A stretch of 64,000 bases of DNA from Streptomyces rapamycinicus NRRL 5491. GTDB lineage: Bacteria; Actinomycetota; Actinomycetes; Streptomycetales; Streptomycetaceae. Both the position numbers and the translations under genes were made by a program. Where the stretch lies: positions 10,726,001-10,790,000 of the forward strand of contig NZ_CP085193.1 in assembly GCF_024298965.1 (NCBI RefSeq), written 5' to 3'. Position 1 is the first letter of the stretch; each line of letters opens with the position of its first letter. This document shows, in pieces, positions 1 through 64,000 of the stretch. Below the pieces are notes generated by a model, which was not told the DNA's origin, made no database searches, and saw only the letters and a program-made list of their open reading frames with translations.

Positions 1-1212
1 AGCCGTCGCCGACCTGGGTGAGGGTCCGTTCCAGGATCCGGCAGCCGTCGTCGAAGACCCGGTGTCCCATGCGGACGCCGAGCAGCCGCCAGATGGCGGG
101 TTTGAAGGGGGTGCCGTTGAAGACGGCGAGGTAGAGGATGGACGGTACCTTCCAGGCCGGCTCGTAGATGGAGCAGAGCCGCGGCCGCAGGGTACGGAAG
201 CCCAGCACGGCCCGTTCGGCCAGGACGAAGAAGCCGACCGTGAAGGCGAGTTCGAGGAGGGCGGTGCCGGCCGTCTCCAGCCAGTACAGCCCGCCGTCGC
301 CGGTCAGGGGGAACATCGCGATCAGGAGGAGGCCGTAGACGTACAGGCAGGGCACGGTCAGGAACAGGGCCATGGTCACGGCGTTGTGGTGGTTCTTGGC
401 CGCGAGGCGGCGCCGGAGTCCGGATCCGGTGGTGAGGTGGTCGAAGCGGTGGTCGCGTTCGACCGACCGTGGGATCTCGATGGGGGGTGAGCCGAGCAGT
501 CCGGTGTTCTCCCTGACCGGACCGCTGACGGGAATCATGACCTTGGTGGCCAGCAGGAAGTTGTCGCCGGTCCTGCCGCCGGCCGGGTAGACGATGTGGT
601 TGCCCAGGTAGTTGTGGCTTCCGATGGCGGCCGGCGCGGTGCGGAACGAGGTGCTGGAGTACTCCGCGTTCGCCATGGACAGTCCGTCGGAGACCATGGT
701 CCCGGTGCCGACGCGGCTGAGGGTGGGCACCTCCTGTCCGAGCATCGTGCCGAAGTTGGATCCGGTCTGATCGATCGGCGCCAGACGGTATCCGAGGGCC
801 TTCAGGTAGTGCACGATCGCCGAGCTGTCGCCGAACAGGGCGATGGTGAAGCGGGTGCTGGTCAGGCGGGCGACGGCGCGCTGGAGTGTGAACCGCACTC
901 CGTGCAGCGGATACACGGCGTTCGGCCTGAGGGGACGGGACAGCACTCGCGACAGGGCCGGTACGAGGATCGCCCCCCGGAGGGCGAGGCCGAACACCGT
1001 GGCCGCCGCGATCTCCAGGCCGTCGGCGTAGTACGTCCAACTGCCGGGGCCGCCTGCTCCGGTGACGGTGTGGACCAGCGCGGGCCGGGACTCCAGCAGC
1101 GCGGCGACGGCCACCTCGGCCACTCCCGCGGTGGCTGTCAGCGCCAGCAGCACGACGAGGGCGTAACACGCTCGCCTCAGGCGGCCGCAGCGGGTCGGCG
1201 GAACGGCGAGGT
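1..1212 (-). pseudogene. Head-less Pls/PosA-type NRPS terminal-domain fragment
   Basis: One minus-strand frame is open from about 1225 to the window edge. It encodes the membrane/terminal domain that ends Pls/PosA-type single-module NRPS-like synthetases, the family of poly-lysine synthetases. Hydrophobic segments are read around 1170-1100 and 360-230. LFGDSSAIVHYLKALGYRL is read near 840-785 and VGTGTMVSDGLSMANAEY near 715-660, both typical of this terminal domain. No start codon, adenylation domain or carrier domain lies upstream. Instead the frame runs into the head of the M20 hydrolase gene on the other strand, so the 5' end has been lost by rearrangement. The 3' end lies outside the window. 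The family call is from recognised motifs; loss of function is inferred. Confidence 0.7.
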
Positions 1213-1227
1213 ACTCACACCCTGCCG

Positions 1228-2469
1228 GTGCGGGCCGACCTGGTGCGAATTCCGACCGTGAACCCGAAGTTCGAACAGGACGAGGGCCTCAACCGCGAGG
1301 ACGAATGCCGGCAGCTCGTCGGCAGCCTGCTGGCCGACGCCAACATGGCCGTCGCCACCGCGGATGCCTTCCCCAATCGGCCCAATGTCGTCGGACGGCT
1401 GGACGGCGAGGACGGGAACAGCCTGGCGATCAATGGGCACATCGACGTTGTCCCGAGCGGCGACGTCGATGCCCGGACCACCGGGCCGTTCGAGGCAGCG
1501 GTACGCGACGGACGCATCTACGGCCGCGGCAGCTACGACATGAAGGGAGGGCTCGGCGCGGCCATCGGCGCGGTCCGCGCACTGGCCGCCTGCGGCATCG
1601 AACTCGCCGGCCGCCTGGAAATCCACAGTGTCGTCGACGAGGAAGCCGGCGGATTCGGCACTCGTGCACTGCTCGACGGCGCGCCCCGGACGTCCGCGGT
1701 CATCGTGGCCGAACCGACGCAGACTGACGTGATGGTCTGCCAGCCCGGCCCGGAGTGGGTACGGGTCACGCTGCGCGGACTCAGCGCGCACGCCGGATGG
1801 CGCTACAACGACATCTACCCGCGGCCCCATGACCGGGCCCGCACCCGGCCCGGCGTGAACGCCGCCGAACTCGCCACTCGCTTCATCGACGCGGTCGCCC
1901 ACCTGGAACGGTCCTGGGGGCAGCGCAAGTTCCATCCCCTGCTCCCGCCGGGCATCACCACGATCAGCCCCAGCGTGGTACACGCCGGGGTCGGCATGGG
2001 GCCGAACGGCCTGCCCACATCGGTGACCAACCCGGCCACCACTCCGGATGTCGCCACGATCGACTTCGACCTGAAGTACCTGCCCACCGAGAGCTCCAAG
2101 CGGGTACGGCGGGAATTCGAGGACTTCGTACACCACTGGGCCATGACGGACCCTTGGCTGTGTGAACATCCACCTGAGGTCCAGTGGGACCTGTACGGGC
2201 TCCATTTCCCCGAGTTCAACACCGCTCCGGACAGCCCGCTGGTCCGCAGCATCCTCCGGCAGTGTGCCCGCCACGGATTCCCGGGCCGGGGCACCGGTTT
2301 CCCAGCGGTCTGCGACGGTGCGTTCTACGAGGGCGCGGACCCGGTGATCTTCGGCCCCTGCGGCGCCGACGCACACGGGGTCGACGAGTGGACGGACATC
2401 GACTCCCTCATCGGGGTCGCGAAGGCAATGGCCGCGGCAGCGATCGAGCACTGTGGAGTCGCGCGATGA
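1228..2469 (+). CDS. M20 family metallohydrolase (ArgE/DapE-like), N-terminus probably lost
   Basis: Cytoplasmic zinc amidohydrolase of the M20 family (acetylornithine deacetylase / succinyl-DAP desuccinylase group), 413 residues from a GTG. Metal and catalytic residues are present: H71 and D73 in NGHIDVV, D104 in GRGSYDMKGG, E138-E139 in VVDEEAGG, E162 in VAEPTQ, and the C-terminal His in GADAHGVDEW. The dimerisation-domain motif LSAHAGW is also present. Family members normally carry about 15-25 residues before the DLVRIPTVNP motif. Here it starts at residue 4 with no convincing ribosome site, and the in-frame upstream codons run into the NRPS fragment. The gene was probably beheaded and may be silent. 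Its stop overlaps the ATG of the next SDR remnant (ATGA), so the two once formed an operon. The substrate is unknown. Confidence 0.8.
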   Translation: MRADLVRIPTVNPKFEQDEGLNREDECRQLVGSLLADANMAVATADAFPNRPNVVGRLDGEDGNSLAINGHIDVVPSGDVDARTTGPFEAAVRDGRIYGRGSYDMKGGLGAAIGAVRALAACGIELAGRLEIHSVVDEEAGGFGTRALLDGAPRTSAVIVAEPTQTDVMVCQPGPEWVRVTLRGLSAHAGWRYNDIYPRPHDRARTRPGVNAAELATRFIDAVAHLERSWGQRKFHPLLPPGITTISPSVVHAGVGMGPNGLPTSVTNPATTPDVATIDFDLKYLPTESSKRVRREFEDFVHHWAMTDPWLCEHPPEVQWDLYGLHFPEFNTAPDSPLVRSILRQCARHGFPGRGTGFPAVCDGAFYEGADPVIFGPCGADAHGVDEWTDIDSLIGVAKAMAAAAIEHCGVAR

Positions 2470-2919
2470 ACCGATTCGAGGGAATGGTCGCCATCGTCAC
2501 TGGCGCCGCGAGCGGCATCGGTCAGGCCACCGCCGACCGGCTGACCCGGGAGGGGGCAGTCGTGATCGGCACTGACCTCACAGCCTCCGCGACCATCCGA
2601 GAGCTCGACGTGACCGACGAAGCGGCCTGGATCAGGACGATCGAGCAGGTGCGAGCCGAACACGATCGGGTGGATGTCCTGGTCAACAACGCCGGCACGG
2701 GCGGTTCGCAGTGGTACCACGAACTCGACGTCGAGGAGTGGGACCGCGTCATCAATGTCAACCAACGCGGGACCTATCTTTAGAGGTACATCGACGCCAC
2801 CCCGATGCGCCGCGGCGGGACCCCGGGCGAGGTCGCGTCGGCGGTCGCGTTCCTCGCCGCGCCCGAGGCCTCTTTCGTAACCGGCACCGTGCTGCACGCC
2901 GACGGGGGTACCGGGCGAC
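2466..2919 (+). pseudogene. SDR dehydrogenase remnant 1 (internal deletion plus amber stop)
   Basis: Starts at the ATG overlapping the M20 stop. The first half is a normal short-chain dehydrogenase: cofactor motif TGAASGIG, then NNAG and the helix ending VINVNQRGTYL. An in-frame TAG at 2781-2783 follows. The same frame then resumes directly with the family's C-terminal tail (MRRGGTPGEVASAVAFLAAP, then VTGTVLHADGGTG). About 80-100 codons containing the catalytic Ser and YxxxK are missing. This is a decayed gene with an internal deletion. Confidence 0.8.
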
Positions 2920-3431
2920 ATGATGGAAGAGAGTGCGTGGCCCGGCCTCGACGGGGCCGTCGCGATCGTCACCGGAGTCGCGTCGGGCAGGGCTTGCTGA
3001 CCGCCCACGAGCTCAACCAGCCAAGGCACGCGCGTCGTACTGGTCGACCGCGATGAGCACGCGCACGAAGCCGCGAAACAGTGCGACGTGAATGCGACGG
3101 CCATCGTCGGCGATGTGTCCGATCCACGGCTGTACCAGCTCGCGCCGATACTTGCACGGCGACGAAGTGGGCGGTACGCGGGCTCAGCAGGGCGCTCGCC
3201 GCCGAGCTGGCCCCCGGCATCCGGGTCAACACCGTGCTGCCGGGACTGATCGACACCCAAATGGCCGCGGGGAACGGCCCCGAGGTCAACGCGGGCATCG
3301 TCGCGAACACCCCGCTGGGCCGTATCGGCGCCCCGGCCGAGGTCGTGCCGGCCACCCTGTTCTTGCCGTCCGACCACGCCTCGTTCCTCACGGGCACCGA
3401 GATCGTCGTCGACGGCGGGCTGAGTGCCTGA
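2920..3431 (+). pseudogene. SDR dehydrogenase remnant 2 (frameshift, deletion, Tyr to Cys)
   Basis: Starts MMEESAWPGLDGAVAIVTG, with the cofactor motif begun (TGVASG), then shifts frame and stops at 2998-3000. Pieces of the first half are still readable in another frame (VVLVDRDEHAHEAAKQCDV). After a large gap the C-terminal half resumes as ATKWAVRGLSRALAAELAPG and ends with TEIVVDGGLSA. The position expected to be the catalytic Tyr of YxxxK is Cys (CTATK). This is a clear pseudogene, with decay parallel to the preceding SDR. Confidence 0.8.
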
Positions 3432-3486
3432 CCGAGCGGCACCAACGGCCGCCACCTCCGCCGGGACGTGGCGGCCGCCCGCCTGC

Positions 3487-5772
3487 TCACGGATGCAAGA
3501 CCTCGCTCGATTCGGTGTGGGCGCGGACCGCCTCGGGGGAGCTGAGCAGCGGGAAGACCTCGCCGGCCAGCCAGAGATCGTAGAGGTCGTCGTAGTGTGA
3601 GCTGCGCGGATCACCGGACTGGCCCGGGGTATTGATCGCGACACTCGCGTCCCAGTTCCCGACATCGACGACGAACCGAACGCTGGCGCCGGTCGTCTGC
3701 ACGCCGGTCTTCGGATCCCGCACGGCGACGCCAACCGTCTCAGGACCGCCGCCCTTTGGCCGCGGCCCGACTCGCAGCCAAGGAAGGTCCCCCTCGACAT
3801 GCGGAGAAAGCGGGTGCTGCAAAAGCGACGTGTTCAGCCGGCCCCAGGACCAAGTGGCGGGGTCGTTGCCCAACCGTTTCCGACACTGGCGTACGGCAAG
3901 TCCCAGCGTCTCCAGGAGAACCCGCGTCCGGTCCTCACAAGTGTTGAGCAACTCGGTCTGCACAGTCATGTCGCCGGACAGCGAATCGCCCGGCAGCACC
4001 CACGCGAGAGCTGCCTCGAGCCGGTGGTGCGGAACCAGTGGACGCAGCGCGTCCCGGTAGAGACGTTCACGCAACGGCCCCCGCAGCCATGTCTCGAACA
4101 GCGCCGCGGCGGCCGAGTCGATGACCATCCGGTGGTCCCAGCCGCGCAGCAACGCGAGCCCGGCGCCGATATCCGGGTCGCCGTCCCCACCGCCCGCGGG
4201 GAGAACGGAGCAGACGCTGCGTGCGACGACGCTGAGATCATCGTTCTGCAGCGCCACGGACCCCGCCACATCGCACCGCGTGTCCGCGCCGAGCACCTCA
4301 TGCAGCCGCTGCGCCCGGAACGGCGGGTACCACTCGTAAGAGACCGGAACAGGGGCCCAGGACCCGTCGTCGGGAAGGTTCATCTCGTTGGCGGTCGCCA
4401 CCCACCCCTTGGCCGGATTGACAACGGTGGGCAACTCGCGGGCCTCCCTGAATCCGGCCCACTCGTAACGGCCATCCCCGGGCACGGGCAACAGACCGTC
4501 CCAGTTCGGGCGGACCGGAACCAGCGCTCGTGGGCACCAGCCGATCCGTCCGTCGACGTCGGCGAACACATGGTTCACGCCGGGCGCCCGCCATGGATCC
4601 AGGGAGGAGGCGAAAGCGGCACCGTCGACCGCGTCGAGGTAGTTCAGGCTTGCCAGGTACGGCGCCGTGCCGGGCTCGAGCCACGCGGCGCGTACCGCGT
4701 GTGCGATGCCGCAGGTCGGGTCGGAGTGTATGACCGGGCCGTGCCGGGTGAAACGGAGCTCGACCTCTCGGTCGCCGTCGGCCAGCGGGATCCGCTCATG
4801 CGTCACCTCCATTGATTCCCAGCCATCGCCATACCGGTATCGCGAGTCATCGTCCGGATGGAGCTCGTAGACGTAGAGATCCTCCTGATCGACCGCCCAG
4901 ATCGTGAGCCCGAAAGCCACCGCCCCGTTGTGTCCAATGGAGATCCCGGGCAGCGCGGGCTCCCCAGCACCGATCACGTCGAACTCGGGACATTTGAGGT
5001 GAACCAAGTAGCGCAGCGACGGCAACGACATCGCCCGATGCGGATCGTTGGCCAGCAGCGGACGCCCGGACGTGGTGCGCCCTCCGGCAACGACCCAGTT
5101 GTTGCTCCCCTCGAGGGTGCGCGTCGGCATCGGGTGCGTCGCGACGGGACCCATGGCAAGCCGGTAGGTGTCGAGAACGTGTGGGTCGACGGTGGCCAGG
5201 TCAAGCCCCTCGGGAACCGACAGTGGGACCGCCGGCTCCCGCCGTCTGCGCAAGTCCTCCACCTCCGCGCCGAACTCGCGCAGGGTCACCGCGCGCGCGA
5301 CTTCCTGTTCGAGGTTGCCGTAGAGGCCGTGCGACCTGAGCCGGACAACATCCTCAGACTCCCAGAGAGCCGGCCGATAACCGAATTCGGTGAATTCCGG
5401 GGGCAGCAACCCGGGGTCTCGCACGGTGGCCGCTATCCAAGCGTTCACTCCCGCGACAAAACGGGTGACCGCGGAGCGGGCCCGCGGGCCATAGGCAGCC
5501 CACTCTTCATCGATATCACCTCGATACAGGAACAGCCTCGCGGCGCGGTCCCTTTCGACGTAGTCTGCTCCCAGCACCTCCGCGGTGCGGCCGAGACCGC
5601 GCCGCCGCCACCAGTCCAGCTGGAACAACCGGTCTCGCGCGGCTACCCAGCCCTGAGCGAGAAAGGCGTCGTCCGCGGACGACGCCTCAATATGCGGAAC
5701 TCCCCAGCGGTCGGTGCGTATGGTCACGGGCTGCGCCAGGCCAGGTATGTGCGATGGGGTGCCGTCTGCCAC
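3487..5772 (-). CDS. Penicillin-acylase-family N-terminal-nucleophile hydrolase
   Basis: An Ntn-hydrolase of the penicillin G acylase / cephalosporin acylase / AHL acylase family. These enzymes hydrolyse amide bonds after autocatalytic cleavage into alpha and beta chains. The GTG at 5772 is chosen because AGGAGG sits 7 nt upstream; an open frame reaches 5799 without such a site. Alpha-chain motifs are TDRWGVPHI and WVAARDRLFQLDWWRRRGLG. The predicted beta chain starts at about Ser223 in GSNNWVVAGG, followed by LLANDPHR and GISIGHNGAVAFGLT. At about 761 residues the length is normal. No signal peptide is visible, although most characterised members are exported, so it is probably cytoplasmic. 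The neighbours are pseudogenes. The acyl substrate is unknown. Confidence 0.85.
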   Translation of the reverse strand: MADGTPSHIPGLAQPVTIRTDRWGVPHIEASSADDAFLAQGWVAARDRLFQLDWWRRRGLGRTAEVLGADYVERDRAARLFLYRGDIDEEWAAYGPRARSAVTRFVAGVNAWIAATVRDPGLLPPEFTEFGYRPALWESEDVVRLRSHGLYGNLEQEVARAVTLREFGAEVEDLRRRREPAVPLSVPEGLDLATVDPHVLDTYRLAMGPVATHPMPTRTLEGSNNWVVAGGRTTSGRPLLANDPHRAMSLPSLRYLVHLKCPEFDVIGAGEPALPGISIGHNGAVAFGLTIWAVDQEDLYVYELHPDDDSRYRYGDGWESMEVTHERIPLADGDREVELRFTRHGPVIHSDPTCGIAHAVRAAWLEPGTAPYLASLNYLDAVDGAAFASSLDPWRAPGVNHVFADVDGRIGWCPRALVPVRPNWDGLLPVPGDGRYEWAGFREARELPTVVNPAKGWVATANEMNLPDDGSWAPVPVSYEWYPPFRAQRLHEVLGADTRCDVAGSVALQNDDLSVVARSVCSVLPAGGGDGDPDIGAGLALLRGWDHRMVIDSAAAALFETWLRGPLRERLYRDALRPLVPHHRLEAALAWVLPGDSLSGDMTVQTELLNTCEDRTRVLLETLGLAVRQCRKRLGNDPATWSWGRLNTSLLQHPLSPHVEGDLPWLRVGPRPKGGGPETVGVAVRDPKTGVQTTGASVRFVVDVGNWDASVAINTPGQSGDPRSSHYDDLYDLWLAGEVFPLLSSPEAVRAHTESSEVLHP

Positions 5773-5798
5773 CGATGCCCTCCTGATGATCAAATCCA

Positions 5799-5823
5799 CC
5801 TGTAGCCTGAAACTATCTACAGG
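5799..5823. promoter_or_regulatory. Inverted repeat between divergent acylase and deacetylase
   Basis: CCTGTAG (5799-5805) and CTACAGG (5817-5823) form a perfect 7-nt inverted repeat with an 11-nt spacer. It lies in the 56-nt gap between the divergent acylase (start 5772) and the deacetylase pseudogene (start 5829). It overlaps the likely ribosome site of the latter. Its position fits an operator; no cognate regulator can be assigned. Confidence 0.4.
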
Positions 5824-5828
5824 AACTA

Positions 5829-6620
5829 ATGAAGAAAGCTGCTATGCCGCTCAACCTGCCCGAAGGCAAGCGCCTTGCCGTGAATATTGGGGCTGATTTC
5901 GATGCCCACGCGGCCTGGATGGGATCATTCAACCTGACAAGCCCGTCGTATCTCTCACGCGGCGAGTTCGGAGCCGAGGTGGGCGTACCCCGTATCCTCG
6001 ATCTGTTGCGGCGGCACGGTATCCGGGCGACCTTCTGTACGCCGGCCCACACGATGGCGACATTCCCCGAACAATTTCGAACGATCGTCGACGCGGGCCA
6101 CGAGATTGCCGCGCACGGATGCTACCACGAGGCTGTTCCCACTCTGGATCCGGCAGAGGAACGGCGACTGATGGAGGTGACACTACAGCAGCATAAGAAG
6201 TACGTCGGCGTGCGGCCTCGCGGTTACCGGTCCCTGGCGTGGGACTTCACCGCGCTGACCCCGGCCCTGCTCGATGAGTTCGGATTCGATTGGGACCCGT
6301 CCCTGGGGGGGCGCGACTTTCAGCCGTACCACCCACGGCCCGTGGTCACCTCGACCGAGAGAACGGCAACACCTTTGGGGAGCCGGCCGAGTTCCTCGAG
6401 GTTCCGGTGTCTTGGTATCTCGACGATTTCCCGCCGACCGAGTACGTGCCCGGGATGAACACGGCTTCACCCCGATCAACGCGCTGCTTGAACAGTGGAT
6501 CGCTCAGTTCGACTACGCCTACGCGAACGAGCCGAACGGAGTCCTGTGCCTCACGGTCCATCCACAGTGCATCGGCCGAGCGCACTACATCCGTGCTGGA
6601 ATTGCGGCAGTTCGAGGTAC
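5829..6620 (+). pseudogene. Polysaccharide deacetylase (PuuE-like), two frameshifts, cut by IS
   Basis: NodB-fold deacetylase of the PuuE/peptidoglycan-deacetylase-like group. The first frame shows DFDAHAAWMG, GVPRILDLLRRHGIRATFC, GHEIAAHGCYHE (metal His) and RPRGYRSLAWD. Near 6350 the frame shifts to one reading FGEPAEFLEVPVSWYLDDFP. Near 6455 it shifts again to HGFTPINALLEQWIAQFDYA and LCLTVHPQCIGRAHYI. The sequence then meets the IS end at 6621, so the last helix is lost. It is inactive as it stands unless the frameshifts are sequencing errors; even then the 3' end is missing. Confidence 0.75.
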
Positions 6621-6636
6621 TGAGCCTTTTCCATCT

Positions 6637-7401
6637 TCACCCTGAGCAGGTCAAATGAAGGGTGAGTACGGCCTGGACGAGGCTGGTGATTCGGGTGGTC
6701 GAGCACCGCAGTTTGCGGAGGAGCCGCCAGGACTTGAGGGCGGCGACGGCCTGCTCGACGAGGGCTCGGATCTTCGCGTGGGACCGGTTCACCGCCTGCT
6801 GGCCCGAGGAGAGGGTCTCCCACCGCCCCCAGCACGGGGCGCGGACCGTGCCCCCGGCACCTCGGTGTCCCTTGTCGGCCCAGCACGGGACGCCGGCCTC
6901 GGCCAGGGCGTCGATGATGCCGTGTTCGCGGGCCGCGCGGATGTCATGGACGGCGCCGGGCAGAGCCGGTGATGCCCACAGCAGCCGGCCGATGGGATCG
7001 GCGATGACCTGCACGTTCATCCCGTGCTTCTTGTGTTTGCCGGAGTAGAACGGCCGGTCCGCGGCGATGCGGTCGATCGGTAGGAGCGTGCCGTCGAGGA
7101 GGAGATAGGCCTTCGCCGACGCGATCCGCACCGCGTCGGCCAGACTGGGGGCGAGAGCCGCCAGGAGCTCGACTGCCTCGGTGACATATCGGTAGGCCGT
7201 CGTGGTGCCGACGCCGAATCCGGCGGCGAGCTGGGCATAGGTGTGTCCCACCCGGAGGTGGGCGAGGGTGAGCAGGGCCTGTCGGCCGGCGGTCAGGCGC
7301 CGCCACGGGGAGCCGATCGCGCGGCGGTGGCGCCGCAACTGCTGCGCGAGGAAGCGGAGGGCGGAGCTGGACACGCCGACGCCCGACGGGTAGACAAGCA
7401 C
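6637..7401 (-). CDS. IS5-family transposase (DDE_Tnp_4 type)
   Basis: 254-residue transposase with an N-terminal helix-turn-helix region (HTYAQLAAGFGVGTTTAYRYV, about residues 53-73) and an RNase-H-like DDE domain. The first Asp is in LLLDGTLLPID, the second in CWADKGHRGAG, and the Glu in IRALVEQAVAALKSW. It moves the IS by cut-and-paste. The GTG at 7401 lies directly after a long stem (see 7402-7460). In-frame codons extend further upstream without a better start. Apparently intact, so copy A could be mobile and could act on the truncated copy. Confidence 0.85.
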   Translation of the reverse strand: MLVYPSGVGVSSSALRFLAQQLRRHRRAIGSPWRRLTAGRQALLTLAHLRVGHTYAQLAAGFGVGTTTAYRYVTEAVELLAALAPSLADAVRIASAKAYLLLDGTLLPIDRIAADRPFYSGKHKKHGMNVQVIADPIGRLLWASPALPGAVHDIRAAREHGIIDALAEAGVPCWADKGHRGAGGTVRAPCWGRWETLSSGQQAVNRSHAKIRALVEQAVAALKSWRLLRKLRCSTTRITSLVQAVLTLHLTCSG

Positions 7402-7460
7402 GTGAAGCCTCTGGTGGAGACGGTTCTCTTGGTCGAAAACCCATCTACCAGGGGCTTCAC
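7402..7460 (-). promoter_or_regulatory. Hairpin abutting the transposase start
   Basis: Arms 7402-7418 and 7444-7460 (17 nt each, 15 paired) with a 25-nt loop form a stem in the transposase mRNA leader, ending one base before the GTG start. IS leaders often use such structures to keep read-through transcripts from making transposase; that role here is inference. The truncated copy B lacks it. Confidence 0.5.
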
Positions 7461-7511
7461 CTCGTTGTCAGCCCAACTGGCCAGCCTGAGCACCAGGCTG
7501 GAAAAAGCTCA

Positions 7512-8250
7512 CTTACGAAGACGTTCAGCGAGGTCATGCCGAACAGGACGGTGAGGTTCCACACCGTCGGTGATCTCCAGGCGTGCTTCGGGAGCACGCC
7601 GACCGGCTGCGCCTCGACCTCGAGCCGGTTGACGTGGTGGGGGTGCGGACGGTGCTCGCGGGTCCGGTCGGTGCCGATCCAAAGTGCGGCCGAGAGGGCG
7701 GCGATCACGGCCCAGCCGGCGAGGGCAGGACGCCAGCCGACCGAATGCGCGAGAGGCACCGCCAGGAGCGGCGGGTGGAGCGCCCCGAGGTGGAGCGCGA
7801 TCAGGTAGACGGTGCTCATCAGAGCAAGGCGGTCGGAGAGGTACTCCCGCACCAGCGGGGGATGACGACGCCGGCGATGCCCATCCCGGCGAGCGCCACG
7901 ATGGACAGCAGGAGCAGGGAACCGGTATTCCCGGCCAGACCGCGCAGGGCGACGCCGGTCGCGGTGACGAGCATCGCGACGACCGCGGTGTGTTCCAGGC
8001 CGACGCGGCGGATCATCGCAGGAGTGTGTGCGCCGAACAGGGCGAAGCACGCCGGCGGGAGCATCCCGAAGACTCCGACAGTGCCCGCACCGAAGCCGAA
8101 ATCGTCGCCTATCCCGTCCAGGAGCGGTGACAGCGACGTGACGGCGGAGCGCAGATTCAGCGCGGAGACGGCGATCGCGAAAAGCGCTGTCGTGCGTCCG
8201 GCCCAGAGCGGATACCGCACGGGGCGGACCCTGCTGGTGGTGGCGGTCAC
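7512..8250 (-). pseudogene. CynX/NimT-like MFS transporter, frameshifted and cut by IS copy A
   Basis: Starts at a GTG whose bases overlap the DUF2000 stop (GTGA, translational coupling). The first frame reads TTALFAIAVSALNLRSAVTS, then LSPLLDGIGDDFGFG and several membrane helices, typical of the cyanate/nitroimidazole MFS group. Near 7850 it shifts to a frame continuing LMSTVYLIALHLGALHPPLL and SVGWRPALAGWAVIAALSAA. The sequence then ends at the IS boundary after TSLNVFVS. Only about half of the expected twelve helices remain, so it cannot be a working transporter. Confidence 0.75.
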
Positions 8251-8651
8251 CGGAGCAGCCCCAGCCTGCCGGTGAGGCGGTCGACTTGACGCCTGGGCCC
8301 AGTGAGAGCAAGGCCCAGCGGACGCCACCCTCGCTCCGGGTCTTGCAGTCGCTGGGTGTACGCGTCGTAGTCGCGCGAGGAAACGGCCGCGTCGGTGACG
8401 TCAAGCACCGTGATGCCGGGATGATCCGAGGCCTCCTGGTACAGCCGGTTGAGAGCTTCGTCGTCCGCGGCAAGCACCGGGAGCCCGATGGTGCTCATGC
8501 CGCGATGAGAGATGCCCGAGGCGTCCACGACGTCGGGTCCGACAATCCCCTCGACATGGCGCCCGACACTGATACCGAGCAGCCCGATGACGTTGGCCGC
8601 CACCCCGCGCTCCAGCCCTTCGTCGACGACGATCACCAGTTTGCCTGCCAT
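8247..8651 (-). CDS. DUF2000 family protein
   Basis: 134-residue protein starting MAGKLVIVVDEGLERGVAANV, the conserved opening of DUF2000, which has a peptidyl-tRNA-hydrolase-2-like fold and no established function. Length is normal. Its stop overlaps the start of the broken MFS transporter gene. The pair is divergent from an Lrp/AsnC regulator, a common arrangement in which the regulator controls the transporter operon. With the transporter destroyed, this gene is probably a leftover. Confidence 0.8.
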   Translation of the reverse strand: MAGKLVIVVDEGLERGVAANVIGLLGISVGRHVEGIVGPDVVDASGISHRGMSTIGLPVLAADDEALNRLYQEASDHPGITVLDVTDAAVSSRDYDAYTQRLQDPERGWRPLGLALTGPRRQVDRLTGRLGLLR

Positions 8652-8695
8652 GGAACCTCACTCATTGTCGCTTTCTCGACGGCAAGGCTACGCAT

Positions 8696-8735
8696 GTTTC
8701 GGCTATACTGGCCCGAAACCGAAACTAGTTCGGTT
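8696..8735. promoter_or_regulatory. Overlapping inverted repeats, likely Lrp/AsnC operator
   Basis: GTTTCGG (8696-8702) pairs with CCGAAAC (8713-8719). AACCGAA (8717-8723) pairs with TTCGGTT (8729-8735) around ACTAG. A TATACT hexamer sits at 8704-8709. These lie in the gap between the divergent DUF2000 gene and the Lrp/AsnC gene, the usual place for autoregulated AsnC-type sites. Confidence 0.55.
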
Positions 8736-8756
8736 GCAGGGTCTTGGGGGGGTGTT

Positions 8757-9215
8757 GTGGACGAAACAGATCGCACGATCGTGCGCCGGTTGCAGCAAGA
8801 TGCTCGGCTCAGCAACCGGCAACTCGCCCGCGAACTCGGCGTTGCCGACTCCACCTGCCTGGCTCGGGTGGCGGCACTTCAGGACCGGGGCGTCATCACC
8901 GGTTTCCACGCCGCGGTCGATCTCGGTGGGATCGGGAGAAGTGTGCAGGCGCATGTATCGATCAAGATCCGGCCTCAAGCGCTTCCGACCGCGTCCGCCT
9001 TCTGCGACGCGGTCGCGGATCTCCCCGATGTGATCGCCGTGTACATGGTCACCGGCGAGGCCGACCTCCTCGCGCACGTCGCCGTTCCCACTACCGACGA
9101 ACTGCGCGAGTTCGTTCTTCAACTCGCCCGGCGGCCCGAAATCGCCGACATCCGGTCCTCGATCATCTATCTCAGCCGACGCGCCAAGGTCATCGAGCCC
9201 GTCGATGGTCCATGA
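8757..9215 (+). CDS. Lrp/AsnC family transcriptional regulator
   Basis: 152 residues from a GTG preceded by a G-rich ribosome site. The N-terminal helix-turn-helix reads DETDRTIVRRLQQDARLSNR then QLARELGVADSTCLARVAAL. The C-terminal RAM ligand/oligomerisation domain includes DLPDVIAVYMVTGEADLLAHV. It probably controls the divergent DUF2000-MFS operon and itself through the repeats at 8696-8735, responding to an amino acid or related metabolite. Confidence 0.88.
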   Translation: MDETDRTIVRRLQQDARLSNRQLARELGVADSTCLARVAALQDRGVITGFHAAVDLGGIGRSVQAHVSIKIRPQALPTASAFCDAVADLPDVIAVYMVTGEADLLAHVAVPTTDELREFVLQLARRPEIADIRSSIIYLSRRAKVIEPVDGP

Positions 9216-9255
9216 GAACGCGACGCTGCCACCCCGACCGTGAACAGGGACTCGC

Positions 9256-9828
9256 ATGACCACGCCGGCCTTCACGTCCTCGTTGAGGCTGGAGCCGTTG
9301 CTCCCCCGGCATCGGGGGCTCCTGCTCACCATGTTCGAAGATCAACGCGTGTGGACCTACCTCGACGGCTCCCCCGCCGACGCGGAAAAGACCACCACTC
9401 GATTCATAGACGCCGCAGAGCTGAGCCGAAGCGCGACCGGGCTGGGTATCTGGACCGCGTTCCTCCGAGCCGACAGTGCGGATGGGCGGCTCCCCTCGGG
9501 CACCTTCGTCGGCATCGGCGGCGTCCGTACCCTCTCCGCTGACCTCTGGAATCTGGGGCTGAGCATCGCGCCGACCGCCTGGGGCCGCGGCTACGCGACC
9601 GAGTTGGCGACCGCGGCGGTCAATGCCGCCCAGGTCTCGTTCCCGAACCGAACCGTCACCGCTCGAACCTTGACCAAGAATGCCGGATCGGAGCGAGCGT
9701 TGATCAGCGCGGGGCTTCGGGTTGTCTGGAGAGGCCCGAGCGCCGCACACCCGGGCGAAGAAGCACGGATACTCGCGGACAGGCAACCGCGCGGGTCCGA
9801 ACTCGAGTGGCTCATCCACGCTTCGTGA
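9256..9828 (+). CDS. GNAT N-acetyltransferase (RimJ/RimL-like)
   Basis: 190 residues. It opens with LRLEPLLPRHRGLLLTMFED, typical of the RimJ/RimL branch. The acetyl-CoA-binding segment reads LSIAPTAWGRGYATELATAA, matching the Q/RxxGxG/A motif region, and is followed by TLTKNAGSERALISAGLRVV. The acceptor (protein, peptide or small molecule) cannot be inferred. It follows the Lrp gene on the same strand after a 40-nt gap and may share its transcript. Confidence 0.8.
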   Translation: MTTPAFTSSLRLEPLLPRHRGLLLTMFEDQRVWTYLDGSPADAEKTTTRFIDAAELSRSATGLGIWTAFLRADSADGRLPSGTFVGIGGVRTLSADLWNLGLSIAPTAWGRGYATELATAAVNAAQVSFPNRTVTARTLTKNAGSERALISAGLRVVWRGPSAAHPGEEARILADRQPRGSELEWLIHAS

Positions 9829-9832
9829 GAAC

Positions 9833-10111
9833 AGCCGGGGTGAAGAGGGTGTGAGTGCGTCCGCTCAGGCGGGTCCGGATACGGCCCGACCACATCGTGG
9901 ACCTTGTCGACGACATACCGATCCGTCGACGGTTCGAACGTCTCGCCGCGGTGCGGCCGCGGGCCGGAAGCCCGCCGCTTCCGCCACCGGCCCACCGCAT
10001 GCGGTGTCGAACCCGCCCGCGCGGCCGCGTCCTTGTGCGACGCGGTTCGCCGCGCCGCCGGCCCAGGATGATCGGCACCGCAAAGCCCACGCCTGCGACG
10101 TGGAACGCGCC
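9833..10111 (-). pseudogene. IS630-family transposase remnant
   Basis: Minus-strand pieces match the IS630 N-terminal region: KDAAARAGSTPHAVGRWRKR (helix-turn-helix) joins straight to RPHRGETFEPSTDRYVVDKV and HDVVGPYPDPPERT. In intact IS630 proteins these blocks are separated by about 60-80 residues and followed by the DDE core. The remnant has an internal deletion, has lost its catalytic half and is cut by IS copy B at 10112. Confidence 0.6.
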
Positions 10112-10776
10112 GGCGCCTGACCGCCGGCCGACAGGCCCTGCTCACCCTCGCCCACCTCCGGGTGGGACACACCTATGCCCAGCTCGCCGCCGGATTCGGC
10201 GTCGGCACCACGACGGCCTACCGATATGTCACCGAGGCAGTCGAGCTCCTGGCGGCTCTCGCCCCCAGTCTGGCCGACGCGGTGCGGATCGCGTCGGCGA
10301 AGGCCTATCTCCTCCTCGACGGCACGCTCCTACCGATCGACCGCATCGCCGCGGACCGGCCGTTCTACTCCGGCAAACACAAGAAGCACGGGATGAACGT
10401 GCAGGTCATCGCCGATCCCATCGGCCGGCTGCTGTGGGCATCACCGGCTCTGCCCGGCGCCGTCCATGACATCCGCGCGGCCCGCGAACACGGCATCATC
10501 GACGCCCTGGCCGAGGCCGGCGTCCCGTGCTGGGCCGACAAGGGACACCGAGGTGCCGGGGGCACGGTCCGCGCCCCGTGCTGGGGGCGGTGGGAGACCC
10601 TCTCCTCGGGCCAGCAGGCGGTGAACCGGTCCCACGCGAAGATCCGAGCCCTCGTCGAGCAGGCCGTCGCCGCCCTCAAGTCCTGGCGGCTCCTCCGCAA
10701 ACTGCGGTGCTCGACCACCCGAATCACCAGCCTCGTCCAGGCCGTACTCACCCTTCATTTGACCTGCTCAGGGTGA
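10112..10776 (+). pseudogene. Truncated IS5-family transposase in copy B
   Basis: Begins in frame at RLTAGRQALLTLAHLRVGHT and is identical to copy A through the C-terminus (HLTCSG). The HTH and all three DDE positions remain. About 40 N-terminal residues and the natural start region are gone. A GTG at 10162 could start a 204-residue product, but no ribosome site supports it. Confidence 0.8.
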
Positions 10777-10792
10777 AGATGGAAAAGGCTCA
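10112..10792 (+). mobile_element. IS5-like insertion sequence, copy B (5'-truncated, inverted)
   Basis: 681 nt matching copy A positions 6621-7301 in reverse orientation without visible difference. It ends in the same terminal repeat (TGAGCCTTTTCCA read inward from 10792). The other end, including the leader hairpin, the transposase start and one terminal repeat, is missing at 10112. It cannot move by itself. It interrupts a LysR gene at 10793. Confidence 0.85.
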
Positions 10793-11695
10793 CTCAGAGC
10801 CATCGCGCGTGAGGGCTCCCTTGCGGCGGCCGCGCGGTCCCTGCACCACGGTCAGCCGACCGTCGACCACCATCTTGCCTCGCTGGAATCCCACTTCAGG
10901 GCCCCACTGGTGCACCGTGGCCCGCGCGGAGCGCGTCTGACCGAGGTCGGCCGGTCGGTGCTGCCGCATATGGAAGCCGTGCTGAGTCGGGTGGGGCTGA
11001 TGGAACAAGAGGCCAGCGCCCTGGTTGAGCACGGCGCCATGTCCCTGCGCGTCGCGACCTTCCCGACGGCCGGCGCACTGCTGCTGCCGTCGGCGGTCCG
11101 GCAGCTGGCCGGCCAGGGTGTGAAGGTCTCAATCGTGGAAGGAGAGCTGCCCAGCGTCGTGGACGCGCTGCGCGCCGGCAGCGTGCACATCGCTTTGGTG
11201 TACTCCCAGCCCGGCGACCCACTGGATCTGGGGGAGGGGTTCGTACTGCGTCCCCTGCTCGAAGCCCCCCTTCTGCTGGCGTTGCCGGCCGGTCACCACC
11301 TGGCTGCCTTGGACAGCGTCCCGCTGGACCGGCTCCGCGACGAGGGCTGGATCATGGGCGCGAGCGACTGGGACCCGTGTGACCGAATGCTGAGCCGGGC
11401 CTGCGCGCAGAGAGGATTCGAGCCGGTGCGAGTCATGCGCACCGACGACTACGCGATCCTCAAGGGCTTCGTCGCGACGGGTCTCGCGGCCGCCCTGATC
11501 CCGCGGCTTGCTCTGACGGGATATGAGTCGGAACTCGACCTCGCCATCCGGCCCGTCGACGGGTCGGTCCTGGCCCGGCAGGTGAGTGTGGCCATGCTCC
11601 GCTCCACCGTCTCCGGGCCCGCCGGGAAGCTGTGCGAAGAGCTGGAAGTCAGGGCACAGCGGATTGTCGCAACGTGGCACAACGGGACCGGTTGA
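10793..11695 (+). pseudogene. LysR-type regulator beheaded by IS copy B
   Basis: Directly after the IS end the frame reads AIAREGSLAAAARSLHHGQP, then TVDHHLASLESHFRAPLVHR. This is the LysR winged helix without its first 10-15 residues and start codon. The effector-binding domain is intact: LRVATFPTAGALLLPSAVRQ, then IALVYSQPG and RTDDYAILKGFVATGLAAAL. A GTG at 10910 could give only a domain lacking DNA binding. Its former target genes are not recognisable. Confidence 0.8.
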
Positions 11696-11878
11696 CGCCT
11701 GCCGTGCCGGACCGGCACGGCCGCGGGGCATGACCAGAACCGCCATAGAGAGTATGGCGACCTCCAGGTATTTCCAGGCTTCTCTTCGCTACTGCCTTCC
11801 GGCCACACTGTCGGCATGAGCTGGGAACCCGCCGGGAACCAGCGAACTCCCGAATGCCACTTGAGAGGTGATCGCCCG

Positions 11879-12849
11879 ATGACCGGCTTCGTCGGTGTGA
11901 GGAACATGATTCGCTGGCTTACCGCACAGGGAGTCGCCCCGACCCTGACCGGGATGGCGGAAGCAATAGAGAAGGACTTTCGGCGGTGGCCGGTGTTCAA
12001 CAAGACGGAGCGCGTGGCCAGCCATACGCCGTTCGGCGTCATGGAATTGATGCCGATCGCGGACCCGGACCTCTATAGCTTCAAGTACGTCAATGGCCAC
12101 CCGCTCAATCCCGTGCGCGGGTACCAGACAGTGACCGCCTTCGGGGTGCTCGCCAATGTTCACAATGGATATCCCGTCTTCATCGCCGAGATGACCATAC
12201 TGGCGGCGCTACGGACCGCCGCCACATCGGCCATGGCGGCTCGTGCGCTGGCACGTACGGATTCGATATCCAGGTATGCCCCTCCGGGCAGGAGGCCGTT
12301 CGCGGCGCGGACATCATCACGACGTGCACCGCGGACAAGACGCATGCGATACTGCTGTACAGTGCGGATGTCTCCCCAGGGGTCCGCATCAACGCACCCG
12401 GCGGTGACTGCCCAGGAAAAACCGAACTCGATCCAGAGATCCTGCGCCGCGGTACGGTGTTCGTCGAATCCGAGCCCCAGACGCGTATCGAGGGGGAGAT
12501 CCAGGCACTCCCCGGGACGTTTCCGGTCACCCCTTTGTGGAAGGTTCTCGCGGGTGAGGCGGAGGGCCGGACCGCCGAAAATGAGATCACCGTCTTCGAC
12601 TCGGTCGGATTCGCGATCGAGGACTACTCGGCCCTGCTGTACCTGTATGAAAGCGTCAGCGGCGGCCCTCTGTGCGAGGAGATCGATCTCGTCGCCGACC
12701 CGGACGACCCGAAGGATCTCTTCGGTTTCGCTCTCGCGGCGAGCCCGGTGTCCCAAGCGGCCACCGGTGACCCGGCGGTGACCGTGCGTCAGGCATCGGG
12801 GCTGGCTTGTGCTGGAAGCCCGATGTGGCCACACTTGGGCGAGTGCTGA
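11879..12849 (+). pseudogene. Ornithine cyclodeaminase / mu-crystallin family, nucleotide-binding region deleted
   Basis: The first block (MTGFVGVRNMIRWLTAQGVA, ELMPIADPDLYSFKYVNGHP, TILAALRTAATSAMAA) is the N-terminal half of the ornithine cyclodeaminase family. The frame then shifts near 12255. The second block reads AVRGADIITTCTADKTHAIL, INAPGGDCPGKTELDPEILR and ENEITVFDSVGFAIEDYSAL. The expected glycine-rich NAD(P) motif between them, roughly 40-60 residues, is absent. Deletion of the cofactor site makes this a pseudogene. The last codons run into the next gene's head. Confidence 0.8.
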
Positions 12850-13979
12850 ACTACGGACAGGCGGTTGGCGACGCGGGCGTCGCACGTCGAATGCGTAAGG
12901 TCTTCCGTCGGCTTCCTCCGAGTGTCCGTAAAGACCCGGTAAGGATGGCCGAGGTTTACGGGAATAGGCTTTTCGATGTGCAGCTGCGGAGGGTCCGGGA
13001 TGAAGCGAGCTTCGTCCGGTCCAACTTCAGCGTTGGGCTGACCATCGACAGCGGAAAATTCGAGGATCTCACCAAGCGTACTACTCTCATCTCGGACACC
13101 CTGCTTCTGTCTCATGGATGGACCGCTCCTTACCGCGAGGTGGGGGAGCACAACCCCACCGAATGGGGAGTGATGATGGGAGCGGCGAACGAGGTACGAA
13201 CGCGTCAATACACGTTGCCGCGGGAGGGCGATGGGCATTGGCGCCATAGGCAGGTGAACTACACCGCCCTTTCCTATGGCATGCACTGCCCCGACCTGGC
13301 GGCCCTCGGCACCTGGCTGCTTCACGCCGAGCCGCTGCTCAAAGCCGGACTTGCCTGGTATCTCCCAAGCTATTCCACCCGTGGGCAACAAATGGTCCAA
13401 GGAGTCAGGCAGCCCCCGCAGGCGGTCCAGCAGGTAGCAGCGGTTGACTACATCATCAGGAACGGGAGGCTGATCGACCCTTCGGAGTCGAACCCGGTCA
13501 AGGACCGGCTCATCCGCCCCGTCCTGGAAATCGACCTGCCGTTCATCGAGGGTGTCACCCTCAAGGACTTCAGCAAGATCACTACAGCGGAGTTCGACTC
13601 ATACAGAGGGTTTCGTAATTTTCTGCGCAGCAGTTTTCTATCCATGGATCAGGCGCTCAACGGGGAGCAGACTCAGATTGAGCTGACCAAACTGCGTCTG
13701 GAGATCGAAGACCAGGTGCAGGCGATGCGGGTCGAATTCCTTGCAGCCAGAAGAAAGAGGGTATGGGCGGTGACTGGAGCTGTGGCTGCATCGACGGCGG
13801 CCTTGCTCATTGCCGTGAACGGCTCGGTTCTCGAACGTGTACTCACGACTCTCGGATTCACCACCGCGGGGACCTTTTGGGGAGCCATTACGGCCAGAGT
13901 TGAAAATAGCCCTCACGTGATGAAGAGCGGGAAGTGGTACTACGTATGGATCCTTTCCAAGAAGAGTAGCGCGCTGTGA
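12807..13979 (+). CDS. Unknown protein with C-terminal membrane anchor
   Basis: Up to 390 residues. The start is uncertain (TTG 12807, GTG 12825 or 12840, or ATG 12891). I do not recognise the family. The N-terminal region is basic (RRMRKVFRRLPPSVRKD). The middle is soluble with many aromatics and a WYLPSY segment. About residues 270-300 hold a charged helix (QIELTKLRLEIEDQVQAMRV) that could form a coiled coil. Near the C-terminus are two hydrophobic stretches (AVTGAVAASTAALLIAV and LTTLGFTTAGTFWGAI) before a short basic tail. This suggests a membrane-anchored protein with its bulk in the cytoplasm. Its base composition is less GC-rich than its neighbours, a hint of separate origin. Confidence 0.6.
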   Translation: MCWKPDVATLGRVLNYGQAVGDAGVARRMRKVFRRLPPSVRKDPVRMAEVYGNRLFDVQLRRVRDEASFVRSNFSVGLTIDSGKFEDLTKRTTLISDTLLLSHGWTAPYREVGEHNPTEWGVMMGAANEVRTRQYTLPREGDGHWRHRQVNYTALSYGMHCPDLAALGTWLLHAEPLLKAGLAWYLPSYSTRGQQMVQGVRQPPQAVQQVAAVDYIIRNGRLIDPSESNPVKDRLIRPVLEIDLPFIEGVTLKDFSKITTAEFDSYRGFRNFLRSSFLSMDQALNGEQTQIELTKLRLEIEDQVQAMRVEFLAARRKRVWAVTGAVAASTAALLIAVNGSVLERVLTTLGFTTAGTFWGAITARVENSPHVMKSGKWYYVWILSKKSSAL

Positions 13980-14030
13980 CGGTAGGGCCCGCCGCAGACA
14001 GACCTCAGACACGAGGTCCCGGCGCGGACG

Positions 14031-14816
14031 TCAGGTGGCATGCGTTTCAGGACGGAACAGACGGTGCCGGGCGATGAGTTCGACGGTCACCGCGACGGCA
14101 ATGGACTGGACCGCCATCAGGGCGATCAGGACGAACAGCTGAACGGCCCCGGCCATGAGCGGGCTCGCTCCACCCAGGAGCATGCCCACGAACGCCCCGG
14201 GAAGCGTCACCAGCCCGACCGTGCGCGTCTGGTCCAGGCCCGGCAGCAACGCGTCGGACGCGGCCGGCCGTGCGATCTCCAATCGCGCATCCCGGTCGAG
14301 CAGACCCAGAGCCATCGCCGCTTCGACCTCGCCACGCCGGAGCTCCAGCTCATCGAGGGCGCGTCGGCCCGCGAGCACCGTCACCGTCAGGGCGCCGCCG
14401 ATGAGGATGCCACTGATGGGGATGAGGACGAGACCCTTCGTGGGAACGAGGCCCGTCAGAAGCAGAGCGGCTACCGTGGGGACGACTCCGGCGGCGATCG
14501 GTGCGGCCGTCAGCCACCAGGTGCGGTTGCTCGTCAGCCGTCGGCCCGCGGTGCGCACGGCGACGCCGAACATCACGACCAGGAACGCGGCCAGCCCCGC
14601 CGAGCTGGTGACGGCCCAGGTGATGACCAGGGACACAGCGGCGAGCTGCGCCGCCGCGCGTACGCCCGCAACCGCGATCTCCCGGGATCGGTTGACCGAG
14701 TGATTGGGAGACAGCCGGAACCAGTAGGCGACGCCTGCGGCCACGGCAAGCAGCATTATCAGCAGCACGCCGAGGGTGAGGTTGACCGGCAGTAGGGATC
14801 TCGCGCTCAGCGTCAC
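14031..14816 (-). CDS. FetB/YbbM-like (UPF0014) ABC-type permease
   Basis: About 261 residues from the GTG reading VTLSARSLLPVNLTLGVLLI. An open frame extends further upstream but becomes low-complexity without a ribosome site. Several membrane helices and the signature REIAVAGVRAAAQLAAVSLV mark the UPF0014 family. Its E. coli member FetB pairs with the ATPase FetA in iron export and oxidative-stress tolerance. No FetA-like ATPase lies next to it here, so the partner is elsewhere or absent. Another metal or thiol substrate is possible. Confidence 0.8.
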   Translation of the reverse strand: MTLSARSLLPVNLTLGVLLIMLLAVAAGVAYWFRLSPNHSVNRSREIAVAGVRAAAQLAAVSLVITWAVTSSAGLAAFLVVMFGVAVRTAGRRLTSNRTWWLTAAPIAAGVVPTVAALLLTGLVPTKGLVLIPISGILIGGALTVTVLAGRRALDELELRRGEVEAAMALGLLDRDARLEIARPAASDALLPGLDQTRTVGLVTLPGAFVGMLLGGASPLMAGAVQLFVLIALMAVQSIAVAVTVELIARHRLFRPETHAT

Positions 14817-15076
14817 GTGCCTCACCGTAATTGCCGCGAGTGGCGCGCGACAGGCCGTCACGCGCTCCGCACCTCGCCCCCACGCAGGGGCGGGCCGTCG
14901 TCGCTCCGCGCGCCCAGCCCGACGCGAGCTCGTTCGCCCGTAAAGCGTCTCCACGACATGAGCGGAGCCCGGGATCGCCCGGAAAGGTCCGGCGACTCGG
15001 GAGGGGTCCCGCGGCAGGACCGTACCGTCTGTGACGGAGGTGGGGCATGGCCGGATGGGGCGCGACGGAGTGGGGC

Positions 15077-15802
15077 ATGGCGCGAGAGCCAAGAGGTGGA
15101 CGGCTGCGGCAGGTGGTGAGCGTCGGGATACTGGTGGCCTTGGCAGGGTGTTCCGGTGCCTCGGACGACTCGGACAAGGAGTCTCCCCAGGAGGCAGCCA
15201 CGGCGCGGAAATCCCCCGTGACCGCTTCGCGTTCGCCTTCACCTTCTCCGTCCCCGACGCCGAGCGCCGACTCGATCGCTCAGGCATGCGGTGATACGCG
15301 GTTCGACGCTGACGATGTCCTTCCCTGGAATCCGGCGGCGCCTGCCTACACCGGTGGCGGAACGCACACCGTCACCCTGTTCAAGGGCGGTCCCGACTTC
15401 GACGAATCGGACACGGAGTCGGATGCCGAAGCCGATGACGAGCCGAAGCTGCCTGACAAATGGGCTTCTTCCAGTGATCCGGAGCTGATCGTCTGCGAAT
15501 TTCTGGCGAAGGAATCCGTGGGTGGCCAGCTGATCACATGCGAGTACGAGGAGCTGGGTGGTGACGGATCTGTCAGCACCCGTGTGCCGGTGTACTCGGC
15601 GGCATACAGCTATCGGGTGCTCGAGGCCAGGACAGGCCGGTTGGTGGATACGTTCAACCTGAGCGGTTCAGTGAGTGCTTGGGATTCCTGCCCGGTCGAG
15701 CAGGGCGACATCGCGTCCAGTGACGCGGCGTATCAGCACGTTTCCAGCCGTGACTTGACAAAACGGCTGCGTTCCCTGGCCGAGGGGCCCACGGGGGACT
15801 GA
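15077..15802 (+). CDS. Secreted lipoprotein of unknown function
   Basis: ATG 15077 gives a basic n-region (MAREPRGGRLRQ), a hydrophobic core and the lipobox LAGC, so the mature protein starts at a lipidated Cys on the outer membrane face. A Ser/Pro-rich linker (SPSPSPSPTPSADS) follows, then a domain with four Cys (ACGD, VCEF, TCEY, SCPV) and an acidic stretch (DESDTESDAEADDE). I do not recognise the domain. It is single-gene, with no operon partners. An ATG 30 nt upstream would only lengthen the n-region. Confidence 0.75.
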   Translation: MAREPRGGRLRQVVSVGILVALAGCSGASDDSDKESPQEAATARKSPVTASRSPSPSPSPTPSADSIAQACGDTRFDADDVLPWNPAAPAYTGGGTHTVTLFKGGPDFDESDTESDAEADDEPKLPDKWASSSDPELIVCEFLAKESVGGQLITCEYEELGGDGSVSTRVPVYSAAYSYRVLEARTGRLVDTFNLSGSVSAWDSCPVEQGDIASSDAAYQHVSSRDLTKRLRSLAEGPTGD

Positions 15803-16391
15803 GGTGAAGGGCCGGGCCAAGGCCCGGCGACCCTCCTCGTCACTGGCGCGGTCGACTAGGTCATCCGGCTCGTGCAGACGGCGACGGACCTTTGCGTAGC
15901 CGTGGGGAATGCCTGACTTGCCCCGCACCGGCGTCGGCGACGGGCACCTCGGCGCGTGCCGCAGCCAGGCCATGAACAGGCCCAGGTGACGGGCGCGGAC
16001 CGTCCAGGCCGGCCGTTACCCCTGCCGAGGCTGTCCCGCCCGGGCGAGTGGACCCGCCCGACGCGACAGCGCACGACACACTTCACACCCAGCGGAGGTG
16101 GGCGCGGTCCGGCCCGCGGGGTGCTGGAGTGCGGTGCCGATGCCGAGCGCGTCGAGCTGCGGGCCGGGATCGCCGCGGCATGCCTCATCGGGCAGGGCCC
16201 GCGGGGCGACAGCGGCAATGAGGAATCCGTCACGGTCGTCGTGCCGGTCCAGAAGCCGGTCCAGAAGGACGAGCTGGGCGCCGTCGGGGGTCGGTGCGGA
16301 TGACGCGGAGGTGCTCGTCGGCGAGGTGGCGCAGTCGCCGGGCGGTGCAAGGGGTCGGACCCGCACGCCCACGTGGCCTGCTCTGGCGGGG
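15803..16391. other. 589-nt stretch without a recognisable gene
   Basis: Open frames exist on both strands, as expected in GC-rich DNA, but none shows a recognisable domain, a ribosome site and plausible residue use together. It may be decayed coding DNA. No RNA gene or repeat was seen. Confidence 0.5.
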
Positions 16392-16988
16392 TCAGCGTTC
16401 GGGCTCCGGATGGACCGTGGAACTGGTCGTGGCGGTGCGCTGCATGAGGCCGCCCAGGATGAGGGTGAGGCCCGCTTCGAATGCCGCTTCATGGTCGAGG
16501 ACCGGGACATCGGCCGGCAGGTCCTCCTTCGGACCTGTATCCGCCTGCTCCTCCAGCACGCAGCCGACCGTGTACCGGCTGGCGGCCAGCATCGCCATTT
16601 GTGCGTCCTTCTCGGGAATGCCGGAGGTGACGAGGAAGGTCATCTTGCGCCGGATCCGGTCGAGGTCGCTGGCCGGGGTGGTGCCGGCGTGGAGGCGCGC
16701 GCCGTCACGGCGCTGCAGCAGGGTGCGCCGGAAGCTGCGCGAGTTCTCCAGGAACCACTCGCGCCAGTCGTCCTCGGGCGACGGGAGCGGCGCGCTGGCG
16801 TGAGGGGCCATGGCGGCTTCCGCCATGGCCGCCAAGAGGTCCTTCTTGGTCCGGAAGTGGTAGTAGAGCGACGGCTGCTCGACGCCCAGGCGCTTGGCCA
16901 ACCGCCGGGTGCTGACGGTTTCCAGTCCCACTTCGTCGAGCAGATCCAGCGCCTCGGTGACGACGGTCTCACGGTTCATCTTGGTCAC
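16392..16988 (-). CDS. TetR-class repressor close to tetracycline repressors
   Basis: 198 residues. The DNA-binding domain reads STRRLAKRLGVEQPSLYYHF with RTKKDLLAAMAE. It is strikingly like the recognition region of the classical tetracycline repressors (QPTLYWH in TetR(B)). The C-terminal half has the all-helical effector domain expected for TetR_C. It is divergent from a FAD monooxygenase, and the 61-nt gap holds a sequence nearly identical to the tetO core. It very likely represses both genes and is released by a small molecule. Whether that molecule is a tetracycline is inference. Confidence 0.88.
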   Translation of the reverse strand: MTKMNRETVVTEALDLLDEVGLETVSTRRLAKRLGVEQPSLYYHFRTKKDLLAAMAEAAMAPHASAPLPSPEDDWREWFLENSRSFRRTLLQRRDGARLHAGTTPASDLDRIRRKMTFLVTSGIPEKDAQMAMLAASRYTVGCVLEEQADTGPKEDLPADVPVLDHEAAFEAGLTLILGGLMQRTATTSSTVHPEPER

Positions 16989-16994
16989 GTTGAC

Positions 16995-17044
16995 AATCTA
17001 TCGGTGATAGAAGACTCTGGAAGGAAATCAATCACCGATAGATT
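16995..17044. promoter_or_regulatory. tetO-like operator pair between tetR-type gene and FAD monooxygenase
   Basis: A perfect 14-nt inverted repeat has arms AATCTATCGGTGAT at 16995-17008 and its complement at 17031-17044. Inside the left arm region, CTATCGGTGATAG (16998-17010) differs from the classical tetO core CTATCAGTGATAG at one base. The site covers the promoters of both divergent genes, so a bound TetR would block both. Confidence 0.75.
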
Positions 17045-17049
17045 TTGGA

Positions 17050-18309
17050 ATGGCCGTCATGACGGACAAGATCACGAAGCGTTCTCTGCGGGTTCTCGTC
17101 GCAGGTGGCGGCGTCGCCGGGCAGGCGCTGGCTTTCTGGCTCACCCGCGGTGGTCACCAGGTGGCGGTCGTCGAGCGCTACCCGGCGCTGCGCGCCTTGG
17201 GCGCGCAGGTCGACCTGCGCGGGCAGGGCATCGAGGCGGTCGAACGCATGGGGCTGCTGAACACCGTGCGCAGTCAGCTGGTGGACGAGGCGGGCGTCGC
17301 GTTCGTCGATTCCCGCGGGAGGCCGAAGGCGACGATCATGGCGAACACCTCCGGCAAGGGCCGACAGACCCTCACCTCGGAGTACGAGATCATGCGCGGC
17401 GACCTGGTCCGCATCCTCCACGACGCGACCAAGGACGACACCGAGTACGTCTTCGGCAAGAGCGTGGACGGCTTCGACCAGGACGAGCACCACGTCACCG
17501 CCCATTTCTCGGACGGGACCTCCGGCGAGTACGACCTGCTGGTCGGCGCGGACGGACAGGGCTCACGCATCCGGCGGGCGCTCCTTCCGGAGGGGGGCGA
17601 CCCGTACTGGCGCGTCGGCATCCACATGGCCTACTGGTTCGTCCCGCGCATCGCCTCCGACAGCAACATCCGCGACACCTACATGGTCCCGGGCGGCCGA
17701 CAGATCATGCGGCGCAGCCACAACGCGACCGAGACTCAGGTGTACTTCGTGATGCGCGAGGAATCGGCGGAAGCCTCCGCGATCCACCGCGCTCCCGTCG
17801 AGCGGCGGCAGGAGTTCTGGGCCGACCGCTTTCGCGACGCCGGCTGGCAGGTCGAGCGCTTCGTCGAGGGCATGAAGACGAGCCCGTTCTTCTACTCCCA
17901 GGAGATCGCCCAGGTGCGCACCGATACCTGGTCCAAGGGCCGCGTGGCCCTGGTCGGCGACGCCGCGCACTGCGCCTCTCCCTACAGCGGCATGGGCGTC
18001 TCCGGCGGTCTGGTCGGCGCCTACGTCCTGGCCGGTGAGATCAACCGGCACGCCGATGACCTGCCCACCGCCCTGGCAAACTACGACCGCGTCCTGCGGC
18101 CCTTCGTCAACGAGATCCAGGCCGAGGTGAACCCCCGCCTGCTGCGCGTGGGCATGCCCATGAACCAGCACGCGATCAGCGCCTTCCAGAGCGCTACCGC
18201 GCTGGCCTGCTTCTTCCGCATCCCCGACCTGGTAGCGCGGTTCTCGAAGGAGGACCGCGGCGGCGGCTGGCAGCTCCCGGCGTACCCCGTCCCGGTCGCA
18301 GCCGCGTAG
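17050..18309 (+). CDS. FAD-dependent aromatic/polyketide-type monooxygenase (TetX-related superfamily)
   Basis: 419 residues, class A flavoprotein monooxygenase (PHBH fold). The N-terminal FAD dinucleotide motif reads VLVAGGGVAGQALAFWL. The conserved DG-type motif lies in DLLVGADGQGSRIRRALLPE, and the second FAD motif in RVALVGDAAHCASPYSGMGV. Such enzymes hydroxylate aromatic or polyketide rings using NAD(P)H and O2; Tet(X) inactivates tetracyclines this way. The divergent TetR-like repressor and tetO-like operator suggest an inducible detoxification enzyme. The substrate is not established. The start is taken as ATG 17050; ATG 17059 is an alternative. Confidence 0.85.
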   Translation: MAVMTDKITKRSLRVLVAGGGVAGQALAFWLTRGGHQVAVVERYPALRALGAQVDLRGQGIEAVERMGLLNTVRSQLVDEAGVAFVDSRGRPKATIMANTSGKGRQTLTSEYEIMRGDLVRILHDATKDDTEYVFGKSVDGFDQDEHHVTAHFSDGTSGEYDLLVGADGQGSRIRRALLPEGGDPYWRVGIHMAYWFVPRIASDSNIRDTYMVPGGRQIMRRSHNATETQVYFVMREESAEASAIHRAPVERRQEFWADRFRDAGWQVERFVEGMKTSPFFYSQEIAQVRTDTWSKGRVALVGDAAHCASPYSGMGVSGGLVGAYVLAGEINRHADDLPTALANYDRVLRPFVNEIQAEVNPRLLRVGMPMNQHAISAFQSATALACFFRIPDLVARFSKEDRGGGWQLPAYPVPVAAA

Positions 18310-18555
18310 GGGCGACGACGGCAACCTCGGCATCAAGTGCGGAGTGCACGGGGAATCTGCTCAGAAGCCCGTCGACCGAGCACTACACGTCGATCGCGGC
18401 CGACCGACTCGGCAACGGGTAATCACACTGACATCCGGGCTGATAAGCCGTACGGGGTACCTCTGTGTGCTCGCGCACTCTTCTGGGCTTCGCATCAGTA
18501 GCTTGGTGAGCGGATGCCCTGCTGGGCGGCGTCGTCGGTTCGGGAGGAGCGTGCC

Positions 18556-19272
18556 ATGCACAGGTTTTCCGTTGTTGCGGCAGCAGCCGCAGGAGCCATC
18601 GGCGTGACCCTGGGAAGCACCGCTGTGGCAGAGCAGCCAGGGGCCCGGCCGGCCGAGCGCTATCTGAACCTCCATCAGTGCGTCTACGTCGGCAGCGGCG
18701 GGCACTACACGAACGTGCTACCGAACACGGCGAATGCCGCCTTCAACACGGGCACGAACGTCTCCAGCACGCCGGACACCGTGCTCTCCTGCGGTCCGGG
18801 GGACGGGGGCTGGAGGCCGACGCCCGCCAACTCCGCGGTGAGGGCCTTCGATCTCACCGCCGGCCGGTACCTGAACGTGCATCAGTGCGTGTACTTCTCT
18901 CCCGGGCAGCACTACACAGCGGTGCTCCCGAACACCCCGAATGTCAACTTCAACACCGGCACCAACGTCTCCAACACGGCCGATACGAAGCTGAACTGTG
19001 GCCCTGGTGGGGGCGGCTGGCGGCTGCTCCTGGCCAACTCCGTCGTCGAATCGTTCGACCTGGCCGACAACCGGTACCTCAACCTGCACCAGTGTGTGTG
19101 GACTTCGAGCGGGCAGTACTACATGGGCCTCCTGCCCAACAGTCCCAATGGCAACTTCAATACCGGTACCAACGCGTCGCGCACAGCCGACAGCGCGTTG
19201 AACTGCCGCTCTGGCGGCGACGGTTGGGCTCTCGACGGCGTCAACTCGGCATATCGCCCCTTGGGCAGTTGA
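18556..19272 (+). CDS. Secreted protein of three 69-residue Cys-containing repeats
   Basis: 238 residues with a Sec signal peptide (MHRFSVVAAAAAGAIGVTLG, cleavage near residue 25-30). The mature part is three tandem repeats beginning at R35, R104 and R173, exactly 69 residues apart. Each has RYLNxHQC at the start, a middle YxxxLPNxxNxxFNTGTN and the end LxCxxGxxGW. Every repeat carries two Cys (42/79, 111/148, 180/217), fitting one disulfide per repeat outside the cell. I do not know a named family with this pattern. The aromatic and Asn/Gly-rich make-up resembles carbohydrate- or surface-binding repeats, which is only a guess. No operon partner. Confidence 0.8.
   Translation: MHRFSVVAAAAAGAIGVTLGSTAVAEQPGARPAERYLNLHQCVYVGSGGHYTNVLPNTANAAFNTGTNVSSTPDTVLSCGPGDGGWRPTPANSAVRAFDLTAGRYLNVHQCVYFSPGQHYTAVLPNTPNVNFNTGTNVSNTADTKLNCGPGGGGWRLLLANSVVESFDLADNRYLNLHQCVWTSSGQYYMGLLPNSPNGNFNTGTNASRTADSALNCRSGGDGWALDGVNSAYRPLGS
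18658..19227 (+). repeat. Three in-gene tandem repeat units (207-nt period)
   Basis: Coding repeats at period 207 nt (69 codons), starting 18658, 18865 and 19072. Protein identity between units is high at the RYLN-HQC and LPN-FNTGTN blocks and lower in the linkers (WRPTPANSAVRAFDLTAG against WRLLLANSVVESFDLADN). This indicates old duplication under selection rather than recent copying. Confidence 0.8.
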
Positions 19273-19525
19273 GCCCGGAGCCGCAAGCCCATCCAGGCTG
19301 AGCAGGATGCTCCGAAGCCGGTGATCGGATTCGCCGGCTTCCTCCGCCGGGCCGTCGGGCGCCGTCTCTGCCGGCCTCACCTTGCCGTGGAGTTCCGGAG
19401 CTGTCGAAGGACACGTAAATCGCGTGAAAACGCTCAAGCGAGCCATGCACGGCCGTACCTCGTTCGAACTTCTCCGAGCCCGGGTCCTCACCCAGCCACG
19501 ACCGTCACGGAACCGCGGCCAGTGA

Positions 19526-20152
19526 TCAGTCGTGCCGCGATTCGCCGGCAGCCGAGCGACGACCTCCGATGGAGGCGACCAATGCGTCTGCCACGATCGC
19601 CGCATCTGCTTCTGCAACATCTGCCGGGTATTCCGGCAGCAGATCGTCCCAGACGGGCATCCATGATCCGTGCAGTTGGGTCTGTCCCTCGGGCCGGGCG
19701 AAGAACCAGATGTGCAGGTGTGCGCCGCCATCTCCGATGCGGTAGACGTGGGCTCGCGAAATGTGTGGCAGGGCCTGCACGTGGCGGACGATGTGAGTGG
19801 ACAGGACCCCCAGCTCGGCTGCCAGCTCATCGGGCAGGTCGGCCATGTCATAGTGCTCACGCGGATGCAGCATGAGCACCAGCGGCACACCGACTCCCGT
19901 GATCCGGGTGAGCCGCCAACTGCCGTTGAACCAGATCCCATCGCTTCGGTCACGGCACGCCTCGCAGTTCGACGGGTCCTCGCCGTGTCGCGGAGGCTCT
20001 GGCAGAACCGGAGGGCGCAGCGGCGCGACGCGCAATCCGTCCGGTTCGAACGGGCTGATGTCCCACCGTGCCATGCGCGCGAGCGGGAGCCGACGCTCAC
20101 CATCCGCAGCGGCAAGCGCATGGTCGTAGAACTCGTCAGGTCGTAAGGCCAT
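19526..20152 (-). CDS. HIT-superfamily protein
   Basis: 208 residues from ATG 20152 (MALRPDEFYDHALAAADGER). The histidine-triad-like motif reads GDGGAHLHIWFFARPEG, with the HxHxW form seen in GalT/HIT-branch proteins. A CxxC lies in NCEACRDRSDG. Such proteins hydrolyse or transfer nucleotidyl groups. The precise substrate is not evident. It has no operon partner; the next minus-strand gene is 150 nt upstream. Confidence 0.75.
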   Translation of the reverse strand: MALRPDEFYDHALAAADGERRLPLARMARWDISPFEPDGLRVAPLRPPVLPEPPRHGEDPSNCEACRDRSDGIWFNGSWRLTRITGVGVPLVLMLHPREHYDMADLPDELAAELGVLSTHIVRHVQALPHISRAHVYRIGDGGAHLHIWFFARPEGQTQLHGSWMPVWDDLLPEYPADVAEADAAIVADALVASIGGRRSAAGESRHD

Positions 20153-20302
20153 GGCCCGAAGGTTAGTTCGGCATGGACACCCAGTGAGGGCCGGGGTGAC
20201 CTGACTCCTCCCTGGTGTTGTGCGCACGATCCTGGTTGTGGATGACCTGCGGATTCACGAAATCGCGGCCAGAGCCCAATGCGGAGTGCATGCCGCTCGC
20301 TC

Positions 20303-21382
20303 CTACTGCTGGAGCTCCATGACATCGGCGACCACGCAGCTGACGTTGTCGGGGCCACCGGAGGCGTTGGCGAGGGCGATGAGTTCGCGGACGGCCTGCT
20401 CGGGTTCGCTGATCTCGGCGAGCACTCGGTGGATGTCCCGGGTCGGCACGACGGTCGACAGGCCGTCGGAGCAGAGCAGATATCGGTCTTCCCGCTGGGC
20501 GTCGTGGAGGCGCATGTCGGGGGTGGTGTCGGCTCCTTGGCCCAGGGCCCGGGCCAACAGCGACCGCTGAGGGTGGGAGGCGGCTTCTTCCGGGCTCAGG
20601 CGTCCTTCGTCGACCATCGACTGGACCATGGTGTGGTCGTGGGTGATCTGGAACAGTTCTTCGTTCCGTAGGAGGTAGACGCGGGAGTCGCCGATGTGGA
20701 CGAGGGCCAGCTGCGATCCGGTCCAGAGCATCGCGGTGAGTGTCGTGCCGGTGCCTTCGGCCGAAGATCCGCTCGCGGAGAGGGAGTTCACGGCCTGCTT
20801 GGCCTGTTCGATGACGTCTTCGAGGAGGTTGAGGAGGTTGCCGGCCGGGATGCTGTCGGTTTCGAGGTGCTTGAGTGCGTCGATGGCGGCTGCGCTGGCG
20901 GGGGCTCCTTGGCTGCCGCAGCCGTCGGCGACGGCGAGCAGCCGGGGTCCGGCGTAGGCGGTGTCCTGGTTGCTCTCGCGGACGAGGCCCGTGTCGGACA
21001 GAGCGGCGTAACGGATTCCCAGGGGCTTGGCGGTCGGGGACATGGCGGGGTCCTTCCGTGACAGGTGGTCGATGAGGAAGGTGGCCAGGTTCCGCCGTGC
21101 GGCGGTGTCGGCCTCGACCTGGGCCCAGAACGCGCGGACCTCCTGGGCTGCCGCGGCTGCATTCAGCGTTTGGACGTGCTGGATGCGGGCCAGGGGCATT
21201 CCCAGGCGGCGGAGCCAGGCGACCAGTCGGGCCTGGTCCAGCTGTTCCGGTGCGTAGTGGCGGTAGCCGGTCACCGGGTCGACGCGGGCGGGGGTCAGCA
21301 GGCCCAGTTCGTCGTAAAGACGCAGTGCCTTCGGCGACAGCCGGGACGCCTTCGCGAACGCCCCGATGGTCAGTAACCCCAT
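20303..21382 (-). CDS. MerR regulator fused to a PP2C-type Ser/Thr phosphatase
   Basis: 359 residues. Residues 1-110 are a MerR domain: winged helix LTIGAFAKASRLSPKALRLY, YRHYAPEQLDQARLVAWLRR, then the dimerisation helix. After a linker, residues 122-359 are a complete PP2C phosphatase. Metal-site Asp lie in RESNQDTAY, LLAVADGCGSQG, YLLCSDGLS and GGPDNVSCVV. The phosphatase lacks an own start with a ribosome site, so the fusion looks real. It may couple protein dephosphorylation to promoter control, with the PP2C part replacing the usual MerR ligand domain. Targets are unknown; an operator would be expected near 21383-21490. Confidence 0.85.
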   Translation of the reverse strand: MGLLTIGAFAKASRLSPKALRLYDELGLLTPARVDPVTGYRHYAPEQLDQARLVAWLRRLGMPLARIQHVQTLNAAAAAQEVRAFWAQVEADTAARRNLATFLIDHLSRKDPAMSPTAKPLGIRYAALSDTGLVRESNQDTAYAGPRLLAVADGCGSQGAPASAAAIDALKHLETDSIPAGNLLNLLEDVIEQAKQAVNSLSASGSSAEGTGTTLTAMLWTGSQLALVHIGDSRVYLLRNEELFQITHDHTMVQSMVDEGRLSPEEAASHPQRSLLARALGQGADTTPDMRLHDAQREDRYLLCSDGLSTVVPTRDIHRVLAEISEPEQAVRELIALANASGGPDNVSCVVADVMELQQ

Positions 21383-21494
21383 GCTCGTTCCTCCTCATGC
21401 CGAGCGCGTCGCCCGGCTCCACTGATGCTGTGGGCTCCCCCAAGGTGAAGGTCAACCAAGTTTTCTGCTCGGCCCCGTCCGATGGTTCTCCCAC

Positions 21495-21900
21495 TCAGCC
21501 GGCCTGGGCTCGTTCGGCCTGGGCCTTGGGGCCCAGCGGGGCCATGGCGCTCTGCCCTGGGTCCGCGAAGAGGGAGCGTGCGTACTCACGGCGGGTGAAG
21601 CCGAGCCCGGCGTAGAAGTCCGTCAGCTCCGGTTCGTGGTGGCGCACAGGACGGCCGCGCCCAGCTTCCCGGCCGGGTGCGAGCCCGCCACCTTCTCCCC
21701 TTCGGCGACCAGGGCGCGTCATGGGCAGTCGGGGTGCTTCGCGAGCCGGCGGGTGGCTGCGTCCAGTGCGCGGTCGCGGCTGGTGCCGATGTCCTGGGGC
21801 TCGACGAGGAACTCCTCGTCCGGCGGGATCGGTCCGTCGTAAGTGCGTCCGGTTCGATCCGCCGCCGAGCTGTCCCCTTCGGCATGAACAGTGACCGCCG
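21495..21900 (-). pseudogene. Frameshifted acetyltransferase-like remnant
   Basis: Minus-strand pieces in different frames together resemble a GNAT-type protein. One reads DEEFLVEPQDIGTSRDRALD, then ATRRLAKHPDC. Another ends PELTDFYAGLGFTRREYARS, a common GNAT C-terminal block (FYxxLGF). At least two frame changes are needed to join them. It is a decayed gene; the family assignment is tentative. Confidence 0.4.
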
Positions 21901-22010
21901 CGCCGGCGAGGCCCAGCCGCTACGCCGATACCCGGCCCGGGCGCCGCGGAAGTTCCGCCGATGAGTTTCCGGCGGTTGTGCGGTCTACCCGTCGACGAAG
22001 GGAGCGCACC

Positions 22011-22616
22011 ATGCGCAAGATCATCGTTTGCACGTTCCTGACGCTGGACGGCGTCATGCAGGCGCCGGGCGGTCCGGACGAGGACGCTCAGAGCGGCTTC
22101 GAGCACGGCGGCTGGCAGAAGCCGGTGGCCGACGACGAGGTCGGCACGGCCATCGCCGGTTGGTACGAGTCCTCTGACGCGATGCTGCTCGGCCGCAAGA
22201 CGTACGAGATCTTCGCGTCATACTGGCCGACCGCCGATCCCGACAACCCGTTCACCGATCGGATGAACAGCATGCACAAGTACGTGGCGTCTCGGACCCT
22301 GACATCCGTCGAGTGGCAGAATTCCACGCTGCTGGAGGGCGACATCGTCGATGCCGTACGCAAGCTGAAAGCGTCCGACGACGGCAACATCAACGTCGTG
22401 GGCAGTGGCGACCTCGCCCAGACCCTCATGCGGCACGACCTCGTCGACGAGTACCGGCTGACCATCCATCCGGTGATCATCGGCACCGGCAAGCGGCTGT
22501 TCGCCGACGGAGCGATCCCCACTGCTCTGGAGCCGGTCAGCGTCTCGACGACGAGGGGCGGCACCATCGTCGGCGTCTACCGGCCGAGCGGTAAGCCCGG
22601 CTACGACAGCTATTAG
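22011..22616 (+). CDS. Dihydrofolate-reductase-family protein (RibD C-terminal type)
   Basis: 201 residues from ATG 22011 with GAAGGGAG upstream. It opens MRKIIVCTFLTLDGVMQAPG, the hallmark of the YyaP/RibD-C family. It continues with MLLGRKTYEIFASYW, INVVGSGDLAQTLMRHDLVD and IIGTGKRLFADG, the NADPH-binding and active-site blocks. These proteins have the DHFR fold, but most do not reduce folate and their substrates are unknown. Confidence 0.88.
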   Translation: MRKIIVCTFLTLDGVMQAPGGPDEDAQSGFEHGGWQKPVADDEVGTAIAGWYESSDAMLLGRKTYEIFASYWPTADPDNPFTDRMNSMHKYVASRTLTSVEWQNSTLLEGDIVDAVRKLKASDDGNINVVGSGDLAQTLMRHDLVDEYRLTIHPVIIGTGKRLFADGAIPTALEPVSVSTTRGGTIVGVYRPSGKPGYDSY

Positions 22617-22762
22617 GCAGTTTCGCGCCCCCAGTAGCGGGGGACGCGCAGGCGGGGCTGAGTGGGGCTGACGACAGCTTCCTCGGACGGATTCCGGAAG
22701 CGGTCAGAGCCGCTCGCTGCCCGTATGGTCGCGCGCACCCGCGCATATGACACTCTGGCCGC

Positions 22763-23305
22763 ATGATGTGGAACGGTGATGAGTACCAGTCCCGGTTCGA
22801 CCGCATCGCCGCCGAAGGAGGGGACGTCCACGGTGAGGCCGCGCTGGTCCGCTCCTTCCAGCCCACCACGGTCCTCGACGCGGGTTGCGGTACCGGCCGG
22901 GTGGCCATCGAACTGGCCCGTCACGGGATCGACGTGGCGGGTGTGGACACCGACGAGTCGATGCTCGCCACAGCCCGGCGGCTGGCCCCGGAGATCCGCT
23001 GGTATCTGCAGGATCTGATCAACCTCGACCTGGGGTTGTCATTCGATGTCGTGGTGCTGGCGGGTAATGTCCCTCTGTTCACCCCACCGGGAACGGAGCA
23101 GGCCCTGGTGGCTGGAGCGGCGGCCCACGTGCGTCCGGCCGGGCGTCTCGTCGCGGGTTTCGCCCTGGACCGCGGTTACACCCTGGACGACTACGACGCG
23201 CAATGCCGTGCGGTGGGCCTCATCGTTGAGGCCAGGTACGCGACTTGGGCTCGCGACCCTTACGCCGACGGGAACTATGCCGTTTCCGTGCATATCAGGC
23301 CCTAA
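22763..23305 (+). CDS. Class I SAM-dependent methyltransferase
   Basis: 180 residues. SAM-binding motif I reads TVLDAGCGTGRVAIELARHG, motif II VAGVDTDESMLATARRLAPE, and motif post-II FDVVVLAGNV. The short length and lack of an extra substrate domain fit a small-molecule methyltransferase of unknown substrate. It stands alone; the flanking region downstream holds a transposase remnant. Confidence 0.88.
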   Translation: MMWNGDEYQSRFDRIAAEGGDVHGEAALVRSFQPTTVLDAGCGTGRVAIELARHGIDVAGVDTDESMLATARRLAPEIRWYLQDLINLDLGLSFDVVVLAGNVPLFTPPGTEQALVAGAAAHVRPAGRLVAGFALDRGYTLDDYDAQCRAVGLIVEARYATWARDPYADGNYAVSVHIRP

Positions 23306-23363
23306 TGCTCTGTGCCGCTGGAAAATGCGATTCGATGCTGTGCACTGCGGCGATGCCGTTCGG

Positions 23364-23640
23364 TCAGGCAGCCTGGCGGTACTCGTTCACCAGGCTACCG
23401 AGAGCGGGCCGTCGATCGATTCGATGGGCCTTGAAGTCGGGGACGTTGTCCAGGGCGGGTGGTTCGATACCGTCACCGTCCGGGGGCAGTTGCTCCCGGG
23501 ACTGTGGGGGCGGTGCCGGATGTACTTGGTCAGCACGTTCACGGCATGCGCCTCGTCGTCGAAGATTGCCCGTGGCATCTCACGGCCCCGGCGAAATCTG
23601 TGATCCCCCCAAATGTCATGCCGAAGTACGCTGGTCGAGC
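23364..23640 (-). pseudogene. C-terminal remnant of an rve-type transposase
   Basis: Minus-strand frames give MPRAIFDDEAHAVNVLTKYI and RHRPH, then, after a frame change, PDFKAHRIDRRPALGSLVNE and YRQAA before a stop at 23364. This matches the end of integrase-core transposases common in Streptomyces (NGRRPH ... RRPVLGGLINEYERAA). The catalytic core is absent. It marks an old insertion just upstream of the NACHT gene. Confidence 0.55.
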
Positions 23641-23673
23641 CGCGTCGACAACTGCTTCCGGGAGCGAGTGACC

Positions 23674-26600
23674 ATGGACCCGTCAGTATTTGGCACGAAG
23701 CTGGCTTCCAGTCTCGTCGCGCCACTGGTGCGTAGGCTGTTCGTACGGGAAGGGCCCGGGGCGGGGCTGGTGCAGCGGCCGGTGCGAATGTCCGGGCTGG
23801 TGTCATTCAGGGGAGAGAAGCGGACTCTCGGCGAGACGGAGTTGCGGGGGCTCGTGCGGGAGCTGGTGGATCGCGCGGCACGTGAAACTCGCGAAAGCCC
23901 GCTTGATGGGGCGGAGTTGGAGGCCGTCACAGATGCCCTGGAGCTGACCGTGCTTGCTTTGGGCGATCTCGATCTCGACGACGCACAAGCCGTACGGCTC
24001 GGCCATGAGAAGCTCGCCGCGCGGCTGTATGCACAAGCGGGTGGTAAAGAGCTCGTACGTTTCCTCAGCGAAGATTCCGTCTCGCTGTACTCCGAACTGC
24101 TGAATAGCTCGTCCCTGCACATCCTGCACTTCTTCGCCCAGCGCTCGACCTTCGTGGCACGCACGCTTGTCGAACAGAGTCGGCAGCTGGAAGAACTGAT
24201 CACCCGCACCGATGTGCTCACCGAGCGCTTAGCCTCTCGCAGCGGGCAGGACGCGGCATTCGAGGAGCGCTACGCACGATTCATCGCGGCCAAGCACAGC
24301 CGCGTGACGATTTACGGGATTGATCTGAACGAGTCCCGTGACTGGCCCCTGGACACGGCATACCTCAGCCTGGAAGCGACCCGGGACACCGAGCACCGGG
24401 CAGTGCCCGACCCCGCCCTCGACCTCGCCAGCGATGCGGGCATCGCGGTCCCAGAGCGCTGGCTGCCGTCCGCTCCGCAGCCTGTCGAACAAGCATTGGC
24501 CAGCAGCGAGCGGGTACTGCTGCGTGGCGTCGCTGGCTCCGGCAAGACCACACTTGTCCAATGGCTGGCCGTTAGCACCGCCCGTCAAGAACGGCTCACA
24601 GGTGAACTGGTTCACCTGATGGGCCGCGTGCCCTTCGTCCTGCCGTTGCGCACCCTGATGCGCGGTGACGCCACGCTGCCTGTTCCGGGCGACTTCCTGA
24701 ACGCCGTGAGTTGCCCGCTCGCGGGATCCCAGCCGGCCGGCTGGGCCGACCGAGTTCTCTCCGGTGGGCGTGGGCTCCTCCTGGTGGACGGTATGGACGA
24801 GGTGCCAGAGCAGGAGCGCACCCGCACCCGACGGTGGCTGTCCGACCTCCTGGCCGCTTTTCCGGACAACCTGTGGCTGGTCACATCCCGCCCGTCCGCC
24901 ATAAGTGAGGAATGGCTGGGCAGCGAGAACTTCACCGAACTCACCCTGTCCTCGATGAGCCGCGGCAACGTCACCGTCTTCATCCGTCGATGGCATGAAG
25001 CAGCGGGAGCCGATCATGCGATGGCCACGGCGCTGCTGGACGCCATCCGCACCAAGCAGGAGCTCGGACGGCTGGCGACCAACCCATTAATGTGCGCCCT
25101 GATCTGTGCCCTGCATCGTGAGCGCCGTGGCTTCCTGCCCCGCGGCCGCAAGGCCCTGTACGACGCCGCGCTGTCCATGCTCCTGGAACGGCGGGACCGT
25201 GAACGCGATCTGACCGTGGAATTGGACGAGGAGTCCCAGGTCGAACTGCTCCAGCGGCTTGCCTACTGGATGATCCGCAACGGACGTGCCGAGATGGACC
25301 GGGCGGACGCCGTGCACCAGTTGGAACGGCTGCTGCCGTCCATGCCATACGTCGCCGCACAGGGCTCCGCGGAGGAAATCCTGCGCCACCTGCTCGTCCG
25401 GTCGGGTCTGTTGCGCGAACCGGCCGCCGAGGCCGTGGACTTCGTGCACCGCACTTTTCAGGACTACTTGGGCGCACGGGCGGCGGTGGAGGAGCGTGAC
25501 TTCGACGTGCTCGTCCAGCACGGCCATCTGGACCAATGGGAAGACGTGCTGCGCATGGCCGTCGCCCACGCGCGCCCGGACGAGCGAGCCCGGATTCTAC
25601 GAGGTCTGGTAGAGCGCGGGGACCGGGAGCCGAATCATCGTGCTCGGCTCCATCTGCTGGCGACGGCGTGCCTGGAACACGCCCCGAAACTGGATCCGGC
25701 CGTACGCGCGGACGTGGAACGGCGGGCTGGTGAGCTGATTCCGCCGCGTAGTTTCCCGGAGGCGAAGGAACTCGCCCAGATCGGTCCCATCGTGTTGGAG
25801 TTGCTGCCCGGGCCGGATGAGGTCGCCAACGATCTTACGGCGGCCTCCGTCGTCACGGCCGCAAGCCTGATCGGTGGGGATTCCGCGCTGCCGTGCCTGG
25901 CTCGATATCTGCAGCACGGCAGTGGATTCGTGCATCATCGGCTGGGTTTCTACTGGGATCGGTTCGACACCGATGCGTACGCGAGCGAGATCGTCTGTCA
26001 TCTGCTGGACAAGACGGACGTAGTCATCGTCATTCGTACATCGGAAGAACTCGCGGCGCTCAGCCGACTGGGAGGCCACGGAAGGGTCGAATTGATGGGC
26101 GACTTCAGTCCGGCCCAGATTGTGGCCGCCTTCGAAGATCGACAGTTGAAAAGCCTCAGGCTGACGAAGAACACCTCCGTCACCGATCTGGCCTTCCTGA
26201 GGAGCCAGGAGAGTCTGCGGGAGTTATACCTCGAAGGATGCCCGAAGCTCTCCTCTCTGGCGCCACTGACGCGGCTTCCCCTGGAGCGGCTGGTCCTGAC
26301 CGACCTGCCGGGGATCACGGATCTGAACCCGCTACACCGGCTCACCCAGCTGAAGATGCTCAGCTTGCGCACGGGGTCGAAGTGGCGAGGACTTGAGGTC
26401 GTGCCGCATGAATCCCCCCTGGACTGTCTGTTCCTCCCGGAAGACGCCCGTGAGTTGACCGCTCTGGCCGACTTCTCCGGACTGTGCCAACTCGGACTGG
26501 ACTTGGCTGTCCCGCCCACCAAGGAAGAATGGCAGGCAGTCGCGCACCTGGAGAAACTGAGAATCCTGAGCCTGAATTGTGCCGAACTCGCCACGCTCGC

Positions 26601-26859
26601 TGCCACCGGTGTCCTTCTCCAGGGGGTTGAGACCGTCTTTTTGATGGCACACCACGAGAGGCCGGATCTGGGGCCGGTCTGCACAGCGTTCCCTGCGCTC
26701 ACCTGGCTCGCTGTGTACGACACCGATGAGGTCGACTTGGCTCCCCTGGCCGCACATCCTGAGCTGCGCCGCGTGACTACCCCGCCCGCCTGCCGCATCC
26801 TCCATGCCGACCGGCTGCCGGACACGATCCAGGTCAACCCCCGAAGTACCGGGGAGTAG
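23674..26859 (+). CDS. NACHT STAND ATPase with C-terminal leucine-rich repeats (bacterial NLR-like)
   Basis: 1061 residues from ATG 23674, with GGGAGCGAG upstream. An N-terminal helical domain of about 250 residues precedes a NACHT ATPase. Walker A is GVAGSGKT (285-292), Walker B LLLVDGMDE (D372, with D375/E376), and the sensor-like motif LWLVTSRPSA. A winged-helix/helical region follows (NPLMCALICALHRERRGFLP, VDFVHRTFQDYLGARAA). From about residue 825, irregular leucine-rich repeats appear (LKSLRLTKN, LRELYLEGC, LERLVLTDL, LKMLSLR). This is the architecture of animal NLR immune receptors and of bacterial bNACHT proteins, several of which protect against phage. No separate effector domain is recognised at the N-terminus; the helical domain may itself be the effector. 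It is not in an operon. Phage defence is inference. Confidence 0.9.
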   Translation: MDPSVFGTKLASSLVAPLVRRLFVREGPGAGLVQRPVRMSGLVSFRGEKRTLGETELRGLVRELVDRAARETRESPLDGAELEAVTDALELTVLALGDLDLDDAQAVRLGHEKLAARLYAQAGGKELVRFLSEDSVSLYSELLNSSSLHILHFFAQRSTFVARTLVEQSRQLEELITRTDVLTERLASRSGQDAAFEERYARFIAAKHSRVTIYGIDLNESRDWPLDTAYLSLEATRDTEHRAVPDPALDLASDAGIAVPERWLPSAPQPVEQALASSERVLLRGVAGSGKTTLVQWLAVSTARQERLTGELVHLMGRVPFVLPLRTLMRGDATLPVPGDFLNAVSCPLAGSQPAGWADRVLSGGRGLLLVDGMDEVPEQERTRTRRWLSDLLAAFPDNLWLVTSRPSAISEEWLGSENFTELTLSSMSRGNVTVFIRRWHEAAGADHAMATALLDAIRTKQELGRLATNPLMCALICALHRERRGFLPRGRKALYDAALSMLLERRDRERDLTVELDEESQVELLQRLAYWMIRNGRAEMDRADAVHQLERLLPSMPYVAAQGSAEEILRHLLVRSGLLREPAAEAVDFVHRTFQDYLGARAAVEERDFDVLVQHGHLDQWEDVLRMAVAHARPDERARILRGLVERGDREPNHRARLHLLATACLEHAPKLDPAVRADVERRAGELIPPRSFPEAKELAQIGPIVLELLPGPDEVANDLTAASVVTAASLIGGDSALPCLARYLQHGSGFVHHRLGFYWDRFDTDAYASEIVCHLLDKTDVVIVIRTSEELAALSRLGGHGRVELMGDFSPAQIVAAFEDRQLKSLRLTKNTSVTDLAFLRSQESLRELYLEGCPKLSSLAPLTRLPLERLVLTDLPGITDLNPLHRLTQLKMLSLRTGSKWRGLEVVPHESPLDCLFLPEDARELTALADFSGLCQLGLDLAVPPTKEEWQAVAHLEKLRILSLNCAELATLAATGVLLQGVETVFLMAHHERPDLGPVCTAFPALTWLAVYDTDEVDLAPLAAHPELRRVTTPPACRILHADRLPDTIQVNPRSTGE

Positions 26860-27132
26860 GAAACGTGATACAGCCCACGGTCCTGAGACGACCGGTGGTC
26901 GTGCTGTCGGTCGGCTGGGGGCAGAGACCCGGGCGAACGGCGGGTCGGTACGCAGCACGGGTCCACGCCCATGATGGGCGTCAGCTGCTGGTCGTCATCC
27001 AGACGGGGTACTCGGCAGCCTCGACTCCGTCCGGTCTTTCGATCCAGGACGGTACTCCGACGAAAGAGCGCCACGGCGGGATCGGCGAGGGTGCGATAGG
27101 TACGGTCCCAGACACACTGTGAGCCAAGGGCC

Positions 27133-27527
27133 TCACTGGTCGTCGGCCGCGCGCTTGTCCCGGAGGGGCCGTAGGCTGCCAGGCAGGCCGGGGAGCTGGA
27201 AGGAACGCCTGTCCGGCGCCGGGGTCCAGGAGAACACCTCCAGCAGCTCCTCGGGCAGGTCCACCCTCGGCAGCATCGCATTCACTGCGGCCCGCCACTC
27301 CAGCAGGGAGGCCGGTTCGGGTTCCGGCTCAGGGACCGCGAAGTGCAGGCGGCCGTGGTCGTCGAAGACGATCTGCGCGTTGTCCGGGACCCGGGCGACG
27401 ACCTCCCGGTAGGTACCCTCCAGCAGCGCGGCCGGATGCCCGCCCGCCTCCCTGGGCAGGTTCAGCGAGGCAAGCACGGTCCGCCTTGTCTGCTGCCACG
27501 CCTGGCCGGCCAGCAGCCACTCCCAGG
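27133..27527 (-). pseudogene. Internal fragment of a Tn3-family transposase
   Basis: Open minus-strand frame reading WLLAGQAWQQTRRTVLASLN, REAGGHPAALLEGTYREVVA, ARVPDNAQIVFDDHGRLHFA and AVNAMLPRVDLPEELLEVFS. This matches the middle of TnpA proteins, just before the catalytic domain. Neither the N-terminal region nor the DDE domain is present. It abuts an unrelated IS fragment on the other strand at about 27525. Confidence 0.7.
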
Positions 27528-27769
27528 GTTACGACTACCGGCACCTTCGACGATGGCTTGCTTCCCGTGGCATCCGGCACTGCCTCGCCCGCAAGGGCAT
27601 CGAGTCGTCCCGGCGTCTGGGCCCGCACCAATGGGTCGTGGAGCGGACTATGTCCTCACTGTCCGGCTGCCGTTGCCTGCACCGCCGTTACGAGCGCAAG
27701 CCGGGACACCTCCTCGCCTTCACCATCATCGCCGCGATCCTCATATGTCACCGCAGACTGGCCAAGTGA
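27524..27769 (+). pseudogene. C-terminal fragment of another IS5-group transposase
   Basis: 81 codons in one frame ending at TGA 27767-27769. It reads GYDYRHLRRWLASRGIRHCL, then WVVERTMSSLSGCRCLHRRY, then LLAFTIIAAILICHRRLAK. WVVERT with the downstream YE carries the catalytic Glu region of IS5-group DDE enzymes. Not related in sequence to the copies at 6.6 and 10.1 kb. Only the tail remains. Confidence 0.7.
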
Positions 27770-27904
27770 AATGGCTTCTTGTAGTACTCCCCACCCTCGC
27801 CCGCGAACGGGTCCTCGCCGGGCTCAAGGCCCTCGCTGATGAGGAGATGGCCTATCTCGAAGCTGGAATGGTAAGCCGCACCGAGTCAGTCAGGCTCACG
27901 GACT

Positions 27905-28235
27905 CCCGTCCACTTGGAGCCCAATCGTGACGGTGTGCAGGAGGGCCGCGAGTGCCTCCGGCAGCTGTACGGCGGGCGGCGCGCCGCCTGGGTCAGGTCC
28001 GGTGAGCTGCCGCCACGCCCGTGCAGCAGGAGTTTGGCCAGGGTGGCGGCGTCCTGACCGGCCGTGCGGGCGACTGCGGTGACCGCCGTGATGACGATGA
28101 CCTTGCCGCTGGCGCCGGCCTTCGCCCCGATGACGACCACAACGTCTGGGACGGCAGGAGATCCCGTACCGCGAGGGCCAGCGCTCGTGCCACGTCCGCG
28201 TCCCCTTCGGCGATGGCGGGGCCGTACACAACACC
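27905..28235 (-). pseudogene. Alanyl-tRNA-synthetase C-terminal (DHHA1) fragment
   Basis: Three minus-strand frames join into a DHHA1-like tail: EGDADVARALALAVRDLLPS, GKVIVITAVTAVARTAGQDA, then LLHGRGGSSPDLTQA. The last resembles the GGRPDxAQ end motif of AlaRS. At least two frameshifts are required and no catalytic domain is present. It is a scrap of an AlaRS or AlaRS-paralogue gene. Confidence 0.45.
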
Positions 28236-28264
28236 TCTAGCAGGGAGTACAGAAGTCGACGGCC

Positions 28265-28340
28265 CAGGCGGGGCCTCTACGCGCCCGGCCGCTCCTCCGG
28301 CTGGCTGAAGTTCAAGTGTGAGCAAGGTCAGGGATAGTGA
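28265..28340 (+). pseudogene. Tiny scrap resembling an ATP-dependent DNA ligase
   Basis: RRGLYAPGRSSGWLKFKC, read on the plus strand before a stop at about 28340, matches the motif around the adenylation-domain end of LigD/LigC ligases (YxPGxRSxxWLKxKC). Only about 25 codons are recognisable, so chance similarity cannot be excluded. Confidence 0.35.
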
Positions 28341-28808
28341 TCGGCGGATGGACCGATCCGCATGGCACCTGCTCGGGCTCGGCGCCCTTCTCCTCTCGTG
28401 GGCAGTCTGTTGGTTCACTCTCGTGGCGAGACCTGGTCCGGTAGATGCCCTTCCGTGACCCGAGTGCAACCACTTTTGCGGAGCGGCAGTTTGGTGCCTG
28501 TCGACCGTCCACAACTCTTTTCCGGCAATGCAATACGCTGAATCCGTGGCCACCTTCAGCGTCCTGAGGTACGTCACCGCAGCTCTAGTTGTGGTGTGAC
28601 ATGGGTCCGAGACGGTAGGCCGCACTCAAACTGAGTTCTGCGGGTACAAGCGCCGGGCTGATGCCCTGGCGCCCGTGCAGGTCTTCGCGACCCGTAGCGC
28701 GCGCCCGGGGCGCCGGATATCAGCCAAGTGCTGGTCTCCTGTCTCACTCGTCCCGGACACGCCCTACCCTCACTGCCGTGTCCACGTCGGTCTATGGGGG
28801 ATTGGCTC
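28341..28808. other. Gene-free stretch upstream of the AraC regulator
   Basis: No frame with recognisable content or a ribosome site was seen on either strand. The local GC content is lower than in the flanking genes around 28450-28620. It probably holds the AraC-gene promoter and decayed DNA. Confidence 0.45.
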
Positions 28809-29663
28809 ATGCACGAACTGCTCTGCCGTCCGGCCGCGCCCGGCCTGCGCGAACAAGTGCTGGGGTATCGAGGCTTCCGCTTCAATGCGATCGGGACGCG
28901 GCGCAGACTGCTGCTTCCCGACTGCGTCGTGAAGGTGATGCTGGGCTTCGGTGATTCACTGCGCGTGCTGAGCCGGGCTGACCCGACGCGTTCCTGGAGC
29001 GCGGCCTCCCTCGCCAACGGCGTTCGTACCACCGCCGCCATCGGCGAACACACCGGCCTCATCCACGGGGTGACTGTGCTGCTCACTCCGTTCGCCGCCT
29101 ACCGGCTGTTCGGGGTGCCCATGTCCGAGTGGGCCGAGCAGTCCGTGGCCCCGAGCGACCTGTGCCGTTCGACCTGGGCAGAGTTGCCCGCCCGGCTGGC
29201 CGGCCTCTCCGACTGGGACGGCCGGTTCGCGCTGCTGGACCAAGTACTGGGGGCGGCATTGGAATCCGGCCCCAGCCCCAGCCCCGAGGTGACCTGGGCC
29301 TGGCGAGCACTGCAGGGTAGGGCCGGGCGATTCCGGGTGGAAGAACTCGCCGCCCAGACCGGCTGGAGCCGCCGTCACCTCGAAAGGCGTTTCCGCCACG
29401 AGACCGGGCTGACACCCAAGGACACCGCCCAGGTGATGCGCCTGCAAGCGGCACTGCTCCGGAAGGAGGCCGGAGCGAGTTGGGTCGAGGCAGCCAAGCA
29501 GGCCGGCTATCACGACCAGCCGCACTTCAACCGCACGTTCAAGGCGATGACCGGCCAGACTCCGAGTGCTTTCCACGCCCACCGCATAGCCGCGCCCCCG
29601 CGCGATGCCCAGGACTTCGTGCCCGGACAGGTGACGAGCGTCATCCTCTCCCACCGGACGTGA
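28809..29663 (+). CDS. AraC-family transcriptional regulator
   Basis: 284 residues. ATG 28809 is preferred over ATG 28794 because GGGGGA lies 7 nt before it. The C-terminal double helix-turn-helix reads RVEELAAQTGWSRRHLERRF, RHETGLTPKD and AAKQAGYHDQPHFNRTFKAM then TGQTPSAFHAHR. The N-terminal half is an unassigned sensor region of the kind seen in many actinomycete AraC proteins (DUF6597-like). Its target is unknown. It faces the truncated LLM gene on the same strand 300 nt downstream. Confidence 0.85.
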   Translation: MHELLCRPAAPGLREQVLGYRGFRFNAIGTRRRLLLPDCVVKVMLGFGDSLRVLSRADPTRSWSAASLANGVRTTAAIGEHTGLIHGVTVLLTPFAAYRLFGVPMSEWAEQSVAPSDLCRSTWAELPARLAGLSDWDGRFALLDQVLGAALESGPSPSPEVTWAWRALQGRAGRFRVEELAAQTGWSRRHLERRFRHETGLTPKDTAQVMRLQAALLRKEAGASWVEAAKQAGYHDQPHFNRTFKAMTGQTPSAFHAHRIAAPPRDAQDFVPGQVTSVILSHRT

Positions 29664-29863
29664 CCATTCTCTTTGCCATGAGTCCGTGAATCGCTGCCGC
29701 CTGGTGACGGGGCCTGGGGTGCTCGCGCGGACTCTCCTCGCGCCAACTCGCCGGTGAGCCGGGGGATCTACCGTTTAGGTAACCTAGCGCATGCTTGGCG
29801 GTCGGGCGAGCGATGCAACCTGTTGACTGATGATGTGGGCGTGGGTAGCCTCCGAGTGAACCA

Positions 29864-29877
29864 AGCAAGCGCTCGGT
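29864..29877. promoter_or_regulatory. KstR2-like box upstream of the truncated LLM gene
   Basis: AGCAAGCGCTCGGT fits the mycobacterial KstR2 consensus AnCAAGnnCTTGnT with one mismatch. It lies before the F420-type LLM remnant, suggesting that gene once belonged to the same regulon as the cluster at 45-62 kb. Confidence 0.45.
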
Positions 29878-29958
29878 ATTTGGGAGGCGTGCGAGCACCC
29901 TTGTGGAGCGTACGGGCGTGACCGTGGAGGACCTGGGCAGGTGGCGATCGCGCGGGAG

Positions 29959-30639
29959 CATGCTGTGAGAGATGCCCGGGCGGCTGCCGAGCACAGCACA
30001 CGCCTGAGGCTTGGGACCGTGGTACCGGCCAACGACTACCGGCATCCCACCATTCTGGCCAAGGAAGCGGCCACCCTCGACCTCCTCGCCGAAGGCCGGT
30101 TGGAACTGGGCATTGGAGCAGGCTGGATGCGCTCCGACTACGAGCAGACCGGATTGCCGTACGATCCACCCGCGGTGCGCCTGTCCCGGTTACGCGAGGC
30201 AGTCGACGTGCTGCGTGGCGCTTGGCCAAACGAACCGTTCTCCTATCGTGGCGACCACTACCGCGTGGACAGACTGGACCTCGCGCCCCGCCCTGTCCAG
30301 CGTCCGCATCCGCCGCTGCTGATGGGCGGGGGTGGCCGGGTCATGCTGCGGTATGCGGCGCGGGAAGCCGGCATAGTCAATATCACGAACCGGACGGCAG
30401 CGGACGGACGCGGTGTCGACCCGGCCGATGTGGGGCTCGACCCGCTGCTGGCCAAGCTCGCGCTGGTCCGCGAGGCCGCGGCGGGCCGGTCACGCGCGCC
30501 CGAGATATCCGTCGCAGTCCGTGCGGTGGCCATCGGCGGACGAAGGAGTGTGCTCCACGCCGCGGTGGCGGAACACCTCGACGCTCTGCGAGGTACCCCG
30601 TCCGTACTGGAAGGCAGGACCACAGCCTCCGTCTTGTGA
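29959..30639 (+). pseudogene. F420-type LLM oxidoreductase, truncated at both ends
   Basis: Reads TRLRLGTVVPANDYRHPTIL, AKEAATLDLLAEGRLELGIG and GWMRSDYEQTG. It aligns with residues about 62-240 of the intact F420-type LLM protein at 62726-63646 (LRVGTLVLSNDYRHP, DVLSDGRLDLGLGTGWLRQD). The first 50-60 residues of the TIM barrel are missing. The C-terminus stops after PSVLEGRTTASVL, about 40 residues short. A GTG at 29941 could start a 232-residue product, but a barrel lacking these parts is unlikely to work. Confidence 0.7.
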
Positions 30640-31164
30640 TCGGGGCCGCGCCAGGTGGTCGAGGCCGTTCTCCAGTTCAGAGGGAAGGCAGCGGAAAGCA
30701 GGCGTAACGACACGGCTCATGATTCTCCGTGCTCGGAGAGGTTGCCCGCGCATCGCGTTGGTCAAGTGACCGCCCGGGTGGGAGATCCGCCGTGCGACCC
30801 CTCAGGGCGACGCCGCGCGTTCCTCGAGCTTGAGTCGTCGGGCTTGCTCGGAGGTCACTTCCGGGTGTCGATCGCAGAGTGATCGCCGCAGCAGCTCAGG
30901 GGCGGAGGGCTCGGCATCTCTTGAGAGAATCACTTGTTTCAATCACTTGACCGACTTACGTCCCCGCCCTACTGTTTTCCCACCGCAAGGGCCTCGGAGT
31001 TGGACGACACCGTCTCTGGCCCACCTGGAACAACAGACTCAGTCAGCACACGGACGTCGGCTTGCGGACTCCGCTGCGCCGCGGGTGAAGGCTGGCGCGT
31101 TCGTTGCGTATCCGCTTCTCCGCCCCCCTCCCTGTCCCTCTTCTCCTCGACGAGGAGCGCTGCA
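30640..31164. other. Gene-free leader of the MFS transporter
   Basis: 525 nt without a recognisable gene. It contains the regulated promoter at 30929-30960, about 210 nt upstream of the transporter ATG, which implies a long 5' untranslated region. No riboswitch class was recognised. Confidence 0.45.
30929..30960 (+). promoter_or_regulatory. Regulated promoter, operator family 2, site A
   Basis: ATCACTTGTT (30929-30938) followed by TCAATCACTTGACCG up to 30953. The core matches sites B and C (34746, 53952). TTGTTT (30934-30939) is positioned as a -35 element, with a -10-like TACGTC 17 nt on. The half-palindrome in the spacer is less perfect here than at B and C. Confidence 0.6.
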
Positions 31165-32661
31165 ATGACGCAGACCCGAACGGAAACGGCCTCCGAGCCG
31201 CCGCCCGACAAGCCTGAAACCACGGTGCCGGAGGCTGAGGAGCCCGTCCGCTCGATCCGTGCTTTCGTGATGATCCTCATCGCCCTGCTGTGGCCCCTGG
31301 AGGTGGTGAGCCTCTCTTACAATCTCGTGGTTCCGGCGGCGACGGATGTCGCCGTGCACTTCCGGACGCAGCAGGTGGGATGGCTGTTCACCGTCCTGAC
31401 GCTGGTTGGCGCGGTCGCCGGGCCGATCATGACAAAGCTGGGAGATATCCACGGCAAGAAGAAGGTCATGGTCTTCGGAGCCGCCGCGGCCTCGGTCGGC
31501 GGAATCCTCGCCGCCATGGCACCGAACTTCGCGGTTCTCCTGGCGGGCCGGGCCCTTCAGGGGCTGCTGTTGCCGCTGGTAGCTCTCTCGTACTCGTTGA
31601 TGCGCGACATCTTTCCCGCTCGCTGGGTGGCCTTCTCCGCGAGTCTGACCGTGGGCGGGACGGGGCTGGTGACCGTCAGCGGACCGTTCATCGCGGGATA
31701 TCTCATCGACAACCACGGATTCCGCGCCGTCTTCTGGCTGCTCATGGCCATGACGGTGATCGCCTTCTGTGGCCTTCTCGCGGTGCCGGAGTCGGATGTG
31801 CGGGCCCGCTCCAGGCTCGACTGGCCGGGGGCCACGCTGCTCGGCATCGGTATCGGCCTCGTACTCCTGGGGCTCAGCGAGTCGACGACTTGGACCTGGT
31901 CGTCCTTCAAGACACTGGGCTGCGTCTTCGGAGGGCTCGCCCTTACCGCCGTCTGGCTCGCCGTGGAGAGGAGGACTCGGGAACCTCTCGTCGACCTGGG
32001 TCTCGTATCGCGTCGCCCCGTCCTGACGACCATCGTCGTGGCAGGCCTGGCCTACGGAGCGGTGGGGGCCTACACGACGATCCTGCCGATGATGGCTCAG
32101 ACACCGCGAGCGCTCGGACACGACTACGGCTTCGGCTCCACGGCGATGCAGCTCACGCTGTTCACCGTCCCTGCCGGGATCGCCACTACGGTGCCGAGCT
32201 TTGTGGTGGGCCTCTACATGCGGAGGATAGGCCCACGTCTGCCGGCCATCGCGGGTTCGACGGTGATGACGCTCGCAGCTCTTTACACGGCTCTGTGGCA
32301 CAGCGAGAAGTGGCAGGTCATCGTCGGTTTCACGGTTCTTGGCGCCGGTGCGAGCCTGGTATACGCCGCGATACCCAACCTGGTCATCGAGGCGAGTCCC
32401 GCCGATCAGCAGGGCATTACGGCGGGCATGACCGGTCTGCTCCAGACACTGGGCTCCACGGCGGCCATCCAGGTGGTCTTCGTCGTCCTGCTCCAGAACA
32501 TCGGGGTGCTGGTGCAGGGCAGCCCCGTCTACACGGACAGCGGATATGCGGTGGGGTTCGTGACCTGTGCCGGACTCGCGTTCGTGGCGGTGGTCGTGGG
32601 GATCCTCATCCCGCACGGCAGGCCCGCGCGGCAGACGGAGGAAACGCTCGCACCCGCCTGA
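31165..32661 (+). CDS. MFS drug/metabolite transporter of the DHA2 type
   Basis: 498 residues from ATG 31165 after GAGGAGCG. A Pro/Glu-rich cytoplasmic head precedes the membrane helices; length and hydrophobicity fit the 14-helix DHA2 group. Conserved loop 2-3 motif: GAVAGPIMTKLGDIHGKKKV (GxLaDrxGrkr-like). Helix 5 has GGTGLVTVSGPFIAGYLID (antiporter motif C). Such proteins export compounds by proton antiport. Beside a catabolic cluster it could move the substrate or a toxic intermediate. The promoter carries the same operator as the E1/E2 operon and the thiolase-like gene. Confidence 0.87.
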   Translation: MTQTRTETASEPPPDKPETTVPEAEEPVRSIRAFVMILIALLWPLEVVSLSYNLVVPAATDVAVHFRTQQVGWLFTVLTLVGAVAGPIMTKLGDIHGKKKVMVFGAAAASVGGILAAMAPNFAVLLAGRALQGLLLPLVALSYSLMRDIFPARWVAFSASLTVGGTGLVTVSGPFIAGYLIDNHGFRAVFWLLMAMTVIAFCGLLAVPESDVRARSRLDWPGATLLGIGIGLVLLGLSESTTWTWSSFKTLGCVFGGLALTAVWLAVERRTREPLVDLGLVSRRPVLTTIVVAGLAYGAVGAYTTILPMMAQTPRALGHDYGFGSTAMQLTLFTVPAGIATTVPSFVVGLYMRRIGPRLPAIAGSTVMTLAALYTALWHSEKWQVIVGFTVLGAGASLVYAAIPNLVIEASPADQQGITAGMTGLLQTLGSTAAIQVVFVVLLQNIGVLVQGSPVYTDSGYAVGFVTCAGLAFVAVVVGILIPHGRPARQTEETLAPA

Positions 32662-32677
32662 CACCTCCAGCAGGATG

Positions 32678-32712
32678 AAGGGGCCGGAGCGGATCATCCG
32701 CTCCGGCCCCTT
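32678..32712. terminator. Bidirectional terminator between MFS and alcohol dehydrogenase genes
   Basis: A perfect 17-nt stem (32678-32694 with 32696-32712) and a single-base loop, with A-rich and T-rich flanks, lie between two convergent genes. It can act in both directions. Confidence 0.85.
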
Positions 32713-32731
32713 TGCCCTTCTCCGGTTGTCC

Positions 32732-33844
32732 TCACGCTCCGGTGGCCGCCGCCTCCTCCGGAGAGAGAATGGCCGCTCCGGGGAGGTCGTGGCGGATCAG
32801 GATTTTGACGTGCTCGATGGCGCCGGGACGGCCGGGACGGAGCGCGGCGAATACCTCGGCCGTGCCGCCGAGCCCCGCGTATCCGGTGACCATGAGGGCC
32901 GGGTCGAACCGGCCGGTCTTGAGGTGGTCGAAGGCGCGGTGGAACGCGTGGTACTGCGTGTCTCCGAAGCCTGGTCCCCCGACGAACTCGACGGAGGTGT
33001 TCCGCAGGATCCCGGTGACGGGCCGAAACGACTCCTCGCGCATCGCGGCCCCGATGACCACGATCTTCGTGAAGCTCGGCGCGGTCGCCATCAACGAGCC
33101 GATCAGACCCGGAGCGCCCGATGCCTCGATGATGTGCAGACGCTGTCCGGAGGGGGCGCGCTCTCGCCACACCTGTAGAGGGTCGTCGACGAGTGGGTCG
33201 ACCGCGGCGTGGGCGCCGTAGGCGAGTGCGATCTCCCGGCGTCGGGCGGAGGGATCGGAGACTACGATGGGCGAGGCGCCCCGCGCCGACAGCTCGATGA
33301 CCGCGCCCAGCCCTACGGGGCCACTGCCGGTGACCAGAGTGCCATCGTTCTCTGTGATGCCCGAACGTATGACGCCGTTCACGCCGGTGGCCAGTGGCTC
33401 CGTCACCGCTGCCAGTACGGGTGACACTCCGTCCGGGATTTTCAGGTGTCCGTATGCGCCGACGACCAGGCGTTCGGCGAGCCCCCCGGGGTAGTCGTCG
33501 GCGTATCCGACGGTGTGGACCTGCCCGGACGGGTCGGTCACGCCGGGGAGTACCACCAGAGCGTCCCCGGCGGCGTACTCTTCCTCGGCGCCCTTGCCCG
33601 CCTCAACCACCCGGGCGGTGAATTCGTGCCCCATGACCAGCCCCCTGGCAGGGTCGAAGACCTCTCCCAGCGCTCCGGTCTCGTAGTGTGCGGCCAGGAA
33701 TTCGTCGGTGTGCTGCCAGGCGGAGAGATCGCTGCCGCATACGCCTGTGGCGATGGGCTCGACCAGCAGCTGACCTGCTTCGGGGCGCGGCTCCGGGAGC
33801 TCTTCGACAGTGATCTTCCCTGACCGCATGACTGCTGCGCGCAC
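32732..33844 (-). CDS. Zinc-type medium-chain alcohol dehydrogenase
   Basis: 370 residues from GTG 33844 (AAAGGAGG upstream). Catalytic zinc ligands lie in ATGVCGSDLSAW (Cys) and MGHEF (His-Glu). The NAD(P) fold motif reads LVTGSGPVGLGAVIELSARG, with VSDPSARRREIALAYGA. The four-Cys structural zinc loop typical of many family members is absent; its place holds VTDPSGQVHTVGYADDYPGG. It probably oxidises or reduces an alcohol intermediate of the neighbouring pathway. It is convergent with the MFS gene and 250 nt downstream of the TetR on the same strand. Confidence 0.83.
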   Translation of the reverse strand: MRAAVMRSGKITVEELPEPRPEAGQLLVEPIATGVCGSDLSAWQHTDEFLAAHYETGALGEVFDPARGLVMGHEFTARVVEAGKGAEEEYAAGDALVVLPGVTDPSGQVHTVGYADDYPGGLAERLVVGAYGHLKIPDGVSPVLAAVTEPLATGVNGVIRSGITENDGTLVTGSGPVGLGAVIELSARGASPIVVSDPSARRREIALAYGAHAAVDPLVDDPLQVWRERAPSGQRLHIIEASGAPGLIGSLMATAPSFTKIVVIGAAMREESFRPVTGILRNTSVEFVGGPGFGDTQYHAFHRAFDHLKTGRFDPALMVTGYAGLGGTAEVFAALRPGRPGAIEHVKILIRHDLPGAAILSPEEAAATGA

Positions 33845-33972
33845 CCCGGCACCTCCTTTCGTCGTGCTACGGCCGATTCGTTCCACGCCGTATATCCAGG
33901 GGATCCGATCGTCCGATCGAATCGCTTGATGGAATCACGGATGAGGTCTGGCGGGAAGAGGGGGGAGCGGCT

Positions 33973-34719
33973 CTAGCGGGACGATGCGCGGGCCCTGCGT
34001 TCTGTGGCCCCCTGCAACGCATGGACGAGGCCGCCGGTGGCGAAGTCGATCAGTGCTTCGCGTCCGCCCAGCTCCTGTGGCCCGTCAGCTTCGGGCTCGT
34101 CGCCGGGAGTGCGGGCCAGGAGCAGGACGACCGCTTCGACTGCCAGCCTCCAGGTGTTTTCGAGATCGTCCGGACGTGCGTCGGGGAATGCCCGGCGCAC
34201 GAGTGCCTGCAGTCGTTCGGTGGCCGGAGTGGAAAGTGCTTCCATCTCCCGGCTGCCGCTCAGGATGAGTTGTCCCGTGATGGCGAGCCAGCGGCCGCCG
34301 CCGATATGGTCCCGTTCCAGCAGTGCGAGGTAAGGCGCCACCACCGTCTCCATGACGTCGCGAGCGTTGGGTTGTGCCTTCTGTGTCAGCAGTTGGTCAC
34401 ACCGCTCGGCGATGTCGGCGACGACGGAACGGCCGCGCCGCTCGAGTACCGCGGTGAGCAACGCTTCCCTGGAACCGAAGTGGTAGTGCACGGCGGCGGG
34501 TGCCAGGCCCGCGGCGGAGTTGACCGCGCGGATCGACACGGCCTCCACGCCCTGCTCGGCGAAAAGCTTCTCCGCCGCGTCCATCAGCGCCTCGCGAGTG
34601 GCCTCGCCGTCATGCGGACCCTTGCGGCGCTTCTTCTGATCGACCACACGCATTCCCTGGATGTCGGTTCCGGCAACGACTGTGGTCCCGACCCTATCCG
34701 TGCGCTCTTGAGTGGGCAC
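33973..34719 (-). CDS. TetR-family regulator, likely controller of operator family 2
   Basis: Up to 248 residues. Starts at GTG 34719 or ATG 34653 are possible and neither has a strong ribosome site. The HTH reads EALMDAAEKLFAEQGVEAVS, IRAVNSAAGLAPAAVHYHFG and SREALLTAVLERR. The C-terminal helical domain includes MLLARTPGDEPEADGPQELG-like linker residues near the end. It is divergent from the E1alpha operon, and the gap carries a palindromic operator inside a promoter (34746-34779). The same operator lies before the MFS and thiolase-like genes, so it most likely represses all three plus itself. Confidence 0.85.
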   Translation of the reverse strand: MPTQERTDRVGTTVVAGTDIQGMRVVDQKKRRKGPHDGEATREALMDAAEKLFAEQGVEAVSIRAVNSAAGLAPAAVHYHFGSREALLTAVLERRGRSVVADIAERCDQLLTQKAQPNARDVMETVVAPYLALLERDHIGGGRWLAITGQLILSGSREMEALSTPATERLQALVRRAFPDARPDDLENTWRLAVEAVVLLLARTPGDEPEADGPQELGGREALIDFATGGLVHALQGATERRARASSR

Positions 34720-34745
34720 CGCATCCGTTCGAATCAGTGGGCTGA

Positions 34746-34779
34746 ATCACTTGTTCCGATCAATTGATCGGCGTAATCT
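34746..34779 (+). promoter_or_regulatory. Regulated promoter, operator family 2, site B
   Basis: ATCACTTGTT, then CCGATCAATTGATCG, ending at 34770. TTGTTC (34751-34756) and TAATCT (34774-34779) are spaced 17 nt apart as -35 and -10. The perfect palindrome CGATCAATTGATCG fills the spacer. A bound repressor would exclude RNA polymerase from the E1/E2 operon. Confidence 0.75.
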
Positions 34780-34882
34780 CCTCGCAACGCGGCGGACACG
34801 GATCCCACCAGGTCTTGTGTGCCCGAACACCCCAGCACCCTTCCGCGGCAGTCCGCGCGGTTCCGATGCTCAAGGAGGCGGA

Positions 34883-35860
34883 ATGACGCCCCGCAAACGA
34901 CGGGCGACCGAAGTCGGCCCGGACCCCGAGTTCCTGCTACGGCTCTTCACCACGGTTGCCAGGGCCCGGGCCTTGGAGGACGCGCTGAGCGTTCATATCC
35001 GGGACCACGGGTTCGCCGGTTTCTGGCATCCGGGCAAGGGACAGGAGGCAGCGGCGGCAGGGGCCTGCGCCGCACTGCGCCAGGATGACTACCTCTTCTA
35101 CCAGGGGCGCGGCGCGACGTGGCCACTGGCGAAGGGGATGGGGCTTCAGCCGGTCATCGGCGATCTGCTGGGGAGGGTCACCGGTTCGACGGGTGGCAGG
35201 GGTGCGGGGGTACCCCACTGGGCCGACCCCTCGCTGGGGATCATGGGAGAGGGCGCGACCCTGGGAAGTGTCTACCCCCTGGCCGCCGGCGCCGCACTGT
35301 CGGCGAAGCTGCGCGGAACCGATCAGATCGCTCTCGCCGACTTCGGTGACGGCACCTCCCACCGCGGAACCTTCCACGAAACCTTGATCCAGTCGTCGGT
35401 GTGGAAGCTGCCGCTCATCTACTTCTGTGAGAACAACGGCATCTCGGTATCCACTCCCTTCCACGAGGTCAGTCCCACCGAGAACGTGGCCGACCGGGCC
35501 GTCGCCTACGGTGTGCCCGGTGTGATCGTGGACGGGCATGATGCCGTCGAGGTCCACCGGGCCACGGCGGAGGCGGTCGCCCGAGCCCGTGCCGGAGAGG
35601 GGCCCACCCTCATCGAGGCCAAGGTCACCAGGGTCGGCGGGCACTGGGAGGGCGATGCGCAGCAGTACCGCGCGACCGACTATCTCGACGGTTACCGGGA
35701 TCCGCTCGATGTCCTGCGGGAGCATCTCGGCGCGGAATACGAGGAGGCCGCCGACAAGATCGTCGGCGCGGCCGAGGCCGAGGTGGCGGAAGAGCTGCGT
35801 ACCGCCGAGGCGGCCGAACTACCCGACCCCGGGATCATTCTGAAGGACGTGTTCGCGTGA
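34883..35860 (+). CDS. 2-oxoacid/acetoin dehydrogenase E1 alpha subunit (AcoA-like)
   Basis: 325 residues from ATG 34883 (AAGGAGG upstream). Thiamine diphosphate motif: GDGTSHRGTFHE (from G155) to ENN about 30 residues later. Substrate-channel residues appear in GFWHPGKGQEAAAAG and YQGRGATWPLAKGM. The short alpha subunit and overall look are nearer to acetoin dehydrogenase AcoA and branched-chain E1 than to pyruvate E1. With E1beta and E2 it would cleave a 2-oxoacid or an acyloin/diketone and hand the acyl group to CoA. It is first in a seven-gene operon, and its stop overlaps the E1beta start. Confidence 0.87.
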   Translation: MTPRKRRATEVGPDPEFLLRLFTTVARARALEDALSVHIRDHGFAGFWHPGKGQEAAAAGACAALRQDDYLFYQGRGATWPLAKGMGLQPVIGDLLGRVTGSTGGRGAGVPHWADPSLGIMGEGATLGSVYPLAAGAALSAKLRGTDQIALADFGDGTSHRGTFHETLIQSSVWKLPLIYFCENNGISVSTPFHEVSPTENVADRAVAYGVPGVIVDGHDAVEVHRATAEAVARARAGEGPTLIEAKVTRVGGHWEGDAQQYRATDYLDGYRDPLDVLREHLGAEYEEAADKIVGAAEAEVAEELRTAEAAELPDPGIILKDVFA

Positions 35861-36876
35861 CTACCACGGAGACAATCCCCGCGCCCCCTGCTCAGGGCAC
35901 CGCGGTGATGACCTATCAGGCCGCTCAGGGCGCGGCGCTGGCCGAGGAGATGCGCCGCGACCCGACGGTCTTCTGCATGGGCCAGGATCTGCGCAACGGA
36001 GGCTTCTTCGGCGGCACTCGGGGCATGGTCGAGGAGTTCGGGCCCCAGCGAGTGATCGACACCGGAATCACCGAGGCGTTCATGGCCGGATGCGCGGCGG
36101 GCGCGGCGATGACCGGCATGCGGCCGGTGGTGCAGATGGGATTCGCCGACTTCTCCCTCATCGCCGGGGACGAGATTTTCCAGAAGCTCGGCAAGTGGCG
36201 GTCCATGCACGGTGGCCAGTTCGAGTTGCCCGCCGTCATCATCATGCCGATCGGACCCAGCGGTGGCGCCGGGCCGGAGCACTCGGGCTCGATGGAGATG
36301 CTGGGCATGCACTTCCCCGGGGTGAAGGTCGTCGTACCTTCCGACCCCTGGGACGCCAAGGCGTTGCTGAAGGCGGCGATCCGGGACCCCAACCCCGTGC
36401 TCTACTACCCGAGCAAGCAGCTGGACTGGAAGCGCGGGCCAGTCTCCACCGACACCGAGCACCTCGTGCCGCTGGGACAGGCCACGGTCCGCCGGGCCGG
36501 TTCAACCGCCACTGTGATCGCGTACGGGTGTATGACGCCCCGTGCCGTCGAGGCGGCCGGGATTCTCGCGCCCGAGGGGATCGAACTGGACGTCATCGAT
36601 CTGCGCACGCTCGTTCCCCTGGATCTGGACACGGTCACCACCTCCGTACTTCGCACGCACCGCGCCCTGATCGTCCACGAGGCGCCCAGGACCGCCGGGC
36701 CGGGCGCCGAGATCGCCGCCGCCATACAGGAGCGCTGCTTCTGGGACCTGGAGGCCCCCGTGATGCGCCTGGGCGCGGTGGACGCGCCCATACCGGCCAG
36801 CCGCTTCCTGGAAGAGCACTGCTTCCCGAGCGTGGACGACATCACGCGGGCCGCCCGTCGGCTCGCACACACCTGA
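35857..36876 (+). CDS. 2-oxoacid/acetoin dehydrogenase E1 beta subunit (AcoB-like)
   Basis: 339 residues. GTG 35857 overlaps the E1alpha stop (GTGA), so the subunits are translationally coupled for 1:1 assembly. Conserved blocks: RVIDTGITEAFMAGCAAGAA (with the TPP-activating Glu), VVQMGFADFSLIAGDEIFQK, then PSGGAGPEHSGSMEM, and the C-terminal transketolase domain TVIAYGCMTPRAVEAAG. It forms the alpha2beta2 E1 with the preceding gene. Confidence 0.88.
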   Translation: MTTTETIPAPPAQGTAVMTYQAAQGAALAEEMRRDPTVFCMGQDLRNGGFFGGTRGMVEEFGPQRVIDTGITEAFMAGCAAGAAMTGMRPVVQMGFADFSLIAGDEIFQKLGKWRSMHGGQFELPAVIIMPIGPSGGAGPEHSGSMEMLGMHFPGVKVVVPSDPWDAKALLKAAIRDPNPVLYYPSKQLDWKRGPVSTDTEHLVPLGQATVRRAGSTATVIAYGCMTPRAVEAAGILAPEGIELDVIDLRTLVPLDLDTVTTSVLRTHRALIVHEAPRTAGPGAEIAAAIQERCFWDLEAPVMRLGAVDAPIPASRFLEEHCFPSVDDITRAARRLAHT

Positions 36877-36908
36877 CACGCGACGCGCCGAGCAGCCGGA
36901 GACCCCAC

Positions 36909-38309
36909 ATGACGACACTGATCGACATCCGCCTGCCCCACATGGGGTCGGTTGAACGAGCGGTCATCACCGCCTGGCACAAGACCGCCGGCGACAAGGT
37001 GGCTGTTGACGACCCCCTGCTGGACGTGTCGACGGACAAGGTCGACACGGAGGTGCCCTCTCCCTCGGAGGGCACATTGGTGAGGGTCCTCGCCGAAGCA
37101 GGTCAAGAGGTGCCGGTGGGCGAGGTGATCGCCCAGTTCGCTCCGGCCCAGGCCACCGCCGAGGAGGTCGCCGCGGCCCTGGGCAGGGCAGTACAGGAGG
37201 CTCCTGTACGGGAACGGGACGTCACCGCGCCGGTGGCCACGACGCCCCGTGCGCCGGCCGCGGAGGCCCCCGCGGTATCGCCCCTGCCGGAGCAGGACGT
37301 ACGGGGAGTCTCGCTGGTCCTGGGGGCAGCCCTCCGGCACCTGGCCGCCCCGGCGATTCACAGGCCGCGGCCGGCGACCTCTCCGCTGGTACGACGCATG
37401 GCCAAGGAGGCCGGAATCGACCTCGGTGACGTCACCGGAAGTGGGCCCGGCGGACGTGTGACCAGGACTGATGTGCAACGCTATCTGGACGTGGCATCCC
37501 AGACACCTCCCGTCCGCCGGGACACACCAGCGGACACCCCGACCGTGCCGGAGCCGACGGCCACGAACACCGTCAGTTGCCCGGATGGATACCAGGATCT
37601 GCCACACGAGGCGGTGCCACACAGCCCGATCCGCAAGGCGATCGCGGCGCACATGGTGGAGTCGGTCAGCACGGCACCGCAGCTCACCGCGCAGGTCGAC
37701 GTGGACTTCTCACGCGTCATGGCGGCGCGCGAGGAGACCAACGCGGGCCGCGCCCGGCGCGGGCTGGGCAAACTCAGCCTGCTGCCCTTCGTCGCCCGTG
37801 CCGCCGTCGCGATGCTGCGCGATCATCCGGATGTGAACGGGACATTCACCGCCACGCATCTGCTGCGCTGGGGCTCTGTGAACCTCGGCATCGCCGTGGA
37901 CGCGGACTCCGGACTCTACGTACCCGTCATCCGCAACGCGCAGCGGCTCAGCCTGGAGGGTCTCGCGGACGCCATCGCCGATCTGAGCGAGCGAGCACGA
38001 GGACGCAAGCTGACGGCTCTGGACCTCGCACAGGGCACCTTCACCATCAGCAACTCCGGCAGTGTCGGCGGCGTCATCTCCACTCCGATCCTGACCCGCC
38101 CCCAGGTCGCCTCCCTCGGTGTACCCGCCGTGGTGCGACAGCCCGTGGCAGTGAGGGGGAAGGACGGTGAGGAATACGTCGCCATCAGGCCGGTCGCCCG
38201 GCTGGGACTGACCTTCGACCACCGCGCGATGGATGGCTCTGACGCCCTGCGCGCCCTGCTCTCGATCCAGCGGAATCTCCAGGAATGGCCCGCCGAAGCC
38301 TACCGATGA
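36909..38309 (+). CDS. Dihydrolipoyl acyltransferase (E2) of the 2-oxoacid dehydrogenase complex
   Basis: 466 residues. One lipoyl domain (residues 1-80, lipoyl Lys44 in DVSTDKVDTEV), a Pro/Ala-rich linker, and a peripheral-subunit-binding domain (PLVRRMAKEAGIDLGDVTGS then GPGGRVTRTDVQRYL, about 158-195). After a second linker comes the catalytic acyltransferase domain ending with FDHRAMDG (H438, D442). It transfers the acyl group from lipoate to CoA. No dihydrolipoamide dehydrogenase (E3) lies in the window, so E3 must be shared with a housekeeping complex. Confidence 0.9.
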   Translation: MTTLIDIRLPHMGSVERAVITAWHKTAGDKVAVDDPLLDVSTDKVDTEVPSPSEGTLVRVLAEAGQEVPVGEVIAQFAPAQATAEEVAAALGRAVQEAPVRERDVTAPVATTPRAPAAEAPAVSPLPEQDVRGVSLVLGAALRHLAAPAIHRPRPATSPLVRRMAKEAGIDLGDVTGSGPGGRVTRTDVQRYLDVASQTPPVRRDTPADTPTVPEPTATNTVSCPDGYQDLPHEAVPHSPIRKAIAAHMVESVSTAPQLTAQVDVDFSRVMAAREETNAGRARRGLGKLSLLPFVARAAVAMLRDHPDVNGTFTATHLLRWGSVNLGIAVDADSGLYVPVIRNAQRLSLEGLADAIADLSERARGRKLTALDLAQGTFTISNSGSVGGVISTPILTRPQVASLGVPAVVRQPVAVRGKDGEEYVAIRPVARLGLTFDHRAMDGSDALRALLSIQRNLQEWPAEAYR

Positions 38310-38328
38310 CCGCAAGGAGGAACACACG

Positions 38329-39519
38329 ATGCCAGGAAGCGTCATCATCGCCGGGGCGAGAACCCCGATCGGCAAAATGCTCGGTTCGCTCGGCGGGCTG
38401 ACCGCCCCGCAACTCGGTGCGACAGCGATCTCCGCCGCGTTGGAACGCGCGGGCGTGGCGCCGAGCGAAGTCGACGCCGTCGTCATGGGAACGGCCGTCC
38501 AGGCGGGCGTGGGGCCCAACCCGGCCCGTCAGGCCGCCGCTGCCGCGGGTCTTGCCATGGATGTGCCCGCCACGACCGTCAACAAGTTGTGCCTGTCCGG
38601 CCTGCACGCCGTCGCGCTGGCGGACCTCCTCGTCTCCTCCGGTCAGCACGAGGTGGTGGTCGCGGGCGGTATGGAGTCGATGACCCACGCCCCCTATCTG
38701 CTGCCCGGGGCCCGCCGGGGATACCACTACGGCCCTGCCGACGCACAGGACGCCCTGGACGCCGACGCCCTGGTATGCGCGTTCGATGGGATCTCCATGG
38801 GAGCGGCCACCGAGCGGTACCAAACCGGGCTCGGCATCTCCCGGCAGGAGCAGGACGCCTTCGCCGCCCGGTCACATCGACGGGCCGCTGTCGCGGCCTC
38901 GGACGGACGCCTCGCCGAGGAGATCGTTCCCGTGACGGTTCCAGGACGCCGGGAGGACCGCCTTGTCGACTCCGATGAGGGGATCCGGCCCGATACAACG
39001 CCCGGGACTCTGGCCCGACTCCGCCCGGCATTCGCCCCCGACGGGACGATCACCGCGGGCTCGTCCTCACAGTTGTCCGACGGCGCGTGCGCCCTGGTCG
39101 TGACCAGCCGTGAGCGCGCCGAGTCCCTGGGAGTGCGGCCGCTTGCCGCGATCGGGGCGTACGGCAGTGTCGCGGGCCCGGATCCCTCGCTGTTGTCCCA
39201 GCCGGCGGGCGCCGTGCGCGACGCACTCCGCCGCGACGGTGGCCTCACCATCCACGACCTCGACCTGCTGGAGATCAACGAGGCGTTCGCCGGGGTCGCC
39301 CTGCGATCCATGCGGGAACTGGATGTGGATCCCGAGAAGGTCAATGTCAACGGTGGAGCCATCGCTCTCGGCCACCCCGTCGGGATGAGCGGTGCCCGCC
39401 TGGTGCTGTCCCTCGCCCTGGAACTCCGCCGGCGCGGGGACACAACCGGCGTGGCCGCGTTGTGCGGCGGCGGTGGGCAAGGTGACGCGCTTCTGCTGAA
39501 GAGCGGCGCCGCTACATGA
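38329..39519 (+). CDS. Acetyl-CoA acetyltransferase family thiolase
   Basis: 396 residues from ATG 38329 with CAAGGAGG upstream. Nucleophile Cys88 in TVNKLCLSGLHA, NEAFAGVALRS, catalytic His in GHPVGMSGAR and second Cys in ALCGGGGQGDA: all thiolase residues are present. In this catabolic operon it should cleave a 3-ketoacyl-CoA. It is clearly paralogous to the thiolase-like protein at 54086, which has lost these residues. Its stop overlaps the start of the kinase-like gene (ATGA). Confidence 0.9.
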   Translation: MPGSVIIAGARTPIGKMLGSLGGLTAPQLGATAISAALERAGVAPSEVDAVVMGTAVQAGVGPNPARQAAAAAGLAMDVPATTVNKLCLSGLHAVALADLLVSSGQHEVVVAGGMESMTHAPYLLPGARRGYHYGPADAQDALDADALVCAFDGISMGAATERYQTGLGISRQEQDAFAARSHRRAAVAASDGRLAEEIVPVTVPGRREDRLVDSDEGIRPDTTPGTLARLRPAFAPDGTITAGSSSQLSDGACALVVTSRERAESLGVRPLAAIGAYGSVAGPDPSLLSQPAGAVRDALRRDGGLTIHDLDLLEINEAFAGVALRSMRELDVDPEKVNVNGGAIALGHPVGMSGARLVLSLALELRRRGDTTGVAALCGGGGQGDALLLKSGAAT

Positions 39520-40589
39520 GCCGGAACGTGCCCCCATTCGTGCCGAACGATTCCTCGGGGCACGAGACGGTGCCAGGAATCGACACGGAGCGGCTGGCCG
39601 CTTTCCTGAGCCGCGCCGTGACCGTCCACGCCCACGCCGGAGACCCCCTGAGGGTGACGTTGCTCTCGGGAGGGCGCTCCAACCTCACCTACCGCCTCAC
39701 CTGGGGACCACACGACTGGGTAATGCGCCGCCCCCCGCTGGGACATGTGCTGGAGTCCGCACACGACATGGGCCGTGAAGCGCGCGTGCTCACGGCCCTC
39801 GCACCAACGGCGGTGCCGGTCCCGGAGGTGGTCGCCGTCTGTGCGGACGACTCCGTGCTCGGCGCGCCCTTCTATGTGATGGAAACGGTCGACGGCTGGG
39901 TGCCTCGATCCGACGAGGATCTCGCACGCCTGGAGCGGGAGGCGGCCCGGAGCCTGGCGGACGGGTTCGTCGACACCCTCGCCGACCTGCACAACGTAGA
40001 TCCCGGCGAGGCCGGGCTCGCGGACTTCGGCAGACCCGAGGGCTATCTGGAACGCCAGCTGCGCCGCTGGGCTCAACAGCTCGCCTCCTCCCGAAGCCGG
40101 GAAATCGACGGCTTCGAGGAACTCGCTCGGCGACTCGCCGAGCGGACGCCCCCCTTGCAGCGCGGCGCCATCGTGCACGGGGATTTCCGTCTCGACAACG
40201 TCGTGGTGGATCCCGAGCGGCCCGGCCGCCCGCGTGCCGTCCTGGACTGGGAGATGGCCACCCTCGGGGACCCGCTCGCCGACCTGGGGCTGTTCCACCT
40301 CTACTGGATCGGCTGGGCCGGGATCGAGAATCCCATCGCCGGCACCCCCGGCCTGTGCCCCGGATTCCCGCCATGGGAGGAACTCGCGGCCCGGTATGCC
40401 GCGCGCACCGGACTGGAGTTGGAACACCTGGACTGGTACCTGGCGTTCGCGCCCTACAAGCTCGCCGTGATCCTGGAAGGCATCCACTTCCGGCACCGCC
40501 AGGGGCTCACCGTCGGTGAGGGATTCGAGGCCATCGCCGGCATGGTCCCCCTCCTCGTCGACCGGGGACTCGCCGCCCTCAACCGCTGA
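39516..40589 (+). CDS. APH-family phosphotransferase (LvaA / ACAD11-kinase-like)
   Basis: 357 residues with an aminoglycoside-phosphotransferase fold. Substrate/ATP lobe: VTLLSGGRSNLTYRLTWGPH. The catalytic loop is HGDFRLDNVV (H221, D223) and the metal-binding segment LDWEMATLGDP (D244). Its neighbour is an acyl-CoA dehydrogenase. The same pair occurs as LvaA/LvaC in bacterial levulinate breakdown and fused in human ACAD10/11. There the kinase phosphorylates a 4-hydroxyacyl-CoA so that the dehydrogenase partner can eliminate phosphate and yield an enoyl-CoA. By analogy this operon may process gamma-hydroxyacyl-CoA units; that is inference, not proven here. Confidence 0.85.
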   Translation: MSRNVPPFVPNDSSGHETVPGIDTERLAAFLSRAVTVHAHAGDPLRVTLLSGGRSNLTYRLTWGPHDWVMRRPPLGHVLESAHDMGREARVLTALAPTAVPVPEVVAVCADDSVLGAPFYVMETVDGWVPRSDEDLARLEREAARSLADGFVDTLADLHNVDPGEAGLADFGRPEGYLERQLRRWAQQLASSRSREIDGFEELARRLAERTPPLQRGAIVHGDFRLDNVVVDPERPGRPRAVLDWEMATLGDPLADLGLFHLYWIGWAGIENPIAGTPGLCPGFPPWEELAARYAARTGLELEHLDWYLAFAPYKLAVILEGIHFRHRQGLTVGEGFEAIAGMVPLLVDRGLAALNR

Positions 40590-40644
40590 CCGCTCGCACA
40601 CCTCAGGCCGCGCACCGGCCTCCGCACCGCACTCAGGGAACGGA

Positions 40645-41943
40645 ATGGACTTCACTCCCGACAAACGATCCGCCGCTCTGCACGAAAACCTCGTCGATTT
40701 CATGCACACCCGGGTCCTTCCGGCCGAGGAGCGGTTCGTTGAACCGCACTTCGCGCCGGGCTCGGCCGTTCCTCCCGGCGTGCCGGAGACGGGCTGGGGC
40801 CGTCCGCCCGTCATGGCCGAGCTGCGGAGTGAAGCACGAGACCGTGGGCTGTGGAATCTGTTTCTGCCGCACTCGCCGCTGGGAGCGGGCTTGACCAACC
40901 TGCAGTACGCTCCGCTCGCCGAGGTCACGGGATGGAGCCCGTTGGTGGCCCCCGAGGCGCTGAACTGTGCGGCGCCCGACACCGGCAACATGGAACTGCT
41001 CTCGCTGTTCGGCACTCCCGAGCAGCAGGAACGGTGGCTGGGGCCCCTCCTGGACGCGCGTATACGTTCCGCCTATTGCATGACCGAACCGGCTGTCGCC
41101 TCCTCCGACGCGGCCAATATCGCCACCCGTGCACGCCGCGACGGCGATGAGTATGTGCTGAACGGACGGAAGTGGTGGTCCACCGGAGCTCTGGCACCGG
41201 AATGCGAACTTCTGGTCGTCCTCGCGGTCACCGACCCCGATACCGAGCCGCGACGCCGCCAGAGCATCCTGCTCGTACCGCGAGACACCCCGGGTGTGCG
41301 TGTGGTGCGGGGGTTGTCGGTGTTCGGCTTCACCGACGCGAGCCACGGCGGCCACGCGGAAGTCGTCTTCGACGATGCCCGGATCCCGGTCGCGAACATC
41401 CTGGGAGCGGAGGGCGACGGGGGGCGTCTCGCCCAGGCCCGGCTCGGCCCCGGCCGTATTCACCACTGCATGCGCCTGGTGGGCATGGCCGAGCGCGCCC
41501 TGCAGCTGATGTGCCGCCGGGCCGGGGAACGGAGTGCCTTCGGACAGCCCCTGGCCGGCCACGGCGCCGTACTGGAGTCGATCGCCGAGGCCCGCGTCCG
41601 TATCGACCAGCTACGACTGATGGTGCTCCACGCCGCTTGGCTCATCGACGAGCGTGGTGCCCGGGCCGCTCGCACCGAGATATCCGCCATCAAGGTCGCC
41701 GCGCCGCGTACCGCGGAATGGGTGATCGACCAGGCCATACAGGTGCATGGCGCTGCCGGTATGGCCCAGGATCTGCCGTTGGCGACACTGTGGGCACAGG
41801 CCCGTGGTCTGAGGTTCGCCGACGGCCCGGACGAGGTGCACCGCATGGTGCTGGGCCGTCGGGAACTCCGCCGCCAGGCGGATCTGTGTCAGGCAGGCCA
41901 CGAGGGCGTCACGACGATCCCGTCCTGGGGAGGCGCACAGTGA
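40645..41943 (+). CDS. Acyl-CoA dehydrogenase, partner of the APH kinase (LvaC/ACAD11-like)
   Basis: 432 residues from ATG 40645. Flavin and substrate motifs: RSAYCMTEPAVASSDAANIA, YVLNGRKWWSTGALAPECEL, and the C-terminal FAD/dimer region RAGERSAFGQPLAGHGAVLE with IQVHGAAGMAQDLPLA. The N-terminal block MDFTPDKRSAALHENLVDFM and the length fit the ACAD11/LvaC branch rather than classical FadE. It follows the kinase by 55 nt in the same operon. Probable role: conversion of a phosphorylated 4-hydroxyacyl-CoA, or plain desaturation. Confidence 0.88.
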   Translation: MDFTPDKRSAALHENLVDFMHTRVLPAEERFVEPHFAPGSAVPPGVPETGWGRPPVMAELRSEARDRGLWNLFLPHSPLGAGLTNLQYAPLAEVTGWSPLVAPEALNCAAPDTGNMELLSLFGTPEQQERWLGPLLDARIRSAYCMTEPAVASSDAANIATRARRDGDEYVLNGRKWWSTGALAPECELLVVLAVTDPDTEPRRRQSILLVPRDTPGVRVVRGLSVFGFTDASHGGHAEVVFDDARIPVANILGAEGDGGRLAQARLGPGRIHHCMRLVGMAERALQLMCRRAGERSAFGQPLAGHGAVLESIAEARVRIDQLRLMVLHAAWLIDERGARAARTEISAIKVAAPRTAEWVIDQAIQVHGAAGMAQDLPLATLWAQARGLRFADGPDEVHRMVLGRRELRRQADLCQAGHEGVTTIPSWGGAQ

Positions 41944-42791
41944 CGTCCCGGCCTGCCGCACGGATACAACCGGACCATGCCCCTTCCTCGCCGGTACGAC
42001 TCGAGCGGGACGGGGCCCTGGCCAGGATCGTGTTGGCGCACGCGCACACCGGCAACGCCTTCGACCTCGGCTTCGTCAGGGCCCTGCGAGACGCCGTGGC
42101 ACAGCTCGCACACTGGACCGAGGAAGCGGACTCCGAGAAGATCGAAGCCGTGCTGCTGAGCGCCGAAGGACCCAACTTCAGCGTCGGCGGCGACCTGCGG
42201 GCCTTCGTCGCCGAGCAGGACGCGGTGGGCGGATACGTCCGCGAGGTCGCCGAGACCGCCCACGAAGCGGTGCTCGGGCTGGCCGGACTGTACGTTCCGG
42301 TGGTCGCCGAGGTACAGGGTGCGGTGGCCGGCGGCGCGGTCGGGCTCACCCTGACGGCGGACCTGGTGGTGGCCGCCCGTGGCGCGAAGGTGAGGCTGGG
42401 CTACACGGCGCTGGGGCTGACCCCCGACTGCGGGGCGTCGTGGCTGTTGCCCCGTCTGCTCGGGGAGCGGCGCGCGCTCGACCTGCTGCTCACCAATCGT
42501 GTGCTCCCGGCCGCGGAGGCCGAGGCGTGGGGACTCGTCAATCGCGTCGTCGATGACGCCGAACTTCCCTCCGCAGCCGAAGCGCTGGCCCGTTCACTGG
42601 TGGACGGCCACGGGCTCGCCCTGTCGCGGGCCAAGCTCCTGGTGCGCGGCGACCGGCTCGACGGCCTGCGCGATCACCTCGAATGCGAAGCGGAGTTCAT
42701 CGCCGCGGCCAGCGCTCGGCCACGGACCAGGAAGGCCATGGAGGACTTCCTCGCCGGGACGCGTCCGAAGCGGGGACACCGCGCCCGCTGA
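41940..42791 (+). CDS. Enoyl-CoA hydratase/isomerase family protein
   Basis: 283 residues. GTG 41940 overlaps the preceding stop (GTGA). Crotonase fold: oxyanion-hole segments FSVGGDLRAFV and EVQGAVAGGAVGLTLTADLV. The usual catalytic Glu positions are partly altered (LGYTALGLTPDCGASWLLPR), so hydration, isomerisation or C-C hydrolysis are all possible. Last gene of the seven-gene operon; a hairpin follows. Confidence 0.85.
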   Translation: MTSRPAARIQPDHAPSSPVRLERDGALARIVLAHAHTGNAFDLGFVRALRDAVAQLAHWTEEADSEKIEAVLLSAEGPNFSVGGDLRAFVAEQDAVGGYVREVAETAHEAVLGLAGLYVPVVAEVQGAVAGGAVGLTLTADLVVAARGAKVRLGYTALGLTPDCGASWLLPRLLGERRALDLLLTNRVLPAAEAEAWGLVNRVVDDAELPSAAEALARSLVDGHGLALSRAKLLVRGDRLDGLRDHLECEAEFIAAASARPRTRKAMEDFLAGTRPKRGHRAR

Positions 42792-42839
42792 CACCACAGC
42801 CGGGCGGACACGCGTCGGCCTGAGCACTCGGTGGGGTTC

Positions 42840-42872
42840 GTCATGGCCGCCGTTCTCTTCGACGGCCATGAC
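42840..42872. terminator. Hairpin between convergent hydratase and acyl-CoA dehydrogenase operons
   Basis: Arms 42840-42852 and 42860-42872 pair over 12 of 13 positions with a 7-nt loop (GTCATGGCCG side arms). It lies between the ends of two convergent operons, where it can serve both. Confidence 0.6.
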
Positions 42873-42893
42873 ACCTTCCACCACCGTCGGGGC

Positions 42894-43883
42894 TCACGGC
42901 GCCAGGACGAGGGATCGGCATGCGGCCGGGGTTCCCCAGGCATCACGGAGGGCGCGGGCTTTGCGGATCCACAGGGACAGGTCCAGTTCCTCGGTGTAGC
43001 CGAGCGCGCCATGTACCTGTAGAGCTGTGCGTGAGGCGGCGTAGGCAGCCTCGCCCGCGGCCACTTTCGCCGCCGCGCACTCCCGGTGGGCGGACGGGGC
43101 GTCCGAGGCCAGGGCCAGGGCGGCGGAGTGGATCAGAGGCTGGGCGAACTCCAATGCGAGGAGAACGTCCGCCAGGCGGTGTTTCACGGCCTGGAACGAG
43201 CCGATGGCGACTCCGAACTGGGTGCGCTGGGTGGCGTACGCGACGGTGTGGTCCAGCAGCGCGCGGCCGAGCCCCAGGGCCTGGGCGGCTGTTGTCAGGG
43301 CCGCCACATCGGTGGTGTACGCGGCCGCTGCCCGGACCGTGGGCCCCTCGACGAGGACCGTTGCGCCCGTCGGACGGGACAATCGGCGGGCCGGATCGGA
43401 GGAACGCTGAAGCGGGCCGCCCCCCGCTGCCAGCCATACGGTCTCGTCCTCGACGACGAATACGGCGTCGGCCGCGTCCGCGTCGAGCGCGTAAGGGCTC
43501 CCGGTATCGGGCACGCACAGGGAGACGAGCGCCGCGCCGGTGGCGATCCGCGGCAGCCACGTCTCGGCAGAGGCGTGGTCGCCGAGCCGGTCGAGGAGGG
43601 CGGCCGCGGCGACGGTTTCCACCAGCGGACCCGGTACGGCGTGGCGGCCCAGTTCGGTGAAGGCGACGCTCAGTTCGACAGGTAGCGGGCCCAGGCCCTG
43701 GTGTCGCTCCGGTACGGCGAGGCCGAAGACTCCCGCGTCGGCGAGCCGACTCCACAGGGTGCGGCCGGGGTCCGGGTCCCCGGCCGCCCAGGACCGTATC
43801 GTGCTTGGTGTGTCCGACGATCCGAGCATGCCGTCCAAGGTCTTCGCGAACGCACGCTGCTCGGTGTCGAGGAGGAACCGCAT
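42894..43883 (-). CDS. Acyl-CoA dehydrogenase, small subunit of a heteromeric pair
   Basis: 329 residues. ATG 43883 overlaps the stop of the large subunit (TGATG). N-terminal FLLDTEQRAFAKTLDGMLGS and C-terminal YATQRTQFGVAIGSFQAVKH, LQVHGALGYTEELDLSLWIR. The middle beta domain is short and divergent. Short, lineage-specific dehydrogenases next to a longer one form alpha2beta2 heterotetramers in steroid catabolism of actinobacteria (FadE31-32, FadE28-29 types). This one is likely the partner of the next entry. Confidence 0.85.
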   Translation of the reverse strand: MRFLLDTEQRAFAKTLDGMLGSSDTPSTIRSWAAGDPDPGRTLWSRLADAGVFGLAVPERHQGLGPLPVELSVAFTELGRHAVPGPLVETVAAAALLDRLGDHASAETWLPRIATGAALVSLCVPDTGSPYALDADAADAVFVVEDETVWLAAGGGPLQRSSDPARRLSRPTGATVLVEGPTVRAAAAYTTDVAALTTAAQALGLGRALLDHTVAYATQRTQFGVAIGSFQAVKHRLADVLLALEFAQPLIHSAALALASDAPSAHRECAAAKVAAGEAAYAASRTALQVHGALGYTEELDLSLWIRKARALRDAWGTPAACRSLVLAP

Positions 43884-45052
43884 CACCGGCGTCCTTTCGG
43901 CAGGCCGAGCAGCCGCTCGGCGATGATGTCACGCTGGATCTCGTTGGTTCCGGCGTAGATGGGTCCCGCGAGGGAGAAGGTGTAGCCCTCGGCCCAACCG
44001 CCGCCCTCCGGCGCGTCCTCGGCGTCGTCGGCAAGCTCCCCGTAGGGGCCGAGCAGGTCGAGGGCGGTCTCGTGGAGCGCGATGTCCAGCTCCGACCAGA
44101 AGACCTTGTTGAGGCTGGACTCCGCGCCGATCGACTCTCCGGCCGCGATCCGCGAGACGCTCGCGTAGGCGAAGAGTTCATACGCGCGGGCGCCGATCAT
44201 CGCGTCGGCCACGCGATCGCGCAGGGCCGTGTCCGCCGGGTCGGCCTCATCACGCCACAGCTGCGCCAACCGGTCTGCGGCGGCCGTGAAGCGGCCGGGG
44301 CTGCGCAGGGTCAGCCCGCGCTCGTTGCCCGCGGTGCTCATCGCCACTCGCCAGCCCTCACCCGGCGTTCCGATGACGTCCTCGTCGGGTACGAAGACGT
44401 CCTCCAGGAAGAGTTCGGCGAAGGCGGGCTTGCCGTCGAGGCGCCCGATGGGCCGGACCGTCACGCCCGGCGCGTCCAGGGGGAACATCAGATACGTCAG
44501 CCCCCGGTGTGGCTTGTCCGCTGCCGGATCGCTGCGGAAGAGGCCGAAGGCCCGGTCGGCGAAGGCGGCCCGGGAGGACCAGGTCTTCTGACCGCTCAGC
44601 CGCCAGCCGCCTTCGGTCCGCTGGGCCGTGGAGCGCAGACGTGCGAGGTCGGAGCCCGCCTCCGGCTCGGACCAGGCCTGAGCCCAGATGACTTCGCCAC
44701 TCGCCATGGGCGGCAGGACGCGGGCGCGCTGCTCCGGTGTGCCGTGCTCGAAGAGGGTGGGGGCGAGGAGGTTGATGCCGTTCTGGCTGACCCGGCCGGG
44801 TGCGTCCGCCGCGTAGTACTCCTCCTCGAAGATCAGCCATTGGAGCAGCGAGGCACCTCGGCCGCCATGTTCCTCGGGCCAGGAGACGACCGACCACCGG
44901 TCGGCGAAGAGGGCGCGCTCCCACTCCCGGTGGGCCTCGAACCCCTCCGCGGTCTCCAGGGAGGGCAGGCGAGAGCTGGGGACATGTGCGGTGAGCCAGG
45001 CGCGGGCCTCAGCCCGGAACGTGTTCTCGGCGGCGCTGAAGTCGAGGTCCAT
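43883..45052 (-). CDS. Acyl-CoA dehydrogenase, large subunit (FadE30/FadE31-like)
   Basis: 389 residues from ATG 45052, which overlaps the stop of the hydratase gene (TGATG). Motifs: WSVVSWPEEHGGRGASLLQW, IWAQAWSEPEAGSDLARLRS, PGEGWRVAMSTAGNERGLTL and IYAGTNEIQRDIIAERLLGL. The ring-type substrate branch (SWPEEHGGRG, AWSEPEAGSDLA) is that of steroid-pathway FadE proteins. With the small subunit it should desaturate a cyclic acyl-CoA. Which mycobacterial FadE it equals is not certain. Confidence 0.87.
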   Translation of the reverse strand: MDLDFSAAENTFRAEARAWLTAHVPSSRLPSLETAEGFEAHREWERALFADRWSVVSWPEEHGGRGASLLQWLIFEEEYYAADAPGRVSQNGINLLAPTLFEHGTPEQRARVLPPMASGEVIWAQAWSEPEAGSDLARLRSTAQRTEGGWRLSGQKTWSSRAAFADRAFGLFRSDPAADKPHRGLTYLMFPLDAPGVTVRPIGRLDGKPAFAELFLEDVFVPDEDVIGTPGEGWRVAMSTAGNERGLTLRSPGRFTAAADRLAQLWRDEADPADTALRDRVADAMIGARAYELFAYASVSRIAAGESIGAESSLNKVFWSELDIALHETALDLLGPYGELADDAEDAPEGGGWAEGYTFSLAGPIYAGTNEIQRDIIAERLLGLPKGRR

Positions 45053-45900
45053 CAGGTGCCGGCCTCCTTCATCGCGCGGACGTCCATGCCGCCCAGGGCG
45101 TCAGGGGCCGTCTCGGCGTTGTGCGCGTGCGCCAGATGGTGCAGTCCGAAGACCGAGTCCATCCCGGTGTGCAGGCCCTGTAGATCCTCGGCCTGGTTGA
45201 CGGCACGTTTGGTCAGCGCGAGCCCCATGCGTGGCATGCTGGCGATGCGCGTCGCCAGCTCCAGGGTGTGCTGCGTGAGTTCGGCGCGGGGGACGACCCG
45301 GTTGACCATCTGGACCTCGTACGCCCGCTGGGCGCTCATCCGCTCGCCGGTGTAGAGGAACTCCTTGGCGATCCGCGGGGGCATCACCCATGGGTGTGCG
45401 AAGTACTCGACACCGGGGATCCCCATGCGTACCACCGGGTCGGCGAAGAACGCGTCGTCGGAGGCGATGATCAGGTCGCAGATCCAGGCGAGCATCAATC
45501 CGCCCGCGACGCAGGCGCCCTGCACCGACGCGATGACCGGCTTGGGCAGCTCACGCCACCGTCGGCACATGCCCAGATAGACCTCGGACTCACGGGCGAA
45601 GCGGCTCTCCGCGCCCTTCTTGTCCGAGTGGTCCCACCACAGCCCGGCTTTGCGGTCGAACGGCAGATGGGCGTCCCGCTCGGGGGTGCCGATGTCATGT
45701 CCGGCGGAGAAGTGTTTCCCCGATCCGGCGAGGACCACCACCTTGATCTCGTTGTCCTCGGCGGCGCGGTAGAAGGCCCGGTCCAGGGCGTAGGTCATGG
45801 CGGAGTTCTGGGCATTGCGGTACTCCGGCCGGTTCATGGTGACGATCGCGACGGGGCCCCGGGTCTCGTAGTGCACCGGTTCGTCATGGGCAGCGGGCAT
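45052..45900 (-). CDS. Enoyl-CoA hydratase family protein, first gene of the FadE operon
   Basis: 282 residues from ATG 45900 (AAAAGGAGTG upstream); an in-frame TTG 21 nt earlier is less likely. Crotonase motifs: VAIVTMNRPEYRNAQNSAMT, GKHFSAGHDIGTPERD, and VQGACVAGGLMLAWICDLII, with GIPGVEYFAHPW. The long WWDHSDKKGAESRF insert marks the actinobacterial subgroup usually encoded with FadE genes. It hydrates the enoyl-CoA made by the downstream dehydrogenase pair. A KstR2-like box lies 17-30 nt upstream. Confidence 0.87.
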   Translation of the reverse strand: MPAAHDEPVHYETRGPVAIVTMNRPEYRNAQNSAMTYALDRAFYRAAEDNEIKVVVLAGSGKHFSAGHDIGTPERDAHLPFDRKAGLWWDHSDKKGAESRFARESEVYLGMCRRWRELPKPVIASVQGACVAGGLMLAWICDLIIASDDAFFADPVVRMGIPGVEYFAHPWVMPPRIAKEFLYTGERMSAQRAYEVQMVNRVVPRAELTQHTLELATRIASMPRMGLALTKRAVNQAEDLQGLHTGMDSVFGLHHLAHAHNAETAPDALGGMDVRAMKEAGT

Positions 45901-45916
45901 CCCGCACTCCTTTTCT

Positions 45917-45930
45917 AACAAGTGTTTGGT
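45917..45930. promoter_or_regulatory. KstR2-like box between hydratase-FadE operon and ipdF operon
   Basis: AACAAGTGTTTGGT fits AnCAAGnnCTTGnT with one mismatch and sits in the longer near-palindrome CTAACAAGTGTTTGGTAG (45915-45932). It lies in the 79-nt gap between divergent operons, so one bound repressor can control both. Confidence 0.75.
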
Positions 45931-45979
45931 AGGTTACCGTACGACCGTGAGCGCCGTCGAGGATCGAGGAGGCCCCCGT

Positions 45980-46771
45980 ATGACCGCCGCAGGCCCGCCC
46001 CCGTATGTCCCCGGCCATGCCCTGCTCGACGGCCGCACCGCGGTGATCACCGCGGCCGCGGGCGCCGGGATCGGCGGGGCCACCGCGCGCAGATTCCTCG
46101 AGGAGGGCGCCCGCATCGTCATCGGCGATGCCCACGCTCGCCGGCTGAAGGAGACCTGCGACGCGCTGGCCGAGGAGTTCGGCGCCGACCGGGTCGCCGG
46201 TCTGCCCTGCGACGTCACCGACGAGCGGCAGATCACGGACCTGCTCGACCTCGCCGAGGAGCGCCACGGGCGCCTCGACATCGTGGTCAACAACGCCGGA
46301 CTCGGCGGCACGGCCCGCCTCACCGAGATGACCGACGAGCAGTGGAGCACGGTCCTCGACGTGACCCTGAACGGAACCTTCCGCTGCACCCGCGCCGCGC
46401 TGCGCCGGATGGAGACAGCGGGCGCCGGAGGCGTGATCGTCAACAACGCCTCGGTTGTCGGCTGGCGCGCGCAGACCGGGCAGGCCCACTACGCCGCTGC
46501 CAAAGCCGGAGTCATGGCGCTGACCCGCTGCGCCGCCGCCGAGGCGGCCGAGTGCGGCGTGCGGGTCAACGCGGTCGCCCCTAGCCTCGCGATGCACCCG
46601 CACCTGGTGAAGGTGACCACGGCCGAACTGCTGGCGGAGCTCACCGAGCGCGAGGCGTTCGGCCGCTATGCCGAGCCCTGGGAGGTCGCCAACGTGATCG
46701 TCTTCCTGGCCGGCGACTACTCCTCGTACATGACCGGCGAGACCGTCTCGGTCAGCAGCCAGCGGGCGTGA
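45980..46771 (+). CDS. ipdF: IpdF-like short-chain dehydrogenase
   Basis: 263 residues. The unusual cofactor motif VITAAAGAGIGGATARRFLE, the opening GHALLDGRT, NNASVVGWRAQTGQAHYAAA (Ser and YxxxK catalytic residues) and the ending YSSYMTGETVSVSSQ closely follow mycobacterial IpdF (Rv3559c). IpdF oxidises or reduces the ring hydroxyl of the HIP-CoA intermediate during breakdown of steroid rings C and D. It is followed by kstR2 and fadA6 in the same order as in mycobacteria. ATG 45980 is preceded by AGGAGGCC. Confidence 0.82.
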   Translation: MTAAGPPPYVPGHALLDGRTAVITAAAGAGIGGATARRFLEEGARIVIGDAHARRLKETCDALAEEFGADRVAGLPCDVTDERQITDLLDLAEERHGRLDIVVNNAGLGGTARLTEMTDEQWSTVLDVTLNGTFRCTRAALRRMETAGAGGVIVNNASVVGWRAQTGQAHYAAAKAGVMALTRCAAAEAAECGVRVNAVAPSLAMHPHLVKVTTAELLAELTEREAFGRYAEPWEVANVIVFLAGDYSSYMTGETVSVSSQRA

Positions 46772-46786
46772 GACGACAATGGCCGG

Positions 46787-47428
46787 GTGCCGAACACAAG
46801 GAACACCAGCGTGCCGGAGAGCGGCAAGAAGAAGCCCACGATGAGCCCGTCGACCGCGCGGCGTGCCGAATTGCTCGCCGTCGCGGCGGATGTCTTCGCC
46901 GAGCAGGGCTACAGCGCGACCACCGTCCGGCAGATCGCGGACGCCGCGGGAATGCTCGCGGGCAGCCTGTACTACCACTTCGACTCCAAGGAGTCGATGC
47001 TCGACGAGATCCTCTCCGGGTTCCTGGACGAGCTGTGGTCCGGATACGACGCCGTGCTGGAAGCGAACCTCGCCCCCCGGGCGACCATCGAGGCCCTGGT
47101 CACCGAGTCCTTCCGGGAGATCGACCGGCATCGTGCCGCTGTCGCGATCTATCAGAAGGAGTCGCGGCAACTGTCCGCGCAGCCCCGCTTCGCCTACCTC
47201 GCCGCATCGCAGGAGAAGTTCAAGGAGACGTGGCTGGGCACATTGGAGCGCGGTGTCGCGGTCCACGCCTTCCGCACAGACCTGGACGCCCGGCTCACCT
47301 ACCGCTTTGTGCGGGACACCGTGTGGGTCGCCGCGTCCTGGTACCGGCCCGGCGGACAGCACAGCCCCGAGGAAATCGCCCGCCAGTACCTGTCGATGGT
47401 GCTGGACGGGATCGCCGTACAGACATAG
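46787..47428 (+). CDS. kstR2: KstR2-like TetR repressor
   Basis: 213 residues from GTG 46787 (GTG 46811 and ATG 46841 are alternatives). The HTH reads VFAEQGYSATTVRQIADAAG then MLAGSLYYHFDSKESMLDEI. The C-terminal domain ends RFVRDTVWVAASWYRPGGQH and IARQYLSMVLDGI, as in KstR2, the repressor released by HIP-CoA. It is located between ipdF and fadA6 as in mycobacteria. KstR2-like boxes flank its operon and others in the window. A second KstR2-like repressor is encoded at 56001-56774. Confidence 0.82.
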   Translation: MPNTRNTSVPESGKKKPTMSPSTARRAELLAVAADVFAEQGYSATTVRQIADAAGMLAGSLYYHFDSKESMLDEILSGFLDELWSGYDAVLEANLAPRATIEALVTESFREIDRHRAAVAIYQKESRQLSAQPRFAYLAASQEKFKETWLGTLERGVAVHAFRTDLDARLTYRFVRDTVWVAASWYRPGGQHSPEEIARQYLSMVLDGIAVQT

Positions 47429-47452
47429 AGACCCCGCGAAGGAGCAGCAGCC

Positions 47453-48610
<1,158 letters not shown>

Positions 48611-48618
48611 CACGCACG

Positions 48619-48664
48619 ATCCGCCTGCCGCCGACCCGAGCGACAGGGGTGGCGGCAGGCGGAT
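48619..48664. terminator. Bidirectional terminator between fadA6 and ipdC
   Basis: A perfect 14-nt stem (ATCCGCCTGCCGCC at 48619-48632, complement at 48651-48664) with an 18-nt loop, between the convergent ends of the two operons. Confidence 0.8.
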
Positions 48665-48687
48665 TGTCCGAGGCGTCTGGCACGCGC

Positions 48688-49752
48688 TCAGAGAGCCCGT
48701 GGCAGACGCCCCAGGACGGTATGCGCGTCGGCCATGATTCCCTCGACCAGCTCCGCGCACGACGGCAGGTCTTCGATCAGGCCCGCGACCTGTCCGGAGG
48801 CCATCACACCGAGATCCGTACGGCCGTCGACCATGGACGCCCGTAGCAGCATCGGAGTGTTGGCGGCCAGCAGGACCTGACTCCAAGTGAGGTCCTTGCC
48901 GTGCTTCATGGCCAGCCCGTCGCGGGCCATCCGCGTCCAGCTCAGGCCGGACAGCTTCCTGAAGGACGCGGCGTGACGTACCGCGCGTAGCAGGGCCACC
49001 GCTCGGCCGGAGCGCTCCAGTGTGTCGACCAGTTCACTGCGCAGCATCCGGTGGGGGAGCCCGTCCACCTTCGTGGTGACCGTGACGTCCTGGACCGAGG
49101 CTTGGAGATAGCGGTCCTGCACGGCACGTGGGACGGTGCTGTCCGATGTCAGCAGGAACCGGGTGCCCATCGCCACCCCCGCCGCCCCGTAGGCGAGCGC
49201 CGCGACCAGGCCACGGCCCTCGAAGAAGCCGCCTGCGGCGACGACGGGGATGTCCACGGCGTCCACGACTTGGGGCAGCAGGACGGTCGTGGCGACGTTC
49301 CCGGTGTGGCCGCCGCCCTCGGAGCCCTGGACGACCACCGCGTCCGCGCCCCAGGCGGCGACCTTCTCCGCGTGCCGGCGCGCGCCGATGGACGGGATCA
49401 CGATGACTCCGGCTTCCTTCAGCCGGGCGATCAGTTCGCGGGAGGGCGCGAGGGCGAACGAGGCGACCCGCACGCCCTCCTCCACGATGATCCGCACCCG
49501 CTCGGCCGCGTCGCCCGCGTCCGCCCGTAGATTGACTCCGAACGGCGCGTCCGTACGGGACCTGACCTCACGGACCGCCGCCCGCAGCTGGTCCGGTGTC
49601 ATCGTCGCCGATGCGAGGATGCCCAGCGCTCCGGCGTTCGCCGTGGCCGAGACGAGCCGGGGTCCGGCCACCCACCCCATGCCGGTCTGGACGATGGGAT
49701 GCCGGACCCCGACCAGTTCCGTCAGCGGTGTCGCGATCGTGACACCGCTCAC
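48688..49752 (-). CDS. ipdC: IpdC-like flavin-dependent reductase
   Basis: 354 residues of the nitronate monooxygenase / IpdC fold: RHPIVQTGMGWVAGPRLVSA, GADAVVVQGSEGGGHTGNVA and PVVAAGGFFEGRGLVAALAY form the FMN site. In mycobacteria IpdC (Rv3553) is needed for opening of the last steroid ring. It is the last gene of echA20-ipdA-ipdB-ipdC, an order also found there. GTG 49752 overlaps the ipdB stop (GTGA). Confidence 0.83.
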   Translation of the reverse strand: MSGVTIATPLTELVGVRHPIVQTGMGWVAGPRLVSATANAGALGILASATMTPDQLRAAVREVRSRTDAPFGVNLRADAGDAAERVRIIVEEGVRVASFALAPSRELIARLKEAGVIVIPSIGARRHAEKVAAWGADAVVVQGSEGGGHTGNVATTVLLPQVVDAVDIPVVAAGGFFEGRGLVAALAYGAAGVAMGTRFLLTSDSTVPRAVQDRYLQASVQDVTVTTKVDGLPHRMLRSELVDTLERSGRAVALLRAVRHAASFRKLSGLSWTRMARDGLAMKHGKDLTWSQVLLAANTPMLLRASMVDGRTDLGVMASGQVAGLIEDLPSCAELVEGIMADAHTVLGRLPRAL

Positions 49753-50507
49753 GACCTCACCTCCCGGTCCCGCAGCCCCTTCGGGTCGAGGACCTCCCGG
49801 ATCAGGCGCAGTTCCTCCGCCGACGGCGCACGGGTGTGCGGTACCTCGTCCGCAACGGCCAGGGGGAAACCGGTGGCCTCCCGCACCTGGTCCACCGTGA
49901 CACCGGGGTGCACGGAGCGCAGCCGCAGCGAGCGGTCTGGGGTGGCGAAGTCCAGCACCGCCAGATCGGTGACGACACCGCGGACCTCGTGGAAACGCCT
50001 CGTCGCGGGCTCGGCGTCCGCCGCCCGGTCGTAGCCGACACCCGAGACCATGTCCACCCGCTCGACGAAGACGCGCGGTGAGTGCCGGGGGACCCAGTAA
50101 CTCGTCGGGTTGTTGAGCGTGTTGACGGGAGCACCACGCACGCCCAGCAGCTGCCGTCGTGGCTTGGCCCAGTCACCGATGCAGGAGATGTTCTGGTTGC
50201 CGTAAGCGTCGAGTTGGCTGGCGCCCATCATGACGTGGCGCCGCCCACCGGCGACCATCGCGAGGTGCCGGCGGTACGGCAGCCAGCCCTCGGTCACCTG
50301 GGAGCCGCTCGCCACCGCCGGGACATCGCCGATCAGCATCGCCTCACCGTCCGTGAGCAGCAGATCGGGGGAGAAGGTGAGCTTCGCCAACCGCGCGCCG
50401 ATCGTGGGCACCGTGCCCATGGGGCTCGCCAGGATCTCCCCGTCGCCGCGCCACGCCTCGGCGCAGGCCACGACGCAGTATTCGGCGCGAGTCACGCTCT
50501 CGCTCAT
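49749..50507 (-). CDS. ipdB: IpdB, beta subunit of the CoA-transferase-like ring hydrolase
   Basis: 252 residues from ATG 50507 (ATGA overlap with ipdA). It has the class I CoA-transferase beta fold: LLTDGEAMLIGDVPAVASGS, MMGASQLDAYGNQNISCIGD and NTLNNPTSYWVPRHSPRVFV. Mycobacterial IpdAB resembles CoA-transferases but hydrolyses a cyclic 1,3-diketo CoA ester, opening ring C. Subunit order and overlap are the same here. Confidence 0.85.
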   Translation of the reverse strand: MSESVTRAEYCVVACAEAWRGDGEILASPMGTVPTIGARLAKLTFSPDLLLTDGEAMLIGDVPAVASGSQVTEGWLPYRRHLAMVAGGRRHVMMGASQLDAYGNQNISCIGDWAKPRRQLLGVRGAPVNTLNNPTSYWVPRHSPRVFVERVDMVSGVGYDRAADAEPATRRFHEVRGVVTDLAVLDFATPDRSLRLRSVHPGVTVDQVREATGFPLAVADEVPHTRAPSAEELRLIREVLDPKGLRDREVRS

Positions 50508-51370
50508 GTGGCCTCCTTGGCGAACGCCGCGACGGCGGCCTGATAGGCGTCCTCGTCTCCTGACAGGAACTGCTCGGTGAAACGTCGCCACTCCTCGGGA
50601 TCGGTGGCGGCTTGTGCGTAGGCTCGCTGGAAAGCCTCGTCGCGGTCGTAGTCAGGGGCGCATGAGGTGAAGTGCGCGCCGCCCGGAGCCTCGACCACTC
50701 CGTTGATGTACGCCCGGGAGACCAGCAGGGTCTGGGGGCCGTGTTCCGCTCGCAACCCCGCGCTGTCCACGATCCGTTCACAGGAGAGGTACGCCTGGTC
50801 CGCGGCCTCGCAGAACAGGTCGTCGAAGTAGGGGTCGGGCCCGAGATACTGGCCGTTGCCGTGTGCGTCGGCCCGGTTGAGGTGGACGAGTGCGGCGTCC
50901 AGGCGCAGTGCCGGTACGGCGACGAGTTCCTCGCCGTCGTCGTACGGGGAGCGCACCGTGCGCAGCTGTGGGTTGACCTTCATCACGTCCGAGCAGAGGC
51001 CCGCTCGGATCGGCATGAAGGGCAGGCGGTGTCCGGCCGCGGTCAGCCCCCACATGAACATGGCCTCGTCCAGCTCCGTCATTTCGAACATGCCGTGCTC
51101 CCGGGCGGAGCGGAAGTGCGGTTCGAGGGATATGGAGTCGAGGGTGACGAACGCCGCGATCAGCTTGCGGATCTTCCCGGCCGCGGCCAGCAGGCCGACA
51201 TCCGGGCCGCCGTAGGAGACAACGGTCAGATCGGTGATGTCCGAGCGCAGGAGGGCCCGGACGAGCGCCATGGGCTTGCGCCGCGATCCCCAGCCACCGA
51301 TGCCGATCGTCATGCCGCTCTCCAGGCGGGCGACGACTTCGTCGGCGGTCATGGTCTTGTCCCTGCTCAT
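50504..51370 (-). CDS. ipdA: IpdA, alpha subunit of the CoA-transferase-like ring hydrolase
   Basis: 288 residues from ATG 51370, overlapping the echA20 stop (ATGA). Conserved: MTIGIGGWGSRRKPMALVRA, TDLTVVSYGGPDVGLLAAAG, FEMTELDEAMFMWGLTAAGH and ALVHLNRADAHGNGQYLGPD. GGWGSRRKP is the variant of the CoA-transferase glycine motif seen in IpdA. It acts with IpdB as alpha2beta2 in the cytoplasm. Confidence 0.86.
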   Translation of the reverse strand: MSRDKTMTADEVVARLESGMTIGIGGWGSRRKPMALVRALLRSDITDLTVVSYGGPDVGLLAAAGKIRKLIAAFVTLDSISLEPHFRSAREHGMFEMTELDEAMFMWGLTAAGHRLPFMPIRAGLCSDVMKVNPQLRTVRSPYDDGEELVAVPALRLDAALVHLNRADAHGNGQYLGPDPYFDDLFCEAADQAYLSCERIVDSAGLRAEHGPQTLLVSRAYINGVVEAPGGAHFTSCAPDYDRDEAFQRAYAQAATDPEEWRRFTEQFLSGDEDAYQAAVAAFAKEAT

Positions 51371-52134
51371 GACTGCCCCTCCTGGCCTTTGCTCTTGTCC
51401 GTGCCGAAGGTGGCGCGGACGCGGTCGGCGACCCCGCTGAGGTTCGCTTCGAAGGTGAACCCCTGCTCGAAGCGGTAGCTGCGCCGGACGTCCACGGGGT
51501 CGATGCCATTGATGGAAGCCTTGGCCAGCCGCAGCAGATACCCGTCCTTGGCGGCGATCTCGTGGGCCAACTCCAGAGCCGCTTCCCGCAGTTCCGCGCG
51601 CGGGACGACTTTCCACACCGAGCCGTGGCGATGCAGTTCCTCGGCGGTGGCGGTGCGCGAGGTGTAGTAGAGGGCGCGCATCAGATGCTGGGGGACCAGT
51701 CGTGCCAGATGGGTCGCGGCCCCCAGAGCGCCCCGGTCCAGTTCGGGCAGGCCGAAAACGGCGTCCTCGCTTGCCACGATCGCGTCGGAGTTGCCGACCA
51801 GCCCTATGCCGCCACCGACGCAGAAGCCCTGTACGGCCGCGACGACCGGGACCTCGCACTCGTACACCGCGGCGAATGCCTCGAAACAGCCGCGGTTCGC
51901 TCCGATCAGTGCACCGTGACCGCCGTCGCGCTGCATTTCCTTGATGTCGACGCCCGCGTTGAATCCGCGTCCGGTGGCGGTGAGTACCACGCACCGGACG
52001 TCCGGGTCGCGGCCCGCCGCGCGCACCGCGTCGGCCAGGTCGTACCAGCCCCGTACAGGCAGGGCGTTGACGGGCGGAAAGTCGACGGTGACAACGGCGA
52101 CGCCCTTTTCCGCCTCGGAGGTGGAGACACCCAT
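51367..52134 (-). CDS. echA20: EchA20-like crotonase-fold ring hydrolase
   Basis: 255 residues. ATG 52134 (MGVSTSEAEKGVAVVTVDFP) is taken as start; an open frame reaches 52164 but overlaps the operator. Motifs match mycobacterial EchA20: GRGFNAGVDIKEMQRD, ANRGCFEAFAAVYECEVPVV, QGFCVGGGIGLVGNSDAIVA and LPELDRGALGAATHLARLVP. EchA20 opens ring D of the HIP-CoA intermediate. First gene of the four-gene ipd operon. Confidence 0.84.
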   Translation of the reverse strand: MGVSTSEAEKGVAVVTVDFPPVNALPVRGWYDLADAVRAAGRDPDVRCVVLTATGRGFNAGVDIKEMQRDGGHGALIGANRGCFEAFAAVYECEVPVVAAVQGFCVGGGIGLVGNSDAIVASEDAVFGLPELDRGALGAATHLARLVPQHLMRALYYTSRTATAEELHRHGSVWKVVPRAELREAALELAHEIAAKDGYLLRLAKASINGIDPVDVRRSYRFEQGFTFEANLSGVADRVRATFGTDKSKGQEGQS

Positions 52135-52155
52135 GAGCGCATCAGCTACCTTTCT

Positions 52156-52169
52156 ACCAAGCATTTGTT
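52156..52169. promoter_or_regulatory. KstR2-like box between ipd operon and SDR pair
   Basis: ACCAAGCATTTGTT (one mismatch to AnCAAGnnCTTGnT) inside CTACCAAGCATTTGTTAG (52154-52171). It lies in the 73-nt gap between divergent operons, mirroring the box at 45917. Confidence 0.75.
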
Positions 52170-52207
52170 AGGTACCGTAGCAGCGGATCGTACGAAGCGG
52201 GAGGTTC

Positions 52208-52993
52208 ATGGTGAGCGTGGCTTACGACCTGTCGGATCGGGTCGCCGTCGTCACCGGCGGTACCCGGGGCGTGGGCGCGGGGATCGCGCGGGCCTTCCTC
52301 GTAGCGGGCGCGGAGGTCGTCGTCTGCGCGCGCAGAACCCCGGACGCGACAGTGGAGGCGGATGGCCGCACGGCCCGATTCGTCTCTGTCGACCTGCGCG
52401 ATCCGGCGGCCGTACGGGAAATCTTCGCCCAGGTGGCCGCCGACCACGGACGGCTGGATACTCTCGTCAACAACGCCGGAGGGGCCCCGTTCCGGATGCT
52501 GGCCGACGGCGGGGCCGAGCGCCATGCGCGTGTCGTCGAGCTGAACCTACTCGCTCCGCTGACGGCTTCCCTGGCCGCGTACGAGGTGATGAGCAGCCAG
52601 GCGTCGGGCGGTTCGATCACCATGATCGGCAGCGTCAGCGGCACTCGCCCCTCCCCGGGCACCGCCGCCTACGGCGCCGCCAAAGCTGGACTGGAAAGCC
52701 TCGCCCGCTCCATGGCCGTGGAGTGGGCGCCGAAAATACGGATCAACACGCTCGTCCTCGGCATGGTCCGCACCGAACTCTCCGCTCTGCACTACGGAGA
52801 CGAGGCGGGCGTCGCCGCGGTGGGCCGCACCGTACCGCTCGGGCGGCTCGCGGAGCCCTCCGAGGTGGGTGACGCCTGCGTCTTCCTCGCCTCCGACCGC
52901 GCCACGTACATCTCCGGCGCGAGCCTGCTCGTCCACGGCGGCGGGGAGCGCCCCGCCTTCCTCGACGCCGCCACCGTCAACAAGGAGACATGA
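52208..52993 (+). CDS. Short-chain dehydrogenase like Rv3549c
   Basis: 261 residues from ATG 52208 (GGGAGG upstream). Cofactor motif VVTGGTRGVGAGIARAFLVA, NNAGGAPFRMLADG, catalytic Ser/Tyr/Lys in MIGSVSGTRPSPGTAAYGAA and KAGLES, and the tail YISGASLLVHGGGERPAFL. In mycobacteria Rv3549c and Rv3548c diverge from echA20-ipdABC; the same layout is found here. It probably handles one ring hydroxyl/ketone step of the HIP-type pathway. Stop overlaps the next ATG (ATGA). Confidence 0.83.
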   Translation: MVSVAYDLSDRVAVVTGGTRGVGAGIARAFLVAGAEVVVCARRTPDATVEADGRTARFVSVDLRDPAAVREIFAQVAADHGRLDTLVNNAGGAPFRMLADGGAERHARVVELNLLAPLTASLAAYEVMSSQASGGSITMIGSVSGTRPSPGTAAYGAAKAGLESLARSMAVEWAPKIRINTLVLGMVRTELSALHYGDEAGVAAVGRTVPLGRLAEPSEVGDACVFLASDRATYISGASLLVHGGGERPAFLDAATVNKET

Positions 52994-53907
52994 AGATGAC
53001 CGGAATCTGCGCCGGACGCGTCGCCGTCGTCACCGGAGCCGGCCGAGGACTGGGCCGGGCGCACGCACTCGCCCTCGCCGCCGAGGGAGCGAGGGTGGTG
53101 GTCAACGATCTCGGTGTGGGGCTGGACGGGGCCGCGGAAGCGGACGGCCCGGCCCAGCGGGTCGTGGACGAGATCGCGGGCTTGGGCGGCGAGGCGGTCG
53201 CGCACGGCGGTGACATCGCGACGACCGACGGGGCCGCCTCGCTGATCGCCACCGCTCTGGAAGCATTCGGGCGGCTCGACACCCTGGTCAACAATGCCGG
53301 GTTCCTCCGGGACCGGATGCTGGTCAATCTGGACGAGGGCGACTGGGACGCCGTTATGCGGGTCCATCTCAAGGGACACTTCCTGCCGCTGAAACACGCC
53401 GCGGCGCACTGGCGAGCCGAGGCGAAGGACGGCCGTACGCCCCGGGCGCGCGTCGTCAACACCAGCTCTGGCGCCGGGCTGCTCGGCAGCGTCGGCCAGG
53501 GCAACTACTCCGCCGCGAAGGCCGGAATCATCGGTCTCACGCTCGTCGCCGCCGCTGAGCTGGGCCGCTATGGCGTTGAGATCAACGCCATCGCCCCGGC
53601 CGCGCGCACCCGCATGACCGAACACACCTTTGCCGAGACGATGGCGGCGCCGGGCGAGGGCGGATTCGACGCGATGGCCCCGGAGAACGTCTCCCCGCTG
53701 GTCGTCTGGCTGGGATCCACTGCCTCCACGGGAGTCACCGGACGGGTCTTTGAGGCGGAGGGCGGCCGGATCACCGTGATGGAGGGCTGGCGTCCTGGTC
53801 CGACTGCCGACAAAGGGGCCCGGTGGAGTCCGGCGGAGGCGGGCGAGGCGGTGCTGGGGCTGCTCGCCGCCTCGGAAATCCCACAGCCGGTCTACGGCGC
53901 ACGATGA
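52990..53907 (+). CDS. Short-chain dehydrogenase like Rv3548c
   Basis: 305 residues, longer than typical SDRs because of a C-terminal extension, as in Rv3548c and the dehydrogenase part of multifunctional enzymes. Cofactor motif VVTGAGRGLGRAHALALAAE, NDLGVGLDGAAEADGPAQRV, and catalytic residues in NTSSGAGLLGSVGQGNYSAA. The tail reads VFEAEGGRITVMEGWRPG. Likely a (3-hydroxyacyl or ring-hydroxyl) dehydrogenase of the same pathway, coupled to the preceding SDR. Confidence 0.83.
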   Translation: MKMTGICAGRVAVVTGAGRGLGRAHALALAAEGARVVVNDLGVGLDGAAEADGPAQRVVDEIAGLGGEAVAHGGDIATTDGAASLIATALEAFGRLDTLVNNAGFLRDRMLVNLDEGDWDAVMRVHLKGHFLPLKHAAAHWRAEAKDGRTPRARVVNTSSGAGLLGSVGQGNYSAAKAGIIGLTLVAAAELGRYGVEINAIAPAARTRMTEHTFAETMAAPGEGGFDAMAPENVSPLVVWLGSTASTGVTGRVFEAEGGRITVMEGWRPGPTADKGARWSPAEAGEAVLGLLAASEIPQPVYGAR

Positions 53908-53951
53908 CCGCCCGAAGCCTCGCTCGGCGCGTCGGCAGAAGATCAGGATCT

Positions 53952-53986
53952 ATCACTTGTTTCGATCAGGTGATCGCACGTAATCT
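53952..53986 (+). promoter_or_regulatory. Regulated promoter, operator family 2, site C
   Basis: ATCACTTGTT followed by TCGATCAGGTGATCG to 53976. TTGTTT (53957-53962) and TAATCT (53981-53986) are spaced 18 nt as -35/-10, with the palindrome CGATCAGGTGATCG in the spacer. It drives the thiolase-like and SDR genes at 54086-55972. Confidence 0.72.
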
Positions 53987-54085
53987 CCGAGATGCCGGAG
54001 GGAAACGGAACTGAGGTCGTCGGCACCGTTGGCGCCCGTGCACCTCTGAGTGTGCCGTCGTCCGGCCGGCCGTGAGGAGGTCCGC

Positions 54086-55156
54086 ATGCCTGATGCAGTC
54101 GTGGTATCGGGATGTCGCACCGCAGTCGGTACGACCGGGGGGTTCTTCGCCGACGCCTCGGTGTGCCGGCTCGGCGCCGTTGTCATCCGGGAGGCCGTCC
54201 GCCGGGCAGGGCTGGACGGCGGTGACGTCGACGCGGTGGTCATGGGTATGGCCGCGCAGGCGGGGGCCGGACCCAATCCGGCCCGTCTGGCGGCAGCTCG
54301 CGCGGGTATCCCGCTGGGGGTGCCCGCCACCACGCTGAACACGCTCGGCCTCTCGGGACTGCAGGCCATCTCGCTCGCGGCGGTGCTGGTCAGCACAGGT
54401 CAGTGCGGCGTCGTGGTGGCGGGCGGAATGGAGTCGTCGAGCGCCGCGCCGCAGCTGCTCCCACGCCCGCGTCGCGGTGGGCCGATCGCCGTCGCGGCGG
54501 TGACCGAGCCATGGGGACTGAGCCCGTCGCCGCTGCCTCGCGGGGAGCGGAAGAAGCTTGGGGAGGAGTCGCGCCGACGCGCCCTGGCGGCTTACGCGGC
54601 CGGCCGGCTGGGTGAGGAAATCGTGTCCATGCCGGTGGCCCCGGCGGGAGGGCGCGGGGCCGGGGTGATCCGGGACCGGGACGAGGCATTGAGCGGGCGT
54701 GTTGCCCTTCCGCGGGGGTGGCCGTCGCCCGCGGACGGCGCGGCGGCCGTCGTCGTGATGAGCCCTGCCCGCGCGCGGAGTCTGGGTCCGCCTCCCCTGG
54801 CCTCGATCGGTGCTTACGGTACGTCGGCGGGTGGAGCCCGGTCCGCACCTGAGGCGGTTGCGGTGCGCGATGCTCTGCGGCGCGACAGCGTGCTCGATGT
54901 TCCGGACCTCGTGCTCTTGGAGATCCACGAGGAGTCGGCCGGGGCTGCGGCCGAGGCCGCGAGAGCACTTCGCGTCCCCTTGGAGCGGGTCAACGTGAAC
55001 GGTGGGGCGCTGGCCTTCGGGCATCCGATCGGCATGTCGGGTGCGCGCATGGTGCTGACGCTGGCATACGAGCTGCGGCGGCGCGGGGGCGGGGCCGGTG
55101 CGGTGGCCGTCCGCGCGGAGGACGGGCAGTGCGAGGGACTGTTGATCAGCGTGTAG
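54086..55156 (+). CDS. Thiolase-fold protein lacking the catalytic residues
   Basis: 356 residues, intact frame, GTGAGGAGG upstream of ATG 54086. It aligns end to end with the active thiolase at 38329 (GAGPNPARLAAARAGIPLGV, VAGGMESSSAAPQLLPR, VNVNGGALAFGHPIGMSGAR). However, the nucleophile Cys88 is Gly (LNTLGLSGL), NEAFA is HEESA, and the second catalytic Cys in CGGGGQG is replaced (RAEDGQC). Its mid-region is also about 40 residues shorter. It cannot be a normal thiolase. It may be a SCP2-thiolase-like lyase or binding partner, as the aldolase/DUF35 systems of steroid side-chain cleavage use thiolase-fold lyases; or it may be decaying. It has its own regulated promoter. Confidence 0.8.
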   Translation: MPDAVVVSGCRTAVGTTGGFFADASVCRLGAVVIREAVRRAGLDGGDVDAVVMGMAAQAGAGPNPARLAAARAGIPLGVPATTLNTLGLSGLQAISLAAVLVSTGQCGVVVAGGMESSSAAPQLLPRPRRGGPIAVAAVTEPWGLSPSPLPRGERKKLGEESRRRALAAYAAGRLGEEIVSMPVAPAGGRGAGVIRDRDEALSGRVALPRGWPSPADGAAAVVVMSPARARSLGPPPLASIGAYGTSAGGARSAPEAVAVRDALRRDSVLDVPDLVLLEIHEESAGAAAEAARALRVPLERVNVNGGALAFGHPIGMSGARMVLTLAYELRRRGGGAGAVAVRAEDGQCEGLLISV

Positions 55157-55204
55157 GCGTCGTCGTGACACCAGAGATACGGCACCACAACGAGGGAGTG
55201 AACG

Positions 55205-55972
55205 GTGAGACGAACGGATGGAGCCGGAGAACTCGGCGGCCGGGTGGCACTGGTCACCGGAGCGGCCCGTGGCATGGGGGCAGCCGAGGCCAGGCTCCTG
55301 CACGCGGCGGGTGCCGCAGTGGTCCTCACCGATGTCCTCGGTGAGGAAGGCGCGGCGCTGGCGACGGAATTGGGCGACGACGCGCTCTTCGTCCACCACG
55401 ATGTGACCCTGGAGGCACACTGGCGGGCCGTGGTGAGCAGCGCGCTCGACCGTTTCGGACGCCTCGACATCCTGGTCAACAACGCGGGGACATACAGCAC
55501 CAGACCCCTCCTGGAGGAGACCGTCGAGCGCTTCGAGCGGCTCTACCGGGTCAATCTGATCGGGCCGTTCCTCGGCATCCAAACCGTGGCGCCGGTCCTG
55601 CGTGAGGCCGGGGGAGGGACGATCGTCAACATCTCCTCGACGGCCGGTATGACGGCTTTCCCGGAGCATGCCGCCTATGGCGCCTCCAAGTGGGCGTTGC
55701 GGGGACTGACCAGGACGGCCGCGCTGGAACTCGGACCGCACGGAATCCGGGTCAACTCCGTTTACCCGGGCGCCGTGAGCACACCGATGCTCGCCGGCGT
55801 CGTTCAGCGTGCCAAGGAGCAGAACACCGCGGGACCGTCACCACTCAGGCGGTTCGGGGAACCGCGGGAAGTGGCGGAGCTGGTGCTCTTTCTCGCGTCC
55901 GATCGCGCCTCGTACGTGAACGGAGGCGAGTTCGTCGTGGACGGAGGGACCGTCGCGGGCCGGGGCGGATGA
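55205..55972 (+). CDS. Short-chain dehydrogenase resembling 3alpha/20beta-hydroxysteroid dehydrogenase
   Basis: 255 residues from GTG 55205. Cofactor motif LVTGAARGMGAAEARLLHAA, LTDVLGEEGAALATELGD, NNAGTYSTRPLLEETVERFE, catalytic residues in NISSTAGMTAFPEHAAYGAS and KWALRGL, tail YVNGGEFVVDGGTVAGRGG. The first two blocks resemble the Streptomyces 3alpha,20beta-hydroxysteroid dehydrogenase and mycobacterial FabG3. Steroid or terpenoid alcohol oxidation is plausible. 48 nt after the thiolase-like gene, so probably co-transcribed. Confidence 0.82.
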   Translation: MRRTDGAGELGGRVALVTGAARGMGAAEARLLHAAGAAVVLTDVLGEEGAALATELGDDALFVHHDVTLEAHWRAVVSSALDRFGRLDILVNNAGTYSTRPLLEETVERFERLYRVNLIGPFLGIQTVAPVLREAGGGTIVNISSTAGMTAFPEHAAYGASKWALRGLTRTAALELGPHGIRVNSVYPGAVSTPMLAGVVQRAKEQNTAGPSPLRRFGEPREVAELVLFLASDRASYVNGGEFVVDGGTVAGRGG

Positions 55973-56000
55973 TTGAGGCCCCCGGCCGCACGCGAACGGG

Positions 56001-56774
56001 TCAGCCGTCTGCCCGCGATGTGCGGGTCCGGGTCGCGGTCGTCGTCTTTTTCGTGGCCGTCGTCTTCTTCGCCTTCGCCGTACTCGTGCGCTTCGCGGGG
56101 GCGCGCTTCGGCTTCTCGGGGACCCTTTCGGTGTCGCTGTCGAGCAGGCCGTGCAGGATGACCGAGAGATACTGATCCGCCAGCGCCTCTTCGGTCAGCG
56201 GGCCCTCCGGCCGGTACCAGCGGACGGAGACCCACACGGCGTCCCGGATGAAGCGGTAGACCGTATCGGGATCGAGACCGGCCCGGAAGACACCGCTGGA
56301 GATGCCTTCCTGGAGGACCGAGACCCACAGGCGCTGCGTCCGGCGCTCTTCCTCGTCGAGGTAGGCGAAGCGAGGCAGTTCGCTCAACTGCTCCCGCTCG
56401 TTCTGGATGACGGTGACGGCGGCGCGGTGCGCATGGAGGGAGGAGAAGGCGGCGGTGATCAGCTGCCGGATCGCCTCCGCCGGCTCCAGCGACCTGTCGC
56501 TGATCTCCTGGTAGCGGTCCCCGATCTCCTTCAGATAGCCCGAGACCAGCTCATGGAGGATGGTCTCCTTGGAGTCGAAATGGTGGTAAAGGCTGCCCGA
56601 CAGCACTCCCGCCGCGTCGCCGATCTCCCGAACCGTCGTCGACCGATAGCCACGTGTCGCGAAGAGATCCGCCGCGATATCGATGATGTCCTGCCTCCGA
56701 GCGGAGGTGTCGGCGGCGCGTCGGCGCCCCGCCGTGCGAGTCCGTTGGGCGGACGGTGGCTTGGTCATGGTCAT
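56001..56774 (-). CDS. Second KstR2-like TetR repressor, with a Lys/Ala/Thr-rich C-terminal tail
   Basis: 257 residues from ATG 56774 (GAGGAA upstream). The HTH reads LFATRGYRSTTVREIGDAAG then VLSGSLYHHFDSKETILHEL. The effector domain ends YRFIRDAVWVSVRWYRPEGP and DQYLSVILHGLL, even closer to mycobacterial KstR2 than the copy at 46787. After residue 220 comes a tail of about 37 residues rich in Lys, Ala and Thr (PKRAPAKRTSTAKAKKTTAT), like actinobacterial HU/histone-like tails, which could add non-specific DNA binding. Two KstR2-like boxes lie between it and the divergent LLM operon. Confidence 0.85.
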   Translation of the reverse strand: MTMTKPPSAQRTRTAGRRRAADTSARRQDIIDIAADLFATRGYRSTTVREIGDAAGVLSGSLYHHFDSKETILHELVSGYLKEIGDRYQEISDRSLEPAEAIRQLITAAFSSLHAHRAAVTVIQNEREQLSELPRFAYLDEEERRTQRLWVSVLQEGISSGVFRAGLDPDTVYRFIRDAVWVSVRWYRPEGPLTEEALADQYLSVILHGLLDSDTERVPEKPKRAPAKRTSTAKAKKTTATKKTTTATRTRTSRADG

Positions 56775-56826
56775 CGGTCCAATTCCTCGAGGCACGTCGG
56801 CCGGGCGGCGACTGCACGGCGATGAT

Positions 56827-56953
56827 ACCTAGCACTTGCTGGGGTAGAGGTCCGGTCCGTCGGCACTGACCACGGCTGCTTCCTTTGGAGCCTGTGGTCA
56901 GCGGTCTTGACAGCGCAGTCCCTCACTGAAACGCTACCAAGCAAATGCTTGCT
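56827..56953. promoter_or_regulatory. Two KstR2-like boxes in the divergent 56.8-57.1 kb gap
   Basis: ACCTAGCACTTGCT at 56827-56840 (complement fits AnCAAGnnCTTGnT with one mismatch) and AGCAAATGCTTGCT at 56940-56953 (one mismatch). They lie in the 324-nt gap between the second KstR2-like gene and the LLM-SDR-PTE-MaoC operon. One probably serves autoregulation and the other the operon. Nothing else was recognised in the gap. Confidence 0.72.
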
Positions 56954-57098
56954 ATGTCGTCGAGTCGGCGGGTTGTTCCGCCGGTGGCGATGTCTTCGGC
57001 CCCTCGCCCGGTCAGGAACGAGCCGCAGGTCACCTGAAGCGTGCCCGGCGCGGGGTCCGGAAAGCCCCAGGGACATCAATGAGGGGAGCCCTCCGCAC

Positions 57099-58301
57099 AT
57101 GGGCGCAAACGTTCGTAGCAGAATGCAGTTCGGGATTTTCCTGGGGCCGTTGCACAAGCCGTCGGGGAATCCGACATGGGACCTTGAGCGGGATCTCCAG
57201 ATGATCCAGAGGCTGGACGAACTCGGATTCGATGAGGCCTTCATCGGCGAGCACCATTCGAGCGGCTGGGAGATCATCGGCAGCCCCGAGGTGTTCATCG
57301 CCGCTGCGGCCGAGCGTACCAAGCACATCAGGCTCGCCACTGGTGTGGTGTCCCTGCCCTATCACCACCCGCTCATGGTCGCCGAACGGCTTGTGTTGCT
57401 CGACCACCTGACCCGCGGGCGGGTGACGCTCGGCGTCGGCCCGGGGGCCCTTCCTTCCGACGCGTCCATGATGGGCCTCGACTACTCCTCCCTGCGGGAG
57501 CGCATGGAGGAGTCACTCGAAGCCATCCTCGCTCTCTTGCAGGACGAGGGCACCATCGACCGCAAGACGGACTGGTTCGAACTCCGCCGTGCACAACTCC
57601 AGATGCTTCCCTACACCAGGCCGCGTCCGGAGGTCGCGGTGACCGCTGTGGCCTCGCCCTCCGGCCCACGGCTCGCCGGGCGTCTCGGCCTGCCGATGAT
57701 CGCACTCGCGGCCGGTACCCCGGCCGGCCAGAAGGTGCTTGCGGAGCACTGGCGGATCTACGAGGAGCAACTGGCGGCGGCCGGCCATCCGGCTCCGGAC
57801 CGTGCCGACTGGCGGCTGGTGAGCCCGATCCATGTGGCCCCCACCCGTGCGCAGGCCGAACACCAGGTCTCATACGCGATCGAGGACGCCGGCGGCTACT
57901 TCTTCCGCGACTCCAGCGTGCTGACCTCCGTTCTCAACGAGGCCGGACTGCCGCCGGACGCACCCAAGCTCGATGTCTTCCGTGCCTCCGGGATGGGGTG
58001 CATCGGCTCGGTTGAGGACGTCATCGAGCACATCGAACGGTTGCGGGAGCTGTCCGGCGGTTTCGGCAAGTTCCTGATCATGGTGCAGGACTGGGCCGAT
58101 CACGACGACACCCTGAAGTCCCTGGAGGTGTTCGCCCGGGAGGTCATGCCCCACTTCCAGGATTCAAACCGACGTCGGCTGGAGAACTGGAACACCTTCC
58201 ACGCCGGCGAGCCGGAGTTCCAGCGCGACCTGGCCGCCGCCGGCGCCCGCGCGCGGGAGCGGTACGAGGAGACGCGCCGCTCCGGCGACGGCACGCGATG
58301 A
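57099..58301 (+). CDS. LLM-class flavin-dependent monooxygenase
   Basis: 400 residues from ATG 57099 (GGGGAG upstream; ATG 57123 is possible). Luciferase-like TIM barrel: MQFGIFLGPLHKPSGNPTWD, EAFIGEHHSSGWEIIGSPEV, IRLATGVVSLPYHHPLMVAE and LLDHLTRGRVTLGVGPGALP. This HH-motif branch includes two-component FMNH2-dependent monooxygenases such as the limonene monooxygenase type. It could hydroxylate, epoxidise or perform Baeyer-Villiger insertion on a cyclic substrate. No flavin reductase is in the window. First gene of a four-gene operon under KstR2-like boxes. Confidence 0.83.
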   Translation: MGANVRSRMQFGIFLGPLHKPSGNPTWDLERDLQMIQRLDELGFDEAFIGEHHSSGWEIIGSPEVFIAAAAERTKHIRLATGVVSLPYHHPLMVAERLVLLDHLTRGRVTLGVGPGALPSDASMMGLDYSSLRERMEESLEAILALLQDEGTIDRKTDWFELRRAQLQMLPYTRPRPEVAVTAVASPSGPRLAGRLGLPMIALAAGTPAGQKVLAEHWRIYEEQLAAAGHPAPDRADWRLVSPIHVAPTRAQAEHQVSYAIEDAGGYFFRDSSVLTSVLNEAGLPPDAPKLDVFRASGMGCIGSVEDVIEHIERLRELSGGFGKFLIMVQDWADHDDTLKSLEVFAREVMPHFQDSNRRRLENWNTFHAGEPEFQRDLAAAGARARERYEETRRSGDGTR

Positions 58302-58342
58302 CGATGCCGTACCCGACCGGAGATGGACGAAGAGGGAGCCAT

Positions 58343-59182
58343 ATGCCTGATCTTCATGGCGCGGTGGCGCTCGTGACCGGGGCCGCGCAGGGCGTGGGAC
58401 GGGCCACCGCGCTCGCGTTCGCCGAGCGGGGTACCGCCGTCACGATCGTGGACATCAACGCCGCGGGCCTGCGTTACGTCGCTGACGAGGTAAAAGCGGT
58501 CGGCGGCGAGGTGCGCCTCGTCGTGGCGGACGTCGGCAAGGAGCCGGATGTCGCACGTTCGGTTCAGGAGACGGAGGCTGCGTTCGGCCGACTGGACATT
58601 CTGGTCAACAACGCCGTGGCGTACAACCGCGACATCGAGGGCGCGGACCTCGACGTGGTCTCCACTCCCGAAGCGGTCTGGGCGCGTACCTTCGATGTCA
58701 ATCTGCACGGTGCCACCTACGGCATCCGGCACGCCATTCCGCTGATGCTGCGCGGTGGCGGCGGTTCCATCGTCAACGTCGGCTCGACGTCCGGCTTCAG
58801 TGGCGACGTGGTGCATGTCGCCTACGCGGCGTCAATGGCGGCCAAGTATTCGCTGACGCGCTCGACAGCCACCACTCATGGCAAAGACGGCATTCGCTGC
58901 AACGCGCTGGCCACCGGGCTCATTCTCAGCCCCACGGCCAGGCAGAACCTCGATGGCGAGAAGCTGTCGGCCTATCACGACAATCTGCTGGTACCGGACT
59001 TCGCGGTGCCGGAAGACATCGCGTCCGTCATCCTCTTCCTCGCCTCCGACGCCAGCAAGTACATCAACGGCCAGACGATCATCGCGGACGGCGGCTTCCA
59101 GGCCCATCAGCCCTGGCACGCGCAGTCTCACATCGTCCATCCGGACGCCGTCGGCCATCAAGAAGGGCGAAACCGCGCATGA
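58343..59182 (+). CDS. SDR-fold protein with catalytic Lys replaced by Met
   Basis: 279 residues from ATG 58343 (AGAGGGA upstream). Cofactor motif LVTGAAQGVGRATALAFAER and NNAVAYNRDIEGADLD. In the active-site segment the Tyr is present (Y161 in VAYAASMAAK), but the Lys expected four residues later is Met165. The ending KYINGQTIIADGGFQAHQPW is normal. Loss of the YxxxK Lys usually abolishes or strongly lowers dehydrogenase activity. The gene is otherwise intact and coupled to the next (ATGA), so it may have another role or use K168. Confidence 0.82.
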   Translation: MPDLHGAVALVTGAAQGVGRATALAFAERGTAVTIVDINAAGLRYVADEVKAVGGEVRLVVADVGKEPDVARSVQETEAAFGRLDILVNNAVAYNRDIEGADLDVVSTPEAVWARTFDVNLHGATYGIRHAIPLMLRGGGGSIVNVGSTSGFSGDVVHVAYAASMAAKYSLTRSTATTHGKDGIRCNALATGLILSPTARQNLDGEKLSAYHDNLLVPDFAVPEDIASVILFLASDASKYINGQTIIADGGFQAHQPWHAQSHIVHPDAVGHQEGRNRA

Positions 59183-60177
59183 CGCAGAACACCGATGAAC
59201 CGGTGGTGGCGACCGCCGGCGGACCAGTCCCGGTGTCCCGGCTCGGCACCACGCTGATGCACGAGCACATCTTCGTGACCAGTCCCGAGATCCAGCAGAA
59301 CTGGCCGGACTATCCGGAACAGTGGGACGAGGAAACGCAGATCGAGGCGGCGCTGAAGAAACTCGCCGACGCCAAGGCGAACGGCATCGACACCATCGTC
59401 GACCTCACCGTGATCGGGCTGGGACGCTACGTCCCGCGGGTGAAACGGGTCGCGGAGCAGACGGACGTCAACATCGTCGTCGCCACGGGTGCCTACGTCC
59501 TGCACGACCTGCCGGTGTACTTCCATTACCGAGGCCCCGGCACACCGGCCGGGGGCCCCGACCGGATGTACGAGTTCTTCGTCCGGGACATCGAGGAGGG
59601 CGTCACCGGCACCGGCGTGCGAGCGGCGATCCTCAAATGCGTGACCGATGCGGCCGGTCTGACCCCGGACGTCGAGCGTGTCCTGCGTTCAGTGGCCCGA
59701 GCACACCGCCGCACGGGTGCGCCGATCACGACGCACACTCACGCCGGGCTCCGGCGCGGGCTGGACCAGCAACAAGTCTTCGCCAACGAAGGAGTCGACC
59801 TGAGCCGCGTGATCATCGGTCATTCCGGTGACACGGACGACTACGGATACCTCGAGGAACTCATCGCGGCGGGATCCTACCTGGGGATGGACCGCTTCGG
59901 GCTCGATACCGTCCCGTTCGGCAAACGGGTCGAGATCGTCGCGGAGATGTGCCGACGCGGCCACGCCGACAAGATGGTCCTCTCCCACGACACCTCCTGC
60001 TTCTCGGACATGTCCGATCCGGTGCGCCGCAGGGAGCTCTATCCCGACTGGCGGTGGACGCACATCCCCCAGGACGTGGTCCCGGCACTGTTGGAGCGCG
60101 GGGTGACCCAAGAGCAGATCGACCAGATGATGGTGGAGAACCCGCGGCGGATCTTCTCGCACGACGGGGGTTACTGA
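59179..60177 (+). CDS. Phosphotriesterase-family hydrolase (lactonase-like)
   Basis: 332 residues. Amidohydrolase barrel with the full binuclear metal set: H28 and H30 (LMHEHIFV), carboxylated Lys153 (AAILKCVTD), H186 (ITTHTHAG), H215 (IIGHSGDTD) and D271 (VLSHDTSC). Phosphotriesterase-like lactonases (PLLs) with this layout open lactones. Placed after an LLM monooxygenase it could hydrolyse a lactone formed by ring oxygenation. ATG 59179 overlaps the preceding stop. The exact substrate is inferred. Confidence 0.87.
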   Translation: MTQNTDEPVVATAGGPVPVSRLGTTLMHEHIFVTSPEIQQNWPDYPEQWDEETQIEAALKKLADAKANGIDTIVDLTVIGLGRYVPRVKRVAEQTDVNIVVATGAYVLHDLPVYFHYRGPGTPAGGPDRMYEFFVRDIEEGVTGTGVRAAILKCVTDAAGLTPDVERVLRSVARAHRRTGAPITTHTHAGLRRGLDQQQVFANEGVDLSRVIIGHSGDTDDYGYLEELIAAGSYLGMDRFGLDTVPFGKRVEIVAEMCRRGHADKMVLSHDTSCFSDMSDPVRRRELYPDWRWTHIPQDVVPALLERGVTQEQIDQMMVENPRRIFSHDGGY

Positions 60178-60179
60178 GC

Positions 60180-61010
60180 GTGGCTCTGGCGGACCTCGTG
60201 GGAGCCGATCTGGGGACACGGAGGATGGCGTACCGGGAGGAGGACGCCATCCTCTATGCCCTGGCGGTCGGAACCCCCGCGGACCAGCTCGACCTGGTCT
60301 TCGAACGTAACCTGCGTGTTCTGCCGACCTACGGCCTGGTCCTGGGGCTCTGGGTCGCCGACGCCGCCGGAGCGCTCGGCGCCTTCCGGCCTCAGGACGC
60401 CCTGCACGGAGCCCAGACCCTCAACGTGCACAAGCCGCTGCCGCCCGAGGGCGACATCGATGTCCACGGGCGTGTGGCGGCCGTATGGGACAAGGGGAGC
60501 GCCGCGGTGCTGGAGGTGGTGGCCGAGTGCGATCACTTCACGGCCGGATACTCGATCTTCCTGCCTCGGCAGGGCGGTTGGGGCGGCGAACGCGGCCCCT
60601 CGGCTGTCCGGGCCGATAACCCGGCCCCGGTCGGTCCCGTGTGGTCCGGCAGTTACGCCACCTCGACCCAGCAGGCTGCACTGTACCGGCTCACCGGCGA
60701 CCGCCACCTGATCCATATCGACCCGGAAGCGGCTCACGCCGCCGGCCTTCCCGGCGTCATCCTGCACGGACTGTGCACGCTCGGTATCGCGGCTCGCGAA
60801 GTTGCGGAGGCGGCGGGGGCTCGCCCCTGGGAACTCGCCTCACTGCGCGCACGGTTCACCGCGCCCGTGCGACCCGGGGACACGATCGCACTGTCCTGCC
60901 GCCGTGGCGGAGACGGTGCGATCGCGTTCACGGCCCAGGCCGCGGGGGCGACGGTGCTAAACGCGGGGTCCGCCGTTTACAGCCCTCAGGGCGCTGCAGA
61001 TCCCGGGTAA
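60180..61010 (+). CDS. MaoC-like double-hotdog enoyl-CoA hydratase 2
   Basis: 276 residues from GTG 60180, just after the lactonase stop. Two hotdog halves: LYALAVGTPADQLDLVFERN in the N-terminal half, and the hydratase-2 motif YRLTGDRHLIHIDPEAAHAA then GLPGVILHGLCTLGIAAREV in the C-terminal half (Asp and His positions kept). It hydrates 2-enoyl-CoA to (R)-3-hydroxyacyl-CoA. Its 3' end overlaps the convergent ligase gene by 25 nt. Confidence 0.87.
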   Translation: MALADLVGADLGTRRMAYREEDAILYALAVGTPADQLDLVFERNLRVLPTYGLVLGLWVADAAGALGAFRPQDALHGAQTLNVHKPLPPEGDIDVHGRVAAVWDKGSAAVLEVVAECDHFTAGYSIFLPRQGGWGGERGPSAVRADNPAPVGPVWSGSYATSTQQAALYRLTGDRHLIHIDPEAAHAAGLPGVILHGLCTLGIAAREVAEAAGARPWELASLRARFTAPVRPGDTIALSCRRGGDGAIAFTAQAAGATVLNAGSAVYSPQGAADPG

Positions 61011-62524
61011 CCGCCGCCGTCGTACTCGGCGTCGAGCAGGTCGTAGTCGGTCATGAATCCCCGCTTCGGGATCGCCTCGGCGAACACCACTGTCCGCGGC
61101 TTCTTGTAGGACGCGATGAGTGTGCGGCAGTGCTCGATGATGTCGGCCTCGCTCGCTCCGGAGCCCGGCGTGCGTGTCACGATGGCCTTCACACTCTGGC
61201 CCCAGCGGGTATCGGGTACGCCTATGACGGCCGCGTCGGCCACCCCCGGGTGCTCGCGGAGCGTGCGCTCGACCTCCGCCGCGTAGATGTTCTCGCCGCC
61301 GGATTTGATCACGCGTCCACGGGAGCCGATGAAGGTGATCGTGCCGTCGGCCTCGCGGCGCCCGAGGTCGCCAGTGTGATGCCATCCGCCTCGCTGTCGC
61401 TCGGCGTTGAGTCCGGGGCGGTCGAAGTAGCCGCTCATCACATGTGGACCACGGGCCACGATCTCACCGACCTCGCCCGTCGGCACCTCATCGCCCCTCT
61501 CATCCACCATGCGCACCTGCAGGAAGGGAGACGGGCGGCCGTGGCTGCCGATCCCCCCGATGCCCTGGCCGTTGTAGGTGGCCATGCCCGCCACCTCCGT
61601 CTGGCCGTAGCCGCCCAGCGCCCGGCCCCAGGGGCTGTTGTCCACGGAGACCATGGCATTCCAGGCGTCGTCCCCGGGGGTGACCTGGAGACTGCTGATG
61701 TCGTACCGGCGATCGGCGTTGGCCTTCGCCAGTTCGTCCACCATCTGGGGGAAGAGCAGGGCGGACTGGCATCGCTCCGCCTCGATGAGGGCACACGCCG
61801 ACACCGCGTCGAAACACGGCATGAAGACATTGGTGCCGCCTAGGTGGAAGGTCGCCGTGCAGAACATCAGGGTGCCGACGTGGTAAAGCGGGCCCGAGTT
61901 CAGATAGACGAAGCCCGGCTCGATCTGACGTTGCAGGGCCAGCGCGATGTTGTGGGTGAGAATGGCCTGCTGGCTGATGAGGGCCGCGTTGGGTCGGCTG
62001 TCGAACGCCGCGGTGTAGAGGGCCAGAACGGGTGTGGCGGGGTCGATCTCCGCCTCGGTGTCGATGTCCGGGGCGCTCCGGAGCCACTCCTCGTAGGAGT
62101 CCGGGCCGGTCCCGTCGTGCTGGATCCAGCGGGTCGGCCGGTGTTCCGCCAGCTGCCGCGCCTCGGCCAGGCGTGGGCCGAGTTCCGCTTCCTGCCAGAT
62201 CACGAGGCGCGGACGCAGGTCGTCCAGGGCAAAGGCCAGTTCCGCTCCGCCGAGCCGCCAGTTCGCCGGGCACAGGATCGCTCCGAGCTTGGCGCAGGCC
62301 AGCAGGAGTTCCAGCACCCGGAAGGAGTTCTGCCCCGCCCAGAGCACCCTGTCGCCGGCCGCGACGCCCTGGGCGGCCAGGGCGTTCGCCACCCGGTTGA
62401 CGCGGTCATCCAAGGCCGTGTAGGTCAAGCGCACCTGGCCGTCGACCACGGCCGTGGCCTGGGGACGGCCGCGTCGGTTCTCCCGCGCGATGTCGCCGAG
62501 GCTGAGCGTGTGCTGCTGATTCAT
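60986..62524 (-). CDS. Acyl-CoA ligase (FadD family)
   Basis: 512 residues from ATG 62524. ANL-family adenylating enzyme: AGQNSFRVLELLLACAKLGA, GPLYHVGTLMFCTATFHLGG, the A5-type motif GRALGGYGQTEVAGM, GWHHTGDLGRREADGTITFI and GRVIKSGGENIYAAEVERTL, and near the C-terminus the catalytic Lys in IPKRGFM. The P-loop (normally S/TSGTTGxPK) is weak here: YTAAFDSRPNAALISQQ. Some FadD proteins share this variation. It is the likely activation step (acid to CoA ester) and a candidate counterpart of mycobacterial FadD3. A KstR2-like box lies upstream. Confidence 0.85.
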   Translation of the reverse strand: MNQQHTLSLGDIARENRRGRPQATAVVDGQVRLTYTALDDRVNRVANALAAQGVAAGDRVLWAGQNSFRVLELLLACAKLGAILCPANWRLGGAELAFALDDLRPRLVIWQEAELGPRLAEARQLAEHRPTRWIQHDGTGPDSYEEWLRSAPDIDTEAEIDPATPVLALYTAAFDSRPNAALISQQAILTHNIALALQRQIEPGFVYLNSGPLYHVGTLMFCTATFHLGGTNVFMPCFDAVSACALIEAERCQSALLFPQMVDELAKANADRRYDISSLQVTPGDDAWNAMVSVDNSPWGRALGGYGQTEVAGMATYNGQGIGGIGSHGRPSPFLQVRMVDERGDEVPTGEVGEIVARGPHVMSGYFDRPGLNAERQRGGWHHTGDLGRREADGTITFIGSRGRVIKSGGENIYAAEVERTLREHPGVADAAVIGVPDTRWGQSVKAIVTRTPGSGASEADIIEHCRTLIASYKKPRTVVFAEAIPKRGFMTDYDLLDAEYDGGGYPGSAAP

Positions 62525-62587
62525 CTCTTCACCCTCCCGAGGTCCGGGCCTCGATCTACCGAGGTCCGGGCCTCGATAGTCTTATCA

Positions 62588-62601
62588 ACCAAGCGATAGT
62601 T
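62588..62601. promoter_or_regulatory. Weak KstR2-like box between ligase and LLM gene
   Basis: ACCAAGCGATAGTT matches AnCAAGnnCTTGnT with two mismatches. It lies in the gap between the divergent ligase (start 62524) and LLM oxidoreductase (start 62726). Confidence 0.5.
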
Positions 62602-62725
62602 CAAGTAGCATGAAGCGGCCCGATCGCTGAAGAGGACGCGCTCATATGCCCGCCGCCCCAGGAGCAGGTGCCGAAACCTGTACGGGCACGGGATCGGGCG
62701 TCTTCCCCACCCCGAAGGAGACGCA

Positions 62726-63646
62726 GTGGCAGGACATCGCCCCTTCCGATTCGCCGCCGTGGTCCGGCAGACGGATTCCGCCAAGGCATGGGCCGAGCGG
62801 GCCCGGCTGCTGGAGGATTCCGGTTTCTCGGCACTGCTGGTCCCGGACCACTTCATCGGTCCACGTTTCGCACCCTTGCCGGCCATGGCCGCCGCCGCTG
62901 CCGCCACGACCACGTTGCGGGTTGGCACGCTGGTGCTCTCGAACGACTACCGCCATCCGGTAGCCCTCGCGAAGGAGGCAGCGACCCTCGACGTGCTCTC
63001 TGACGGTCGGCTCGACCTCGGACTCGGCACCGGCTGGCTGCGGCAGGACTACGACCGCTCGGGCGTGGCTTTCGACCCCCCCAAGGTGCGCTTCGAAAGG
63101 TTCCAGGAGGCGGTGCGGATACTCAAGGGACTCTGGGGCGAAGGCCCCTTCTCCTTCCGGGGCCAGTACTACCGGATCGATGAGCTCGACCAGGAACCAC
63201 GCCCGGTCCGGCGCCCGCACCCCCGATTGCTCTTCCCCGGTGGCGGGCCGCGGATGCTGCGGTTCGCCGCCGCCGAAGCCGACTCCATCAATTTCGCCCT
63301 GCAGGTCAAGGCAGATGGCTCCGGCCCCGACCAACGGGACGGCGGGCTCGCCGCCTTCCTGAAGAAGATCGACATTGTCAGGGAAGCCGCGGGGGAGCGC
63401 TTCGACCGGATCGAGCTGGGGACGAGCGTTCAGCAGCTCGGTGTGGGGGTGAAGAAGGAGGAGTGGAGCTACGCCAATACCTCCCAGCAGAGCGAGACCC
63501 CGCAGGTGCTGGTCGGCGGGCTCGACGAGATCGTCGAGAAGCTGCGCTACTGGCGTGACGAACACGGCCTCTCGTACTTCGTACTGCACAACGACAAGGA
63601 CCTCGACGCCTTCATCCCGGTCGTCGCCGCGCTCGCGGGTACGTGA
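62726..63646 (+). CDS. F420-type LLM-class oxidoreductase
   Basis: 306 residues from GTG 62726 with GAAGGAGA upstream. Luciferase-like barrel of the F420-dependent branch: RFAAVVRQTDSAKAWAERAR, LLVPDHFIGPRFAPLPAMAA, LRVGTLVLSNDYRHPVALAK and SDGRLDLGLGTGWLRQDYDR. The C-terminal YFVLHNDKDLDAFIPVVAAL closes the barrel. It may oxidise an alcohol or reduce an enone using F420. A shortened relative is at 29959-30639. Regulated with the ligase, by position. Confidence 0.85.
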   Translation: MAGHRPFRFAAVVRQTDSAKAWAERARLLEDSGFSALLVPDHFIGPRFAPLPAMAAAAAATTTLRVGTLVLSNDYRHPVALAKEAATLDVLSDGRLDLGLGTGWLRQDYDRSGVAFDPPKVRFERFQEAVRILKGLWGEGPFSFRGQYYRIDELDQEPRPVRRPHPRLLFPGGGPRMLRFAAAEADSINFALQVKADGSGPDQRDGGLAAFLKKIDIVREAAGERFDRIELGTSVQQLGVGVKKEEWSYANTSQQSETPQVLVGGLDEIVEKLRYWRDEHGLSYFVLHNDKDLDAFIPVVAALAGT

Positions 63647-63703
63647 GGAACGGGCGGGGGCGTCGTTGGAACGCCCTGAGGCGGTGACGCGATCGGGAGG
63701 GCG

Positions 63704-64000
63704 TCACCGCTCCGCGCCCAGGAACTGCTCCGTCCAGATGGTTTTCCCCGACTGTGTGTACCGGCTTCCCCAGCGGTCCGTGAGCTGTGCGACGAGGAAG
63801 AGCCCGCGTCCACCCTCGTCGGTGCTGCGCGCCCGGCGCAGCCGCGGCTGGCTGTTGCTGGGGTCGGAGACCTCGCACACCAGCACCCGGTCGCGGATGA
63901 GACGCAGCCCGATGGGCCCACTCGCATACCGAATGGCGTTGGTGACCAGCTCGCTCACCACGAGTTCGGTGGTGAAGGCCAGATGATCGAGCCGCCAGTT
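63704..64000 (-). CDS. RsbW-like HATPase domain (partial)
   Basis: The window edge cuts the 5' end; 98 residues are visible. VVSELVTNAIRYASGPIGLR is the N-box of GHKL ATPases and DEGGRGLFLVAQLTDRWG the G-box, as in anti-sigma-factor kinases and the C-terminal domain of Streptomyces PP2C/HATPase regulators. The protein ends FLGAER. Whether it is a stand-alone small regulator or the tail of a larger one cannot be seen. Confidence 0.75.
   Translation of the reverse strand, partial: NWRLDHLAFTTELVVSELVTNAIRYASGPIGLRLIRDRVLVCEVSDPSNSQPRLRRARSTDEGGRGLFLVAQLTDRWGSRYTQSGKTIWTEQFLGAER

Follow-up and report, generated by a model that had tools for sequence, protein, structure and literature searches.

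A KstR2/ipd gene cluster in Streptomyces rapamycinicus, flanked by an island of KstR2-type boxes with a second KstR2 homologue

The conserved ipd core

The window, i.e., the whole stretch of 64,000 nucleotides of Streptomyces rapamycinicus NRRL 5491 analysed here, contains at positions 42,894-53,907 a true KstR2/ipd (HIP, steroid rings C/D) cluster, as judged by NCBIfam profiles and PDB comparisons. This core comprises the following genes and predicted operators, the latter termed KstR2-type boxes.

42894..43886, minus: IpdE2-like small acyl-CoA dehydrogenase subunit (NF050027, E 4e-35, 122 bits, cut-off 450; 55-93% identity in 13 Streptomyces clusters)
43883..45052, minus: IpdE1-like acyl-CoA dehydrogenase subunit (best PDB entries 4x28_A, 151 bits, and 6wy9, Tcur3483, 148 bits; 71-95% in 13 Streptomyces clusters)
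45052..45921, minus: enoyl-CoA hydratase, possibly EchA13-type (NF006140, PRK08290, 450 bits, cut-off 280)
45917..45930: KstR2-type box (predicted operator) at echA / ipdF, CTAACAAGTGTTTGGTAG
45926..46771, plus: ipdF, SDR (NF005880, 441 bits, cut-off 336)
46787..47428, plus: kstR2, TetR-type repressor of the core (PDB 2ibd, 231 bits; 4w97 KstR2, 196 bits)
47453..48610, plus: fadA6, thiolase (NF005865, 694 bits, cut-off 591)
48688..49752, minus: ipdC, FabK-like flavoprotein (FabK family, 255 bits, below the cut-off of 453; 70-95% in 13 Streptomyces clusters)
49749..50591, minus: ipdB (PDB 6co6_B, 313 bits)
50588..51454, minus: ipdA (PDB 6co6_A, 317 bits, versus 87 for glutaconate CoA-transferase)
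51367..52164, minus: echA20 (NF005925, 418 bits, cut-off 260); its called start overlaps the operator, and the true start is probably downstream
52156..52169: KstR2-type box (predicted operator) at echA20 / Rv3549c-like, CTACCAAGCATTTGTTAG
52208..52993, plus: Rv3549c-like SDR (NF005893, 386 bits, cut-off 255)
52990..53907, plus: Rv3548c-like SDR, with which the conserved core ends on the right (NF005861, 490 bits, cut-off 373)

The PDB entries 6co6 and 2ibd are presumably structures from Rhodococcus jostii RHA1. The IpdAB proteins of the core are closer to IpdAB structures than to CoA-transferases, and the TDGEA motif of IpdB retains a Gly where CoA-transferases have Glu. According to excerpts of PMC5380842, this replacement of the catalytic Glu of subunit B is the residue rule for IpdAB.

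The original prediction described a KstR2-type regulon with the gene order ipdF-kstR2-fadA6 and a divergent ipdC-ipdB-ipdA-echA20 / Rv3549c-like / Rv3548c-like block. Both identities and layout are upheld by the NCBIfam and PDB matches, and the reading as a KstR2-type regulon is supported. Homologues of all nine genes follow the mycobacterial layout, the genomes used for comparison (G367, G441 and G331) carrying a wider steroid gene set and being mycobacterial by inference. The first reading had missed two further core members, namely the IpdE1/IpdE2-type dehydrogenase pair (42894-45052, minus strand) and the NF006140 EchA (45052-45921, minus strand).

Only the core recurs in 13 other Streptomyces clusters. 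The NF006140 hydratase is present in 6 of these 13 and is internally deleted in G165, where the alignment skips from 45263 to 45906; the Rv3549c-like SDR was not found in place in two of the 13 (G204 and G005). FadE30 is absent from between echA and ipdF in this core, and 7 of the 13 clusters lack it as well. In the regulator tree, the core KstR2 falls into the Streptomyces core set (15 rows, 100/100). Each of the two divergent core promoters carries a box (45917 and 52156), predicted as an operator from the sequence pattern. An 18-mer identical to that of the echA / ipdF box occurs in 11 of the 13 clusters, and the CTACCAAGCATTTGTTAG box lies at the same place in G165.

Ring A/B genes and the distribution of the lower pathway

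Ring A/B genes had been reported missing from the window, and indeed none was recognised among the window genes scanned. The genome-wide check, run for KstD, KshA and HsaC, likewise revealed no close homologue of any of the three and thus no complete 9,10-seco pathway. All three were recovered from the positive controls G268 and G076, as were KshA (58%) and KstD (38%) from G289. It should be noted that a KshA_C match in this genome scores 65 bits, over the Pfam cut-off of 23.3, yet is only 24% identical to KshA. A KshA-like protein (24% identity, E 2e-19; 10.103 Mb) and a KstD-like protein (30%, E 2e-22; 11.978 Mb) are too distant to be accepted as orthologues. These two weak matches are what speaks for an ordinary full steroid degrader with ring A/B genes diverged beyond recognition; we find this improbable, given that clear homologues stand close to the core in other Streptomyces (KshA 57-58%, KstD 38-49%, HsaC 50%) and that no HsaC match at E <= 1e-40 exists in this genome.

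The pathway had been presented as one known mainly from mycobacteria, rhodococci and proteobacteria. This view does not hold for Streptomyces, in which IpdA is present in 209 of 295 genomes. The genus-wide scan for ring A/B genes covered HsaC: an HsaC-class ring-A dioxygenase was found in 26 of the 295, all of them IpdA-positive, which leaves 183 of the 209 with IpdA and without this class. The class was cut at the gap between E 3e-99 and 7e-86; no match among the 295 genomes reaches the curated cut-off. The weaker matches (best per genome E 7e-86 to 1e-40), found in 51 of the 77 genomes listed, lie below this gap and were rejected, and a truncated near-match on the IpdA contig of G224 was left out of the count. 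FadD3, the entry ligase, tracks IpdA: 202 genomes have both, 7 IpdA only, 3 FadD3 only and 83 neither, in counts that ignore phylogeny. A lower pathway that comes without HsaC is therefore widespread among Streptomyces. The FadD3 orthologue of this strain (C1:5100759-5102324, 775 bits, cut-off 657) is located outside the cluster, in the chromosome centre. Its presence, together with the co-occurrence of FadD3 and IpdA, suggests from sequence that HIP-type acids enter the core. A non-steroid substrate, as allowed for in the original prediction, is no more than a possibility, and coronafacic-acid-like or hopanoid compounds would be further conceivable candidates.

According to excerpts of PMC4810484, Streptomyces had been deemed almost free of steroid pathways, with 55 of 57 genomes lacking them. 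Among the open-licence PMC papers searched, none reported a stand-alone ipd cluster across Streptomyces, or a second KstR2 island; excerpts of PMC5380842 cite a paper of 1977 (Biochem J) that deals with HIP metabolites in Streptomyces rubescens. From the prevalence of IpdA without HsaC one would predict that half-degraded steroids are cross-fed in soil, or that some hydrindane compound serves as substrate.

The island around the core and a second KstR2 homologue

KstR2-type boxes extend over an island of 70 kb, which starts at 29.8 kb of the window and runs on for some 35 kb beyond it. The features of the enlarged part within the window are as follows.

29782..29877: two boxes upstream of LLM1, at the left island edge (29782 and 29864; 17.3 and 21.2 bits; 29782 is outside the training set)
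29941..30639, plus: LLM1 (TIGR03621, 180 bits, below the cut-off of 213)
33973..42791: TetR, E1 alpha/beta, E2, thiolase, APH, ACAD11-like, ECH; probably not part of the island (no box of at least 9.3 bits)
54050..55972, plus: thiolase and SDR between core and kstR2b, of unsure membership (best box, 53948, only 9.3 bits)
56001..56795, minus: kstR2b, second KstR2 homologue (PDB 4w97 KstR2, 209 bits)
56827..56953: two boxes at kstR2b / LLM2 (56827 and 56940; 18.4 and 23.9 bits; both training sites)
56907..58301, plus: LLM2, luciferase-like monooxygenase (best PDB entry 3,6-diketocamphane 1,6-monooxygenase, 4uwm, 108 bits); the true start is probably after the box at 56940
58298..59182, plus: SDR of the LLM2 operon (matches to several SDR families, among them 7alpha-HSDH with 179 bits; none of those listed reaches its cut-off)
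59179..60177, plus: phosphotriesterase-like protein, possible lactonase (PDB 4if2, "phosphotriesterase homology protein", 453 bits)
60174..61010, plus: MaoC / MFE-2-type hydratase, start approximate (PF01575 and PF22622 in ORF 59949-61010)
60986..62524, minus: acyl-CoA ligase, FadD (in 3 of 23 loci, a 55-57% homologue lies close to a KstR2b-type gene)
62588..62601: box at FadD / LLM3 (18.7 bits; outside the training set)
62726..63646, plus: LLM3 (PF00296, 156 bits)

The E1/E2, APH, ACAD11-like, LLM, phosphotriesterase-like and MaoC genes of the original prediction are thus all found in the window. The second KstR2 homologue (56001-56795) and the palindromes at five promoter regions of the window had gone unstated. 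The right arm, beyond the window, holds homologues of FadE30 (C1:10811270-10812418, 64% to the FadE30 of G367), IpdE2, FadD3 and HsaB, and more LLMs; the HsaB-like flavin reductase is therefore encoded in the same island as the LLMs. Matches of the LLMs are to generic families and stay under the curated cut-offs, except that one right-arm LLM exceeds the cut-off of a subfamily domain (TIGR03619, 213 bits); by sequence, the LLMs need not be Baeyer-Villiger enzymes. The window FadD (60986-62524) is not the FadD3 orthologue, because it scores 232 bits against a cut-off of 657.

The proposal that the regulon was enlarged by foreign modules stands in part. The added genes do not lie beside the core in the 13 other Streptomyces clusters, save for a remnant in G165, and the flanks have boxes and a second KstR2 homologue. 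LLM, lactonase-like, MaoC and FadD genes follow such boxes, so that part of these modules looks, from its sequence, like a second regulon. The proposal does not extend to the AcoAB-like E1/E2 and APH/ACAD11 operon (34.7-42.8 kb), which we rejected as a regulon member: it is probably a mere neighbour, because it lacks a box of at least 9.3 bits and has its own TetR adjoining. The block at 33973-42791 was not found beside the core in the 13 other clusters either. The modules may be of foreign origin; with a G+C content of 0.67-0.69, the island does not fall below the DNA to its left (0.67). G165 retains one SDR and a kstR2b remnant beside its core. Because of the kstR2b remnant, an insertion of the island into this strain after its split from G165 was dropped as an explanation.

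An initial inspection of boxes in this same DNA preceded the choice of the box pattern, and 16 of the 19 matrix sites are training sites; three strong matrix sites lie outside the training set. No site in the window matches the exact core CAAGNNCTTG, those present there carrying one mismatch; an exact box is likewise lacking at the central FadD3 locus, both in this genome and in G023, G247 and G159. CAAGYRCTTG boxes occupy about a dozen promoter regions of the island, and 18 of the 19 boxes are no more than 200 bp from a called start. Of the 53 sites in the whole genome with no more than one mismatch, at least 16, including all four exact ones, fall within 69.6 kb, with 0.3 expected if evenly spread; analogously, 23 positions of at least 12 bits occur in 124 kb, versus 0.3 in Markov simulations. 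Excerpts of PMC7807495 and PMC6593523 contain no printed KstR2 consensus. Were the palindromes not operators and the flanking modules chance neighbours, the regulon would be the core only. This is, in our opinion, very improbable, since the boxes cluster at promoters and a KstR2 homologue lies among them. What can be said for it is that no flanking gene other than the SDR and the kstR2b remnant of G165 accompanies the core in the 13 clusters, and that the pattern is not in genome-wide excess (53 sites versus 52 for the reversed control), only its clustering being unusual.

KstR2b matches KstR2 over the whole domain with a conserved HTH, the best non-KstR2 PDB entry scoring 80 bits. In the tree it lies outside the Streptomyces core KstR2s, in a separate set (32 rows, 100/99) and on a long branch (1.05), and is thus not their orthologue. 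In 23 Actinomadura-type loci with related regulators, the 410-bp gene-start segment contains a perfect box in 13 and a 9/10 box in 5 more, the remaining 5 having none better than 8/10; 1.3% of random 410-bp segments contain a perfect box. KstR2 would act at the core boxes and KstR2b at those of the island. Core KstR2 may bind the island boxes too, and two separate regulons are therefore unproven.

In 23 of 80 loci with a related regulator, no ipd core gene is present in the stretch of DNA examined, and the nearest solved relative of LLM2 is a camphor-pathway monooxygenase. Both observations would fit a HIP scavenger core with an unrelated neighbour, i.e., a KstR2b island that degrades, for example, a monoterpenoid never entering the core. 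We consider this unlikely: the island has FadE30-, FadD3-, IpdE2- and HsaB-like genes and boxes of KstR2 type, and IpdA occurs in 27 of 28 genomes with related regulators, including 22 of the 23 that lack a nearby ipd core.

Proposed two-layer organisation and comparison with known systems

Gene identities, conservation, co-occurrence, box clustering and the separate KstR2b clade are the observed parts of the reading that we favour with reasonable, though not high, confidence: a KstR2-controlled lower steroid core and a KstR2b-controlled 70-kb island feeding it. As published for mycobacteria, HIP-CoA with a shortened side chain would be processed by IpdF and IpdC, EchA20 would open ring D, IpdAB would open ring C and FadA6 would carry out thiolysis. 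The core is probably fed by the FadD3 ligase encoded in the chromosome centre and probably gives streptomycetes access to hydrindane acids of the HIP type that other steroid degraders release. KstR2b would repress the island through the CAAGYRCTTG boxes. To this the island would add luciferase-like oxygenases together with the HsaB-like flavin reductase, a possible lactonase, several ligases, one of which is FadD3-like, dehydrogenases resembling FadE30 and IpdE2, and Ltp2-type thiolases. Its probable function is to oxidise a compound derived from a steroid or terpenoid, at ketone-bearing rings or side chains, and to hand hydrindane acyl-CoAs on to the core, although the flow from island to core is itself putative. 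The island is thus likely to serve as a BVMO-type feeder route into ring C/D degradation; LLM-type Baeyer-Villiger activity on progesterone is described in excerpts of PMC12239570.

A more specific reading, which we put forward tentatively and hold to be possible but doubtful, makes the island an alternative upper pathway of FMN-dependent LLM Baeyer-Villiger oxygenases and a lactonase, without KstD, KshAB and HsaACD, the core being a widespread stand-alone HIP pathway. In such a pathway, a steroid or another polycyclic terpenoid would be opened at its ketone-bearing rings or side chains, and hydrindane acyl-CoAs would pass to the ipd core. Returning to the two-layer reading, the island points to the recruitment of a KstR2-type regulator for another gene set; it supplies a list of candidate genes and boxes for a feeder pathway that would be ring-A/B-independent.

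The KstR2b-type modules of Actinomadura, Nocardiopsis and Actinoallomurus (L148, L173, L181, L191, L197 and L213) have regulators of the KstR2b tree set; all six possess an LLM (64-71%) and an Ltp-type thiolase (59-64%), and three a FadD (55-57%). They have no ipd core gene in the DNA examined, IpdA being elsewhere in the genome, and a perfect box at the regulator is found in two of these six, compared with 13 of 23 loci overall. The type II BVMOs (diketocamphane monooxygenases; the pdc LLM of Caenibius, in excerpts of PMC12239570) share the LLM family, and a flavin reductase gene is likewise present in the island; unlike them, the several LLMs and the possible lactonase that stand here behind KstR2-type boxes are predicted enzymes.

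In a minority of Streptomyces (G268, G076 and G289) the homologous ipd core is part of a complete steroid cluster. These clusters have KshA, KshB and Hsa genes near it, which the window lacks, and KstD near it is clear in G268 and G076, 38% identical in G289 and absent from the window. Lastly, the KstR2 regulon or HIP cluster of Mycobacterium and Rhodococcus (Crowe et al. 2017, excerpts of PMC5380842) shares with this locus the genes, the divergent layout, KstR2, operators of the CAAGnnCTTG type (predicted here) and IpdAB without the transferase Glu. Unlike that cluster, this one has no FadD3 or FadE30 within the core, FadD3 lying far off in the chromosome, and the genome encodes no close KstD, KshA or HsaC; the locus has instead the operator variant CTAACAAGTGTTTGGTAG and a second set of KstR2-type boxes around the core.

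Core cluster and lower pathway across Streptomyces

The window spans C1:10726001-10790000 in a single-contig genome of 12.47 Mb. NCBIfam and PDB comparisons bear out the core gene identities of the original prediction: ipdF, kstR2, fadA6, ipdC, ipdB, ipdA, echA20 and the Rv3549c/Rv3548c pair were all identified, together with IpdE2/IpdE1-like dehydrogenase genes and an NF006140 EchA gene. IpdB keeps the TDGEA motif, the Gly of which stands in place of the CoA-transferase glutamate, a replacement that marks IpdB according to PMC5380842. Crowe et al. (PMC5380842) also tie an echA13 gene of the HIP cluster to cholate degradation, and the NF006140 EchA of the core may be EchA13.

When 13 other Streptomyces clusters were compared (40 kb each), only window positions 42,894-53,907 recurred. 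In two of the 13 (G204 and G005), no Rv3549c was detected at its usual position, and NF006140 EchA and FadE30 are co-present in six. The closest other IpdA proteins (98%) are those of Streptomyces malaysiensis and S. asiaticus; among the best 120 matches, the organism, wherever named, is always Streptomyces.

The lower pathway is present genus-wide, mostly without HsaC. IpdA was detected in 209 of 295 Streptomyces genomes (E <= 1e-60) and, phylum-wide, in 24 of 246 genomes (E <= 1e-40). HsaC (NF045631) matches occur in 77/295 (E <= 1e-40). The strong HsaC class (best E <= 3.1e-99) comprises 26 genomes, all of them IpdA-positive, a count set by the gap to the next genome (7e-86), with the curated cut-off reached by 0/295. 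Even when all 77 HsaC-matching genomes are counted, at least 132 IpdA-positive genomes are without HsaC. Five genomes (G152, G169, G240, G244 and G286) contain only divergent IpdA matches (best E 1e-71 to 2e-85), perhaps of a different source.

Ring A/B genes adjoin the core in three of the 13 clusters (G289, G268 and G076) and were not found within 40 kb in the other ten (38% identity, 50% coverage). The genome studied here yields a best KstD match of 110 bits against a cut-off of 788, one KshA_C match (65 bits, above the domain cut-off of 23.3) and no HsaC match at E <= 1e-40. By direct comparison, its KshA-like protein shows 24% identity, versus 57-58% in Streptomyces with KshA near the core; the corresponding values for the KstD-like protein are 30% versus 38-49%.

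FadD3 (NF005801) co-occurs with IpdA. The strong FadD3 class contains 205 of the 295 genomes (E <= 4.3e-166; 204 above the cut-off), and no background match is better than 2e-132. Both proteins are present in 202 genomes, IpdA alone in 7, FadD3 alone in 3 and neither in 83 (Fisher p 1e-60, uncorrected for phylogeny); completeness is 78-79% in two of the three FadD3-only genomes. FadD3 of this genome lies at 5.10 Mb, in a locus of ~35 kb that is kept in G023, G247 and G159:

C1:5.100-5.137 Mb (L125, L126): FadD3, two Ltp2-type thiolases, ChsH2-type OB protein, several acyl-CoA dehydrogenases, FadE30 homologue, SDR

A second KstR2 homologue and clustered boxes

The window encodes a second KstR2 homologue, KstR2b (56,001-56,795, minus strand), which scores 209 bits against entry 4w97, KstR2 from M. 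tuberculosis, and 80 bits against the best non-KstR2 entry. Its identity to the core KstR2 is 46%. A tree of 98 sequences, in which the midpoint root serves drawing only, places the core KstR2 with other Streptomyces KstR2s (15 rows, 100/100) and KstR2b in a separate set (32 rows, 100/99), where it sits on a long branch and its nearest neighbours are a Rhodococcus MAG and three loci from Actinophytocola (100/96). Judged by these sequences, KstR2b is no recent copy of the core KstR2. The highest-ranking protein listed, after the entry for KstR2b itself (10 contigs), comes from Streptomyces spiralis (68% identity). None of the 80 regulator loci from a contig scan, which may omit close relatives of this genome, has a Streptomyces title; at one, which is titled Microtetraspora glauca, the core KstR2 is the same sequence as in Streptomyces G076.

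The 23 related-regulator loci are from Actinomadura, Nocardiopsis, Nonomuraea and Actinoallomurus. No ipd core genes were found near these regulators in the fetched DNA, and homologues of the island Ltp, LLM, HsaB-like, FadD or SDR genes each occur in 3-8 of the 23. The box at the regulator gene is perfect in 13 loci, 9/10 in five and 8/10 in five; 1.3% of random segments contain a perfect box. IpdA is present in 27 of 28 genomes with regulators of the KstR2b set.

Core promoters of G367, G441 and G331, mycobacterial by inference, bear sites like AGCAAGTGCTTGGT and AGCAAGCACTTGCT; the published motif is AnCAAGnnCTTGnT. The 18-mer of the window's CTAACAAGTGTTTGGTAG is identical in 11 of the 13 other Streptomyces clusters, where it sits upstream of ipdF, or of fadE30 where present. 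Boxes are clustered: across the genome, 53 sites fit ANCAAGYRCTTGNT when up to one mismatch is allowed, no excess over the reversed control (52), but at least 16 of the 53, including all four exact ones, lie inside 10755864-10825469 (0.3 expected). A matrix built from these 16 sites and scanned over 124 kb found 19 non-overlapping sites of at least 17 bits, three of them untrained and 18 no more than 200 bp from the start of a called gene. The maximum was 15.0 in simulated sequence (10 runs) and 10.0 in five other stretches of the genome (160 kb). The assignment of a repressor to individual boxes is putative.

The boxes at 29782, preceding LLM1, and at window-extended 83134, preceding a ligase-LLM fusion, are 53 kb apart and match at 17/18 bases, which suggests a duplicated promoter region.

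Island gene content and history

Features of the island and of a probably separate operon (L120, DNA right of the window)
Window 33973-42791: operon of E1 alpha/beta, E2, thiolase, APH, ACAD11-like and ECH genes; adjoining TetR gene; without KstR2-type box
Island inside the window: LLM1, kstR2b, LLM2-SDR-lactonase-like-MaoC, FadD, LLM3
10790001-10826500, island right of the window: Ltp2-type thiolases, ADP-forming-ligase-like and HyuA-like proteins
L120:16595-19069 (-): single open frame, 824 aa; AMP-forming acyl-CoA ligase fused to a luciferase-like monooxygenase (LLM) domain
Right arm: four further LLM genes (L120:19190 by similarity only)
Right arm: FadE30, 64% to FadE30 of G367
Right arm: HsaB-like reductase, 170 bits (cut-off 230)
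Right arm: FadD3-family ligase, 573 bits (cut-off 657)
Right arm: IpdE2-like dehydrogenase, 214 bits (cut-off 450)
Right arm: MFS, SDRs, aldehyde dehydrogenase, alpha/beta hydrolase

Because the matrix scan found nothing that scores at least 9.3 bits between 30,925 and 45,917, the E1/E2-APH-ACAD11 operon is probably outside the box set; it is probably a separate catabolic operon. Among solved structures, diketocamphane monooxygenase is closest to LLM2, and PMC12239570 describes Baeyer-Villiger activity of a Caenibius LLM on progesterone. We infer that the island feeds the core; any substrate assignment is likewise tentative.

Elsewhere in the window, positions 23245-26859 (+) encode a 1204-aa NACHT protein that begins with an NNH1 domain and also matches leucine-rich repeats, similar to bacterial NLR-type defence proteins, and 20303-21382 (-) encodes a fusion of MerR-type DNA-binding and PP2C phosphatase domains.

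Among the 295 genomes, the closest IpdA (92%) is that of G165. Directly after its core come 123 bp that share 84% identity with the kstR2b 3' end, followed by an SDR, the counterpart of which here is at 84.35-85.16 kb (window-extended). Its 40 kb yielded no other nucleotide match to the island; boxes of at least 9/10 are the two core boxes and one at 6.7 kb. This combination suggests that kstR2b and the SDR probably predate the split from G165, in which the intervening stretches would have been lost. The NF006140 EchA of G165 has an internal deletion; with this and the kstR2b remnant, the G165 cluster (L071) resembles a decayed version of the island. G+C is similar in the island (0.67-0.69), the core (0.70) and left of the island (0.67), and so tells little about origin.

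The distance from known systems is, in our opinion, moderate: what is new is the arrangement, and both the enzymes and the regulator family are of known kinds.
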